From the NCBI GenBank assembly GCA_027604185.1, contig JADGKB010000006.1, positions 62,001 through 126,000 of the forward strand: a stretch of DNA of 64,000 nt, in the 5' to 3' direction. Source of the DNA: Boothiomyces macroporosus. Its lineage: Eukaryota; Chytridiomycota; Chytridiomycetes; Rhizophydiales; Terramycetaceae. Numbering within the stretch: position 1 is the first letter of the stretch; each line of letters begins with the position of its first letter. Positions 1-64,000 of the stretch are shown piece after piece. The notes beneath the pieces were generated by a model. It did not search any database, was not told the origin of the DNA, and worked only from the letters and a program-made list of their open reading frames with translations. The translations under genes were made by a program, and so were the position numbers.

Positions 1-853
1 TGATATTTGGTGTCAGATAGTTTAGATTGTACTTGCGGCTCTTGCAAAATCTCTTGCAACGCGTGTTTATGTCCAGAAGAAGAATGAACGAGAATTATTT
101 TATCTCTATGATCCAAAATTACTTTTTGCTGTTCTTTAAGGGCTAAATCAATGATATACTTGTACAATGCCTCCTTTATAAACCCTTTGTTAGTATAAAT
201 CACCTGGGCTGGCGATAATCAATACTTTGACGATATCAAAATTGATATGATGAATGATTCCTTGATATACTTGATGAAAGAATCTAATGACTCCCTTGTC
301 ATGATCGGTAGTAGTTCCTCTTCTCTTTTTAGGAACATTTGTCTCTATTCGTTGCCTAACGATAGTCATATTCTCCGTAACAAGACAAATTTGAGCCAAG
401 CCTTCCTGTAGTACCACTGCACCGATATCTGCCTTGTTTTGGACATTGCAACAGTCATTGATCCTATCAAGATGAATAATATCCCACTCTTCTTTTTCAA
501 TGGTAAACGGACGATGTAATTCCAAATCTGAATTAGTTTAATTTACCAAGAGTGTGATACTGTCCCATTTTGACATATTTGTTTTCCTCGATATTCTTCC
601 CATTCACTCTCAGTACGGAAGCCTGTACGTCGAAAAACACAGTCTCTACTTTAATAGTGAGAGTGGTCTTTTGGGAAAGTTTTTCTGTTGACCCAGTGTT
701 GGTTTCGGATACCACTCTTCTAACAGTAGTGGCTTTTAGAATGTCATCCTTGAACAGCAAGTTGTATGTGTGCCACAGGTCCTCTGTATCTTCCGCTATC
801 AGCTTTACGAATCCAGAAGAATTCTTTTCCAATTTCTTTGAAACTAATTTCAT
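1..853 (-). CDS. PELO: Pelota/Dom34 ribosome-rescue factor (3' end cut by window edge)
   Basis: Pelota pairs with Hbs1 to split ribosomes stalled in no-go and non-stop decay in the cytosol. Exon 1 (853 down to 547) gives the SmF-like N-terminal domain beginning MKLVSKKLEKNSSGFVKLI and ending KMGQYHTL. Exon 2 carries the GAVVLQEGLAQICLV block of the eRF1-like central domain. Exon 3 gives ASPGFIKEALYKY and HSSSGHKHALQEIL, and reading runs off at SDTKY. Removing introns of 19 nt at 528-546 and 185-203 restores the family sequence exactly across both joints. The C-terminal eRF1 domain lies outside the window. The start codon lies 19 bp from the start codon of the opposite-strand gene. Identification is secure. 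Confidence 0.96.
185..203 (-). other. 19-nt spliceosomal intron in pelota
   Basis: On the minus strand this reads gtgatttatactaacaaag. Removal joins GCC AGC CCA G to GG TTT ATA AAG and restores the pelota motif A-S-P-G-F. The branch-like actaac sits 4 nt before the acceptor G. Confidence 0.93.
528..546 (-). other. 19-nt spliceosomal intron in pelota
   Basis: On the minus strand this reads gtaaattaaactaattcag. Removal joins CAC ACT CTT G to AT TTG GAA TTA and gives YHTLDLELHRPF, the family sequence. Without splicing the frame hits a stop at once. It is a clear example of the intron class found throughout the window. Confidence 0.95.
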
Positions 854-872
854 TCTCTGATCTTTTTCAAAA
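854..872. promoter_or_regulatory. 19-bp start-to-start interval of a divergent pair
   Basis: Only 19 bp (tctctgatctttttcaaaa) separate the pelota start codon (minus strand) from the next start codon (plus strand). It contains a TTTTTCAA element on the plus strand, like that seen before many other starts here. Core promoter sequence for one or both genes must overlap the neighbour's coding region. No experiment supports a promoter here; this is inferred from spacing. Confidence 0.5.
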
Positions 873-1310
873 ATGACTGAAATATTTTATGAAAAGATAG
901 AGGACGGACGAGCGAATAACCTCAAGATTAATCTTAAAGACGGGACATACAGACTGGTTGGCAGGCGGAAAGGGAATACTTTTGATGTGTTTGCAAGCGT
1001 GGAAGTGGATCCTGCAGAAATGGAAACAGAAAGGAATTACTTTGAAAAATACCAGCACAAGGGCACAGTATTACAAGATCCACAAGACAGAGAATTTATT
1101 TTTGCAAACAGTAATATAACTGACTCTATGGAAACCCTTGTTCAGGACAGACCAATTGCAGAAAAAGTTCAAGGCTTGCTTCGATCCAACCAAGGCTTTA
1201 CTTTAGAGTATCTGGAAAGCCAGCTGAACCAGAAGCTAGCTGGAACCTTGCAAGAACTTCAAGCGGATTTTATTATTTATGAAACGGACGGTAAATACTA
1301 CACGCTGTGA
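873..1310 (+). CDS. Small conserved-looking protein of unknown function, 145 aa
   Basis: This is a single-exon frame with a start 19 bp from pelota's start. The product begins MTEIFYEKIEDGRANNLKIN and is acidic to neutral, with no signal peptide or membrane segment. The last 45 residues (LLRSNQGFTLEYLESQLNQK, then a short beta-like FIIYETDGKYYTL) have the helix-helix-wing rhythm of a winged-helix fold. That is pattern recognition only and I do not recognise the family. The frame is intact, codon use resembles the neighbours and the gene is tightly packed, so it is probably real. Confidence 0.7.
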   Translation: MTEIFYEKIEDGRANNLKINLKDGTYRLVGRRKGNTFDVFASVEVDPAEMETERNYFEKYQHKGTVLQDPQDREFIFANSNITDSMETLVQDRPIAEKVQGLLRSNQGFTLEYLESQLNQKLAGTLQELQADFIIYETDGKYYTL

Positions 1311-1430
1311 ATATAGATTATTGAGATCTATTTACAATCTGATTCAACCGGTCAAGATATCTGCCTGTAATACCTGCTAGCTGAGCTAGATATCTCTAAT
1401 ATATTTACTTTTTTTTCTAATCAAAAACAA

Positions 1431-2387
1431 ATGGAAAAATCAAGCTCAAGGCTCCCAAACAAAGAATTGATTAATGCATTGGAACTGACTTCCAAGCCAG
1501 TTCAGGAATCGAAAAAGCCAGAGGAATTTACCAGGCATCACCAGAGCCACTTTACAAATACCAATGTAATAATGAATCAAGAAAATATAATTCATGATAT
1601 TCAACCTGTGTTCCTTCAACAGTCAGCTGCTCAAGATGGGCAAGGCGTGCTTGAGTTACTGCGGTCTGGTAATTTTACAAACGAGACTGAAGAATATACA
1701 ATGAGGAAAACGGAATTCCCAATGGATAATGAACTGGAAAATCCACAAGTAACTATACATTCAATAGTAAGAGATGGCCAAGACATAATCAATTACTTGA
1801 AGCTAAATCGATATGCTATTGATATGGAGAGGAAAGAAGACTTTGATTTGACTAGTCTGATCAATGAATTTGAGCAGGCGGAAAAGGCAGAGGATAAGCC
1901 AAGACTCAGGAGCGCTCTATCTAGACTGCAGATGCTTAAAAGGCATATTAGTAAAGAAAATTTTAAATAAAGATAATGGTGAAATTGGAAATGCAACCCT
2001 AATGTTTGCAAGTGAATCGAGTGTTTTCAAGTTTACGCGAAATGGCAACAGAAAGAATAACAGTGAGAGAAAAAATCATTACAAATGTAGGCTTTTGTCC
2101 CAAAGGTATTTTGGATTAATCTAGATGCGATTGGGTGGTTGTACGCAGCAAGAGGATTCTACAAGTTGAAGCAATATCATGCGGTAATTGAGTGCGTAGC
2201 GCCGGCACTGAGAAATGAAAGAACTAAAAGGGAAGGGCAGCATTTACTCGCCTTTTCTTTGTTAAATACCGGACAACCAGAAGCTGCTGCTGGAGCTTAT
2301 TTCAAGTCAATCAACTACGGAAATGACACTGATTGGCAGAGCTTGGTAGAACTGTTTATTGATAATCCGAAATTAAAATTGACCTGA
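1431..2387 (+). CDS. TPR-containing protein, two or three exons
   Basis: The first exon runs from MEKSSSRLPNKELINALEL to about 1950 and ends in a helical LQMLKRHI segment. The last exon (from 2124) contains AIGWLYAARGFYKLKQYHAV and ALRNERTKREGQHLLAFSLL, a tetratricopeptide-like helical pair. A 19-nt intron (2105-2123, gtattttggattaatctag) is clear. The junction near 1951-2012 is uncertain. A 62-nt intron keeps the frame, and so do two introns (1951-1972 and 1979-2012) flanking a 6-nt exon. Alternatively two separate genes abut. TPR proteins act as scaffolds; no specific partner is evident. Confidence 0.6.
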
Positions 2388-2436
2388 TTTTTCTATATTC
2401 TTTTTCACAAGGTTTTTATTTTTTCCTTCAAACACG

Positions 2437-4846
2437 ATGAGTTCGGACGACGACTATTCCGTCAGCGACGTTGATTCAGAGGTTGAAGTTTCAGTCTCCA
2501 AGAGGGTTAAAGTAGGCGAATACAAACATGTAGAGCACACGCCTGTAAAGAAACAGCTAGGGTTGAAACGAAGTGTTCAAGGATATCTTCCTACCCCAAG
2601 TTCAACATTCAGAAAGCCACTAAAGCCAATATGTACAAACACAGATGCGGAAAGGTTTATGGCTGTTCCATTTAAAATCCCAAAGTTCTTGAAACCTCCT
2701 CCCTCAGCTCACGGAGGACTTCGACCTGGAACAACTTTGGGATTACGGAGAAATACTCAGGTCAATATTCATCCATTGTATGATCCGGATGCGGAAAATG
2801 CTATTGTGTTGTTTAGACCATTGGTACAATTAACCGAAGACGAAAAGCTTAGCAGGATTGCTAAAAACCCTGGGAAGCCAGTAGATTTCGAAGTGGAAGT
2901 TGTAATTGATCCAGTATTAGGAAATGTATTGAGACCGCATCAAATTGAAGGAGTAATTCATTGTTAATTTAGGTAAAATTCTTGTTTGATTGTACAACTG
3001 GAAGAAGATCGGAAGATGCATTCGGATGCATCATGGCAGATGAAATGGGTCTCGGAAAGACTCTAGTAAGGCCACTTTAACCTAGCAATGTATCACTTTA
3101 CTGTGGACTTTACTTCGGCAATCGGAAATTCCAGGGAAGCCTACTATTGAAAAAGCAATTATTGCTTGCCCATCAAGCTTGGTCAAGAACTGGGCAAACG
3201 AGTTGACCAAATGGCTAGGTGAGGGGCGAGTCAGGCCATATTCGTGCGACAACAAAGGCACAAAAGAACAAACTAGCAAAGACATTTCTCAGTTTGTTTC
3301 GGCCAAGGGTAGAGGGATTGTAAATCCTGTTTTGATCGTCTCTTATGAAACGTTGAGGATTTATTCAGAAATTCTTCAGAAAACAGAAATCGGGCTACTT
3401 TTATGCGATGAAGGTACTGTTTATTAACCCCAGGGCACCGATTAAAGAATGCAGATTCCCAGACCTATATTTCCTTGAATGCATTGAATGCAAAGCGAAG
3501 AGTAATTCTTTCTGGCACCCCAATCCAAAACGACTTGACCGAATACTTTAGTTTGCTTAGTTTTGCAATTCCAAACGTTCTTGGAACTGGGGCAGAGTTT
3601 AGAAAAAAGTATGAAATTCCAATTTTGAGAGGGAGGGATGCAGATGCAACTGAAAAAGACAGACTTCGTAGTGAAGAGTGCCTTCAAGAACTTCTGTCAA
3701 CTGCAAACAAATTCATCATCAGAAGAACTGCCGAATTGTTGACTAAATATCTTCCAACAAAGTATGAATACATTGTTTTCTGCAGAATGACTGAATTCCA
3801 AAAGAAACTGTACAGGCACTATTCTCAACAGGAAATGCAAAGATTGATAAAGTCGGAAAACAGCGAAAAGAAAGGTGGACAGTCAACTTTAAAAGCAATG
3901 ACAACAATGAAGAAAATAGTTAACCATCCTGCCCTGTTAACCGCCAAGGATGTCCCTGATAGTTGGATTCCAGCTGGCTTCAATTTTAACGACTGTCTTC
4001 CTGAGTTTTCGGGTAAATTCTGGTTGTTGGAACAGATGCTTGTACAAATGAAGCGTGAATCAAACGACAAGATTGGTAAGTTGCTTTAACCATAGTTTTG
4101 ATTAGTAATTACACTCAAACTTTGGATTATATTGACAAAATGTGTAGAGTAAGAAGATGGCCTTTCTGCAGGTTGGATGGTACAATGACAATTCCTAAAC
4201 GACAAAAAATTGTCGATAGATTTAATGACCCAACTCAACCAGAATTTATTTTCTTGCTTTCATCAAAAGCTGGTGGCTGTGGTATTAACTTGATTGGTGC
4301 TAACAGATTGATATTGTTTGACCCAGATTGGAATCCTGCAAATGATGCCCAAGTACTCTATATTTAATATTAGGCTCTTGCTAGAGTGTGGAGAGACGGG
4401 CAAAAGAAAACCTGCTTCATCTACAGGTTTATTGCTACTGGAACAATTGAAGAAAAAATATTTCAACGTACCTTTCTCTAAAACTAGGTCAAGCCCACAA
4501 ACAATCTCTTTCGTCTTGCGTTGTTGATGAAGAGCAGGATGTAGAAAGGCATTTCTCATTAGAAAGTCTCAAGCAGCTGTTCAAATATAATGAAGACACA
4601 CTTTGTGACACTCATGATACTTTCCGATGCAAACGGTGCCAAAATGGAAAGCAGTTGATTAAACCCCCAGAAAACGCGATAAACACTGGGGCTACAGCAG
4701 CGGATACCAGCACTTGGAATCACTATAGTGAAATAGAAATTCACAAGGTCTTTGATACTATTTTGAATACTCAAGCGCGAGAAACCAAGTTGGTATCTTT
4801 TGCTTTCCAAAACAAAAGTCACGACGGTCAAGTAAAGAAACCATAG
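2437..4846 (+). CDS. RAD54: RAD54 DNA translocase (Snf2 family)
   Basis: RAD54 remodels chromatin and stimulates Rad51 strand exchange in homologous recombination. I see [11 protein letters not shown] at the domain entry, Walker A with motif I ([12 protein letters not shown]), motif Ia ([14 protein letters not shown]), a DEGHR box, the [10 protein letters not shown] motif III block, [14 protein letters not shown], and motifs V/VI ([20 protein letters not shown], then ARVWRDGQK). The C-terminal Cys cluster is kept. Seven introns of 20-21 nt (for example 2953-2972, 3066-3085, 3414-3433, 4076-4095, 4353-4373, 4468-4487) each interrupt a conserved motif, and splicing each restores it. Length is about 755 aa, normal for the family. 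With MSH4 at the other end it suggests a recombination-competent organism. Confidence 0.97.
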
Positions 4847-4887
4847 CTTGTTGCTAGAAATAAATTCATGTTGATAATTCCTAGTTG

Positions 4888-4937
4888 GACGTCATCTGCG
4901 TGCGCTAATCGCCCTTTTTCTGTTTGTGCTGACGTCA
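4888..4937 (+). promoter_or_regulatory. Two CRE/ATF-like GACGTCA sites upstream of alpha-actinin
   Basis: GACGTCA occurs at 4888-4894 and the full palindrome TGACGTCA at 4930-4937, 23-30 bp before the actinin start codon. TGACGTCA is the classic binding site of CREB/ATF-type bZIP factors. Two copies within 50 bp of a 113-bp spacer is suggestive, but function is inferred. Confidence 0.45.
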
Positions 4938-4959
4938 AGTTTTTAACTTTTTACAAATC

Positions 4960-7095
4960 ATGCTCGAAAGAAACGTTACAGTAAAATCGTCAAACCAAGA
5001 TTTGAGCAAAGCAGCCACGGAAACCGTTACCGACACCGCCAAGTAATTTCCTATTTAAAATAGAATATTTGACAAAAGTTGGGAGCAAGTACAAAAGAAG
5101 AGTAATTTGTAAAATAACGCCAGCATTCACCAACTGGATAAACATTCACTTGAAGGAGTGCGATGCTCCTCCAATTGTTGATTTGGCTACCGATCTATCA
5201 AACGGAGAAAATTTGATTTTGTTGTTGCGTAACTAAAAGTAATTATAGAGGTTATTGGCGATGAATCGCTTGGCAAATTCAACAGACACCCAAGAATCAG
5301 ATTACAAAAAATCGAAAACGTAAACAAGGCGTTAGAATTCATCAAGAAGAGAGGAGTAAATCTCACCAATATCGGTGCTGAAGTACTTGAGCATAACCAT
5401 AGGATATTGTTGATTCAAATGAAAAATTGATTTTGGGGCTAATCTGGACCATTATTTTAAGATTCTCTATTGCCGAGATTAGCGAAGAGGGTCTTACTGC
5501 CAAGGAGGGTCTTTTACTTTGGTGTCAAAGAAGGACCACTCCATATGAAGCTGACTTTAAGATTATCAACTTTACTTCCAGCTGGATGGATGGTCTAGCA
5601 CTATGCGCGTTAATTCACCGTCATAGACCTGACTTGTTAAATTACTGGGCCTTGGATAAAGTTATCTTTGCTAATCCTAGAAACAAAAGCACGCAAATAC
5701 CCAACTTGCTTTCGATATTGCTGAAAAGCACTTGGGCATTCCAAAGTTGTTTGCAGTCGAAGATGTTGTTGATGTCATCAGAGTATAATTCAGACTTACT
5801 TTAGCCTGATGAAAGATCCGTAATGACTTATGTCGCGCAATATTTCCACGCATTCTCTGCTCTAGACAAATTTGGAGTTGCTGGCAGAAGAGTTGGCGCT
5901 CTCGGACAAGTACATCCTTCTTTACAGTAGCTTCTTCAAAATGTTTGGGACATGCAAAACGATTATGAAAAGAGAGCAACCGCATTAATTGATGCATTGG
6001 CTCAGATCCAGTCCACATGGGTCAACCCACAATTCAAAGGCTACTTGGATGCCAAGAACCAATTACTGGAATTTGAAAACTACAAAGGAACCAGCAAGAG
6101 AGGCTGGGTTACTGAAAGAAGGGACTTGGATTCTTTGCTTGGAAATATCCAAACTAAATTAAAGACCTATAATTTAAGACCTTACGCTCCTCCACCACAT
6201 TTGACCAAGGATCAACTAGACAACCACTGGAAAACTCTTGTCCAATCTGAAGCGGCTAGAAAAAGAACCTTGACCAACTATATCAGAGAGTAAGTCACAT
6301 TTTACCGTAGTGCTAAAGATGCTTTGAGACAAAAGTTTGCAAAAGCAGCCAACGACTTCCAAGAAGCTTTGAACAATATTTCCTTGCAGCTAGCATCTCT
6401 AGATGGTGAACTTGAAACTCAACTTCAAGTTACACAAAAATTGCAAAGCCAAATCAATCCGTTCGCTGAACAACTATCTTCATTGGCATCCTTGGACGCT
6501 CAATTGATTGAAGCAAACATTGAAGACAATGAGTAAGTATTTCTAAATTAGATACACTATTTATTCAGTTGAGGATTTATCATTCGAGTACGAATTAGTG
6601 GCTCAAAGTTTGGTAAAGAAATCAGCATTTATTGAAAATCAAATTATTGCTAGATCAAAGACCAACTTTACTCCACAACAATTGGAACAATATTCTGAAA
6701 CTTTCCGTATATTTGACAAGGATAATTCCAACGGTCTCATTCGTGAAGAATTCAAAGCTGCTTTGCAAGCAGAAGGTACTGTTCTTGATCAAAATGATTT
6801 TGAAAATACTTTCCTAAAGATTTCCCAAGGCTCTAATGAAATCAACTTTGAACAAGTACGTTTCAATTAACTATAGTTTATTGAATATGCAAGAAGTTTG
6901 GAAGAAGACAAATTGACTCAAGATCATTTGTCTGTTGCCTTCAAGACTTTGGCTGGAGACAAGGACTTTGTTACTGAAGCTGATTTCTACCGTGGAGGAT
7001 TAACTCCGCAAGTAGTAGAGTATTTGAAGACTCAATTGCCAAAGAAGGATGAGGGATACGACTATGCGTCCTATATTAGCTACGTCTTTATTTGA
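4960..7095 (+). CDS. Alpha-actinin, short (fungal/protist) type
   Basis: Alpha-actinin is an actin cross-linking protein. The order is two calponin-homology domains (first block TFTNWI through NVNKALEF; second from [15 protein letters not shown] with [11 protein letters not shown]), then spectrin-like helices ([20 protein letters not shown] onward) and a C-terminal EF-hand pair with a good loop ([14 protein letters not shown]) and a degenerate second one. The rod is shorter than the four-repeat animal rod, as in fungal and amoebal forms. At least ten introns of 19-22 nt are needed; each restores CH- or EF-domain sequence (e.g. gtacttgagcataaccatag near 5382, gttatctttgctaatcctag near 5661). 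Two CRE-like sites precede the start. Confidence 0.95.
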
Positions 7096-7129
7096 TTAAA
7101 CTGTTCTTGTTTTAGAATTTAAATATTCT

Positions 7130-7787
7130 TTATTGACTTGGTTTCCCTGGAGCTGCGGCATTATATTTCTAGAATTAGATATACAAACTTTTTTGTTCAA
7201 GTTCCATGGAACGTATTTGTACTTTATCATATGTTGGATTTGTCTTCGCATAGTGAGAATGAATAATAAGATGAAATACATTAAAAGGATGGGCCAGAAT
7301 ACTGGCAAATCAAAGGCATCAAACATTGTACATGTAAAAGCAATCAGAAACGCTCTGGTAGAATAATACCTAGGATAAGCATGACATACCAGAACTTGAA
7401 TTCCGGCAATCTTCTAATAAACGGGCGGAACTCATCATCTACTTTGGTAGGCAACATTGGTCCGTCATCTTCAGCATCATTCAATTCCTGTTCAAGTGCA
7501 GGATCAAACTTTGGAGTCAGAAATGCTAAAAAAACATTGAGCAAGTATATCCCAAGAGCATACTGAATTTAAAAACATAAATACTGTAACAATATACCAA
7601 CCATTTGCTGTGACTGCTCTGATAATATACAACACCCCAAGAATTCCAGTTCCAATCCATCTTTGGGTGGTGAATGGAGTAAGATCGTCGAGCAGCTTTT
7701 GATATCTCTAGCAATTTAATATTCAAGTACTCGATTCAATTGTGTAGCAACTCCCGTGGTAGGAGATGGTGAAGTAGGATTTTGCAT
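7130..7787 (-). CDS. RER1: RER1, ER membrane-protein retrieval receptor
   Basis: RER1 is a Golgi four-helix membrane receptor that returns escaped ER membrane proteins. Recognisable blocks are [25 protein letters not shown], the signature [21 protein letters not shown] segment, and [18 protein letters not shown] followed by [17 protein letters not shown]. Splicing introns of 20-23 nt, including gtatgtcatgcttatcctag and gtttgtatatctaattctag, joins five exons and gives a C-terminus [13 protein letters not shown]. Length is about 186 aa, normal. The start codon is at 7785-7787. Confidence 0.95.
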
Positions 7788-8063
7788 TTGGTTAAAGTAG
7801 ATTTTGTGGAAAAAAAGCTGGCTTGTTCCACCAAAATATTACTATATCCATCTACCGTTAATTATATTTTGCTTTAACTATTCAGACAGTAATCCTTCCA
7901 TTTGAGGACCTTCATCCCGCCACCTGATTCTGCTCATCATAAACAAAGAAATCAAATTGAATCAATTAGAATGGCGAGATGTGGTTAATCCAAAATCATT
8001 AGTTGATGCCTTATTGGTTTTCAACATTTCGTTTTTTCAATTTTTTCAAAAACATCAAAAAAA

Positions 8064-8687
8064 ATGAAATTACCACCAGTGAATATGAGACTGCAGATAG
8101 TGAATCCTTTTTAACTTTAGAGAACAAAGTTCAAGAAACCAGATATTCATGTGTACCTACAAGAAAATGTTGAAGGATTGGGGAATGCGGGTGATATTGT
8201 ATTGGCTAAATTGGGCTACGCAAGAAACTATCTGGTTCCATTCAAAAAGGCATATTACGTTCCTAGACATCGGGGCAAGCCAATATTGCCGGACAACTGG
8301 GTCGCACCAGTGAAAGAAACCGGGGATATTTTGGAAAAAATCACTCCCGCAATTATTACTGTACCTTACAATATCAATTCTATTCAAACTGTCACTCCAA
8401 TTGAACAGATTGAGCACATAATGTCAGATATGGAATTGAAAGACGCATTACTCAAAGTCCAGGATTTGGAATTCCAAAGAGTGCGAATCAAGAAAGATTC
8501 GGATAAAATATTCGGTTCAGTTACTCCTGCCGATATTGCTAATGCTCTATTAAACCAGAATATCAGTATTGACAAGGAAAAGATTCAAGGGCGATTCAAG
8601 GAAATTGGATCTCATTCCGCTACAATAACACTGTCCGAAGATATAGACCCAATCGCCATCAGCATAATTATCAGAGATATTGAATAA
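8064..8687 (+). CDS. MRPL9: Mitochondrial ribosomal protein bL9m
   Basis: This is a large-subunit mitoribosomal protein. A first exon of 12 codons (MKLPPVNMRLQI) is joined through a 21-nt intron (8100-8120) to RTKFKKPDIHVYLQENVEGL. The L9 signature GLGNAGDIVLAKLGYARNYL follows, and the C-terminal L9 domain has KIFGSVTPADIANAL. Length is about 200 aa. The upstream DNA is strongly T/A-tracted (tttttcaattttttcaaaaa). The stop codon overlaps a shared polyadenylation palindrome with frataxin. Confidence 0.93.
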
Positions 8688-8699
8688 AACATTTTATTC
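8682..8699. terminator. Palindromic two-way polyadenylation site between converging genes
   Basis: GAATAAAA-CA-TTTTATTC is an inverted repeat with 8-nt arms. Each arm supplies the last codon, the TAA stop and an AATAAA signal for one of the two converging genes (L9 on plus, frataxin on minus). Stop codons are 6 bp apart. The role as a 3'-end signal is inferred from AATAAA position. Confidence 0.6.
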
Positions 8700-9115
8700 C
8701 GGAGTTTTGATTTTACTTTCCAGTAACTGAGTCAGTTCATCATCTAATAAAGAGTTTAAGCTAATTCCAGTTCTACTGTAAATCCATTTGGTTTTTAACC
8801 CGTTCAAGTCAAATCTTTTAGGTCCAGATATTGGTGATGAAAGCCATATTTGCTTATTTGGAGGTTGCTTGTTCAGGACATATGTTCCTTTTGCCCCTAA
8901 CTTGAGAGTCATCACACCACTCTATTGTTAAGTAAAGGTACAGAATATAATACATCGTAGCCATCCACTGTTGTCTGATCCCCGAATTCTTCCAAATATT
9001 CCACCAGATTATCCAAATATCTATCCGCATGCTTATGGTATTCAATGTCTGTTAATGTTGAATTAAATCTAAACCTTCTGGTTGTGAGTTGAAGTAAATT
9101 TCTCCTCAAGAGCAT
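8694..9115 (-). CDS. FXN: Frataxin, mitochondrial iron-sulfur assembly factor
   Basis: Frataxin activates the mitochondrial NFS1-ISCU complex. A basic, Ser/Thr-rich presequence ([19 protein letters not shown]) is typical of a matrix targeting peptide. The acidic first helix region [18 protein letters not shown] follows. A 20-nt intron splits YDVLYS from [19 protein letters not shown]. The diagnostic [17 protein letters not shown] block is complete. Length is about 134 aa, normal for the mature protein plus presequence. Confidence 0.96.
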
Positions 9116-9158
9116 CTTTTGAAATTCAAAAAAAATGATTTCGCAAAGTCGCTTTATT

Positions 9159-9735
9159 TCACACTTGTACTTTTTCCTGCATTTTAGTTGAAATATCTTT
9201 GAAACTGCCATGGATCAGGGGAGTAAATGGTGAACCGGAAGTACTAGATACTGGTATTCTTTGGCTGCTACCTGCAATGGTGTGGAATTTAAATGTTGGT
9301 TCAAGATTCTTTTGAGGAAAACCATGGAATCTGTAATCTATCTTTGTTTTCTTTGAAAAGTAGTTTATGAGGCTGTTCCTTAGATTTGAAAATGAAATTG
9401 CTCTCCAGTCAATTCTACTGTAAAGTTGACAATAGCCAGCGAGTTCTGAGAGTTCGTATCTCCATAATAATCTGGATAAAAGCATGGTTGACTTGTGCAA
9501 GTTCTTTTCCATGTTGTAAATTGAGTTATCTACATTAACATTATTTACCATAGCTTGAAAGGTCTGGGAAGTCTTTTGTACTTTCTTCAGGTGTCTCCAT
9601 CACCACTTTCAAGTATTCTTCATCCTCTGGAATGAAACTTGCATGTAAATGATTTCTGGACGCTAACACAATATCCATCGCGATTATCCACTTTTGTTTG
9701 GCTACGATACATCTATTTATACAATTTAATATCAT
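9159..9735 (-). CDS. Unknown protein, two exons, about 186 aa
   Basis: Exon 1 begins MILNCINRCIVAKQKWIIAM. A 19-nt intron (gtaaataatgttaatgtag) joins DLSSY to DNSIYNMEKNLHKS. The product has a helical middle (LLSRLLWRYELSELAGYCQL) and a Ser/Thr-rich tail. No domain is recognised. An alternative start at the internal Met in WIIAMDIVLASRN is possible. The gene lies 43 bp upstream of the frataxin start on the same strand. Confidence 0.6.
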
Positions 9736-9898
9736 TATTTCAACAACTGAATGTTAATTAGGTTTACTTCCACACGTATTATTATCCAAAACACCGTTTG
9801 TAAACTCTGCTATTGAAAATCGCGTATGCTCCATGTAAAAGGAAGAAATTAGAGTCAAAATTATACACTCAAAATATATTTGTCATTGTATATTGATA

Positions 9899-12774
9899 TC
9901 AGGGAATAATTGGTAAATTCGTGTATTCAAGAAATTGCGTGTAGACATTTTCAACGTATTCTTCTTTGGAAGTTTTACGTGGTATCAGAGACTTTACTAA
10001 ATTTGAATAGCCCGCCCTTTTGAATTTGTTGAAAGCAGTTCCGAGAAAGTAGTTGGATACCATCTAAAAGTTAGTTGAAATTTACTGATTCTTTAGTAAT
10101 TTCTCCGTCCCGTCTTCCATCTACTACTCGAATGGTAATCGAACTAAAAGTGTTCGTAAGTGTTAGCTCACCTTCTTCACCCCACGAATCTTCAAATGAA
10201 GAATATTGGCTTAATGTTTCCACATCCATATCCCCTTCAAATAGTGGCAGCTTAAATTTTCCCATTCGTACATATTTTTGAGGATGAAATATTGGGCAGG
10301 CTGTCCATCCCTGGTAATTAATTAATTTATCACCACTCTCGTGATTTCATCGTTCAATACACTGTACAATTCAAAAATAACCCACAAGTCAGCGTTGAAC
10401 GGTCTTTGTCTAAACCACTAGATTAAATATGAATACAAAGTAACCATCGTCGAATTCCGGATTTTTATATTCTGAATTCAAGTTCGTAATTTTAGTATAT
10501 AGAATGTCATTTTGATTCTTAGATTTTAATGGTGCACCTCTTTTGAATGGAGACGTTGAAAAACTAATCACAGCGATCGTGAATCCTTTCCATTCCAAAC
10601 TTTCGGCTTTATCGATAGAAACTTTAAATCCATATGTCGCATCATACTTGCAGATAAATGCCAAGTCAATCGATCGTGGGATTTCGTTTGTTGCTTCAAA
10701 TAATTTACTTGTCCAAGCCAACAAACCTTCTTCAGTTTGTGTTGCAGATTTTGGCAAATTACCCATTGCTAGCAATCTGTCCCTCACACTAAAGGACTTT
10801 TTCTGTGCATAAACAAAGTAATATAAATTTAAATCACTTTCCTGTGGTTTTTCATATTCATACGTTTGGTACACTTTGGAGGAATAGGGTGACGCTTCAA
10901 CTTCAGAAGAGGTAACTCTCACTAGAACAGTTGTACACGGAACTCGGGCGCTTTTGGTTAAACTAATCCTACCTACTCAAAGGTCCCATTTTCCAGAAGT
11001 TTCCCAAGGACTCCTTTTTTAATGGTTCGTAATATACTGGAAGCTGAAATAGTCCCATATTATAACTAAGACTGGCCTGGGGTATCCTTTCATCTTGAAA
11101 AAAAAGGGTGAAATAACTGTAACCCACACGAACAATCTCTTTGGTTAATATGTCAATCGTTTGAAGCTCAAGTACCAAGATACTGAATGGCGGTACTTGC
11201 TGATTTGTAATTGTAACAGAAAACTACATTCAGAGAAGAATCACTTTGAACTCTGGATTATAAACGGAAGTATCCAAGTCGATTTTAGTTGCAATTTGAA
11301 TTTTCTTTGAAAATGATTTTGTTCGCACATTGTAGAAACTCCCTGATATTCGACTAGCAGTGGAATTGTCTGGTAAAAATCTGCCTACAGTAAAAGGAAA
11401 AGAAACCTGCATCAATTGAAATATTAATTGAACTTAATTCGTTATCTGTTTCATTACTACTTTCCACAGGTTTATAAAAATATGCTTCCTCTGGGCAGCT
11501 GGGGACTATTAACTTGGGAACAAATTTTTTTGGTACAGGTCTGCCAAATTTTGGTTTGTAAATCTTTAGCAACAAAGTAGGTTTCCCAATGATTTCACCA
11601 TCAAATGAAATCGATTGATTGCCATCATTTATATCTTGAATTAATGAATTTTACCAAATGGTTCTTTGAAATGATATTTGAAGATTTCAAATTGTCCAGA
11701 TGCTAGTACTCTCTGATTTCCATTGTTAATACCCTGCAATTTAGTATATAATCTACAACTATTTCTAAAACTGCCTTTCTACCACTCTTTTCAACAAATG
11801 TTTCAATATAGAAATTAAATTCCCAACCGTATTGATTCTCAATTACTCCAGGTTCGCAAGGTTTCGTTTCAAACAATGACTTCGCACTATCACCCTCACT
11901 TAGCTTAACCCTCAAGATAATTGTGGGATTATCAACCAGCTTTAAATTGTTGATCTCGACAAATTGGAAACCAATTGGAAATTGTTTGACCGCATCTTTC
12001 TTTGTTTGGTTCAGATCATCCAGTTTTTGCGAATCTTTCTTATCACTAACTATGCTTTTTTCAATAGTTTTAGGTACTTCCTGTTTGACTAGTGTGGATT
12101 TTTTCTTGATATTCACAGTATTCTTTTTTCCTACATCTGGAAGAATATCTACTATCGCGGGCTGCACTACTTTTGGCTGTTCAACATCATTCTGTGTCTT
12201 CTTTACCTCCTTGAATGTTGAAAAGAACATCAAAGAGCTATCATCCAAAGTGATGGTGACTAACTGTTCTGTATTGAGGGTGTAGTTTGGGTAAATTCTG
12301 AAAAAGATAAATTTGTTGTAATCTGATGTTGTACCATTTTGAGGTGAATATTCAAAGTTGATTGGATAACAATTTAAAGGCAGTTTCCATTGACCATAGT
12401 TGATTTCCCCTTCATTATTAAATATAGGAAACGTAGCCCATCCAATTTTTGAATCTTCCCAGCACTGCTTTGTTTTGCGAAAGTCTGCAATAACATGTAC
12501 CTTTCGAGAAGAGTCTATCTAATTTTTAAATTCAAATTACCGATATATAAGCTTTTCGTTTCCCAAATATAAATGAGTTATTTCTTTTTTCAACACTTTC
12601 TTCGCATTTTACTTTGTTTAACGCACTACCTGCTTCGAATAAGCAGAACGAAAGTTTTATTTTAGGGTCGTCTGTCATGTAAGATAGAAATATAAATTCA
12701 ACTGTAAATCCAATATGTTTGCTGTATTTCGTTTTTCTTAAATGTGCGATATCATTAATTTTGATTTGAACTGG
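9899..12774 (-). CDS. Large protein with repeated C2-like modules; 5' end unresolved
   Basis: At least eight exons joined by 19-26-nt introns give over 800 residues of beta-rich sequence. An N-terminal module (PVQIKINDIAHLRKTKYSKH) runs into IGWATFPIFNNEGEINYGQW then KLPL. A Lys-rich linker follows, then a second module with VLEIVGINNGNQRVLASG. A third, near the C-terminus, has RGWTACPIFHPQKYVRMGKF then KLPLF. The shared motif G-W-x3-P-I-F...G-x-[WF]-K-L-P-L shows internal duplication of a C2-like fold. I do not recognise the family; a centriolar or ciliary scaffold is a guess. The frame is open from an acceptor at about 12775 with no ATG, so a first exon is missing, or the start is the ATG in SYMTDDP. 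Confidence 0.65.
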
Positions 12775-12813
12775 CTGGATGTTATTTTCATTTATTCAAC
12801 AATTAATTAACGA

Positions 12814-13065
12814 TTACTCTTGTAGTTGGTTCAATTCATACTGTAATATTGATTTCTCTCTATAATTTTCCATTTGTATCATTTCTTTTTCATGTTGAAG
12901 TTTTATATCGTTAATTGATTTGACAATATTGGATTTAAATCCAGAATTCCCCGATTTAATCTCTTTCTCCAAATTAGAAATTTCCTGCAATATTTTCCAA
13001 TCAGTTCCACCCAATTTCAGATATTGTTCTCGGAGCGCTATTATTTCATCCAACACGAATGACAT
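12814..13065 (-). CDS. Small coiled-coil protein, or 5' exon of the next gene
   Basis: An 83-codon frame starts MSFVLDEIIALREQYLKLGG and continues as charged heptads to YELNQLQE. It lies head-to-tail with the C2-module gene, which lacks a visible start, so this may be its N-terminal coiled coil. I could not find a GT-AG pair that joins the two in frame, so they are listed apart. Confidence 0.5.
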   Translation of the reverse strand: MSFVLDEIIALREQYLKLGGTDWKILQEISNLEKEIKSGNSGFKSNIVKSINDIKLQHEKEMIQMENYREKSILQYELNQLQE

Positions 13066-13102
13066 TCAGGAAAATTTTGGCAAAAGTAAAATAGATATTT
13101 TA

Positions 13103-14562
13103 TTACATTTGAAACTTTTCAGTTCTTTCTATTGTCACCATCATCCCATGCATTTCTTTCGTCAAGTCCACTTCATTTTGTATATCAGCTTTCGAATCTG
13201 ACACTAAATTGGCATCAGCATCAATATGGACAGGGTTGTGTTGTGAGATTATTGATGTTTCGGGGATAGCGCAATTTAGTACAGTCATTTGTGTAGGAGT
13301 TGTAGATCTTTCACATTCAAGATCTTCATCTGGTAGTATTATTTCAGCATGTTGTGAATAGTCCAAATCAGGGGGTATAATATGTGCGGTAGATAACTCA
13401 TATTCTGAGTTGTTTGTGTCGTCAAATTGTATACTTCCGCGGTTGTTAGGTCTCCATTCATCATCAACGGTGGATCCTTGAGTTGAAGGAACATACCGTG
13501 GAAGGGTGTCCACAGAGCGTCTCATCATAGAATCTTCAAATAAAAGGTAAGGAAACCCACCTGAGTTAGCTAGTAATATTACCTACGACCACTGGAAGTT
13601 GAATTTTGATAATAGATGAAAATCTAGCACCAGATTGAATTTTAATGTCAAAAAAGTGCTGTACTTTCAAAATACTAGTGTCTATATCGGGATTCATGAT
13701 ACTACTAGGTGGAATTGGAAATTGAATTAGACGGTTGATTTCTCTAATTGAAGGTGGAAATTCCTCAGAGTAGTTTAGTCTGTGAATTCTTTCGGTTCTA
13801 GGTCCGCGTGTACGATCAATTGTTATATAAGTTACTTTTTGCTTCAAATAAACGCTGGATTAAATATCAACTACCTGTGTAGTATCAGCCCATGATTAGA
13901 GTGATTGACAATATCGAGTGTTATCGGTGCTATTTCCTCTATAGATTAGCTTGTCTGTACCTGAGGTGAATCCACCCTTTGGAATTGATGCAGTAACCGA
14001 AAAATAACCAGATCTCCAGAATAACAACCCTGCATAGCCGTCTTTTTTGATCGATACGCTTTCCGCCAATTCGCTCGCTCCAACATCTCTAGTCGATGGT
14101 ACCACTATTTCCGAACTGACAGTCTGTTTTTTGTAACCTATGTGAGGATTGACATACCTGATTTTAAAAGCACGGCAGTGATCATGTACTTTACAGAGCC
14201 AAAGGGCCCTTCAAACGAAGCAGGAAGGTTTGTTGGAGGTAGTCGAAATTCGAAAGGGTATACATGCTCTCCTGCTTCGATTTCAATTGGAACAGTGTTC
14301 ATATTTCCATCCCCAATCAAATTATTAAAATCCTGAGTTAGTGGACAAATACTTTGAACATGGTAATGGTGGAATTTTCATTACTGATACCAGCATTTCC
14401 TTTTTGCAAGTGTGTAGTAACCTTTCCTGTAATCCTCGCTCGGAGAAGCGTAATATTTGTGGGTGCAGAGAGCTGCAGGTTTACAAACCCTTCTACTTTC
14501 TGTCCGGGAAGAAACAAAGTCCTCTGATTATCAAACTGTAATTCAAACACTTGCACAGTCAT
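13103..14562 (-). CDS. Alpha-arrestin (arrestin domain-containing protein)
   Basis: Alpha-arrestins are adaptors that commonly link membrane proteins to ubiquitin ligases. The arrestin N-domain starts MTVQVFELQFDNQRTLFLPG, with the P-G-Q-x-V-x-G turn. After a 20-nt intron comes AGEHVYPFEFRLPPTNLPAS with SFEGPFGSVKYMI, the most conserved arrestin block. The C-domain has PKGGFTS-EEIAPITLDIVNHSNHG and LHSVYLKQKVTYITIDRT. Introns of 20-22 nt at five joints restore the fold. The 140-residue tail (from RRSVDTLPRYVPSTQG) is acidic and Ser/Thr-rich and shows no clear PPxY motif. Confidence 0.9.
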
Positions 14563-14685
14563 TTTGAAATTGTTAAAGTTAAAAAACCCCGCACAACTAT
14601 TTCGGTGGTTGCCGTTTCCATTTTAGGAGCTTAAAGGAAAATGAGACAGATGAATGAAAATTCTTGGGATTCGTTTATTTAAAGT

Positions 14686-17600
14686 CTAATTTTCAGTCTG
14701 CCGTTGTAATTCGGCTTCTACTTGTTCTTTCCCGCCTTTCATTTTAATTAATTTTAGTGCCCATTGATAGTCTTGATCAAGTGGGGATTTTTTGTATATG
14801 CGAACCAGCTCTTCCTTTGGAGCAAAATAGTGTTGAATGATATTTTTAAGGGCCAAGTAGCAGGGCAAATCTAGACAGTTTGCATCTCTACCTTCACCTA
14901 TGAAAAAGTATGAAGCTAACTGAATTAGCACGATTTACCTCCATGTACTTTATGAAAAACTGGAATCTTCTTTCATCCCATTGCTTTCGTTCTTTTGGAT
15001 CTTCGCCAAGACTTGGAACAATCATAGCCTCGGCGTCGTGCACAAATTGTGACCAAATACCGTCAACAACCTTGAAAGCAATAATATCTTCAATATTGGA
15101 CATTAGCACCTCCAAATTTGAATTCAGAAACTCAAACAAGGGGGATAGATACTCTTCGATCTCTTCGATCTCGGATGGAGTCAATTGGAGGTCACTCTGA
15201 TCTTTGAAGAATTTGGTAACCACATTGGTCTTATATTTCAGAGACAGAGGATGTATTCTATCTCTAAAATCATACGTCAACTAAAATTAATATAGATATA
15301 CCTGGTTTACAAACAAAGAAACAATCTTTTGTTCGTAATTTCGGGTAACCCACTGACACATAGAAAGTAAAACGTCTGTATTGTCATCTAATACTTGGCA
15401 TTTGATTCTTACCCATCCGTAAGAGGCTAATTGAATTTTTGTCTCCATAGAGCCTAGTATTCCCAATTCTGATAAATCCAACTGTCCTACTGCAAATGTA
15501 ACCTCCTGGTGTCCTTCAATAGAGTGAAGCAAACAAACACTCACAGTCTGAACGTTTGCATTATATACTGAAAACAAAGTTTCGTCCCATCGTATCAACT
15601 TTCTTTGCGGTAGAAATTGAGTTCCTCCAATTTCCTTTCCTAGTCTATTGACTAATTTTATTGCGATTTTTGTTATCCAAGGTCTAGTAACTTGCAGAGA
15701 CGCTTCTACAATATTGACAGAGAATACAAATTTTTTACTCTGAAAAGTAGAATAGTTTCTGCTGCTTTCGTCTTGAAGAACAGGCAGTCTGTCAAGTGCA
15801 GCTTTAAATTTATCAGTAACAGCGCTGATGTTCAACAGACAAACACAGGCTTTTGCCGAAATTCTCTCCCCTGAAAAAGATGAGGCAATCTGCTTTTTCC
15901 TAATCATTTTTGGTATCGTTACTTTAATCTTTCCAATCTTTGCTTTTTTTGCGGGTCTATAATTAAATATGCTGTACGGAGGAGGTTGCAAATGTCTGGT
16001 TGAAGTCAATTCGCGAATTAGCGCTTCAGTTAGCAAATAACAATATGTGTTCAACGCAAGAATGGCTTCTTTGTAAACTTCATAGTAAAATTTACGAGTG
16101 TCTTGCTCATTGGGCCAGTCCAATCCTTTGATGAAATCCAGTAAATTCTGGATTATTGTAAAGCAGTCAATTATTGAGTTTGAGTGCGGTATATTGGGTG
16201 ATATCCTTTGAAAATCTTCCCTTTGAACCGAACCAGCGATCCATTCATGCATTTTGACTATATTAGTAAATATTACCAGTCTGCGACAACCATTCTTGAA
16301 CGAACGGTCCAAACCACTGTATCATTGTGAATTTCTCAGATAAACTAGAATTAAACTATATCTACCGGTAGTCAATGCTTTCATACACGATCTGAAGTTT
16401 GCGAACCTCTTTGTAAAGTTCAAAAAGTGGTCCCAGTTCCATTAAATCAACATTATACGAAGATAAAATGGATTCTAATAGAATTTTATACTGGTTATAA
16501 AACAAGTCTGCTCCAAGTGAAGGCAGATGCAATTTTCTAAGTTAGTGAATCTTACCCAAAGATTAACATGTCATATTCGGATTTGTAGAATTCTAATTCT
16601 TCAATGATGTGCTTTGTTAGCGCAATTAATGGTATTTCTTCGTTATCAATGGTAGAAATCGCGTGCAACCCTCCAAACCTCGACGATAATGCTTCCTGTG
16701 TCAAGCATTTGTACCTGTAAAAGTTTCTTTGAATGCTGCATGAAATCCAACATGTTATTGCTGGATGAAATTATGGGACTAGAGTATATCCTGGTGCATA
16801 TGTCTGCAAGTTTCTCCAATTGCGTTCCAGACAAGTTCTTTTTCTTTTCAGTATAATTGAGATTATTAAAAAACAGCTTTAGTTGAACGTCTAATTCCAC
16901 TAGCAGCTTTTTTGAAACGGTTTCAAACAATTTCATCTCCTTTAAATAGAGCATACCTCATTATGGGTGCAATTGTCCACTTCATGAACTACATCAAATG
17001 CAAGCGAAAAGTGTCGATGTAAAGTATCAATATTTAGAAACTTTCTGGTGTACATAGACCCAGCAATTTCATAAAATGCAATAATGGAAGATTGTTCCCT
17101 GATTCTCCAACTTTTTTTCACAGCGTTGACTATATGACTGCTCAATTCAGATAGCTCCTGTTGCTGAGAACCAGTTTTAATCATTTCCCACTCATACAAT
17201 GCGGAAAGCAAATTTCTAAAGGATTGAATTGGGTTTGTTGGAATGCTTTGAAGAGTTCCGTTTTCAATCGGATTGATTACCCTTTTAACTCCCAACTGAA
17301 TTGAACCATTTACATTACTCCTTTTTGATCTCTTTTGCAATGGGTAATTTGAGGGATTTGCAATCAAATTTTCCAAGTCTCCAACCGAAAGACGTACACA
17401 ACCCAAAAAATTATCCTCTTTTGAACTCTTTTCATTACGCAGTTTCATGGATAGCCTGTTCCAAACACTGATTGTTATTGGTTCTCGCGCATTCTTTGAT
17501 ATTATTCTAAGTTAGCTAATAAACTACATTGGGATGTTAAAATCAAATGTGGGATTACATGTTTTCTGTATTACTGGCGATATCCACTCTTGATCGATAT

Positions 17601-18126
17601 AGCGAATAGATACATATGGGTTATTGTAATTATTCTGATCTTTTGGTTTCAGATTAGCTAAACTAATGATGGACAACAGTATTAGATCACGTGACTGATC
17701 CAAATTTGAATAAGGTGTTTTGTTATTCCCTATCCACATTTCTTCATTTCTTTTCCAGCTTTGAAAGCATTCTTGAGACTTGAATTCGTTATCGAACATG
17801 TATCCTTTCTGAAGAAAATATTTGTATACCAGCAAATCTTGAATGACTGTATTCCTTGTTAAACTCCTATTGATCTCATCAACTCTGGCAAAGAATATTG
17901 TAGGCTCTATATCTAGAAAGGATTGGACACACTGGAGTATTTGACGGACCTGAAGCGGATAATTTGGTTCGAATAGAACTGGAGGGTTGATATCGGTCTC
18001 TGGTTTGAATAGTGACATCTTTGAGTTGGATGCGCTCTTCTTGAGTGCTTTCCCTTGATCCGCTTGAGTCAGGATTGTTTTTATTAGTTTAGCAAAGAAC
18101 TCTTCTCCGTAAATTGTTTTTTCCAT
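14686..18126 (-). CDS. Munc13/Ync13-like C2-MUN domain protein
   Basis: This is probably a membrane-trafficking or exocytic tether. About 1,050 residues can be assembled from seven or more exons. The N-terminal third holds a C2-like segment (DLILLSIISLANLKPKDQN, then NPYVSIRYIDQEWISPV). The middle is helical, with the family-typical KMHEWIAGSVQREDF, HSNSIIDCFTIIQNLLDFI and AKACVCLLNISAVTDKFKAA. A second C2 follows (FVFSVNIVEASLQVTRPWI, then LIRWDETLFSVYNANVQTV). The end has the MUN-type SYFFIGEGRDANCLDLPCYL block. It is closer to fungal/plant short Munc13 relatives than to animal synaptic Munc13. Urease ends 24 bp upstream on the same strand. Confidence 0.82.
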
Positions 18127-18150
18127 TGGTAAACTTTTTATTTGTTTTGT

Positions 18151-20845
18151 TTAAATCAAGAAAACGGACTGTGCCATTGGCAGCTTATCACTTGGCAATG
18201 ATTTCAAAATTTCTCCATCGCAAGTAACTTGGTAGGTTTCCGGATCAACGGAGATTTTCGGAATGTGAGAGTTGTGCTTCATATCAGTTTTTTTGACTGA
18301 TCGACAGCCCTTCACTGGAACTACTTTCTTTTTCAAATTGTATCCAGCTACTTGAGGCTCTGAGGCTTTGGAAATGAACGCGAAACAGTTCATAGAAAGA
18401 ACAGAGGGGAATGATCCAAACATTGGCCTAGAATGAACTGGCTGCGGTGTTGGGATGGATGCATTCGGATCTCCCATCTGACAGCTGACAATCAGACCGC
18501 CTTTTAGAACCAAATCAGGTTTTGTTCCAAAAAATGAAGGTGAATACAAAACTAAATCCGCAAGTTTTCCGACTTCAATTGATCCAACTACATGGGAAAT
18601 TCCGTGAGCAAGAGCACTATTTTAGATACATATTACGGATTGATGGTGTATTTCGAAACATAGCGTTTGATTCTATCGTTATCGCCCTTTTCATTTTTGG
18701 ACAGTTTACCTCTATTCAACTTCATCTTGTGAGCTGTTTGCCATGTTCGGCAAATAACTTCACCAACTCTGCCCATTGCTAAATAAGATGTAATTTACCT
18801 TGAGAATCGGATGAAATAATAGAAATAGATCCATTATCGTGGAGAATGTCTTCCGCACCAATGGTTTCTCCCCTAATGCGTGATTCTGCAAACGAAATAT
18901 CTTCGGGGATATCTTTAGACAAATGATGGCACACCTAAATGTCACTGTGCAATTACCATTAACATGTCTAAATGTTCATCCAAAGTATTTTTAGTGAACG
19001 GGCGTGTTGGGTTGGTTGAAGATGGAATTACGTTTAACTCACCGCAGACACTAATAATATCCGGCGCATGACCACCTCCAGCACCTAACTTAAGCTGTAG
19101 ATACCTTCCGTATGATAGGCGTGGATTGTTCGGGATTTGAATGCAGCAATAGATGTTTCAACGAATCCTGATTCATTTAGTGTGTCAGTATGAATTGTTG
19201 CCTGATATTAATTGAGAATACTTGAATATCGTATTTATCGCACACTTTCAAGCACGTGTCAATTGCAGACGGAGTAGTTCCCCAGTCTTCATGCAGCTGG
19301 TATTTAATACTAAATTTACTTTTAATCCTATAGCACCAGCCTCTATCTGCTCTTCCAATCCAACTGCAGAACTGGAATTCCCCTTTCCAGTAAATCCAAA
19401 GTTCAACGGTAAGTCGTCAGTTGATTTATACATGGCTTTAATGTGGAACTTTCCAGGGGTGCAGGTAGTTGCGTTCGTACCAGTATTTGGTCCAGTCCCG
19501 CCTCCAATGACGGTAGTAATTCCTGAATACAAAGCTTCCGTACAGATTTGAGGACAGATAAAGTGAATGTGTGTATCAATAGCACCCGCAGTGATGATTT
19601 TTCCTTCACCTGCTAGTACTTCTGTAGTTGCTCCAATAATCATACCTGGAGTCACTCCATGCATCACATCTGGGTTCCCTGCTTTCCCAATTCCCACAAT
19701 ATATCCATTCTTGATACCAATATCAGCTTTGTAAATTCCAGTGTAGTCAACCACAATCACGTTAACGATAACTAGATCCAGTGCATCCCCATCTTTAACC
19801 CCGGTTGCTTGGCCCATGCCTTCACGAATAACCTTCCCACCACCAAACACTACACTTAGTTAAATAGTACCACATTCGTCTCCATATGAAGTGTAATCCC
19901 TTTCAATCTCAAGATAGAGACTTGAATCACCTAGCCGTACTTTATCTCCAACAGTTGGTCCATAAGCAGCTGCATATCTTTCTCTGCTCATCTTGTAGAC
20001 GTTTGGCTTTCCACTGTTGGACTGTTTTACATGAAGGAAACCTAGCAGATTACTAACCAAACTAACCTCCGTCTTGGATCTTTTTCAAAATCGTCGGGAT
20101 TTTTGCGAGATCGACTTTTCCTGTAGCCAACCCATTGCCCCCAGAGATAACCTTGTTCCCAGCAATTTCAACCAAATCAACCTTCTTCTTTTCTCCCGGT
20201 TCAAATCGGACGGCTGTACCAGCAGGAATATTTAGGCGATATCCATACGCAAGCTCTCTATCAAATGACAATTGCGCATTAGTTTCAACAAAATGATAGT
20301 GAGAGCCCACTTGAATTGGTCGGTCGCCATTGTTAGTAACCACTACTGAGCGCAAATTACGACCCTGATTCAAAATAATGTCAGATTTGACGACAATAAC
20401 CTACAATTAAAAGAAAGATACTTTTCCTGGTTCATCGTCGGCTTCAACTGGAGGGAACTTGTCCAGAGATGGAACTGGGAGGAATGACCCATATAATGCT
20501 TCTTCCAAATTGCCGTCTAGTGTAGATATTGGGTTGTGCACAGTGATTAATTTGGTCCCGTCTGGGAAAGTCGCTTCAATGGACACATGATCTAATGAAC
20601 TACTAACTTGTGGCAGCACTTGTCTTTTACCAAGCAACTGTGTTCCAATTGAAGCTAAAGTAGATAGTGAGTGAATTCCATCTAATTTAGCGGATTTTAC
20701 CCCGAACATGTTCAATCAATACTGTGCATATTAGCGCAACTGCTTCAACGTGGTTCAATCTCACTCCTCGAGCTAACCGTCTTTGCGCCAATGTCCCTGC
20801 TTGTATCAATAATAATTTGTCAATCTCTTTTGGTAGCAATTTCAT
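18151..20845 (-). CDS. URE1: Urease, single-chain gamma-beta-alpha (eukaryotic) type
   Basis: Urease hydrolyses urea to ammonia and carbamate in the cytosol. The gamma part starts [17 protein letters not shown], beta contains [18 protein letters not shown], and alpha begins [20 protein letters not shown]. Nickel and active-site elements are present: H-x-H in DTHIHFICP, the carbamylated Lys in [16 protein letters not shown] (split by a 23-nt intron), His in [27 protein letters not shown], and the flap Cys/His in MVCHHL. All domains are in one frame after splicing 20-23-nt introns, the fused order known from plants and fungi. The nickel-loading accessory genes are not in this window. Confidence 0.97.
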
Positions 20846-20964
20846 TGTCAAACTACTGCAGATTAGAAGTGAATAATTTGGACACCGACAATCCCAAATA
20901 GTAGGGACTGGCCGTTTGTGCGCTCGCGATAAGAATTGTGCCACTACAAATTCCAAAGTGTTTA

Positions 20965-21743
20965 TTAAAGGCTTAACCCACCATCAACCACTAGGCACTG
21001 GCCCGTTACATAAGGAGCTTTCGCCAAGTAAGCTGCAGCTTCAGCAACATCCTCAGGCTTGCCCAATTTCCCTTGTGGGATATAACTAACAATAGCCGAA
21101 TGGTCTAAATTACTGGTCATATCAGTGTCAATGAATCCAGGTGCAATGGCGTTTACGGTAATATTCTTTTTGGCTACTTCCTTTGCCAATGAACGCGTAA
21201 ATCCGACAATTCCGGCTTTTGATGCAGAATAAGCTGAAAGACCAGGACTGCCCTTGATATTTCCAATCACAGAAGCGATATTGATGATTGAGCCTGCATT
21301 TAGTGCTATTTACCTTGCTTGTTTCTCATCATGTTCTTCAATACTCCTTGCGAAAGAAGCATTGCAGCAGTGAGGTTCACGTTGAACAAACCTTCAATGG
21401 ATTCCAAAGTAGTGGAATTCAACAATTTGGAATGCGTGATTCCAGCTGAATTTACCAAGAGCGAAACTGGAATTTTGGATTCTTCTTCAATCTTTCTGAT
21501 TTGCTAAATCAGGGCAAACTAACCTCGACTAAAGATGGGATTTCTCGAACTTTAGACAAGTCAAATGCGATGCCAGTAGCACTGGAAAAGTCCTTTAATT
21601 TCATGTCCAATTTGGCCGCATCCTTGCTAATCGCAATGATGTGATATCCATCTTGCGATAATCGCTTTGCTATTGCATACCCTATTCCTGCGTTATTTCA
21701 AGTTACCCCTTGAAGCACCAGATACTACAGCTATTTTTTGCAT
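20965..21743 (-). CDS. CBR4: CBR4/FabG-type 3-oxoacyl-ACP reductase (SDR family)
   Basis: This is a short-chain dehydrogenase most like the mitochondrial fatty-acid-synthesis ketoreductase. It begins [13 protein letters not shown] and, after a 19-nt intron, [20 protein letters not shown], giving the Rossmann G-x3-G-x-G. The catalytic block [20 protein letters not shown] and [16 protein letters not shown] with [14 protein letters not shown] are complete. No strong transit peptide is visible. Length is about 245 aa. A 161-bp gap separates it from the divergent formin gene. Confidence 0.88.
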
Positions 21744-21904
21744 TTTGAACGGAAAAATGAAAGGAAAATTGAAATTAATAAACTGATTTGAATTCAATGA
21801 GCCGGATTCCTGTATTCTATTTTTAAAGGGTTTAAAGGTGAATTTCTGTGTATCTAGTTGGCGTTTGATGGGCTTTTTTCTGCCACAAACTTCCCCAACT
21901 CAAA

Positions 21905-24900
21905 ATGTCGATTATTGCAGTACATTCAGAATTAACTCAAGGAAATCGGCAGACGGCTAAATACTGATCCAGAAAACAACAGGAGTTCTACCGATCAACT
22001 TTCTAATAGAAATTATGAAACACTGTTAATTGATAAAGATGATTGCTTCCTCGAACAAAGGCGATTACAGTCAAGGAAAGAGAAAATTCAAGCTACACGG
22101 AACAGATATCATAATGCAAACGATGTTTATAATGGAAATTTGAAATCTACTCCGGAAGAATGGGTTTTAGGAACTGCAGAATCTTCAAATTATCATGTAG
22201 CAACAAGTGTGATCAACAAGCTGGATATAACCAGGATTACTAATAGAATATTGGTATGTGGTCTGCCTACACGGTACGCAAGCAGCAAACGGGGAAGGAC
22301 AAACAACTTGAAAGATCTTTCATATTTTCTAAATACCAAATATTCAGATAATTATATGCTGTGGAATTTGGCTGGTAAGAGTTGTTTGATCATAGCGGAC
22401 TCGTCTCAAGCAGCTTATGACTGCAGCGCATTCAATAATCAAGTGCAGTTGTTTTCCCTGACAAAAGCGTACAACTTCAATGTGAAAAATTTCTTGGATA
22501 TTTTTCAATCGATACACGCATGGCTGTCTCTAAAACCACATACCGTTGCAGTTATACATTGTCTGGATGGGATTAGCAAAACCGGACTCGCAGTTGCCGG
22601 CTACTTGCGATATGCTGACATATTCCAAGATGCAGAAGAGGCTCTGGATTACTTTTGTTATAGGCGGAATGTCCACAGTGGGATAATACTAGACAATATC
22701 GTTTCTTCAAGATATATTAATTACCTGGACAGCGTTATTGGCTCCGCTGGCAGGGTGCCGTATCCCTATGTTTTAAAGCTAAGTAGGGTAACTCTGAATA
22801 ACCCTCCATTTTTTGATCCTGGAATGGGATTGGTTCCTGGAATCGAGATATATGAAAACGGAAAAGTAGTCGCATCATCCTTGCGTCATAGATTACAATC
22901 GCCTACTGGGGTTGTACTTCAAGTGCGCCAGGAACAATCATCCGTTATTTTTTTCAATCCAAACGAAGAGGTACGCCTGCAGAACGATATCCAAATCAGA
23001 TTTATTCTGATTAATGTAAAGAATGAGAGTAGAGATATCAGTACGCTTACATCATTTTCATTTCATACTGGATTTATGAACCAAGGAAATATCGAAATCT
23101 CTGTCGCTAGTATGGAATTTTCAAAACATAGTGTTGCACGGGAAAAGTTTTCACAAAATTTCTCAGTGATCCTGTCCTTACTCCATTCTTCAAGGGCTTC
23201 CAATTCATCGAAAATATCTTACTCTAAACAAGTGGATCGAACGGTACCCGTGTGTATTAGAAAGCTAATTTCCGCTCATTTTGTCCAAATAGTAGATCAA
23301 AATAGGGTAGAGTTGGAGTTATTGGGCTACACAAGAGCTGCAGGTACATCCTTTTTAACCCTTTAGCATGCATTGGCTTGCAACTAGCCAATAACAACAT
23401 CGAAAAAGCCAGCTCAACAATTGAACAGTTATTAAAAGTGAATAGTGCTTTATTAACTACATTTACTCCACAAACAAGACCACGACCTAGATTATCTGAT
23501 GGTTCACAAACATCAAAACTCAAGTCTTCAGCAGTAGCATCCTATCACAGTGATATCTCTAATTCGTCCAGCAATAGGTCGTCTGTTGAAACCACTAATG
23601 ATCCAACGCTAGCTAGGGCAATTGCTACTGCTCAAAGATTAGAGTCCTTACTAAACAAGAGCAAATCAAAGGTTTTAAATACTTCTAGAAGTTTGCAGTC
23701 AATGAAACAATCGCCTCCCATTGAAGAAGATGTTGACTATTTAGAAAACGAATTAATGGAAATGGATAAGCTTATTTCCGATATCAAATCAAGAGGAATG
23801 GCCAGAAGAGCCACTTCTCCAAGACTTCGAAACAACTCTGCGCCAGCAGAAATAGCGAAGCCAAAGAAAGATGAAGATGAGAATTTATCTAATTTGATGA
23901 ATGAAATATTATTTCAGGATGTGGAGGAAAATGAAGCTGACGAGAAATCAGATGACGAGGAAGAGGAGGCACCTGCACAGAGTCAATTCGTTCTAGAGTT
24001 ACAGGCTAAATTATCTACCAGGAAGCAATTATCTGTAACTGAGATCGAAAGTGGATTTGCGAAACCAGTCCAGGAAACCCAGAAATTTGAAGGTAGCTAT
24101 CGTTAACAAAGAATCTCAAGGTGTTTTATCTCCAAGGAAAGTATCTAAAGCGGCGAAAATTATACCACAGTATTTTCAAGGCTAATCTTAGAATTAAATA
24201 TACAACGTTCCTTCCAATGCGGAGAGCAAACAACATTTCTATCACATTGATCTCTAGATTCAGAAGAATTCACTTGAACGACGAACAGCTGTTGGAGTTG
24301 CTGAATGATATAAATCAAACTACTCTAACTGCCGATGATTTGGTAATCTTGCAGTCTATTCTACCAACCAAGGAAGAATTGGAAATAATAGAAGCTTCCT
24401 TACAGGCGTTCACACCCGAATCACCTCCTTTTGCACCAGCCGAATCATTTTTAATTGCTTGCTCGAAAAAGGCAGAGCTTAACAACCATGTTTTGGCGCT
24501 CTTATATAAACTACAGCTTCCAGTAGAATTAGAGGCTATAGAGTCAAACTTGACACTGCTAACAAATCTATGCAATGTATTAACAACTTCAGAAAAGATT
24601 ACTACTATTTTGAGAGCAGTAGTTCAACTGGGTAGTCTCAGCAATGAGGAATATGCTGGAGGTAACCCAGCATACAAACCTTGGATGGGTCTCCAGGCTA
24701 AAACATTAGGTTTTCAAATAGAAGGTCTCGCAAGACTGAAGGAAGTAAAGTCTTTGGACGGCTCATGGTCATTGATGACATTGTTGGTGGAAATGGTTCA
24801 ACAAAAAGAGTCAATCAAAGAGATTGAATTTCTTCCAGATTTGTTCCAAGCAAGAGCGATCGATATTAGCGAGATTACCCATCAAATTGAAGCCCTAATT

Positions 24901-25305
24901 GAAACAGGTGGCATGCTTAGGCAAACAAAAGTCGGGGGTGATTTCCATTCTTCTCTTATAGCATATCTTGATGGGACAATACCAGCTATCAAGCAAATTC
25001 AAAACAAATTCACATTATTTTCAAATGCTTGGATTGAAGCTACTGGATACTTTGGAGAAGACGTATTGGAGTTTGACATCCCAAAGCTCAACACACCCGT
25101 TTACGAAAAGAAACCAGCGAATCTGCTTTTCGTCTCGTTGGAAACATTTCTATCTGCTTTTCAAGAAGCCATCAATAACTACACTGATAAACAGAGCAAG
25201 CATGAGGCTGCGGAAGCGAGGGAGATGGTCAAGCGGTTCTCCTATATGCCAACTCGTGATGAAGATCAGACCATTGATGTTAGAATTGAATCTGACTATG
25301 ATTAA
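21905..25305 (+). CDS. PTEN-C2-FH2 formin (plant class II-like layout)
   Basis: This is an actin-nucleator relative with a rare domain order. A 5-codon first exon plus a 22-nt intron leads to a basic N-terminus. A PTEN-like phosphatase fold has the loop HCLDGISKTG, where the P-loop Arg is Lys, so it is probably inactive. A PTEN-type C2 domain follows (PYPYVLKLSRVTLNNPPFF onward). A UBA-like helix set (YTRAAACIGLQLANNNIEKA) and a 230-residue acidic, Ser-rich linker come next. The FH2 core runs from LPMRRANNISITLISRFRRI through LTADDLVILQSILPTKEELE, AESFLIACSKKAELNNHVLA and LARLKEVKSLDGSWSLMTLL. I find no proline-rich FH1 and no lasso/linker start of FH2. Confidence 0.88.
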
Positions 25306-25346
25306 AAATAATTGCATTCTAATTTTTACTTTTTCCCAATCTTGAA

Positions 25347-26476
25347 ATGACTGTTGAACAGGGATGGAGCGACCTGTTTCACCCGCCAGAAAAACAAATT
25401 CACCATTCAATTACTATCATCGGATCAAGGAATTCCGGGATGAACGAGTTTTTAAATTCGCTGTGTAAAGAAGAAATCAAGGATGTTGAACCACTGTATT
25501 ATTCTTTTGTGGAAATTGAAGTAGAAGAAGAAGGTAATTCCAAACTGAACAAGTCCATCGCATGAGCTGTTATGGTCTGATTAACGATGATCAATATTCA
25601 GATTTATTGAAAATTACCAACCCCAGCATTATAGGGATTTACATTGACTATTCAAAGCCATATGATATTCTGAATCAGCTTAAATCATCATTTGATATAA
25701 TAGAACAACATGTGCAAGGCATAGATATTACAGAGCTACAGAAACGGACTGAGTCACTCTATAAAAAGTACCAACAACAGCAATTAGGCGAGGGAGTGCT
25801 GTTAAAGAACCTTGGAATTCCAATTGTACTTGTCGGCGCCAATGTAATGACTTTGCAAGAGGAATATTTTGATTTCATCCAGCAAATTACCCGCACAATC
25901 GCTCTAAAGTACGGTGCAGGTGTGATTTATTCTCTTGATATTTTGGATTTCTTTTACTCTACTTTGCACCAGTTGGAAGTAAAAAGTCAAATAGTTGGAA
26001 AGGAAATAAAGATACCGATTGGATGGGATTCATACGGAAAGATTTTAGCTGTAAACCAAGACTTTGCCACCAAGATATATTCGCAAGACTGGGATACAAT
26101 AATGTCAGACTTCCAAACAGTTATATCTCCTCCCCTAATGAATGTTGAAATATTGCTAACTGTAGATTGTGAAACCACAGCTAATATTACCGGAAAATGA
26201 ACAAGACTTTTTGGAAAAACAGTTTTCCCTAATGGGCACAGAAGAGCCAAAAGATAAACTGGAAATTCAATCTCACAAAGAGCCGCTACCAAAAGAAAAG
26301 CCAGAGAAAGAGAATCCTAGTGTAAAAATCCAGAAGCTCTTGGTAAATGAAAATAACGTTAGGAAAAGAATTCTTCTCTGTTGGAAAAGATGAATGCGCA
26401 AAAAGAATCGAAGCCGCAAAATACTGAAATGCTGAATTCCTTCTTCAAATCACTGTTAGATAAAACTGCGAAATAG
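25347..26476 (+). CDS. DYNC1LI: Cytoplasmic dynein light intermediate chain
   Basis: This subunit links the dynein heavy chain to cargo adaptors. The G-domain start is HSITIIGSRNSGMNEFLNSL, a degenerate P-loop lacking the GKS/T lysine. Diagnostic blocks are NLGIPIVLVGANVM, FDFIQQITRTIALKYGAGVI, then IPIGWDSYGKILAVNQDF. After introns of 20, 19 and 20 nt the tail reads NEQDFLEKQFSL and ends with the amphipathic effector helix LNSFFKSLLDKTAK, which binds adaptors in animal LICs. Total length is about 355 aa, shorter than the animal form. Confidence 0.9.
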
Positions 26477-26498
26477 ATTTTCCCTTTTTTTAGTTTTC

Positions 26499-27416
26499 AT
26501 GAGCAATCAAGGAGTACTTTTGAGAAACTTGAATTGGTGGACCTCAGACCAGGATATTCTCACAGTACTAACGGAAGCGTCGTTGGTTGACAGATTGATA
26601 TCTGCGGAACTGGGATTCGCAGAAATTAAAGTCAATGGCAAATCTACTGGTAAATGCTTCCTTTTGTTCAAGGACGAAGACTCTGCAACTAAAGCCAAAG
26701 AAATACTGAATGCAAAATTATCGGAGCCAGAGTTTGCAATCAAGGATTTAAAGATTGATTTAACGCCAAGTAATGTACAAGCGAACCCGTTTGTCCAAAC
26801 AGAAGAACGGAATGATGAACGGGGAAAAAGGAGGGATTCTAGTAGAGATCGAAAAGACAGTGATTACAGACGTAGTAACAGTAAAGAACGAAAAGGCAGT
26901 TCTCGAGATCACAGTCCAACCAGAAGGAAATCTAGAAATGATAGCCCAATAAGGAAACGAAGGTCTAGAAATGACAGCATATCTCCGCCTAGAAAATCAA
27001 AGAGAGATAGTATATCACCAAGGAGATCTCGCAGAGATAGCATTTCTCCAGCAAGAAAATCCCGATCGTCGAGAAACTACAGTCCATCACCCAAGCGAAG
27101 GCCAAGAAGGAGCCCATCACCACGTAGGTCAAGGAGTGACAGATACCGAGACGATAGCCGGGAAAGAAGATCAAGAGATGACTCTAGAGAGAAAAGATCT
27201 CAAGATAACTACAGAGAGAGAAGAAAGAGAGACAATTCGCCAGATTCTGCAATTGAATCAAAACGATCAAGATCAAAGGAGAGTAGAGATCAACCTGCTA
27301 ATCTGGAAAAATCGGAAAGATCAGAAAGGCTGTCAAAGATCGATACCACCAACACATCCTTTGATGATGATTTTGTCCTACCTTCTCCAGAAGAACGGAG
27401 ACCAAACAACATTTAA
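26499..27416 (+). CDS. CPSF6: CPSF6/7-like RRM and RS-domain pre-mRNA 3'-processing factor
   Basis: It has one RRM (GVLLRNLNWWTSDQDILTVL, then STGKCFLLFKDEDSATKAKE) whose NLxWWT start is typical of cleavage factor I 68/59 kDa subunits. A 200-residue Arg/Ser-rich tail follows, with SPRRSRRD-like and RDDSRERR repeats, then an acidic end DDDFVLPSPEERRP. The family's usual proline-rich middle is missing; RS follows the RRM directly. It is a single exon. Poly(A)-site choice or splicing is the likely role. An SR splicing factor is the alternative. Confidence 0.75.
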   Translation: MSNQGVLLRNLNWWTSDQDILTVLTEASLVDRLISAELGFAEIKVNGKSTGKCFLLFKDEDSATKAKEILNAKLSEPEFAIKDLKIDLTPSNVQANPFVQTEERNDERGKRRDSSRDRKDSDYRRSNSKERKGSSRDHSPTRRKSRNDSPIRKRRSRNDSISPPRKSKRDSISPRRSRRDSISPARKSRSSRNYSPSPKRRPRRSPSPRRSRSDRYRDDSRERRSRDDSREKRSQDNYRERRKRDNSPDSAIESKRSRSKESRDQPANLEKSERSERLSKIDTTNTSFDDDFVLPSPEERRPNNI

Positions 27417-27541
27417 CAAGCCGCGCCAGTCGATACATCTGTCTCGATCGATTTATGTCATCCCTTATTACAATAAAATTAGTCTTGGCTAAAGTGTGGC
27501 TTGATTTGGCTTTCTTTTGGAGCCTTCAATTTTTTCCTTCA

Positions 27542-28516
27542 ATGTTGGTAAACAGTGACTGCCAACTTACACATCTGTCGGTGTTGGCGCTGGGCGGTCC
27601 AAACACTGGGAAATCCACTCTTATCAACAGATTTTTAAAACCCAGTCTGGCTTTCAATAGTGAATACTCTCCAACCATACAGGCGTCTGCAACCATTCAG
27701 CATGTCATGTATTCCAAGAAAAGAATCGAAACTTCAGATATGACAGGAAATATTTTAGAGGCACAGCGAGTTATATTGCAATGCATTGATATTGGAGGAA
27801 AGTATCCAGAGTTGCAACTTGATGAAATCCCTCATGCGGATGCTTTCATGATAGTATACAGCGTTACAGATAGGGAGAGTTTCAATCTCTGTTATTCGAT
27901 TTACCACGGAATAGTCAAAAACAGGTTCCCAAATATGAAGGGTCCATTTCCAATTATCTTGATTGGAACTAAAGTAGATCTAGTTTCATCGGTCCACCAG
28001 ATTAGAGCGGAAACAAGAAAGGTGTCGCTTGCAATGGGCCAGGAGTTGGCAAAGATCTTGGAGATACCATTCCTGGAAACAACGGCATTAGCCCCAACAT
28101 CTGTGAATGCTTGCTTCAAAGAATTGATTTTGCACATCCAAAAGCTTATTTTCAATTCTGTAAATCCAAAGGATGATCAATCAGACTACTCTGAAATCTC
28201 AGAGCCAGAAAAAAAACCGAGTATAATCAGAAGGCTAAGGAGCCAGTTTAAATTCAAAAAGAACAGTTCTGAATCAACGCTCGTAGATAAAAGATCTTTT
28301 GATAGCAAAAGAAACTCTGTTCCCCAGTTTACCTCCTTCAAGGATATGTCGAGTTCTGAATTGCCTCTAGTAAACGAATCTATTCGAATGAAAGTGCCCG
28401 TTCCGTCAGAGCCTCCTCAAATAGGCACAATCAGACACCAGCGCGATCTGGCTTACAGCTCAAATTCTCTTGCACGATCGGTAATTTCATTGCTAAGTTT
28501 AGAGCTCAGTGATTAG
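27542..28516 (+). CDS. Atypical Ras-like small GTPase with long basic C-terminal tail
   Basis: G1 is ALGGPNTGKSTLINRFL. G3 is ILQCIDIGGK, where the usual DTAGQ is D-I-G-G-K. G4 is LIGTKVDLV and G5 is LETTALAPTSVNACF. After the G-domain comes a 120-residue tail, basic and Ser-rich (IIRRLRSQFKFKKNSSES), with no CAAX box. An upstream in-frame start (27455) would add 29 hydrophobic residues that look like promoter sequence, so I use the Met in a T-run/CAA-ATG context. Switch II lacks the catalytic Gln, so GTP hydrolysis may be slow. Subfamily not assigned. Confidence 0.75.
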   Translation: MLVNSDCQLTHLSVLALGGPNTGKSTLINRFLKPSLAFNSEYSPTIQASATIQHVMYSKKRIETSDMTGNILEAQRVILQCIDIGGKYPELQLDEIPHADAFMIVYSVTDRESFNLCYSIYHGIVKNRFPNMKGPFPIILIGTKVDLVSSVHQIRAETRKVSLAMGQELAKILEIPFLETTALAPTSVNACFKELILHIQKLIFNSVNPKDDQSDYSEISEPEKKPSIIRRLRSQFKFKKNSSESTLVDKRSFDSKRNSVPQFTSFKDMSSSELPLVNESIRMKVPVPSEPPQIGTIRHQRDLAYSSNSLARSVISLLSLELSD

Positions 28517-28622
28517 TTTAACAGAGCAAATAGCAACAGTAGAATTAATTAATGAATAATAAATACTTTCTTCCTGTGAATTTAAAGGTCAGGTGTGCAA
28601 GATTTAGCCAACAAAAAAAAGC

Positions 28623-30378
28623 ATGCACGAACCAAAGTACGATTTAAAGCCTATTATCGCCCCAAGACTATCAGGCTGGCCACTAGTGGCAGCGGCGAAC
28701 TTGGTCGAATGGGTTCCTGGATTGGCTTACTTTCTGGGAAAAGACTCTGGGTTGTTTGATTTGAAAAAAGTCAAGGTAGACACCATTCCCACCTACTACC
28801 CATTTGATCAAGAAACTTACTCGCTTCTAGTATCCAATGCTTCCAAACCGCTTTCAGCCAAAGAAACCGTAGATATACTCACAAAAGGTTTCCATCCGAA
28901 CGGCTTTACGGCTTCTGTTGATTATGTAGCCTTGTACAAATCTGGCAAAGTAACTCCAGTAGATTTGATGACAAAGATGCTGGACTATATTGAAGAGGAT
29001 GAAGCCAAAGATGTTGGGGTGAAGGCGTTGCTAAAGTATGCACGAGAAGATATTATGAAGCAAGCCCAAGCTTCCAAAATCAGATATCAAAGTGGGAAAC
29101 CCTTGGGACCGCTGGATGGGGTGCCTATTGCTGTTAAGGATGAAATGAATGCCTTGCCATACAACACCAATGTTGGCACAGTCTGCATTGATATCAGGCC
29201 GGAAGAGGATGCAGTGATAGTTCAAAGATTGAGAGAAGCTGGAGCAATTATAATAGGTAAAGCCGCCATGCATGAGCTCGGATTTGATGTCACAAACTGC
29301 AATCCATTTGTTCGTACACCGAGAAACCCTTACAACTTGAATCACTGGACTGGGGGCTCTTCTGGAGGATCTGGTGCCATAGTTGCTTCTGGAGTATGTC
29401 CTATTAGTCTTGGAGCAGATGGAGGCGGCTCTATAAGAATCCCTGCAGCATATAACGGAATTTATGGATTAAAGCCTACCGCAGCAAGATTACCAGGAGC
29501 AGGTGCATATCCATTAGCACCATCAGTTGGAGTAGTGGGACCGCTCGCTAGCAATGCGCACGACTTGGCTTTGGCTTACTATTTGACTGCTGGTCCAAAC
29601 AAGATGGAAAACAACACTCTGTTGCAACCGTTGAAATCAATTGCCAGCTTTGGAAATGTTGCCAACTTGAATGGAGTAAAGATTGGTGTATATTATCCAT
29701 ACTTTGATGATGCTGTATTACTTTTTTTAATTATAGGATCCTGAAATCGTGCAACAATGTAAAAAAGCACTGGAAGACTATGTAGAGCTAGGAGCAAAGC
29801 TTGTCCCAATCACTATTCCAAATCTTCAGAATCTTCGAAACGCTCATTCGTAATTATACCTTTTAATCTTAGAATCTCGATTGCTTCAGAATTTTCTTCA
29901 AAAACCTCATTTGAGAATAGACCAAAATTCGGTTATAGCACTAGATTAGGCTTGGCTATTTTTGACCAAATCTCAGCAATGGTACCGAAAAAAGTAATTG
30001 TAGGACCTATTGGCTGCATGCCGTTTTAGAACCTTGGGTATGAATTACCTGCGAGACATTTTCCAAGAAGTAGATGTTATCGTTACTCCAACAACTGGAA
30101 TTACATCACCAGAAATTCCTAAAGGAGCTCTCGAGTATGGACTTACTGATTATTCAACTTCTGGTGAGGCCATGAAATACATTTTCTTGGCTAATCTCCT
30201 TGGTATTCCTGCTGTGAGCTGCCCAATTGGCTACTCTTCAAAAGGAATGCCAATCGGTATTCAATTCCAAGCAAGATGGTGGAATGAAGATTTGCTGTTA
30301 AGATTAGCAAATGCAAATGATTGCACCCAATCATCTAAATTCAAAAAGCCAAGCAACTACTTTTCAATTTTGGAATAA
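28623..30378 (+). CDS. FAAH: Fatty-acid amide hydrolase-type amidase
   Basis: This is an amidase-signature hydrolase that cleaves fatty acyl amides. The Lys-Ser-Ser triad is visible: Lys in GVPIAVKDEMNALPY, cis-Ser in GADGGGSIRIPAAYNG and Ser nucleophile region in WTGGSSGGSGAIVASG. Introns of 22-23 nt at about 29718, 29850 and 29981 are needed (e.g. gtaccg...attgtag), each restoring the C-terminal half (DLLAACRFRTLGMNYL; VIVTPTTGITSPEIPKGALE). Total is about 560 aa. A weakly hydrophobic N-terminal stretch (GWPLVAAANLVEWVPGLAYF) could associate with membrane. It converges on STRAD with 22 bp between stops. Confidence 0.9.
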
Positions 30379-30400
30379 ATACGATGTATTTCAAAAGTGT

Positions 30401-31947
30401 CTAATTGTCTAATCGTTCTATGGAGTGGTATTTCACGAAATTATCTAATCCTTCGAATTGATCATCAACATTATACTTGTCTCCAGTGGGGGATTCTAAA
30501 TTTAAATATACTTACTTGCAGATCCTTCCCTTGAATTGGTGTAGCTGGCTGGAGAAGTTGTAGAATTTAAAGGGGATTCTATATCAGCAAAGAAAGTACT
30601 GGTAATCTTTCGAATTATGGCGTGTTCTAAATAGGAAGAACTCTTGGCTTGTTTAATAAATGGATGGGCAAGGCATTCGGTAACAGTTGGTCTAGATTGG
30701 CAAGTAAATACCTTTCGCTGGGATTTTTTGACAGACAAGCTTGTAAAAATTGATAGAAATGCTTGCTAAATGTTTTTGGCGATTTCATTGCAGGGCATTC
30801 GTAAGCAGTTTTACATAAAAGAATCTCAATGAGTTTGATGTTACCTTGAGCGGAGGCCAATTGTCGAATGGCGTTTTACCAAACGCCAGTTCCATGGCAG
30901 TTATCCCAATACTGTAGATGTCTGCACTCGAAGTGTAATTAGTATTCTAAGTTATCTAATAAATACCTGCGTTATTACTTCTGGTGCAGCCCATTCTAGG
31001 TTATCGCCAACCAATGAAAAGGCCGTTTTGTTTACCCTTCCTCCTTGCTGAAGCACTATCAACTGCCTAAATCCACTAAGCTTGACTTCCCCCTTGATAT
31101 CTAATAGAATATTATCTGCCCGAATATCACTGAATTAATAATAGATACTTGTGAATCATGTGGTTTTCATGGATATAAGACAGAGCTTTCAGAACATCTT
31201 TCAGGATTGTTGCAGTAACATTTTCCGACAATCCATCTGAAAATTGGTCCTTTATCAACCCTCTTATGGATCCTATTTCAGTTTTCTATTACCGGCATGA
31301 ACAGCTGGGGTTACGGTCCACAATTGATCCTCTTCAACAAACGATAAATATGGAGTTAGAATATGATTGTGACTGAGTAACTTCCCATTTCTAACAGTAC
31401 GCTACTATGAAATATCAAATACAATCACTTCATCGATAAACTCATAGTCCATTGATAGACTCAAATCCGTAAGCTTCAGTGTAACCGTTTTTCCAGTTGG
31501 GATATGCCGTGCCAAATACAAAAAGGAAATATCTTCCACGCCTCCAATGTCTCTAAGCAATTCATAGTCATTTATTGTCGGCGTATAGTTGACATCAGAG
31601 TCATCATGTTTTTTCAAATGTAACTATTTAAGTATTATGTACTTTGGTGAGAATTTGAAGCCCAGTTGCAGAGCCCCATTTATCCTTGTGATAGTGTTTG
31701 TCAATATTTCCATTCGAATTCATAGGGGAACCTGATCCAGCCTAAGTTAAAACTATCCTACTTTGTATATTTTACTATTTGATCCAGTTTTTGCATCTTT
31801 GGTTAACAAGATTTCCAGTTGAGGCGGAATTGGCTCTTGTTGCGATGAAGCGTGATTACTTGTGTGTAATAGCACCGGACTGGGCTGAGATGTTCGATTT
31901 ACTGTTGATTCAGAAGGGTTTGGAGATATTGAATTTGAAAAAGCCAT
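30401..31947 (-). CDS. STRAD: STRAD-like pseudokinase
   Basis: STRAD is the pseudokinase that activates LKB1 with MO25. After a Ser/Pro-rich N-terminus the kinase fold begins NDYELLRDIGGVEDISFLYL with HIPTGKTVTLKLTDL, as in STRAD. The catalytic loop reads HNDIRADN instead of HRDLKPEN, and DFG is replaced by SGF (VKLSGFRQLIV), so Mg binding is lost. APE is kept in EWAAPEVI, with SSADIYSIGITAMELAFG after it. Lobe end: KNPSERPTVTECLAHPFIKQ. Seven or more introns of 19-27 nt are needed. Its start codon is 28 bp from the Dpy-30 gene start. A GCK-family pseudokinase other than STRAD is the alternative. Confidence 0.85.
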
Positions 31948-31975
31948 TCAAAATTTTTGTCAAGTTTACGCGTTG
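31948..31975. promoter_or_regulatory. 28-bp divergent promoter interval
   Basis: This is the only DNA between the STRAD-like start (minus) and the Dpy-30 protein start (plus). It contains tcaaaatttttgtcaa, a T-run with CAA on one strand. The regulatory role is inferred from position. Confidence 0.45.
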
Positions 31976-32597
31976 ATGTCTGCCCCAGTTGCTAACCGAG
32001 ACTCGTTTACAAATATGTCAGAAGATGAATTTATCGGTAATTATAGTTAACCCAAGAAGGGTTTACAGACTCTTTAAAGCCAATTGAAAGTAGGCCTTCT
32101 TCTAGCAAAAGACCTACATCAGCAGGTACTAGGTTGAGCACACTATCACGAAAACATTCATCAGCATCAAGTTCTTCTTCGCGAAAGCTTAGAGCATCTA
32201 GAACATCATTTAGGTCGGTTGATGAGGAAATTGAAAAGCCTGTAGCAATTGAAGAGCCAGAAAAAGAAATCATAGCACAACCAAGTTCATTTTATGGAGT
32301 GAGATATTCCACAGAAAACAGGGACGAGCCTCGACAAAGCAGACCGATAAAGGCAGCTCCAGTACCATATCAGGAAGATGCAAGCTCGTATATTGAGCAA
32401 AACGTGTTGCCGACTTTACTGCCAGTTATTGAAGAACTGTTGAGGTTGGTAAAATACGGAGAGTCTCCACAGAATCCAATACTCTTCCTTGCCAAGGTAT
32501 TTGAATACTGATATAGCGTCTTGGTAGCCAAAAGGCAGTAGTTGATCCCTCTGATGTCAACGACGAGTCTGTGCAAGATAAAATAATAGAAATATAG
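31976..32597 (+). CDS. Dpy-30-motif protein, about 190 aa
   Basis: It starts MSAPVANRDSFTNMSEDEFI. A 20-nt intron follows, then a long Ser/Arg-rich low-complexity segment (SAGTRLSTLSRKHSSASSSS). Near the end is a Dpy-30/RIIa-like two-helix motif (SYIEQNVLPTLLPVIEELLR, QNPILFLAKRLG), split by a second 20-nt intron. Dpy-30 motifs dock on AKAP-like helices, in Set1/COMPASS and in radial-spoke or other ciliary proteins. The long N-terminus is unlike Dpy-30 of COMPASS (about 100 aa), so a ciliary docking role is more likely. Inference. Confidence 0.7.
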
Positions 32598-32616
32598 CTA
32601 CAAGTTTTATTCGCAT

Positions 32617-33519
32617 TCATTTTTTGAACAAGCAAGCACTAGCATAAGATACAGAAGAATCCCTTTTGTCTACAACTTTGGATGACTGGGCATACTTTAC
32701 AAACTCCAATTCCCACTGAGAGGCTCCTAACAGTTCAACCACTCTTAAAAGTAGCAAAATGGGATTCCTTCCACAGATGGTGTTTCTACTTTCCTTCAAA
32801 TACGACAGAAACGAAGAGTAATTTAGACCAGATATCAACTCCATTCCCTTGCGATCTAATTGCTCAATAAAAGAGTATATTGGCATCGATGAATCGCAAG
32901 GCGAATAGTCAAATCGTTCTCCCCAATGACAAAAATCAGATGAGATTACAAACAGATTGCAATCATCGTTCAAGTATTCCGCAAGTGTATTCGCGATACC
33001 ATCAATTTGAGATAAATCTCCTACCATAATCGGAATCAAGGTATAGGCACCAGATTTTCTCTGATTAGAATGGAATACCTGGACATTATTTTTTGAATAA
33101 AAGGCAAGTGTAATTCCAGAGAGTGCTCATTCTTGTCCACATTGGCACTCATCGTAGAGTACTTTCCAGTATCCAGCAGTTTTTGAATGACTTGTCAGTT
33201 TTGACTTACCTCCAAGATCAACCTTTATGTCTCCAATCGGAGTTTCATAATACTCGCTAACAGATAGTGCGCAGCCTTTCAAATAGACTTTGTGGGAAGG
33301 TCCAAGCAAAAAGACCCTTTCGATATTCTGTGGTGAAATTGCTTTGTATGCATAAGCGGCAGTTTGCCCACTGAACCGATATCCAGCATGTGGGGCGATG
33401 ATCGCTCTCGCATTGCTCTTTTCAACATCCGCGCCAAGTAGAAACTCGTCCAGCTGCCGATTCAATATTTGCGGGTCGCCTTCATACCAACTAAATGCAT
33501 GTGTTGCAGGTCTTTTCAT
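32617..33519 (-). CDS. MEMO1: MEMO1-family protein
   Basis: MEMO1 is a dioxygenase-fold protein that binds copper or iron and has a signalling role in animals. Clear blocks are RPATHAFSWYEGDPQILNRQ, AIIAPHAGYRFSGQTAAYAY and ERVFLLGPSHKVYLKGCALS. The C-terminal half starts from IPIMVGDLSQIDGIANTLAE and has LFVISSDFCHWGERF. Metal-ligand His and Cys residues of the family (H in PHAGY, H in GPSH, C-H in DFCHWG) are present. The ATG at 33517-33519 sits 17 bp from the MRPS21 ATG. The stop is 19 bp from the Dpy-30 gene's stop. Confidence 0.93.
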
Positions 33520-33536
33520 TTTTTTCAATCAAAAAA
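33520..33536. promoter_or_regulatory. 17-bp divergent promoter interval
   Basis: The whole interval between the MEMO1 and MRPS21 start codons is ttttttcaatcaaaaaa, which carries a T-run plus CAA on the plus strand and a similar T-run plus GA on the minus strand. It is the shortest start-to-start gap in the window. Transcription must start inside the neighbour or give near-leaderless mRNAs. Confidence 0.5.
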
Positions 33537-33862
33537 ATGCAGTTGAAAACACTACTGCAATTCAGTAGAGGATACAAAAAGCAAATATGGGATACAGCCT
33601 CAGTGTCCCTGGGACGCTCAGTGATTGTCGACAAGAATGTCAACCAGGCTTACAATGAATTGAGGAATATTTTGAACGAGAGCAATGTCAGAAAAGTAGT
33701 TCGTTCGCAGCAAAGATTTGAAAGCTTTCACGACAAGAAAAAGAGATTAAGAAAGGAAAGGGATTGGGGGGTTTACTTGGCAGCTGTCAAAAAGAATGTC
33801 AAGATTGCTCTGCATATGAAGCAAAGAACTGCTGACGAAAAGCAGAATTATGATCATTTATA
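33537..33862 (+). CDS. MRPS21: Mitochondrial ribosomal protein bS21m
   Basis: This is a small-subunit mitoribosomal protein, 108 aa, single exon. The N-terminus MQLKTLLQFSRGYKKQIW is presequence-like. The S21 core GRSVIVDKNVNQAYNELRNI and RFESFHDKKKRLRKERDWGV match the bS21 helix pair with its basic tail. It is slightly longer than bacterial bS21, as in other mitochondria. Confidence 0.85.
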
Positions 33863-33897
33863 ATATATTCTTATTCGCAATAGTCTAGCTAACTGTT

Positions 33898-35791
33898 TTA
33901 TTCAATCGAAGCTTCATCATCACTTGCCTGTTCAAACTGGTGCGCAATGTCCTTCACTGGCAGCGATCGAGAATAGAATCTGCTGGTACCAAGCACTTGA
34001 TACTGTTCAGGAATTGGAGACAAGAATGATCTAGATGTAGATTCCGCAAGAGATATAGAATCCCTGTGCATTTCAGCTGACAATGATTTGGTTATTGAAT
34101 TCCTGTTTCCTCTAATCTCTTCTGAAAACGATTTGGGCAATTGCAAAGCACTGGGCTCTGCCAGGGTGACTAATGGCTTATTTACATTTTGCAATAGTGA
34201 ACTTTGCTCGTCGTCATCTGTCAAATTAGAATTAGTTGTATCATTATCTTCTCTGTGCATATAATTACTATCCGCTCTCTCTAGAATATTATTGTTTTTT
34301 GTATCCAAAATGTACAATACGATTGTCAGAATTGTTCCCAGCCCACCTAAAGAGGCATAAAACAGTTCTACAGGTAGGAAGCCTTGCCAGATGACATGAA
34401 TCCGCGCTGTAAACAGAGGCAAAATTGTCAAACAGACATTCAAAGCTGAAGTTGATATCCCAAAAGCAGTCCCAAGTATTTTCAATTTTACCCCTTTAAC
34501 TTCATGCAATAGTTCACAATAATTGACACATGTAGCAACTGAGGGCCATAATACTACGCCATATATCGAGTAGGATAGTCCCAGTATGACCATTCCAACT
34601 ATTGGAGTCAAATCAGTCAATCCAAGTAATAAGTGAGAAAATGCTAGTCCAAGGGAGCAAAAGAACAACCATAACACTCTATGACCAAATCTATCAACTA
34701 CATAACCAAAGAAGGGAACTACAAAAGCGGAAAGTAAATCAGGAATCCTTCAATTAACACATATTACCCCATTATTAAACCTGCAGTGGCTGGATCACCT
34801 GGGTACCATTTCGACATTAAGAAATCTGATAAAGTCGTATTAAAGGGAATAACAGTTCCGTACAATGTGATACATAGCACACACAATACCCAGAATGAAA
34901 TCGGTAGATATCTAATATCCACTACCTCATCGGAATCTTCCTGAGTGGGGCTTTGCTGCATACTTTCAAATAGCAATGGCGTAGCATCTGGCTCAGGTTT
35001 TTTTATAGTAATAAGGATCGCAAGTATGATTGCAGCTACAAATGAAATATATACAAAGAAAGAGCCGATCCAGATGGCAGACAACAACCCTAATGATGAA
35101 CTAATTCTTGGTGATGATATACTATTTAGCATAGATCCCAACCGCCCTATACACAAATCTAGTTAGCTCTAAAATACTCATCCCCAACGCAAACGCTAAT
35201 TCCTTTCCTTGAAACCAAGTTGTAGTGATACTGGCTTGAACAACAGAAACACACTCTCCTCCAATCCCAAACAAAGTCCTTCCGATCAACATCAAATTGA
35301 AATCTCTAGTTGTTACTCCAATGGCGAAAATAGTTTGGCCAATACATATAACTGAGGATAACACGAGTAAGACATATCTGGAATCATGTCTATCGATCAG
35401 TTGACCTACATTAAAGAATATTACCTCCCAAGAAAGGGAGAAACATATTTGGAAAAGAATAAACTGAATAGAGTAAATTGAGTTCGTATTGCCAGGTATC
35501 ATAATCATGCCCCAAGAATAACTGTAGTTGAGAATTAAGTGCGGCTGGATTATCAAATGCGTAAAAGTTGCCGAATAGTAACAAGGAAGAAAGGAATAGT
35601 ATTATCCATCGTTTCTGGTCTTGTACGGGCTTGGTTACTGGCTGGATCATAACTGGTCCGCCACCAAAGGAGGATGTTCTCCTGATGATAGTCTGATTAT
35701 GAATATTCTGATACAGTTTCCTTGTGACTATTTTGCTGTTTATAGAGTTTTCCGTTTGTTCTACAGAGTCTGTTGAACTTGATCTCTGCAT
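33898..35791 (-). CDS. MFSD1: MFSD1-like lysosomal/vacuolar transporter (major facilitator superfamily)
   Basis: MFSD1 exports dipeptides from lysosomes in animals. TM1 is ILFLSSLLLFGNFYAFDNPA with the family hallmark YAFDNPAALNSQLQ. Next come NLLYSVYSFPNMFLPFLGG, GRTLFGIGGECVSVVQASIT with TWFQGKELAFALGMSILEL, and further TMs to about 34300. The C-terminal 110 residues are cytosolic, acidic and Ser-rich, with an acidic DDEQSSLLQN dileucine-like motif and another (TEN) N-terminal tail before TM1. About 12 TMs in total. Several 20-24-nt introns. The upstream side is the gene-poor interval. Confidence 0.9.
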
Positions 35792-37202
35792 ATAAACTAT
35801 TTTTTCAAGGTGGTACAAAAAATTTCCTGAACACTGGTTACAATAAAGCTTCCATGTCAGACTTTAGTTGTTTGAAATAGACTCCTTGTCAGACTTGAAC
35901 TTGGTTAGGGGTTAGGGTACGAGGTTAGATTGGAATCATTCCTTTTCAGTATGTATCAGTTATCACTAAGAATGCTGATGCTCTTAGCGACTAGGTTTAC
36001 AGCCGAATGGTAATCCGTTATGAGAATGCAAGTAAATCCATTTCAAGTGCACTAAAAATTAGCAAAGAATTTCGAAAAGGGTTTTCTAAAGGGGTTAATC
36101 TATCACTAGTACAAGAATGCGGAACAATAAAATCCAAGAAATACTCTAGCAATGAAATATTAGTTTTACCTTGCGATATTTGAAACATTTTCCATTCTCT
36201 CTGAATCGCCGTAACATGAAGTGCTCAGTTGATGTGTAGGGTTTGAAAAATGTGCATTATCTCTCTTCCTCTCTTTAGTCTACCATGATCAGCCATATTA
36301 CCCGGCAAAAGAATCAAGTAGGTGAATTGTTATTTTTAAAGGATTCATTTATTGATATTTAACATTACCATCCTTCTATAAATAAGGTTTACTGGTGTTA
36401 ATAAAGTTCATTTCTTTAAACTTTGTCGCTGCTCGGTATTGTGAGATCGCGAGCACTTGGTTCTACCTGCTTGTTGTTTAGAACGTTTGACTGATACTCA
36501 TACCAGATTAGTGTTTGATTTATTTTCTCTTTATTTTCGCTTTATTTTCTCTTTAATTTCAACTCTCCTACTAGTGTATTTCACACTGCATAATTATGCA
36601 TCTTGTTGCGCATAACTTTAAAAAGCTTAATTTCTATATAAAGCGAGGATTATTATATGAAATTATCATGGATCAAAGCAAGTCGCTGGGCTGTGGGTTC
36701 TATCAGTTGGGTATCGATATAAACAACATCAATATTCGATAAACCGACGTTAGAACGAGGCAAGAGAGAAGGATTCGAATAATAACGGAAATCTAGATAG
36801 CCACTCTTTGCCATTACAGGTCGTTGGGATGCAGTTGCACATTTACGGGGACTGGATGGCGACAATCCACTGCACACCCTTGGCCAAGACACTCTTATGG
36901 TGATCATCAAATGCACATTTTAATCAGAGGGGTTCTTCTCTGCGCCAATCGCAAATGCATTTGGTATACAAAACAGACAGTCACGTTTCTCACTCTATAT
37001 TTTGATCTCTGTATTTACAAGGACCACGCCAGTCTTAATAAATACCAAGATCTACATTCGCATAGTTGTTTTTATTTTTTACAAGTTGTTTGGTCGTGGA
37101 GCGCAGCAGATCAGAACAATAACTCTTATTTCTGTCACCACACGCGATATGAAAAGTCAATGCAAGGAAGAGACCCCCTGCATTGGTTTTAATATCGGCG
37201 GG
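35792..37202. other. Gene-poor interval with degenerate sequence
   Basis: This is the longest stretch without a supported gene. It holds a 58-codon open frame at 36007-36183 (starts MVIRYENASKSISSALKISK) that looks slightly protein-like but matches nothing I know. It also has a repeat of the word GTCAGACTT (near 35856 and 35887), a telomere-like word (35904-35917) and a pyrimidine-rich run of TTTATTTTC-type units near 36520-36565. A segment about 36370-36470 has a TATA-like and AATAAA-like pair. I see no intact element. The nearby transposase fossil suggests an old repeat-derived region. Confidence 0.5.
35904..35917 (+). repeat. Short interstitial telomere-like repeat
   Basis: The DNA reads ttaggggttagggt, two imperfect TTAGGG units, with another gaggttag just after. 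It is too short to show a telomere. It could be chance, a repair scar or part of an old element. Confidence 0.4.
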
Positions 37203-37210
37203 TATAAAAG
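37203..37210 (+). promoter_or_regulatory. Consensus TATA box
   Basis: TATAAAAG in the context cgggTATAAAAGcagcc lies 26 bp before the ATG of the membrane-anchored coiled-coil gene. It is one of the few perfect TATA boxes in the window. Most other genes have only a T-run with CAA. A start site 25-30 bp downstream would fall almost on the ATG. Confidence 0.55.
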
Positions 37211-37235
37211 CAGCCAAATATTTCTTATTTTCATA

Positions 37236-39055
37236 ATGTCAGCCTTTGAATACTTGCTTGAAATCTGTGTTTCCACAATCGCTACTCTGGTTGCGCCATT
37301 CCGCAGCGTTCCCTTGATGAAAAGCTATATATGGTTGGTGGAAATATCGATCATTGGTGGTGTACTTTTTTTAGAATATTATGGTGTAAAGGTATCCGAC
37401 CACTTGGCGACTTTGATCCCCAACTTCACTGAGCGATATTCTATCGTAAGTCAAACTAAAGTAGATGAAATTGAGAGTTGAAGAGATTTATTCCAGGGTG
37501 AAGGGGTGGAATACCTGCGAGAAAGGTGATTCTTCCAAATGTTGCCAAACGGACAACACAGTAAGCTAGCCTAATATAGGAATCGAATCTCCTCTCACAA
37601 AAACTCCGGGAGCTAGAATCAGAAAATCAAGCCCTCAAAGCTGAGAACCTTAAATTTCGAGAAGAGAGCGAAGCATTAAGAGCTGAGAACATTAAAGTTG
37701 GAGAAGAAAAACAGAAACTAAGAGATCAGATCTTAAAGTTCCGAGATGGTATAAAGCAACTAAGTGATGAAATCCAGGCTTTAAGAAATGAAAACAGGCA
37801 ATTAAGTGAGGGAAACAAGCAAATTAGTGGTAAATATTTGGATCTAAGTCGTGAAGTGCTACAACTGCGAAACGAAAATACCTACCTCAGAGAAAATGCT
37901 GACGCAGGAGAAAAATACTTTGGCACTATTGTGCAACTAGAGTTTGATCTGGCCAACGCTAGAACGGAACTCGAGCAGCTGAAAAGAACTGCTGCTGCTC
38001 CAATGAACTCTAATCCAGACACGACCCTCTCCGAAACCTTGTTTGGTACAGACATTGTAGGTTTTTCTAATTTAGAATGCCATTCCTACACATCCTGAAG
38101 ATGCAAGCCAGGACAATTCTTTCGCAAACCTATCTGGTCCTACCCCTACTGTTCCTGCTGCTGCTGATGATGTAATGGCGTACCTACAAAGCCTTTTTAC
38201 GGTACCTATAGTACTTTGCCTCTAACTTAGAACGCCATCCCTACTCAAGGAGTCGAAAGTAGTGAAGTTTCTATTCCCGTTCAGTCCACTCCAGTGCAAG
38301 AAGTGGTTGGAAACATGGCCTTTGACGTTCCATCCGCTGCAAACCCTGCTCATCCCTCTGTTTCCGAGGATGTCCTTGCCTGCCTCGAAGGTCTATTCAC
38401 TGAACCTATAGTAATTTGGTACTAACCTAGAATTCCATCCAAACCCAAGAGACAGTTGAAAGTAATAACCTTTCAATGGCAGCTCCATCTGTTCCAATCC
38501 AAGATGGAAACATGCAGCTTCACGTTCAATCCGTTGCAAACCCTACTGCTCCTACTGGTTCCAATGATGATGTTATGGCGTATCTCGAAAGCCTGTTTAC
38601 TGTGCCTATAGTAATTTACAACTAACCTAGAATGCCATCCCAGCCCAAGACGTAGCTCAAACAACCAAATGTCTCGCCCCATCACTCCCAACGGGACCAA
38701 TAGTTGTATCCCAAGGCGTTCCCGCTCCAGCTGTCCCAACACAAGAAGTAGCTGAAATGGATGGTCTCGCACTGGTAATTCTTTTTAACGCAGCTCTTGA
38801 AAGGAATCGAGCATCTAAATCTTTGTGATCAAAACGAAAGCAATGTGAATATAAAAGATGGAGCCAAAGAATTGAATGCAAAAGCAAATGGTAACTATAG
38901 CTAACATAGATTCATGCACCAAGCTTGCATCAACAGAGAAGAGAGCAGTCCAGAATCCAAAAACCATGCAGCCAGAAATAGTCTCAGTGGCAGGTGAAGG
39001 TGGAGTGGTTAGCAGGCGGGTGTTGAAGCCTTCAAGGATGAAATCAAGGAAGTAA
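37236..39055 (+). CDS. Membrane-anchored coiled-coil protein with tandemly duplicated exons
   Basis: I joined this gene by hand. Exon 1 (MSAFEYLLEICVSTIATLVA) contains hydrophobic helices ending in KSYIWLVEISIIGGVLFLEY. A 19-nt intron leads to a short Cys-containing exon, and another to a coiled coil of over 110 residues (SENQALKAENLKFREESEAL onward, rich in R-x-E-N heptads). Then come phase-0 exons, each opening N-[AS]-I-P/Q-T and closing with an amphipathic L-x-x-L-F-T-x-P-I. Exons at 38231-38410 and 38431-38610 are both 180 nt and the introns before each are 20 nt. The C-terminus is basic (RRVLKPSRMKSRK). Family unknown. Codon use is unlike its neighbours, with more C-ending Ala/Pro codons. 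Confidence 0.75.
38211..38610 (+). repeat. Two tandem 200-bp exon-plus-intron copies (partial third and fourth)
   Basis: Units 38211-38410 and 38411-38610 each consist of a 20-nt intron and a 180-nt exon, with the same borders (CCTATA before GT, AATNCCATCC after AG). A partial copy precedes (19-nt intron plus 135-nt exon, 38057-38210) and a diverged one follows (20-nt intron plus 144-nt exon, 38611-38774). Intron borders coincide with unit borders, so the duplication unit was intron plus exon. Confidence 0.85.
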
Positions 39056-39522
39056 AACACCTAATAGAAATAAAATAATGATACCTTACAATATAACTCC
39101 CACAGTCATTGATAGTCTTCAACCGTATATACTGGACCAAGACTGCTTCAAACCATCTTGATACGATAACTATTGTTATCCAGTTTCGTGTATCCCATAC
39201 GACCTTAATCGTTACAAGTCACTAATCCTGCGAAACTGCATTGTTATCTATTGTTTGTATCGATGAATGTGAATCGTGATTAAATTGGTCTGGAGTGGTG
39301 AATCCTAATCTATTGCATTGCGATGGATTCAATTGCAGATATTCATCGATGGATTCCTCAAAGTTTTGAAAGAAAAAGAAATGCATTGAGCTATAAATCT
39401 ATTCGTGGAAAAGTTGCTGCATTAATCTAGTTGGTGATTTATTCAGATCCTGCAGGAAAGTTTAATCAGTAGGAATCATACGCCACACTTTAAATTTTCT
39501 GGAGTAGATTTTTACTGTAAAT
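39056..39522. other. Spacer between coiled-coil gene and transposase remnant
   Basis: There is no open frame with coding character. Several gatt/gaatc words recur (gattcaattgcagatattcatcgatggattc area, 39330-39360). It may hold the eroded 5' end of the hAT element, but I could not find a terminal inverted repeat pair. Confidence 0.4.
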
Positions 39523-40992
39523 TTGGAATCTCCAATGACACTTGGCTTTAAAGAGTTGTACAATCGCCATTACGTTCCAGTTGGCTTAAACAAACATCGA
39601 TGCACAGTATGCGACAAATTACTCACAAGACATCAAGAAAGGATATACAAACTTACGAACCCATTTCGAAAATGCCCATTCAGATTTACTGGATTCAACC
39701 AATGATAAAAGGTTTTCATTTGCCAACAAGGGTCATTCTGTTTATCCTTGGTTAGAGCTCATTGTGCACGCTAGTCTGCCTGTTTCTATTTGCGACTCTC
39801 CGTCTACAGCCAAGCATATCAAATTCAATAGCATATCTGCTGAAACATTAGAAATGCATTTGCATACTGTAGCAGAAGCTGTCGAGCAGAAGGTGGCTTC
39901 TGATTTACCTGATCGTTTTGGTGTTGTACTGGATGGACGGACTGATGGGTCTGATCATTTTGTTTCATTGTTTGCAGTGTATCAACTCGGCGGGATTGCA
40001 AAGTATTCTTTTCTAGATATTCACGCATTTCAGAAAGAAGACTATTCATTGGCAGCTTGCAAAGAATTTATCACTGATGTATTAGAAAAGTATGGAAAAT
40101 CATTGGACAGTTTGATCTTCATGGTTGCTGAAAATACCCAAGTGAGTACTGATACCGCAGATTCAATTGGGGTTCCATTTATTGGATGCGCAAATCAAAG
40201 GCTTAATCTTGCTTGTTTAGAGTACCTTAAGCGTGATGCATCTATCGTGAGAAAGATTTACAATCTGATGATCTTGCTTCTACGAAAACTTCGATATCAT
40301 AAACTAAGTGAGAAAACAGACTTGGAACCTATCCTTCGAGATATCACGAGATGGAGCACAACTTATGATATGGTAAAGCGCTTCCTTTTGCTTTATGAAT
40401 ACATTGACAAGGGCGATCCCCAGTTGGCTCCACTAATCCCCACAAAAGAAGAATGCAATACTTTGGAAAGCTTGGTTAAGGATTTGGAAGAATTTCATGC
40501 AGCATCGGTGCTTTTAAATGATCCAAAAATAGATTTGGGTGAAGTACGAGCGATATTTAATTCAATCATTCAAGTATTTCCAACTATGGTTACTACTCTT
40601 GCTTCTGACAGTTCCATTGTTCACTGCCCTGATTTTGAAAATGCCATCATCAAAGTTATAGATGGCACATACGAATATTTGAACGATAATGAACGACTGT
40701 TGTTGGAGCCATTTACTAAACCAATAGTATCCCATCAGCCGCCAAACTGAACGAATCGTCTATTGCCATCAGAGCGTTAAAGAAACGAAGGCTTGCAGAC
40801 AAATCAATTGATTTAACCTTCATTCCCTCAACGGCAAATATTATCGAAAGGCTCCATGGAGATAATATTTTTTTTTCATCACTCTATCATGGATGCGGTT
40901 ATTACACATTTAAACGCTTGATACTGTTAAAGTTGCATCGGGATTTATGGGACTCTAAACTAGTCTGTGAGCTAGTTCCTAATAAAACTTGA
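39523..40992 (+). pseudogene. Broken hAT-superfamily transposase
   Basis: A first piece has the zinc-finger (BED/C2H2-like) N-terminus, KHRCTVCDKLLTRHQERIYK, and stops at 39705. The main piece (39764-40750) carries hAT catalytic-core hallmarks, FGVVLDGRTDGSDHFVSLFA, then IGCANQRLNLAC and ILRDITRWSTTYDMVKRFL. A +1 shift near 40736 is followed by AAKLNESSIAIRALKKRRLA and IPSTANIIERLHGD. Another shift precedes FKRLILLKLHRDLWDS, the C-terminal dimerisation tail. Stops and shifts in several places show it is dead. It lacks the 20-nt introns of the host genes. It resembles hAT-like elements common in oomycetes and early fungi. Confidence 0.85.
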
Positions 40993-41088
40993 TACAGAAT
41001 TCGTACGTCTGAATAGAGTATTTTAAATATACTAAAATATGGGTGGAATAGAGTTTTGGGGTGTTTCCAAACTTTACAAATCTGAAAA

Positions 41089-43095
41089 ATGAGGCTGCCA
41101 CTATTGTTCAGCTTGGTATTTGCAGACATGTTCCTGGACAGTAAAATATACCAGGGGATAGATTACTCTAGTGCTTCCTCTCGACTACTAAGCGAACAAG
41201 GGCAGGTAGGTGCAAACGCCAAGGGAAAAGACACTGGGATTCTTATTCAAATTGAAAGCGAATCGGATTTAACAAGTTTTATCGATAATTCAATGAATCA
41301 AAAGTATGCGATTGTATTACCGATATCGCTGTTCCCTTCAGTAATCACCAAATTGCAAAACACTGGGAAAGTAGCTGGATTGGTGTTGATTCAAGATTCT
41401 GCAAACAGTCTGTCATTTGGATTACAGAATCCTAATTCAAAGTACGGCTTGTATCCTACTTCTACTTACAACTGGAATCCAAACGGAAATGGTTTAGCGT
41501 ACTATGATTTTGACTTTCCAATATTTGAAATTGTACAGAGCAACCTTCCCAATTCTATTATTGATGCATTAAAGTACAACAAGAATTCCGGTAATTCTTT
41601 CCCGTTATATTCAATGGAATTTGCTGGTCAAGCATGGTCGGTAGGAAAATCTTCAACCTGTCTAAAAAGAGGTATATTTCAACTAAGAAAGGATTCTGTC
41701 AGCCCATTGGCGAATTATCCGTTTGGAGTAGCTTCAACCCTGATATTACCAGCACAGACAAAAAGCCAATTATTTTGGTTTCTTCCCGATTCGATAGCAA
41801 TGCATTCGTTCGAGATTTGTCTTTTGGAACTGCTATTAAAGCCTCTCCAATTGTTTTAATGGCTGTGGCAGACGCCATCTCTAAAGCAAACACATCACTT
41901 CCAAAGAATCTAGTGTTTACATTCTTTGGCGCTGAAACTTGGGGATTTGCTGGTTCACAGCGATTTGTAAATGATATTTCTAAGCCATTTGTGTGCATCG
42001 ATAATAGCAAGCAGGCTACCTCTGGATGCCCTTACAACAATGGTGACTGTGTTCAGCCATGCCAGGCAAAAATTGACTTTACCAAAATCAATTTTGACAA
42101 TATTGAAACGATAATAGATTTTGATACTGTTGGACTGTTGCAAAGCAACATTTCGAAATCTACAAACATTTACATACATGTTGATGAAGTAAATGATCAA
42201 ACGACTAAATTATCTCAAGTTTTTACTTCAACATCAATTGGTCAAGGGTTCAATCAGACTGAACAGCTAAATTTGACCATATCGCCTGCGTTTACTGTAG
42301 TAAATAACCGTTTGCCTCCTTCATCAGCCATGTCTTTTCTCTCCAAAAAGAAAATACCAGCTATATTGTTGGCAGATTACGACAAGCAGTATTCTAATCC
42401 ATATTTTGAATCAGAACTCGATTTACCAAATTGGAATGACAAGCATATCACCCATCTATGCCAATTAGCAAATATCACTGCTTCCAAAATATACACATTG
42501 GCTAGTGGTAGTCCTGCACCTCCCCAAGTAGCAGCAAACTGCACACTAATCTATCAAATGTTGGATTGTGTAACTAGGAATTATTCTTGTGCGCTCATGC
42601 AGTCTGTTTACAACTCTGGTGCAAATACTGATGTGGAATCTTCCTACTCTAGTGTTTTTGGGTTTGGAAGAGGGGCTTCAAGACAAGCTACTTTTATACA
42701 TAATATGATGACTAATATCACTGCCCAAAATATCCAAGGTAAATGCACAAAGCAAACAGACTGTTCGGTAAGTGCAATTAATTTAAGGGCAATCAATTTT
42801 GCTTTTTGGGTAACTGCATGGAGGCACTGACGAGATACCATGATGCATATGGCACTGGATTGGAATTCAATTACCATTCAAATCAATATGAAGTAGTTTC
42901 TTCTTCAAATGGAACATGGACAGAGACCACGTAATCTGTTACTAACTTAGATGGGACACGACTCAGATACGGGTTTTTAAAACTATAAGCCCAACTGTTC
43001 AGGCTGTTCAGTTGGTAGCTGGCATTCTATTAACAATTTTGACAGCCGTGGTAACTTTTTACTGGCCTCGGATCTTTCCAAAGTTCAGCAGTTAA
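41089..43095 (+). CDS. NCSTN: Nicastrin, gamma-secretase subunit
   Basis: Nicastrin is the substrate-gating ectodomain subunit of the presenilin protease complex. It begins with a signal peptide (MRLPLLFSLVFADMF). Conserved features are the Cys-rich CLKRG-FCQPIGELSVWSSF block, ILVSSRFDSNAFVRD, FTFFGAETWGFAGSQRFVND (the family's E-T-W-x2-x-G-S-R-like block), RLPPSSAMSFLSKKKIPAIL with LADYDKQYSNPYFESEL, and a single C-terminal TM (VQLVAGILLTILTAVVTFYW) with a short tail. Introns of 20 nt occur at about 41674, 42769 and 42932. N-glycosylation sequons are frequent. AATAAA overlaps the stop region. Length is about 650 aa. Confidence 0.95.
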
Positions 43096-43181
43096 ATAAA
43101 GCTTGTACATTTCACAATCTGAGTAATATTGTCTAACAGCAGATTTTGGGATGCACCCATCAGGTTACACATGAGCAAACA

Positions 43182-43490
43182 ATGGAAATAGTCAACAAAA
43201 ATTGTTTGCTAGTAATGGAGCAAATAGACCCGCAATCAAAAATTCTTATACTAAACTCGCTATACTATTTAGCCGACACAGAAATAAATGTCAGGTCGCG
43301 ATTTGGAGAGGATGTCATTATATACAACCACAAAACTGGACAAAAATGTTCGATTGACCCAAGAGGAATGGCAATTTTAGAAGGTGGAGGTATATACTCT
43401 GTTCAACATGTCGACTCTGAGCTTGCTAAAAATGCTACATACACGCCAGTAATTATTGCTGACATAGGAACGAAAAATCGAGCAAGATAA
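43182..43490 (+). CDS. Unknown small protein, 102 aa
   Basis: The frame is open from 43146, and the first ATG gives MEIVNKNCLLVMEQIDPQSK. It contains RFGEDVIIYNHKTGQKCSID and ends IADIGTKNRAR. Composition looks coding, but no family is recognised. An upstream exon is possible because an acceptor-like gtctaacag lies at about 43132-43140. The real start is uncertain. Confidence 0.5.
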   Translation: MEIVNKNCLLVMEQIDPQSKILILNSLYYLADTEINVRSRFGEDVIIYNHKTGQKCSIDPRGMAILEGGGIYSVQHVDSELAKNATYTPVIIADIGTKNRAR

Positions 43491-43587
43491 ATCATTCTTT
43501 AAAACACTCATCTCATCAAATAGATATGGATATGAAAGAAGAAGGAGCACTAGTATAGCCACAAAGTTGGGCCTGTCTACCATCAAT

Positions 43588-46162
43588 ATGCCCAGCACTA
43601 AACGGAAAAGTGTCACGGCAAAGAGTTTCAATTCACTGGTAGATCAACCAGATACTCAGCAAGAAGACTCTACACCATTCATTTTCAAAAAGAAATCCAG
43701 AAACCCTAGTTTGGGTGATATAAAAGGGGATCAAATGAAAATGTCAAAACCATCTTTCCCTCCACCAATGGAGAACGAAGAAGGAGGAAATTCACAAACT
43801 GAAATGGGTTTATTAGATATGCTGAAATCTACACCAGCTCCTAAATGTGAAATTAAAGTTCGAGCACCGTCTTCTACTAATGTTGAAGAGCATCCTGGTA
43901 TAAGATTGGCCAAAGCCAGTTCAGCTACTGCACTGTCTACTTCGAGTAAAATTGAGCTTGAAGATAAAGACAATGGGAGTTTGGATCTTTTGGATATTCT
44001 GAGCACTGCTCCCAGCAAGTCTCCCCAGCCTTCGCCAAAAGCACCCAAAAGTAACATTATAAAATCACCATCGTTCTCGCTAGTATCTATGAAGAAAAGA
44101 GTGTCAACAGATGCAACAGCAGCAAAAGTTAGTATCGATGAACAATTGAAAACCTGGGTGGACAATGAAATTCACGATTGCATAGTTCGAATTGACGATT
44201 CAATCCTATTGATAATTGAACGTAACTTTTCCTAATGTAGCAATGACTGGTGATATAATCACTGAAATGGGATTGAAAAACTCTTTTTCGAAACCATTAA
44301 AGAATTCCAACGATTTTGATTTCATAGTCAAGAATAGAGATTCTGAAATCAAACTGCAAGCTTTATCATACAAGAAAATGGTAAGCAGAGTTAATGCAGA
44401 TTGAAGTTATAGCAGTGCTCAATTCAGTATCGACTGCTGTGTCTGAAGGTTTTGGATCGAATGTCAGACTTAATGATTTTGACATGCACTTTGAAATATT
44501 TGACAGGGAATATAGAACACTAATGGACACTTTCGATAGACTGCCATATTTCAGTGGCCGGATTGATGAATCTCTAGTGGATGATAGAGTCACGCCTGCA
44601 CTTTTCAGGATCAACAGTGTTGAAGATGGAATCGAAAACATTCAATGCCTTAAAGATAATAACGGTACTTTTTGATTGAATCAAGGAAAAACTATATCTC
44701 CGTATGAAATATCAGCCGTCAAATTGGATAAACTAGTGGAAAGAATGACAGATGTGTATGGGCCAAGTAAGAATCAATAACAACTAGATGAAAACTTTAT
44801 TTGGATGATTTTGCAGTGCTACAGAGGATTTATTGATGGAGTCACCCTATTAAGAAAATTGCAAGGCCGTTTGCACCCAGTACTGCCAGAAGATGATGAC
44901 AACTATCCTTGGAAACCAATCATCAAACTTCGGTACTCTATTTTAACCAATAGAACAATTGCAGTGGTATTTACGTGGGTCAACAGGATTTACACCCCAG
45001 ACTTTGTTCGGGAAGACATGAAAATACAAGTAAACCACTTTGCCAAAGCCATAATGGATTCATTCGGAACATCAGAATCGGATCAAGAATTAGATGCCAA
45101 GTATAAAGGTCAATTTGCGCAACTTCAACAGCTATTCATGTCCCTTATTCATCAGAAGAGCGTACATCCCAGAGGATCCAAATTGAGCACTGATCGAAGA
45201 ACTTCAATGCTTTCCAATTTTAGTTCCAGCGAAAGAAAGCGACTTTCTTTGCAAACCACTTCATCCACAGAAAAAACAGTGGTATCACCAACTGAAAAGA
45301 GAAAGGAAATCCCATTCCTTGATATGGATTGCAATGATTTAGCAATTGCTTTAATGGTAAAGGAAAAAGATATGCTACAGTCTGTTACACCGCTTTCTCT
45401 GTTGATACACACTTGGGAATCGCAAAAAGAAAACCTGATACAGGAAGAAATAGCAAGCGTAAATGATATTGTTAATCATTTCAATAACGTATGAAACAAG
45501 CTAAAATTAGATCAGTTACTGGGTGGCAACTGAAATCTGCACCCAACCGGAAATGAAAAATAGAGTAAAAGTGGTTGAAAAGATTATAAAACTAGCTGGC
45601 AAGTGCTACAAGATGAATAATTTCAATTCATTGATTGCCATCGTGTCTGGATTAAACTTGGTATCTGTTAGTAGATTAAAAGCTACTTGGGAGGTATAAT
45701 TATTTAACACAGAATGTGGAGCAAAAAAGAATGAAGCAACTTCAAATGTTGGAAGAGCTGACTACACCAGTTGGAAACTACAAGTTCTTGCGAGCGGCAA
45801 TTGAAGAGATGGAAGCAGGTAAATCATACATCCCTGTACTCTCCCTTCTACTCAAAGATTTGTTCTTTATGAATGAAGGAAACAGTACATTTATAAACGC
45901 AACACCAGATCTAGAAAGGGCAGAGCGAACAATCAACTTTGAAAAAATATCCCTCATTTACAACCATATCGTCAATTTCATAAACCTTGCAAACAGTCCA
46001 TTGTCAATCAAAAGAGATTCGCCTGGGCTTCCAATCGCGGAAGAGTTCTGCAGCAACCTGCGCGCTTTAAAAGAAGCCCCATTGTATAAATACAGTTGTT
46101 TGTGTGAGGCAAAGAGCGGCGATGATCAATTGAGGTTAAGAGATAAATGGATGACAAAATAA
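43588..46162 (+). CDS. Ras guanine-nucleotide exchange factor (REM plus CDC25 domain)
   Basis: The N-terminal 210 residues are low-complexity, Ser/Pro-rich, with repeated D-L-L-D-[IM]-L motifs (GLLDMLKSTPAP; SLDLLDILSTAPSKS). A helical middle follows, then a REM domain (WMILQCYRGFIDGVTLLRKL with ILTNRTIAVVFTWVNRI). The catalytic CDC25 domain starts IPFLDMDCNDLAIALMVKEK. After a 22-nt intron it has NISYWVATEICTQPEMKNRV, IAIVSGLNLVSVSRL, and PVLSLLLKDLFFMNEGN. Introns of 19-22 nt sit at about 44221, 44382, 44665, 44767, 45490 and 45695. The stop codon overlaps the start of the next gene's frame. Confidence 0.9.
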
Positions 46163-48023
46163 ATTCATTATTTCGCGTTTACATGTCATCGCTAGAAACT
46201 GCATTCATTAGAAGAAAGATTAATAATCCAGTTATGGAGAAATCGCTCAATAAAGCGGAGCAGATTATAAACAAAATGAAGCTAAAAGCAGAAGAGTCCC
46301 AAAGAAAAGTTTGTGTGTTCTAATTCAGCTTCAAACCATTGATAAATACCAGAGTAACTTTTCAAATTCAATATCTCTACAAAAGCATAGGAATATATGG
46401 TTGGAGGAGATTCAAAGACTTTGGCAATGGAGAAAGATATTACTGCTCAATATTCAAAATCACTTCATGAAGTTTGAAAAGGGAGAAGAGCTGAATTGGT
46501 ATTGGCATCGAGAAATTGTCGATATGTCTGATGCAGAGCGTATCCTTTATTTAAATTAGAACTGCGGGAGGATGTCATGGGGCTGTATTACATTTCCAAG
46601 GATATGCATCATAGTTCAAAGTCCAACCAGGTGCTAAAAGACAAATTTCAAGAGCACAAAGATCTCATAGATGAGCTGATTGATAAAGTGGCCTATCACT
46701 AACCAAGGACACCAAAAAGATTGCCAAATTAGAAAAGGAAATTGCAAACATCAAATTTAGCGATTCTATAGTTGATGTCAATGATGAATGGATACAGTTT
46801 AATGGCGACATCATTCGCTTTGGGGCTCTAAAGTTCAAACACGAGGATTTACAAAAACACCACGTCAATGAATGTGTCAGGTATTCTTGAATTCACAAAA
46901 GAATTGGAAATAACTATGAACACGAAAGTCTAACTTTGGAGCGATCGTATCAGGATGTAGTTGAAAGGATGCCGTATGGATATTTGAATGCAGACAACTA
47001 TGATCACTTTGTAAAAATCAAGTTAGAGTATACCAACCAAACAAGAGAGAAATTCACCTTGTTTTGCGAAAGAGTACAACTAGAAATGCCTGCATTAAGC
47101 CAGAAGAAAATATCCTGTCAATATAATTGGCTGGACCGCAAGAATTCGTTTGAGATGCAGAAAGAGTGCCTTCAGCAAATGCAGTCCAAGATCAAATCAG
47201 AGTACATTACATCTACAATCCAACACATTATTGTAAGCTGTGTTAATTTAGGAGGAAGAAGCCGCAATCAAAGCTGAGCAGGAATATTTAAAATCCAAGG
47301 AAGACCAATTGCACAAAACAGAAAAGAGACACCAAACGCTTAAACAGTGGCGAGAAAAAAAAATTGCACAGTTCATACTACATTCTGAAAAAAGAAAGAA
47401 AAACCATGAAGAGCAATTGCAAAAAGAAAGAGAGTTACAGCTAAAAGAAGAAAAAAGAAGAGAGTCGATTAAATATCAGCTGCAACTTTACAAGGAAGAA
47501 CTGGAAAGGGAAAAGGAGAAACAGAAGGAACTGGAACTTGAATTACAGCAGAAGCTTAATGCGGAGAAAGAATTGCAAAAATCAGTAAGTATATATTGAT
47601 AAAGATAAACGAGGAGCGAGTAAAGGTCAGGCAAGAAGAGCGCCAAAAGAAATTAAAAGAAAAGGAGAGACAATACAGACAAATGCTACTTGAAAGGCAA
47701 GATCTAGAAAGAAGGTTAGAGCTTCTTTGCCAGTCAGTAGCCATTCATGCTGAAAGGTACTTGGAGTATAATTTAGCGATTGGAGTAGAACAACCAAAGA
47801 CACTTGCTCATTCATGAAACATCGAGAAAAGGAAGTAGAAAACCAATGGTATAAGACTGTCGGATACAGTTCTGACGAGATTTTAAAAGATAATAGAATG
47901 AAGATGTCTATAGCACTGTATAGAAATGGACTAGCAAATTCCAAATATGGGAATCAGGTATTGCAAAGTATGCAGCCACCTGTCAAGCGGCCAGACCAAA
48001 TTAGCACAATTAAATTTGAATAA
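46147..48023 (+). CDS. CCDC148-like coiled-coil protein (probably ciliary/centrosomal)
   Basis: The product is almost entirely coiled coil. It opens MDDKINSLFRVYMSSLETAF, has HRNIWLEEIQRLWQWRKILL, and a highly charged stretch (HEEQLQKERELQLKEEKRRE). The terminal signature is VGYSSDEILKDNRMKMSIAL with YRNGLANSKYGNQVLQSMQP, resembling the conserved end of CCDC148/CCDC112-type proteins. At least seven introns of 19-21 nt are needed, e.g. gtttgtgtgttctaattcag near 46309. The first ATG overlaps the RasGEF stop by 16 nt; a second in-frame Met follows 11 codons later. Confidence 0.7.
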
Positions 48024-48039
48024 ATCATTACTATTTATT
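48019..48039. terminator. Near-palindromic two-way polyadenylation site
   Basis: AATAAAT and ATTTATT are inverted 7-nt arms around catta-ct. The left arm contains the TAA stop of the CCDC148-like gene, the right arm the stop of the opposite-strand gene. Each strand therefore has AATAAA at its stop codon. Stops are 11 bp apart. Confidence 0.55.
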
Positions 48040-49567
48040 GCATTGGTTGGTCGGGGGCAGGTTTTAGTCCAATCACTTCCTCAAACATTGTATTTAATTC
48101 TGAGCTTATTTGTTGGTGGGTTTTTAAGTTGCCTTTAAAGTAGTTTGGCCCTGATATTATTAATGACGATCTGCGACCTCTTATCGGGGCGGATTCATCA
48201 ATGGATGTCCTCTTGTTGTTCAATGTTTGATCCATATGCGAATTCAATGTAGGGTCTAATCTATCGCTAACAGTTGCCCGAGATGATGGCGGTGCTAATG
48301 ACATTCTCCTTCCTGGTTGAGAAATTGACATTCTTTTACCAGGGTGAGACATTGAAACCCTTCTGCCCGGCTGAGAAATTGACATTCTTTTGTTTGAAGA
48401 GCTGATCTGCGAAAACCTTTTCATCAATTCGTTGAGAGGTTCATTTGATTCAGAAATAGATTCGTTGCGGTTAGTCTTTTGAGAAGGTCGATGGGTTGAG
48501 CTTCTACGTCCGACAGATGGTCGTTCGTTTGGCTCTAGATTGAGCAAATCCCCTCCCAAAGGTATCATTATATCTTCGACATCTTTGATTTTACCATTCA
48601 TTTTGTTGATTTTGGCCAAGAGTTTCTCTTCTCTACTAGAATAGTCTTCAATATCTTTTTTCAAATTCTTTCCATTTCTTCTTTGATCTTCGACATATTG
48701 CTAAATCAGGTATTCTTTACCTTCATCTTTTTTAGTTCCATTGAATCGAAATCATGGATCGCAAGTTCCTCATCTTCAACCATCAAGGCTCTAAATTGCG
48801 AAGGCTAGATTATCATACACTTACTCTTTTCTCGATTGAATCTAGTATAGTTTGTAGTTCAGGATCATTGACTTTTCTTTCACTCATCCAGTCTTTCATA
48901 AAATGCCATCTGCCGAGCTGAATCATATCGTTTCTTTTCTTTAACTTCCATTTTTCCACCTCAAAATCGTACAAAGCAGCAACATTTGCAGCGAACTTGA
49001 CTTGATTATGATCGATTTCATCCAAGTAGTATTGCTTTACAATTAGTGCTTTTTCGTATTTGGCTTTCAAATAGGAAAGTTTCTTTTGCTGATCTGTTAA
49101 TTGCTTTGGAGTTGCTAAGCTGGAAAGTCCATTTTGGATCTTGTTTCTTAGAAACGTTATTTCTTTTTCTTTGAGAAGCATCGCGTTGATCACCAGGATA
49201 TATTCGTTCTTGATGAAACAAAAGAGTACCTGTATTTCAGCAATCAGCTCTTTGTATGTCGTCATGTTTTCTATTACGTTTGCAAAGCAAGTATTCAATT
49301 CATCAACTCTTTCCTGGTTCAACAAATCGCGGTCGCTAGCATAATTCTGTTTGAATTCCTTGGTCAATTATAGAATACATTGAATTGCGATTCACATTCT
49401 TCTTTCGAAAGGAGTTTCTTTTCTTTGAAAATCTTTTTGTACAAGACTTTGTTTTCTTTGCAGTCAATTTTAAATACGGGTTTATAGACACCCTTTGCAT
49501 CCTCGAGAAATGAATAATCATTGGTAGTGCACTTTGGCACTGTTACTTTTTTCATTAGCGAGTACAT
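48035..49567 (-). CDS. Coiled-coil protein with repeated R-x-S phosphosite-like motifs
   Basis: It begins MYSLMKKVTVPKCTTNDYSF. A 20-nt intron joins QFN to EFKQNYASDRDLLNQERVDE. The long coiled coil (ITFLRNKIQNGLSSLATPKQ; FEVEKWKLKKRNDMIQLGRW) runs to about residue 270. Two more introns of 20 nt lead to a final exon with a tandem 9-residue repeat, R-M-S-I-S-Q-P-G-R-like, three to four copies (48299-48390). The C-terminus is IGLKPAPDQPMQ. No family is recognised; the coil plus neighbouring ciliary-type genes suggests cytoskeletal function. Inference. Confidence 0.7.
48299..48390 (-). repeat. 27-bp coding tandem repeat encoding R-[RK]-x-S motifs
   Basis: Protein units are RMSISQPGR, RVSMSHPGK, RMSISQPGR and RMSLAPPSS, a 9-aa (27-nt) period. 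Each joint creates K/R-R-x-S, the basophilic-kinase (PKA/AGC) consensus. Copies differ by several substitutions, so it is not a recent slip. Confidence 0.75.
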
Positions 49568-49893
49568 TTTGGAACAAGTTTGATTTGTTTACCAAACATT
49601 AAAATCTACTTGCGACCCTTTCCAAGCAAGGCTTGCAATTATTACTTTTTCAATAAGACTAGAAAGAACCCCCAGAGTCTTCTTGCCTGCAGACAGAGTT
49701 GCTAAACCAGATGATCGAGAACTTGCCGCAACACCCAAAAAATTCAATAGTGCTGTAACTGGCGTGCTCGCCAAAGTTCTTTAAAAGTTCCAAATGATGT
49801 ATCTAGTCAATAGCTGGTTAGATTGTATTAGAGCGAATGTGACACCGTGACAATTTCAATTCGACACGAAAAAAGTTCGTCGTTAATCTTGAA
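49568..49893. other. Spacer with one unresolved open frame
   Basis: This lies between two divergently read genes. A 61-codon minus-strand frame (49589-49774, STPVTALLNFLGVAASSRSS) looks protein-like and ends at a possible donor, but I found no ATG and no in-frame join to the coiled-coil gene. A ctaaccag acceptor-like word lies near 49817 on the minus strand. It may be an exon of a small unannotated gene. Confidence 0.35.
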
Positions 49894-50493
49894 ATGTTTT
49901 CTGAAGCTTGCCCTTCCTACAGGTATAACCGAAACTAACGCGAGTCCGTTCTTTGCCGCTCTTGGATGTGCAATTGCGATCGTTTTCTGTTGTAGGCATA
50001 TTGTTAATTTCAGGTTTCGGAGCAGCATACGGTACTGCTAAAGCCGGTGTTGGTATTTGTGCAATGGGTGTGATGCGTCCTGAACTTATCATTAAAAATT
50101 CTATTCCTATTGTTATGGTAACTCTCGTTTAATTACAGGCTGGTATCGTTGGTATTTATGGTGTCGTAGTCTCTGTGCTTGTTTCTGGTGGCCGTAAGTC
50201 AGTTTGTTTACAATAGTTCAACAAGAAATGACTCTATACGCCGGATTTATCTCTCTTGCTGCAGGATTAAGTGTCGGTTTATCTGGTTTAGCAGCTGGAT
50301 TCGCTATCGGTGTAGTTGGAGATGCAGGTGTTAGAGGATCTGCTCAACAACCAAGATTGTTTGTCGGTATTCGCATTCTCATTTAGGTATGATTTTGATC
50401 TTGATTTTCGCTGAAGTACTGGGATTATACGGTTTCATTGTGGCTCTTATTTTGAACACCAAAGCCAGTACCGGATCATGCCCTTCAGCTTAA
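49894..50493 (+). CDS. VMA3: V-ATPase proteolipid subunit c
   Basis: This is the rotor-ring subunit of the vacuolar proton pump. After removing five introns (20, 21, 22, 22 and 23 nt) it reads [40 protein letters not shown] and [20 protein letters not shown] with [20 protein letters not shown]. The proton-carrying Glu is in [17 protein letters not shown]. Four TMs, about 163 aa, as expected. This 600-bp gene has five introns while HEATR1 next door has a 4.36-kb uninterrupted exon. Confidence 0.96.
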
Positions 50494-50573
50494 TCGTAAA
50501 TAGGCAATAAAATCTATTATTTTTAATCCCAAGTTTCCGTTTTCAGGTCTCTGATTTTTTTATTTTTTTTTGA

Positions 50574-53500
50574 ATGTCATTTCTAGAACGACAGCTACAG
50601 CAAATTGCTTCAAGCAAAGCGCCATTGCCGACAAAGGCAAGAGCTTCTTTGCTATTCGACCCGAAGGCTGCCGCCGATGTTGATAGAGAAACTATTTTCG
50701 AACTTGGACTTTCAGGCTTCCAAAAGTTGGTTTCGCTTGATTCTCAGTTTAATCAGTTTGGAGAAACTCTGTTTTCAACAGCAATGAAAAGCCAGGATAG
50801 GATGTTACTGGTAATTGGATTTAATATAGACTGCTCAAGAAAACTCTGTTTTGGACAAGAATATTTCCCTGTTCCTACAGCTATTATCTCCGTATTATCT
50901 CCAAAAGGATTCGTTCAATGCGTTGGAATGGTTGGTTAGGAGATTCAAGTAATCTTTGCTAATTTCAGGATCAATGAAATGAATGTTGATGCAGTGCTAA
51001 AATGCATTCTGCCTTACCATGAAACTCCACAATTCGTAAAGTTTTGCAAGATTTTGGCGCTAGAGTAATTATAACCTAACCGTAGTGGTAAGCCAATGTG
51101 GCAGTTCCTGATGCCAGTGCAAAAAAGCAACGTCCCACTTGGTAGAGGAACCTTGGTTCAAAATTGTCTAAAAGATCGAGCATTGGTAGCCTATATCTTG
51201 AAGATGGTATCCGATATTAATCGCAGGGCTCCGAAAATAGACAGCTTGGAATCAAGAACAATACTTTATCATCCTTTTATGCTTGCACTTTGATTGAATA
51301 TTTCAACTCTTTGAAAGCCGTTGATGACAATCATTTGCGTTTACTTTTGCCATCGCTCTTGGAAGGCTTGCAAAGCGAAGATGCAGACTTTCGATCTACT
51401 ATGCAAATGCTGCTGGCACTCTTGTCAAAGAAATTGGTCTTTGAACAAGATATTCTTTCACAGATCCTAGTTGCCACAACAAAGAATTTACAAAGAGGCT
51501 CTTTATACATGAGCTTGTTGTGTCTACTTACAGTTACACAAAGTCAAGACTGTAATGAGCTTCCTTCAGAAGTTGTAGTATCTCTTTTAGACCAAAGGTA
51601 AAATCAGTCTTAAAACCAGCTATTTATTGGATTGTCTTGGTAAAATCATTCAAAACTTTGAATGCGACAGGTTTATGCTTGTCTTGTTGCATACTCTTAC
51701 GCTGATTGCACTAGGAGGAGATCATGAATCTGCCGTTTCCACTTTGGTAGAATTATTGCGAAATGCGGACCTTTCTCGTGAATGTGTAACAGAAATTGTT
51801 GGAAAGATTTTATTAGCTGTTCAAGATGATGAAAGCGCCATACCTTATGGCACTGCAGTCCTTGGTCAAATTCATTCCCAAAGGTTTAAAGAAATAGAAG
51901 AGCAAATGGATAAATTATTGCAAGGAAAAAAGAAAAACAAAAAAATGTACGAAATATTTGCCAAAATCTTTTCTGGAACTGTTTCAGAGTCATTCCAACC
52001 TGGAAATACAACGCTCTATCTCAGTTTGCAACATGCGGAATCGAAAATTCGTTTACTTGCGTTACAAAGGCTAAAGGAAATTCTTCAAGGTGATGATCTT
52101 GAATCAAAGGATGACATTAAATCATTTTTGGGGCCAGTCCTTTTAGATCGATTGAATGATACTCCAGAAATCGTATCCTTTGTTTTGGATATAAATGGAC
52201 TAACTGGTTTGGTGGACAAACATCAGCTTATACAGGGGCTAGTTATTGTAGCCTCCAATGAAAATTTCACCATTGTTGAAAAGAAAGCGCTTGATCTAAT
52301 TTTGACAATCGTCGAAGAAGAGCCTACTTTGCAGAGTGAAAGTGTCAAGCATGTATTGTTTGGCAGTTTGTTTAGTGCCATTTCATCAAAGGATTTGAAA
52401 ATCGCTTCTGAATGGGTAACCACACTTGCAAAGAAATATTCCCTTTCAAAAAAGCTAAAGGAGTTGGCCGGGGCTTTTGTTCCAAATTCTACACTTTTGG
52501 AACGGGTTTCTCATGTTACTGAATTTCTCGTGAGCAATTCTGATTCAGAATGCAACTTTGAATTTTACATTGCTGGTTCTCAATCAATTTGTTCATTGAT
52601 GAGAGTTCTCAGTATGCTGGTATTGAACAGAGCAATCTTCTTAAAGAAAATTCAGCTAGAATCGACTTCTCTGTATTTGTCTGTTCTTTCTGGCTTCATT
52701 TCCAACCCTAAATTTGCCGAATATCATGATAGCATTCCACTTGATTCGCTCACAACTAAAGATGGCTTGCCAACAGATATATTTATGAAAAAGCTTTTAG
52801 GAAAGAATTTGGAAACCCTGGAAAACTGCCTCTATCTCTCTTCACTGGCTGGAATCATTACCAACATACAAAAGAAGGCTGTTGCGGTATGGTTTGAAAA
52901 GACTGACGCTCATTCTTATGAAAATCTGGCCTTTAAATTGTTTGAAGCTATCCAATTAGTTGGTTCGCAGTTCCAAAAAGTGTTAGTGGAAAAGTTATTC
53001 CAAAATCACTGCAAGAACGTTTTGGAATTTTGTCTAGCCGTGTCCACTATCCATCAATCACCAACGATTCAAATTTCAGCCTTGAAAATCGCCAATGTTT
53101 ACCTGAAAGCACTCTTATCAAACGGACAGTTTAAGGATTTGCAATTGGTTATTCCGTCACTGTTGATTTGTTTATCAAATCCAGAACAAGACGTTAGGGC
53201 AGAAGCAACAAGTTTCCTAAAAGATTTGCACTCGATTTACAAGAAAATTGAAAAAGCCGAGATTTACGGATTAGATACTTTTTATGGAGAAAAAACTGGC
53301 AAAGTTCATTATCTTTTGAAAAACTCTGCTGCTTCATTTGTGGAACAGTTACATTCCAGAGCTGAAGAAATGTTGTCTGATGAAGAATATTTGATGAATA
53401 ATATTCATTCAATTGTGACAATGAACAGTGGTGATAAATTAAAATGGAAAGAAGATTATATTGATTTTACATTGACAAATGTTCTGGCCTTTTCGCACAA

Positions 53501-56500
53501 ACCTAGCCAAGCTACTCTATTATCCATCTTCAAATCATTGGACACTCCGCTGCTATTGAAAACACTCCACCCACTCTTGCAATCGGAGCTATCTGCTATT
53601 CAGCAATCTCCAGAAAAAGTAAACTACAATCGATCACTGATTCAAAACTTGGTTCAACTTTACTATAGTTTGTCAACTGCTTCTCTATTTGGCAAAAAGT
53701 CTGGTATTTATCTTAACCAGTACTGCCAATTATTTGCTAAATATGATACTGATCATCAAATTGAAGTCTGTCTTTTGGCTATTGAAGGAATATCATCAGA
53801 GTGGTTTGATGGCTTGAATATTGTCCATCGTCAATTAATATTTTCGGTTTTGGTTGACACACTGGCACTCGGACCTGCCCAGCTTTCTCTGCCTATTAAA
53901 AAGTGCTTAAAGGAAATCACTCTTTCCGCTTCTGTAATGGAGCCAAAGTTATCGCAGATTGCATCTTCGCTGGAGGATTCAGAAAGCGTAAAGAAAACCA
54001 AAGCTGAAGGTGACAGACAACAAGAAAAAATTTACATTCTTATTGCTTTCTTGGAAATATTGCAGCTTTTATCTATTGATAACGACAGTATACAACTAGT
54101 CTCTGGTATTGTTAGTCTTTTGGGTGGTCTCTTGAACTTTTCGACTGAAACTTTCACGAATATTGAATACGCCAAACAGTTGATCCTGTCAGCATTAAGC
54201 TCAATCATGAAGGAATGCCCTGAAGCTTCCGAATTAACTGAAGAGACACTTCGTACTGATTTGATTGTACAGTGTATTCGATTTACAGACAATCCTCAAA
54301 CTCATAATGCAGCTCTCTTGTTGCTGGCTGCAATTGGGAAAATCTTGCCTGATATTGTTCTTGTCAACATCATGCCTGTCTTTACTTTTATGGGTGCGAA
54401 TATCCTTCGCCAAGACGATAACTATAGTTTCCACGTTGTGCAGCAAACTCTTGAAACTATTCTGCCTTCACTGTTGAATTCTGGGGAGGAAGATTCTTTG
54501 ACTTATGTCAAGGCCATTTTGGATATCTTTGTCAATGCGCTTACACATGTTCCAAGTCACCGAAGATTGCGGTTATTCACTATTCTCATCAAAACCCTTG
54601 GAGCTAACGAATACTTGGGCTCTTTGGTTGTGTTGCTTCTTTCAAGTCAAATTATCGCTGCTGATAAGCAAATAATATCACCTGGAGAATCTGTAAACGT
54701 CAAGAAGTTCTCAATGGAATTGTTGCATCAATTTGATCTCGAAACTCAGTTCACTACATTAAACTCGATGGTTGAAATCTTTGGATCAACTCCGAATGAG
54801 AATAGCTCCCAAGAGTTACCAGCAGTTTTGGATTGTAGCGTACTACAAACTAAAACTATCAGACAAATCAAGATCCAACTTTTGAAATTCGTAAACCATG
54901 CGTTGAACTACACAGCTGAAAGAATTGGAGCAACTGATGGTTCAGAAGCTGATTCAGAAGTTCACTTGAATTTGATCAAGAACATTTTGCAGGAAATCGC
55001 TGCCACTCACAAACTAGACATTTCCGACAATAGTCCTTCCACAGCAAAGTACGTGTCTACAATTAAAGACTTGCTGTATGAAAACTTGAATGTCGCCAAT
55101 TCATTATTGTCACTCCCAGTATTTTTGGATGTCACAACCAAATTGCTTTCTGTAAAGGATGCAAATATCAAAAAGAGGGCAATGAACATGCTTCAAGAAC
55201 GAATTAAAGTTATCGGATCGGAGGAGATTGTACCTGAAGAGTTTGATGTTGTTACTGACAAATTATGCGGTCTATTTACCGAGGAAGACGAGGCAGGTGG
55301 TATGGAAAACAAACAACACGCATTAATCACTTTTGCTGTATTGGTTACAGTCATTGGTCAGAAATCACTCGAAAAGTACACTGAAATTCTCAAATTGATT
55401 ATTGGAAAGCATGGCTTGCTTAGTTCGCAAATCGAAGTTTATTCGTCGTCCATGATTGCACTGGCTTCTTTCATCAGGGTGTTGGGAACTAGAACCATTC
55501 CGTATCTTCCAAAGTTTGTTCCAACATTCTTGAAGTATACTGAAACAGCTCTAAAGAATGTTGAAGATGTGGACAACATTGTTTCTTCCCATGTTGTAAT
55601 TAAGAGTGGGCTTGCCTGTTTTGACGCCTTTATTGAAACTATTCCCCAATTCACCAGTTCATACTTGGTTCAGTTTATCGCTATTCTAACTAGCAATTCA
55701 TTGGTAACTATAAACAGTGAACCAATTCAAAAATCAGTTGCTGGACTGCTGACCAAAATTCCTACATTGATAGACCATCGTATCCTATTCCCAGTTGTCA
55801 ACAAGCAAATTCAAAGCATGATTCAATCAAGCTCTTCGTCGTTCATCCAAGGACTGAATTTGTTGATTGAAATTATCTCTTGCACAAAACAAGCCAACTT
55901 GCTTGAATTTGCAAAAGACTGGTTCAAGCTGTTTATTACTGTTTTTGATTTCAAAAAACAAGTATCCTATTCCGAAACTGTAAGTTTTCATTGATTATAG
56001 GAAACTATTGCTGTAGAACAAGTGTTGAAGACAGTCTTTATCAGATTCACCATGAAAATGAACGAAAAGACCTTCAAGCCGCTCTTCTTGAAAGTCGTTG
56101 ACTGGGGGTTGACAAAAGAAGCAGGTAATTGTCTATTTATTTAGAAAACAAACTATTCCTGTTCAGATTGGTAGATTCACTGCTCGAAAACTTGAAAACT
56201 ATTTTTGTTCCATATTATGGTTACATCATGGATGCAGCAATTGCGATTCTTGAAGAAATCCTGGATACAAAAGATGTTGGAGCACTCTGGGAACCAGTTC
56301 TAGTTTCTCTAACCAAATGTTTCACTTTTGATACAAACGGTAGATTAATGTTAATCGATAGGATTTGTAAACCAGAGCCGATTTGACAAGATTCTCAAGC
56401 CACTGGTCGATCAAATTGATTTAATTGGGGCTCATGGCCAAGAATACAAGGAAAAGATGATTGAGTTTGTGATTCCATGTATTGGACAGCTTGCCAAGGC

Positions 56501-56777
56501 ATACCATCAAGAAGACGCTTGGAAACAACTCAACAAAGCAGCGTTGATGAAGACTAGATCTCCAGAAGCAAGCGTCCGTTGGGTCGGTCTTAGTGTGATC
56601 TCTGAACTGTACTTGAGACTGGGTGAAGAAATGCTGGTATTCTTCCCTGAAACTATTCCATTCTTGGCTGAATTGATGGAAGACGAAGATCCAGAAGTAG
56701 AACAACTTTGCCAAGATGTATGTCTACAAATTCAGCAATATTTGGGAGAGCCTATCCAGCAATACTTTACTGCTTAA
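50574..56777 (+). CDS. UTP10: HEATR1/UTP10, t-UTP component of the SSU processome
   Basis: This is a nucleolar HEAT-repeat protein for pre-18S rRNA transcription and processing. The N-terminal block SFLERQLQQIASSKAPLPTK with SLLFDPKAAADVDRETIFEL is diagnostic. Splicing 19-22-nt introns yields LFLQLLSPYYLQKDSFNALE, WLVRRFKINEMNVDAVLKCI with LPYHETPQFVKF, and GKPMWQFLMPVQKSNVPLGR. One giant exon (51620-55979, 4,360 nt) holds most HEAT repeats. The C-terminal BP28CT-like region has RFTMKMNEKTFKPLFLKVVD and ends EVEQLCQDVCLQIQQYLGEP-IQQYFTA. Total is about 1,960 aa, close to yeast and animal forms. Confidence 0.96.
55980..56000 (+). other. 21-nt intron flanked by a 6-bp direct repeat
   Basis: The intron gtaagttttcattgattat-ag in HEATR1 has GAAACT immediately on both sides. 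This looks like a target-site or repair-type duplication. Splicing keeps the frame, and both copies are coding (E-T|E-T). Confidence 0.6.
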
Positions 56778-57259
56778 CAGTTTTCGACTCTCGTAATAAA
56801 CCTAGATTATCGAATGACGTCCTTGTGCTCTTATCAAATACCACCACTCTTATCTTGACGCTGATTTTGGTGATTATCCAAAATACAACCGTAATTTGGG
56901 GTGTAATTTCTCTGTGCATCTACCAACACTTGCCAATATCAGAATTTGGCTTCTATTCCACAAAGATTGCCATGGTGAATATTCAACTGGTCAACTGCAC
57001 CTTCCATTTTGGTGCTAATGAAAAATCGAGGGGCGTGTAAAAGACCTCCCACTAATTTAACGGAAAACAAAAACTGATTCCTGCTCCATCACGAGCAATC
57101 AATTAGATATTCTCACGGTAATTTCGTATCATTGTTATTGATTTGAAAAATTCATGTTATTGAGGGGAATGTCGCCTCCCATACACCTCTTATAGAAAAA
57201 GTGGCGCTGGTCAAATGCTCCCTATTTAACTTTTTGGAGGGAGTTTGATTAAACGTTCA
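56778..57259. other. Spacer between HEATR1 and the acyltransferase gene
   Basis: It contains an AATAAA (about 56796) just after the HEATR1 stop. A plus-strand frame to 57040 encodes a hydrophobic stretch (TTTLILTLILVIIQNTTVIW) but no usable ATG. I do not call it a gene. The last 60 bp include tatttaactttttggaggg and a T-run/CA before the next ATG. Confidence 0.4.
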
Positions 57260-58926
57260 ATGTCAAGTCGACAGACAGAAGTGATGCCCAACTTTGAGCA
57301 GACGCTTTTGAAAAAGAGAGGGTTAGCGAATGTCTAATGTAGATCTGCTCTCACAGATGGATTATCGTTTATTGCTTACGGAGCTCAGGCAATTGCAAAT
57401 GACGAATTTTCAAAATGCTTTGCACCTAAACCAAGAAACAAGGTCATTTCATACCTGCTGAAGGGTTTGAAGGCTCCCTTGTCGATTGCCGGAATGGGGA
57501 TTCGTTATTTTTTATTGCTGCCGATACGGTAAATACAACTTAATGTAGAATATTCATCCTCTTTGGAGCAAGCGCTGGATTTTTCATTGCGCTTCCAATC
57601 GTATTGCGCTTAAAGAGTGAGAGACTCAAGGTATTCTTTCTTTAATCCCAGCGCCTGTTATTTAAATTATACTGCAAAGCTTTCTTGTGGTCTTGGGGAA
57701 GCAAAATTCGATACCATGGTAAAAAACCAGTTTTGGACGAACCACATATTTTTGTTTCCAACCATACTTCGATTATTGACTACATTGTGCTGTCATCGCA
57801 TGGATTCCCTCACGCAACTGTTGCTCAAAGACAAGGAGGCATTATCGGATACTTCCAAAAGAATATTCTAAAGCTGAATGGCTCGCTGAATTTCGATAGA
57901 TCCCAAAAGAACGATAGGTCTGTGATTGCTCAGAAAATGCGAGAACACGTTTTCAATACCGAAAAGAGCCCTCTCCTTATATTCCCTGAAGGAACTTGTG
58001 TAAACAATGAATATACCGTTCTTTTCCACAAAGGAGCCTTTGAGCTTGGAGCAAAAGTAGCACCAGTCGCCATAAAGTATGACAAGTCGTGGGCCGATGC
58101 TTATTGGCACTCTAGAACTCAAACCTTTTCGTCCCAGTAATCTATCATCTAATTTAGTCTATTCTATCTCATGACAAGATGGAGATTGGTCGCCGATGTA
58201 TGGTTCTTGGAGCCGCGAGCAAAACGTGAAAACCAGTCCGCTATTGATTTTGCAAATGAAGTAAAGGCAGAAATATCCACTGTTGCTGGATTAAAGAACT
58301 TATCTTGGGACGGGTACTGGAAGAATTATGTTCCTCCTCAAGAAAAGCAAGAAAAGCTAAAAGAAATCTCCCGCAAGAGATACAGCAAGATATTACTCAA
58401 TAGGCTGAACAAGCCTTCTCAAGTCATCCAAAGGCGACATAGTATGTCAGACTGCCTTACTAGTCCTGGTGTCGATTTCGAAGAGCCAGATTGGATGACA
58501 AATTCTAATGAAAACACAAATATTAGAAACAAAGTGTTGGTAGCTCTTCAAGAGCAAGAACGCCAACATACCTTAATCTCAATTATTACTGACCAACGCC
58601 ATAACATTATTGATACTTGGAAGGAAGTAGCAAAGAGAAGGATTGGGGAAGATAAGATTGGAAGTAGAAGAATCGAAAACTTGTCATGGAGGCTCTGGTT
58701 CAAAGACAAGATCCTAAACAAGCCTACGGAATCAAACATCCCAAAAAACACATCGCTCTCTGATCTCTTTGAACTAGTCACTTCATTCCTTCCACTCCCT
58801 CTCCGTCTATATTCACCAGACGATGTATATTCAAAAGATCTATCTTCAATGGAAACACTAACCAATGATGGTTCTCCAAGAACTCCACGAAGAATCAAAT
58901 TTGACTTTGATTCTGATTCTGATTAA
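57260..58926 (+). CDS. GPAT3/4-like glycerol-3-phosphate acyltransferase with fungal-type C-terminal extension
   Basis: It acylates glycerol-3-phosphate or lysophosphatidate at the ER. Hydrophobic N-terminal helices include GMGIRYFLLLPIRIFILFGA. The acyltransferase motifs are SNHTSIIDYIVLSS (HX4D), FDRSQKNDR, IFPEGTCVNNEY and VAPVAIKYDKSWADAYWHSR, all as in GPAT3/GPAT4. A 21-nt intron before LFYLMTRWRLVADVWFLEP fits the family. After about residue 330 it adds some 170 residues with DTWKEVAKRRIG and RRIENLSWRLWF, like the areA GATA-like (PF08550) motif of fungal regulators, and an acidic end. Introns of 20-21 nt at the 5' side. Confidence 0.92.
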
Positions 58927-58972
58927 AGCATTTTCGTGAATAAACTGCATTTTTCAAATCCAGTCATTTATT

Positions 58973-59533
58973 CTACATTGTTCCCATGGACCATATATCC
59001 ATATCGTCCAGTCTTCTGACCATTTCTGCGGTCAGTATCGTTGGCGGAGTTGGACAATACTGCGAAATGTACTTTGCAGAGTCCCCAACAGTAAATCAAA
59101 CTGTTAAAAGCAAGTTACCTGTTGATAATCGATTGCTGAGAAGGGTCCAGAAACAGTACCACTTTTCTAGGCTGCTTTGTTTGAATCAAATTTATGATTA
59201 AGTCATTCTGATCGTGCTTGGATCCTCCCACTTCATACATCACTTGAAATCCTGTCATTCTAGTATCCTGCTGGGCAACATGTGTGAATGCTTTCAGCTT
59301 CAATTGCAAATCTTCCGCTGCTTTCTTTTTCAATCCGGCTATTTAAGCAATCAATTACCAAATGCTTCCATATTCCTTCCAGTTGGAATTATTGCACGGG
59401 AGCAAGATGTAATAATGAGGGTATCGCCTTTTTGAATGCATGATTGAATGGTCCATTTGATGGCTGCACCTACAAGATCGCATTCGTCAACTGCAAGCAG
59501 GACTATCTTGTTTTTGCTGCTGAACGAAAACAT
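58973..59533 (-). CDS. Universal stress protein-like (USP) protein; 3' end unresolved
   Basis: The start MFSFSSKNKIVLLAVDECDL fits the first strand and helix of the USP alpha/beta fold. DTLIITSCSRAIIPTGRNME follows, then after a 20-nt intron AGLKKKAAEDLQLKLKAFTH and NDLIINLIQTKQPRKVVLFL. The nucleotide-binding G-x2-G-x9-G-S/T end is not evident. The last exon is ambiguous. After an 18-nt intron candidate the frame may end at TAA or at TAG, both next to an AATAAA (58967-58975). MSH4 ends 36 bp upstream on the same strand. Confidence 0.65.
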
Positions 59534-59569
59534 TCAAAAAATGTCAGAATTGAAACGAACGTTTCATCA

Positions 59570-62140
59570 TCAAAGATCACACATCACATTTATTTTTCGG
59601 AATAATCGTTCTGGAGTTGGATCAGACTCTGCCTCAAACTCGACTCGGATAAGTTGGAATGATTCAGTATTTGAATCAACTGATGGACCAACTTGGTTAG
59701 TAAATGGTACTTGTTGCTTTGTAGCGAGTGCCTTCAATCTCAGATACTCTGGATTATTTTCATGCAGCTCTTTCCATGTAGAATTTAACTGTTGAGAAAT
59801 ATCAAATGCAAGCGCACACGTTTTGTGTTCAAACCCTGCTTTTTTAGCCAAGTCAATTCCATAGTGTTCACCCAAGCACTCTCCTCCTTTAATTTTATAC
59901 CCATCCACAGTATTTGGGTCTTGGAAATGTAAAATTAATGTGTTTGGAGAGATGGAGAGAAATTTGTGGACTTTGTCAAAGTGTGAAGCAAAGAATACGA
60001 ATGCCTGGTTAACAATACTTACTTTCTTTTTAAGCAAGCACTCGCAAACTGCTATCGATATTGCTGTTCCATCGCTAGTTGAAGTGCCGCGGCCCAGTTC
60101 ATCTTCATTAGAAACAATCACCAATAATTACCAGAGACTGGTCAGTAAAATTGTCTAGAATAAAGGAAGTTTCATGCATTTCATTGGTGAACGATGAAAT
60201 TTGAGCATGGTAGCTGTCATCATGACCAATTCTTGCCAACAACTTGTCAGTCATTCGTATTGTTGCAAATTCACAAGGAACGTAGGAGCCGATTTGGGCC
60301 ATGATCACTATTAGCGCAATTTGATTCAAATAAGTTGATTTTCCAGACATGTTTGATCCACCAATTATTTGTAATCTGGACTGCGAGTCGGCAAACGCAT
60401 CATTTGGATTAAACATCAACTCTTTTTCCATTACTGGGTGCCTGGAATTCTTGAATGCTAGCGTATCTGTGAATTCTGGTATTGTGTATCCATCCTGGTT
60501 GGCTATTTTGCTCAAGGATACAAGTACATCAAGAAGAGCTGGTTAGTCAATCCTACCTATTGCTTCCGCCAATCGATAAAATACAGGTAGATATTCATGT
60601 AAAAAAATTACCAATTTTGTAATTTCCCTATATCAATATCAATTACTCTTCACTCATCAAATAGATTTCTCTAAGGGATTCTTTAATTCTCATATTCAAA
60701 TGAACCATTTGCATGCTAGTAAAAGCAACTTTTGAGTTTCTCTTTTGTGGGTTGATGAAAACAGCGGGCAGTGAATCTTTTAATTGATTATCTGCAATCG
60801 ACATAAAATACCCATCTTCTTGGTTAAATTTCAACTCGATTTTCAATTCAAATGTATCAAAATAGTACTGAATCAACTCATGTATATCATCTGTTCCTTC
60901 CTTGTAAGTTTGCCTCGCAACATCAAGCATTTGGTTTAGTTGAGATTTGACTGCAAAACAGCGCTGATTTCGCAAGCCAATAGGAGTTTTTTCAAACTTT
61001 GCCTTTGATTAAGATAGTTTACTTCCGAATCAATTATTTCATCTATTCGAGATAGTATAAATGCAATACTTGGATCGTATATAATCTATTTCAGATCAAT
61101 TTACTTTGTGAATCTTGACTAGTAAAGTAGACTGGACCCTACTCATAGATTCAGCCAGTATTTGCGTCTTTTGAAGTGCGAATTTGATTGCCAATACTCT
61201 GTTGATGGATTGTTCAGAGAATTTGGTAGTGATTTTCTTTGGAATTTGAATCATTGCAGTAATCGTTTTGTTTAAATCTGGGATTTCACTCAAATCCCTA
61301 GATAAATCATAAAGTAGTGATTCTGATTGGAAGATCTCTTTGATTGCTTCTTGCCTGTCTTTAATGGTTTCCAGATCTGATCAGATGAAGGATACCTCGT
61401 AAAGGCTGAATTATATTAGATTTCAACAGCCTAGCTCCCATACCTGTCTTTGTCTTGTTCAGCAATCCTAATAGACACCCTTTTTTCTTTTCAAATCGAT
61501 TGGCAACCAATTCCTACTTTAGGTATCATATACCAGCAGCGTTGCAGTAGTCGAGTCAATAAACATTGTGCCATCGATTGATTCGTAATTGAACTTTACA
61601 GAGTGATTTTTAAACAGTAAATTTTGGGTGTTTTCGATATACTTGAACAAGGCAGAAATTGCTGACAATGCAAAGTACTTTTCATTCTAAATTAGTATCA
61701 CTTACAATTGAGAAATTGATTTCTTTGATTGAATATTGCTTCAGTGTTTCCAATCCGTTTTCCTGATTGAACCAGTTTCTTTCTGCTGGGTAGATATTTG
61801 GCTCTACCTGATTAGTTATTGCTTGGTATAGCAAGGTAGGAGGATCAATGCAAGACTTTGAAAACACTACTTTTGCTGGATTCAAGATTGACAGTTTATG
61901 GATTGTATGAACAAACGAAGCAGTATCAGCATACTGTGTAATTTGACAAATAGAGGTTTTGAGATCGATAGAAACCAAACCAATTTCAGAATATGCTCCT
62001 CTTGCTTCCGATATTACAACAATGATGTTTGAATTGCTGGTCTGTGATATCGCGGTTGAAGGTCTGGTCCCATATTGCGATAATGATTTTGAAGTTGATG
62101 GACGGATTTGTGAAGTAATTAATGGCTCAGTTTCACTCAT
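59570..62140 (-). CDS. MSH4: MSH4, meiosis-specific MutS homologue
   Basis: MSH4 stabilises Holliday-junction intermediates for crossovers with MSH5. A low-complexity start precedes NIIVVISEARGAYSEIGLVS with ICQITQYADTASFVHTIHKL, typical of MSH4 and lacking the MutS mismatch-recognition domain I. The ATPase has Walker A IIGGSNMSGKSTYLNQIALI with MAQIGSYVPCEF, and after a 19-nt intron Walker B and signature LVII-DELGRGTSTSDGTAI. It continues VFFASHFDKVHKFL. C-terminal YGIDLAKKAGF fits. Many 19-24-nt introns lie between 60600 and 61680. It implies a meiotic programme. Confidence 0.93.
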
Positions 62141-62200
62141 AAAGTTTGTTTATTTCATTGGAATTTATACTTTTAAAGTAAGCTTTTTTCATGCAAAAAG

Positions 62201-63571
62201 CTAATACTGTGGTTTAAAGTCAGCGCCATTGTTTTGAACTGGCGGATACGGAGAAGAGTAATCTGATGGTGGTCCATTAGGTGGCTGATAAACACCAGGA
62301 GGTGGTTGGTAATTTCCAGGAGGTGGGATTGTTGGTGGTTGGTAATTTTCTGGAGGAGGTCCACTAGGAGGTTGGTAATTTCCTGGTGGTGGGATTGTTG
62401 GTGGTTGATAGACAATACTGGAATCAGGTTGTCCAGAGTACCCATTGGAAGGTGCATAATCAGCTGATCGATATCCGTTTTGCAAAGGTGGAGGAATATT
62501 AGGAGGTTGATACTGTTGTGGTGAGCATTCATTCAACTTTTGTGTAGAGCTATAATCGCCTGGAATCATTGCTCCAGGTTTGGTTATTCGAACTACTTTT
62601 TCAACGCATTCCGAATCATCACACTCGTCATTCCTGTGCTTCCACTTTGCTATCCCTAATGGGACGATTCCAATTACAATACAGACCAGCATTACAATCA
62701 AAAAGTCATTTTTAGTTCCTTCATCGACTCTGGCTGCAATTCTTAATGGGAGGAATAATCCAAATGGCAAAAGCACCCCAAACCAGATAAAGATATTGGC
62801 AGCATGAGGATAGTGTGAAAAGTACCGGTCGCAGATAAATATTTTTGTTCCATAAATCAAGACTATCAGCATAATCAAAGCCACGAATCCGAACCCTACC
62901 CAGCTGCCAACAGTATATGAAATACTAAACGCAACGGTTGAAACACGGTTTGGGTCGTAATAGCAAGGCTCTGAGCCTCCAACCACTTTTGAGCTTACCA
63001 GTGCTTGAGCAGAAGCAAGGTCAGTGTTGAAATCTTTAGAATATACAGAAATCTGCGTACCATTTGACACTGGATATGATACTTGAATGTTTGCGGTGTA
63101 GCAGAGAGGGCAAGTGACTGTACACTGCAAGTTGTCCACGTAGTCACAGCAATAACAGTTGCAATCATAAGAACGGCAACTTTGAGTACAAACGTTGTTC
63201 GAACAAGAGGTTGTGCATGAAGTACATGTGCTGCAACACTGACTGCAGCATTTATATCCGGTCCCACATGTTTTACCTAGTGTAGGGCATGAACCTGTAC
63301 CATTGCCCGAACACGAAGAAGGGGAGATTGAGTTGTAATTACTGATTACAGTTCCGCAATCTTGAGTTCCAAGTGCTGATTCTGTACAGCTTGAACATGT
63401 AGAGTAACAACAATATCGCGAAACCAGTGTAGAGTTGAGATTTTGGCAGGTTGTACCTGTATATCCGGCTCTTTGAATTTCTGGATAATCGACTGCAAAG
63501 AAAACAGGAAAGAATAATGCGCTTGCGAGTACAAAAGCTACGATGAACCCAATTGTTTTGCAGTTTACCAT
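62201..63571 (-). CDS. Cys-rich, multi-pass membrane protein with Pro/Tyr-rich cytosolic tail, 456 aa
   Basis: It is a single exon. It begins with a signal-anchor (KTIGFIVAFVLASALFFPVF). The following 130 residues contain about 30 Cys in pairs (RYCCYSTCSSCTES; GYKCCSQCCSTCTSCTTSCS; CNCYCCDYVDNLQC). TMs follow at GFGFVALIMLIVLIYGTKIF, IFIWFGVLLPFGLFLPL and FLIVMLVCIVIGIVPLGIA. The last 120 residues are [N/V]-Y-Q-P-P-x-[IG]-P-P-P repeats that resemble WW- or SH3-binding ligands. It is not a known channel or receptor to me. Sequon N-x-T/S residues mark the Cys-rich part as extracellular. Confidence 0.8.
   Translation of the reverse strand: MVNCKTIGFIVAFVLASALFFPVFFAVDYPEIQRAGYTGTTCQNLNSTLVSRYCCYSTCSSCTESALGTQDCGTVISNYNSISPSSCSGNGTGSCPTLGKTCGTGYKCCSQCCSTCTSCTTSCSNNVCTQSCRSYDCNCYCCDYVDNLQCTVTCPLCYTANIQVSYPVSNGTQISVYSKDFNTDLASAQALVSSKVVGGSEPCYYDPNRVSTVAFSISYTVGSWVGFGFVALIMLIVLIYGTKIFICDRYFSHYPHAANIFIWFGVLLPFGLFLPLRIAARVDEGTKNDFLIVMLVCIVIGIVPLGIAKWKHRNDECDDSECVEKVVRITKPGAMIPGDYSSTQKLNECSPQQYQPPNIPPPLQNGYRSADYAPSNGYSGQPDSSIVYQPPTIPPPGNYQPPSGPPPENYQPPTIPPPGNYQPPPGVYQPPNGPPSDYSSPYPPVQNNGADFKPQY
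62265..62415 (-). repeat. Coding tandem repeat, Y-Q-P-P-x-I/G-P-P-P units
   Basis: Five or more imperfect copies of a 10-13-aa unit (NYQPPTIPPPG, NYQPPSGPPPE, NYQPPTIPPPG, NYQPPPGV, YQPPNGPPSD). At DNA level ggtggttggtaatttcc-type words recur at about 33-nt spacing, so the repeat length in this gene may vary between strains. Confidence 0.8.
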
Positions 63572-63697
63572 GTCGCGTTTTGGGTAGAGTTTTATTCTTT
63601 AAAATCATTTACATCCCACATTTGGATAAATTCAGCAGTGTTATTTTAGACTGGTGCCCACCATCAACTGTTTAGTTGACGTAACAAGTTTGAAAAA

Positions 63698-64000
63698 ATG
63701 ATATTGAATGTCATATCAACAGTAGCTGTCGTTTTTGCAATTATTTTGATTCTGACTTTATTCTATTACGAATATAATGGATTATTTCAAAGGTCTTATA
63801 GTCGGTTAATTATGGGAGGTCTCTTCCTCAACCAAATAGGCTTAATCCATCGACTGGTTGCAATACAATTGCCACCACTGGATATTACTCTGTTAATGGA
63901 TGGCATCAATAACGATTTCATAATTCTGGAAGCGCACCTGACTGGACTTTTCCTTGTATTGATTAACATCCAAACTCTGACGATTTTCAAGCCTTTGGAT
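63698..64000 (+). CDS. Membrane protein, 5' part only (runs off window)
   Basis: The frame is open from ATG to the window edge (over 100 codons). It begins MILNVISTVAVVFAIILILT then LFYYEYNGLFQRSYSRLIMG, and later LEAHLTGLFLVLINIQTLTI, giving at least two hydrophobic segments. A TGACGTAA half-CRE lies at 63677-63684, 13 bp before the start. Family unknown. Confidence 0.65.
   Translation, partial: MILNVISTVAVVFAIILILTLFYYEYNGLFQRSYSRLIMGGLFLNQIGLIHRLVAIQLPPLDITLLMDGINNDFIILEAHLTGLFLVLINIQTLTIFKPLD

Follow-up and report, generated by a model that had tools for sequence, protein, structure and literature searches.

Ultra-short introns in other organisms

Tiny introns as a general rule are described only for heterotrich ciliates, mikrocytids and chlorarachniophyte nucleomorphs, as far as the available parts of the papers go (PMC9505925, PMC10245619, PMC5014332). 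In the accessible text on Stentor coeruleus the introns are 15-16 nt long, the branch A lies at position 10 of 15 within a weak branch consensus, Slu7 and Prp18 were not found and the glycine plug of Cwc25 is lost (PMC9505925). Introns of chlorarachniophyte nucleomorphs are quoted as 18-21 bp (PMC10245619, PMC5014332). The mikrocytids, reduced parasites with a reduced spliceosome, have 224 introns of 16-17 nt (PMC10245619). Paramecium and other ciliates possess ultra-short introns of about 25 bp, for which intron definition was suggested and whose 3n members contain in-frame stops (PMC5014332). The mean intron of the fungus Cryptococcus neoformans is 63 bp (PMC8476143). A fungal genome with tiny introns as a rule was not found in the open-access literature.

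The introns described here were predicted in a window of 64 kb, the whole stretch of DNA initially annotated, and in further parts of the same genome. As in Stentor, nearly all introns are tiny and uniform, the U1 and U2 pairing motifs are conserved, the branch A is located 5 nt before the last base and the N-terminus of Isy1 has diverged. Unlike Stentor, they have 19-22 nt, with the branch A mostly at position 14-15 in a strong YTAAY, and Slu7, Prp18 and the MGGG plug of Cwc25 are kept. The length range is almost equal to that of the chlorarachniophyte nucleomorphs, which also share an intron-rich, compact genome. However, a nucleomorph is the relic nucleus of an endosymbiont, whereas here the main nucleus of a fungus is concerned, with an estimated total of about 30,000 introns (528 per 264 kb scaled to the genome size of 15.2 Mb). 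Mikrocytids share the narrow length class and a conserved motif, but the fungus has about 3.4 introns per gene model and keeps both step-two factors sought. In common with the ciliates, in-frame stops occur in 3n introns (85 of 107 in the trained model, a count subject to detection bias), although the introns here are shorter, fungal and equipped with a strong branch site. C. neoformans also has many short introns per gene; these are about three times longer, and the source, as far as available, describes no fixed ruler (PMC8476143). The initial annotation had likened the introns to those of nucleomorphs and ciliates, which is apt, and mikrocytids have to be added (PMC10245619). Its remark that such introns are not described as the general rule in an opisthokont nucleus is consistent with our search of the open-access literature.

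Identification of the host

The opisthokont nucleus proposed by the initial annotation was supported by RAD54. Between the predicted protein and RAD54 of Boothiomyces sp. JEL0838 (99% identical), 4 of 762 residues differ; homologs from Polyrhizophydium, Batrachochytrium, Globomyces and other chytrids come next. Judged from this protein, the tiny introns belong to a chytrid that is either Boothiomyces or very closely related to it, and hence to a fungus.

Intron length

For determination of intron length, we ran a gene finder of our own that had no splice-site matrix and a length prior kept flat over 9-200 nt, with seven decoy splice-site pairs as controls. In 264 kb, 213 of 459 GT-AG introns had 19-22 nt, compared to 13-25 for the decoy pairs; the numbers for the 64-kb window were 62 of 136 and 1-7. 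A sharp peak at 19-22 nt was thus given by GT-AG alone among the eight dinucleotide pairs. With self-trained matrices and a flat prior of 9-400 nt, 346 of 497 introns fell into 19-22 nt, with a mode of 20 nt. These unbiased tests weigh more than the lengths from the trained model, because 90% of the weight of its length prior was placed on 17-26 nt, which favours short introns.

In the window, the trained model predicted 159 introns in 31 of 35 gene models. The lengths were 18 nt (3x), 19 (36x), 20 (58x), 21 (28x), 22 (22x), 23 (8x) and 25 (1x), besides three calls of 79, 92 and 96 nt, which are distrusted. The class of 19-23 nt, mostly 20, which had first been noticed across the genes of the window, thus comprises 152 of the 159 introns, with a mode of 20. 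Longer introns of 26, 27 and 62 nt, proposed at the same time, were not reproduced; the longest homology-checked intron of the window has 25 nt (urease). In 264 kb, the trained model found 528 introns in 157 gene models, 18 of which are longer (40-373 nt) and suspected to be mostly artefacts. A 46-nt intron in Isy1 agrees with the GenBank Isy1 protein too, and therefore a minor class of longer introns exists.

The short class could be an artefact of the gene finder, or consist of chance GT..AG pairs in open frames. The flat-prior finder always yields some introns (390-448 in 264 kb for the decoy pairs), and a crude excision count, which also peaks at 19-21 nt, is noisy: at the stricter setting one decoy pair ties with GT-AG at 22 nt (27 each) and another reaches 30 versus 35 at 19 nt. 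The decoys, however, lack the 19-22-nt peak in the gene finder.

Splice junctions and genes of the window

Splicing had been said to restore conserved motifs of protein families, and the four genes aligned agree with this. RAD54, actinin, urease and VMA3 together contain 31 introns, all of 19-25 nt, and at all 31 junctions the spliced protein keeps the family alignment. RAD54 (2437..4846, plus strand) contains introns at 2953-2972, 3066-3085, 3414-3433, 4076-4095, 4353-4373 and 4468-4487 (20, 20, 20, 20, 21 and 20 nt). All six junctions lie inside conserved blocks common to relatives (12 aligned), with Globomyces gapped at junctions 5-6. The ten introns of alpha-actinin (4960..7095, plus) have 19-22 nt (5043-5063, 5102-5123, 5229-5248, 5383-5402, 5661-5680, 5783-5804, 5910-5930, 6290-6310, 6533-6551, 6856-6876). 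Their junctions all align to relatives (11 aligned), without a column where at least 9 of 11 disagree by gap; individual gaps at junctions occur in Terramyces, Globomyces and some N-terminally short actinins. In urease (18151..20845, minus), ten junctions are free of indels within 2 residues relative to urease 4g7e_A (introns 18617-18636, 18779-18798, 18935-18956, 19085-19104, 19202-19221, 19297-19319, 19850-19870, 20042-20066, 20401-20421 and 20682-20700; 19-25 nt). The five junctions of VMA3, the V-ATPase subunit c (49894..50493, plus), are located in a gap-free alignment to 6m0r_E (introns 49923-49944, 49992-50013, 50118-50138, 50194-50216 and 50367-50386; 22, 22, 21, 23 and 20 nt). These alignments speak against an artefact as well, an explanation that decoys and homology checks have refuted.

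Gene names were re-checked with Pfam for pelota, RER1, L9, VMA3, MutS/MSH4, arrestin, urease, actinin, frataxin, formin, DLIC, kinase, amidase, nicastrin and RasGEF, and the name RAD54 was confirmed by homology search. The introns of the following genes rest on gene models. A pelota-like gene (95..853, minus; introns 104-122, 185-203 and 528-546, 19 nt each) shows only eRF1 domains 1 and 2 in the model (Pfam eRF1_1, eRF1_2). RER1 (7130..7787, minus; Pfam Rer1 at residues 15-181, 6.4e-78) has introns at 7169-7188, 7370-7389, 7563-7584 and 7708-7730 (20, 20, 22, 23 nt), and the ribosomal protein L9 homolog (8064..8687, plus; Pfam) has one at 8100-8120 (21 nt). Frataxin (8694..9678, minus; Frataxin_Cyay, 1.3e-35) corresponds to model residues 189-296, and a different gene may account for the N-terminal part (introns 8922-8941, 9152-9170, 9251-9271, 9530-9548; 20, 19, 21, 19 nt). 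The arrestin-domain gene (13103..14562, minus; Arrestin_N, Arrestin_C) contains introns of 20-22 nt (13561-13582, 13855-13874, 13939-13960, 14138-14157, 14333-14352). A formin with PTEN-type C2 domain (21905..25305, plus; FH2 8.2e-28, PTEN_C2 1.2e-13) has introns of 19-23 nt (21920-21941, 22375-22395, 23344-23366, 24093-24111, 24170-24191). It is followed by the dynein light intermediate chain gene (25347..26476, plus; DLIC 6.9e-20; introns 25534-25553, 26162-26180, 26343-26362; 20, 19, 20 nt). The amidase initially annotated as FAAH (28623..30378, plus; Amidase 1.4e-91) has introns at 29715-29736, 29850-29872 and 29982-30003 (22, 23, 22 nt), and the protein kinase initially annotated as STRAD (30401..31947, minus; Pkinase 1.8e-41) has ten of 19-21 nt from 30496 to 31761. 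A Memo-like gene (32617..33519, minus; Memo 1.5e-76) contains two (33059-33078, 33191-33209; 20 and 19 nt). Nicastrin and RasGEF (41089..46162, plus) are two neighbouring genes fused by the finder via the suspect 92-nt intron 43051-43142, with Pfam Nicastrin, Ncstrn_small, RasGEF and RasGEF_N on the two halves; the other introns have 19-22 nt (41672-41691, 42768-42787, 42931-42950, 43449-43467, 44222-44240, 44381-44399, 44665-44685, 44767-44787, 45489-45510, 45694-45712). Putative HEATR1, a name from the initial annotation (50574..56777, plus), has introns of 19-22 nt at 50811-50829, 50949-50968, 51065-51085, 51207-51226, 51598-51619, 55980-56000, 56125-56144 and 56340-56361. The MSH4/MutS homolog (59570..62140, minus; MutS_II, III, IV, V) has introns of 18-20 nt at 60103-60121, 60539-60556, 60628-60646, 61003-61022, 61086-61104, 61377-61395, 61514-61533 and 61687-61705.

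The remaining genes are unnamed and known from gene models only. On the plus strand these are 1431..2387 (1951-1972, 22 nt; 2106-2124, 19 nt; the distrusted 79-nt call is 2012-2090), 27542..28559 (28481-28502, 22 nt), 31976..32597 (32037-32056, 32497-32516; 20 nt each), 37236..39055 (nine introns of 19-21 nt from 37446 to 38909), the weak 39600..40750 (39607-39629, 23 nt), 46183..48023, coiled-coil-like by eye (seven of 19-21 nt from 46309 to 47776), and 57284..58926 (57322-57342, 57529-57548, 57631-57651, 58137-58157; 21, 20, 21, 21 nt). The minus strand carries 9899..13065 (nine of 19-23 nt between 10064 and 12540; the distrusted 96-nt call is 12722-12817), 14686..18126 (nine of 19-21 nt between 14920 and 17829), 20965..21743 (21294-21313, 21504-21523, 21688-21706; 20, 20, 19 nt), 33898..35791, transporter-like by eye (34748-34767, 35101-35122, 35406-35424; 20, 22, 19 nt), 48035..49599 (48701-48720, 48805-48824, 49209-49229, 49359-49378, 49546-49565; 20, 20, 21, 20, 20 nt), 58968..59533 (59101-59118, 18 nt; 59339-59358, 20 nt) and the weak 62201..63303 (63125-63147, 23 nt; 63277-63294, 18 nt).

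Splice signals and spliceosome components

Independent proof of a branch site comes from the matrix-free introns. A YTRAY motif whose A lies 5 or 6 nt before the intron end is present in 134 of 213 GT-AG introns of 19-22 nt; among decoys of this length it is seen in 14 of 134, and among longer GT-AG calls in 32 of 222, a distribution again at odds with an artefact. In the trained model, 393 of 510 introns have the branch A 5-6 nt before their end, and in 369 of 510 it is 13-14 nt away from the donor. The consensus is YTAAY, with TTAAT (106/510) as the commonest word and TTAAC (69/510) among the common ones. Among 90 introns of 19 nt in the self-trained set, T occupies position 12 in 97% and A position 14 in 98%. 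Of 489 introns of 19-22 nt, 224 carry the composite motif, whereas 205,430 nt of exons in sense orientation hold it at 2 places; the 2-3 exon occurrences compare with about 7.6 expected, which is only an apparent depletion. These trained and self-trained branch counts and the composite-motif count are no independent proof of the branch, because the trained acceptor matrix (last 8 nt) partly overlaps the site and the prior favours short introns. Donors are GTA-rich and GTAATT-like but degenerate, with G at +5 in only 17%.

U1, U2 and U6 were found in the genome with canonical pairing sequences. U1 scores 68.8 bits, just below the Rfam cut-off of 69.5, and its 5' end is AUACUUACCUG; U2 carries GUAGUA and U6 ACAGAGA. 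U5 was not found in the genome search, in which the controls were silent as well. With a GTA donor, GT-AG ends and a YTAAY site 5-6 nt before the end that could pair with GUAGUA of U2, the introns look U2-type. TTAAC resembles the branch core of U12 introns, and its frequency would fit removal by a minor (U12-type) or hybrid spliceosome. We consider this very improbable: the branch consensus is YTAAY, mostly TTAAT, the donors are GTAATT-like, and the pairing stretches of U1, U2 and U6 are canonical. U12 was not found in the genome search either, but as the controls were also silent, its absence carries little weight.

Genes for all five protein factors sought (SF1, Slu7, Prp18, Cwc25 and Isy1) are present. 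The glycine plug of Cwc25 (MGGG) is kept in MGGGDLNLKKSWHP, where the start methionine was chosen by us and the raw model has extra upstream residues. Neither the gene model nor the Boothiomyces protein in GenBank contains the conserved N-terminal motif MARNxEK..RFR of Isy1; judged by both, Isy1 has lost its conserved N-terminus.

Short inserts are also known from non-spliceosomal systems, and the 20-nt inserts might be sequencing or assembly insertions, DNA-eliminated segments or segments of ribosomal bypass. Such an origin is very improbable, given that GT..YTAAY..YAG with fixed spacing is the signature of U2-type introns and that U1, U2, U6 and the five factors are all encoded. Moreover, at the protein level the RAD54 deposited in GenBank for Boothiomyces sp. 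JEL0838 runs through all six junctions without an insert. The GT-AG-only peak and the branch motif at a fixed place favour real spliceosomal introns, as the initial annotation had supposed.

Distribution over the genome

The same length pattern was observed in the stretches C1 and C2 by the flat-prior and self-trained finders. In 8 further contigs, 26 of 44 introns had 19-22 nt under the flat prior and 41 of 43 had 18-23 nt in the trained model. A whole-genome search for the 19-nt intron motif, performed without gene finder, gave 613 matches versus 15 for the reversed pattern; within 264 kb, 12 of 12 fixed-motif matches coincide with predicted introns. When the spacer was allowed any length of 1-30 nt, 19-22 nt was found for 95 of the first 100 matches listed; the control of this search (330 vs 1,119) is poorly matched, as it implies far more chance matches than the 5 in 100 listed outside 19-22 nt. 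The length mode is thus narrow genome-wide and does not exceed about 25 nt, and the claim of tiny introns as a general rule stands. The finder-free search, too, gives the same lengths across the genome; on all these grounds, the probability of an artefact is practically nil. The observation of tiny introns is confirmed: almost all introns of this genome appear to have about 20 nt, near the smallest known anywhere and far below the fungal norm.

The DNA read belongs to one genome, and the short introns might be peculiar to this strain or assembly rather than a trait of the clade. This is unlikely, if less so than the preceding alternatives, because proteins deposited in GenBank for Boothiomyces sp. 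JEL0838 are consistent with the same splicing and annotated Terramyces and Globomyces proteins lose residues right beside the same junctions, as if an annotation length limit had stretched tiny introns into exons.

Intron recognition and implications

We are nearly certain that a chytrid nuclear genome has here reduced ordinary spliceosomal introns of the U2 type almost to the physical minimum. This reading draws on sequence evidence: the length class, the signals and their spacing, the restored junctions of four genes, the spread over the genome, the canonical pairing sequences of U1, U2 and U6, and the factor genes. As a mechanism we propose recognition by intron definition with a built-in ruler. 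U1, and then U6, would pair with the GTA-rich donor and U2 with the YTAAY site, whose A is mostly found 13-14 nt after the donor. The 3' splice site would be the AG located 5-6 nt beyond the branch A, and the fixed length would supply information missing from the degenerate donor. From the sequence evidence we infer actual splicing, this order of recognition and the reading of length as a signal. More tentatively, and with perhaps one chance in a few of being right, the loss of the Isy1 N-terminus would help a normal spliceosome to handle the short donor-to-branch distance, so that lengths could collapse genome-wide without losing Slu7 or Prp18.

Annotation pipelines with a minimum intron length would harm gene models in this clade, and the truncated Terramyces and Globomyces proteins suggest that such damage has already happened. 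The case uncouples small introns both from extreme genome reduction and from the loss of Slu7 and Prp18, and points to Isy1. In a fungus, whose factors have homologs in solved spliceosome structures, the smallest possible intron size can be tested directly.

Host and analyzed sequence

For the analysis of intron lengths we used the 64-kb window (G000:C6:62001-126000 in the host assembly G000, which comprises 15,203,306 bases in 216 contigs), 100 kb each of contigs C1 and C2 (264 kb altogether) and eight additional contigs, sampled at 5 kb each. The spliced RAD54 protein (762 aa) differs by 4 residues from the GenBank protein of Boothiomyces sp. JEL0838, followed by matches in Polyrhizophydium, Batrachochytrium and Globomyces. 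The best match of the actinin was found in Terramyces sp. JEL0728 (92%). Judged from these protein matches and from the placement of Boothiomyces in the Terramycetaceae (Rhizophydiales, Chytridiomycota, Fungi), the host is a chytrid fungus, Boothiomyces or next to it.

Length distribution of the introns

Introns were predicted by a self-written two-strand semi-Markov gene finder with a coding model derived from long ORFs, a flat intron prior of 9-200 nt and no splice-site matrix. In the 264 kb, 213 of 459 GT-AG introns were 19-22 nt long (51, 97, 38 and 27 introns of 19, 20, 21 and 22 nt), whereas seven decoys, i.e., non-GT-AG dinucleotide pairs run through the same gene finder, gave 390-448 introns each, with only 13-25 each of this length. 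For the window alone, the numbers were 62 of 136 for GT-AG versus 1-7 for the decoys. Among the 213 matrix-free short introns, 134 contain a YTRAY branch motif whose A is located 5 or 6 nt upstream of the last base, compared to 14 of 134 decoys of 19-22 nt and 32 of 222 longer GT-AG calls.

When the splice matrices were self-trained and the flat prior was extended to 400 nt, 346 of 497 introns were found at 19-22 nt (90, 165, 53 and 38). The trained model, in which these matrices are combined with a length prior weighted to 17-26 nt, predicted 528 introns: 5 of 18 nt, 117 of 19 nt, 211 of 20 nt, 95 of 21 nt, 66 of 22 nt, 13 of 23 nt, 2 of 24 nt, 1 of 25 nt and 18 longer ones. In the window, 152 of its 159 introns are 19-23 nt long. 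The eight other contigs gave 26 of 44 introns at 19-22 nt with the flat prior and 41 of 43 at 18-23 nt with the trained model. A cruder excision count also peaked at 19-21 nt but was noisy; under its stricter setting, one decoy equaled GT-AG at 22 nt and reached 30 versus 35 at 19 nt. The 18 long introns were inspected and mostly distrusted, but kept in the counts. A 46-nt intron in Isy1 (L037:1225-2104, in the stretch holding this gene) agrees with the GenBank protein, and on this ground a few longer introns do exist.

In addition, the whole assembly was searched independently of gene prediction. The pattern AGGTA-N7-YTAAY-N-YAG, corresponding to a 19-nt intron, occurs 613 times versus 15 times for the reversed control; it sets the branch A 5 nt from the end, leaving introns of the 6-nt class uncounted. 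In the 264 kb, all 12 matches coincide with predicted introns. With the spacer free over 1-30 nt there were 1,119 matches versus 330 for a control which is poorly matched, because it predicts many more stray lengths than seen. Among the first 100 free-spacer matches listed (all on C1-C4), 57 correspond to 19 nt, 31 to 20 nt, 5 to 21 nt, 2 to 22 nt and 5 to 30-40 nt.

Splice junctions checked by protein homology

The junctions of four genes, numbered along each gene, were compared with related proteins. In RAD54, all 6 junctions lie within conserved blocks (12 relatives aligned), with Globomyces gapped at junctions 5-6. All 10 actinin junctions are supported by 11 relatives, and in no column are at least 9 of the 11 gapped relative to the host protein; gaps beside single junctions are seen in Terramyces, in Globomyces and in two proteins with a short N-terminus, and one protein carries an insert at junction 9. 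The 10 urease junctions are free of indels within 2 residues in comparison to urease 4g7e_A, a single-residue indel lying 3 residues from one junction. VMA3 aligns to V-ATPase subunit c (6m0r_E) without gaps, and this alignment includes all 5 junctions. The introns at the 31 junctions of the four genes are 19-25 nt long (2, 13, 8, 5, 2, 0 and 1 for 19 to 25 nt). Most of the other gene names in the initial annotation were backed by Pfam (HEATR1 was outside this check).

In the Terramyces actinin, 9 residues are missing directly before junction 4, and the protein also contains L9 domains. Residues directly before junction 5 are missing in the Globomyces actinin, and in Globomyces RAD54 the exon flanked by junctions 5 and 6 is absent for the most part. 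From these proteins alone we infer that both genera also have tiny introns, stretched by annotation length limits.

Actinin and L9 (window:4960-8687) are near neighbors, separated by RER1 on the opposite strand, and are annotated as one 818-aa protein in Terramyces. The formin (FH2; window:21905-25305) carries an N-terminal PTEN-type C2 domain in this chytrid. An Rfam match to 5_ureB_sRNA (window:19538-19827), antisense over the urease gene, probably reflects similarity in urease coding sequence and not an RNA gene.

Anatomy of the introns

In the trained model, donors resemble AG|GTAATT, with GTAATT as the most frequent hexamer (62 of 510) and G at donor position +5 in only 17% of 509. As branch site we took the best match to the matrix, which gave the consensus YTAAY. 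Of 510 introns, 393 have the branch A 5 or 6 nt upstream of the last base and 369 have it 13 or 14 nt downstream of the first base; 9 have no good branch. Acceptors are TAG (307), CAG (131), AAG (63) and GAG (9). When GTA, branch and YAG are combined at fixed spacing, the resulting motif occurs in 224 of the 489 introns with 19-22 nt and only twice in 205,430 nt of exon read in sense (antisense: 4). This contrast is partly inherent in the method, as the trained finder itself relies on the donor and the final 8 nt. Purging of cryptic intron motifs from exons gave only a weak signal (2-3 observed versus about 7.6 expected from synonymous shuffles) and was not retained. Intron phases are represented by 219, 186 and 123 introns. 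Of the 107 introns whose length is a multiple of three, 85 contain an in-frame stop, a figure inflated by detection bias. Coding sequence contains 2.4 introns per kb, or about 30,000 introns when scaled to the assembly.

Splicing machinery

In U1 (68.8 bits, cut-off 69.5) the 5' end is canonical, AUACUUACCUG, and an altered U1 5' end matching the GTAATT donors was therefore rejected. U2 is encoded by two genes, the aligned copy with GUAGUA, and U6 contains ACAGAGA. Searches for U5 and U12 gave no match, and control searches were equally silent; a minor spliceosome is unsupported, resting on this U12 search. Genes for SF1, Slu7, Prp18 and Cwc25 are all present, with Pfam matches in their spliced products. 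Slu7 can be aligned to SLU7 of the solved spliceosome 5xjc, which we take to be human. That Slu7 and Prp18 are dispensable and lost, given the branch-to-AG distance of 5-6 nt, was rejected since both are encoded. Isy1 matches are confined to one place in the assembly. The Cwc25 N-terminal domain was found with equal score on two contigs (G000:C49:3542-3652 and G000:C100:5137-5247), and U2 likewise at two loci; these are possibly uncollapsed alleles or duplicates.

Both the Isy1 protein of this genome (L037:1225-2104) and the GenBank Boothiomyces protein start with MAPKTLAQKQE and not with the conserved MARNxEK..RFR. Its N-terminal exon is uncertain in detail, with a 17-nt intron in our model and a different reading of the stretch in GenBank. 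A six-frame scan of the unspliced locus, which an intron-split motif would escape, found no MARNxEK-like motif at the gene start; RNGEK and MARN each occur a single time, in one case out of frame within the gene and in the other on the opposite strand, and are taken as chance. MARNxEK..RFR is kept in the solved ISY1 chains 6ff7_w and 8ro0_D, presumably human and worm, and in P0243, whose label Hompol1 we read as Homolaphlyctis. The N-terminus of Globomyces is half-changed. Among the matches listed, 75 of 118 Isy1 homologs beginning with M have a MARNxEK-like start, whereas the remaining 43 mostly resemble models beginning at a later Met. Boothiomyces Isy1 is therefore an outlier, though not the sole protein without the motif.

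According to the available text on Stentor, Slu7 and Prp18 were not found there (PMC9505925), in contrast to the genome analyzed here, which keeps both. Cwc25 of this genome contains MGGGDLNLKKSWHP, as in solved CWC25 chains, if translation starts there (the raw model had extra residues upstream of the assumed start), whereas Stentor Cwc25 is described in that text as being without the glycine plug. A non-conserved Isy1 N-terminus is common to both organisms, and the same text ties the changes of branching factors in Stentor to space for a tiny lariat (PMC9505925). That two unrelated lineages with tiny introns have this change in common is suggestive; it concerns one protein, and a functional role of the change is putative.

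Relation to known tiny introns

As a class, ultra-short U2-type introns are already known. The available parts of the literature give 15-16 bp for heterotrichs, 16-17 bp for mikrocytids and 18-21 bp for the nucleomorph (PMC10245619), about 25 bp for Paramecium (PMC5014332) and 23 nt for the shortest intron of Trichomonas (PMC12316389). The accessible sections of a study of 644 fungal genomes address both long and short introns (on average 63 bp in Cryptococcus) and mention no case like Boothiomyces (PMC8476143). Likewise, there is no mention of tiny introns in the available portions of three chytrid genome papers (PMC6572847, PMC5364385, PMC13391722) and a Batrachochytrium paper (PMC3569864). 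In the open-access literature no paper on intron length in Rhizophydiales was found; an earlier description elsewhere is possible. GenBank proteins of the genus are consistent with removal of these introns, and therefore the gene models are already public.

The initial annotation had described nearly all introns that could be solved in the named genes of the window as 19-23 nt, most often 20 nt, and had interpreted them as real and as the general rule in an opisthokont nucleus. Observation and interpretation both stand at the sequence level, as indicated by the GT-AG-only peak at 19-22 nt, the support for all 31 homology-checked junctions and the genome-wide motif. What appears to be new is the combination of tiny introns as the rule in a fungus, the retention of Slu7 and Prp18 and a strict branch ruler.
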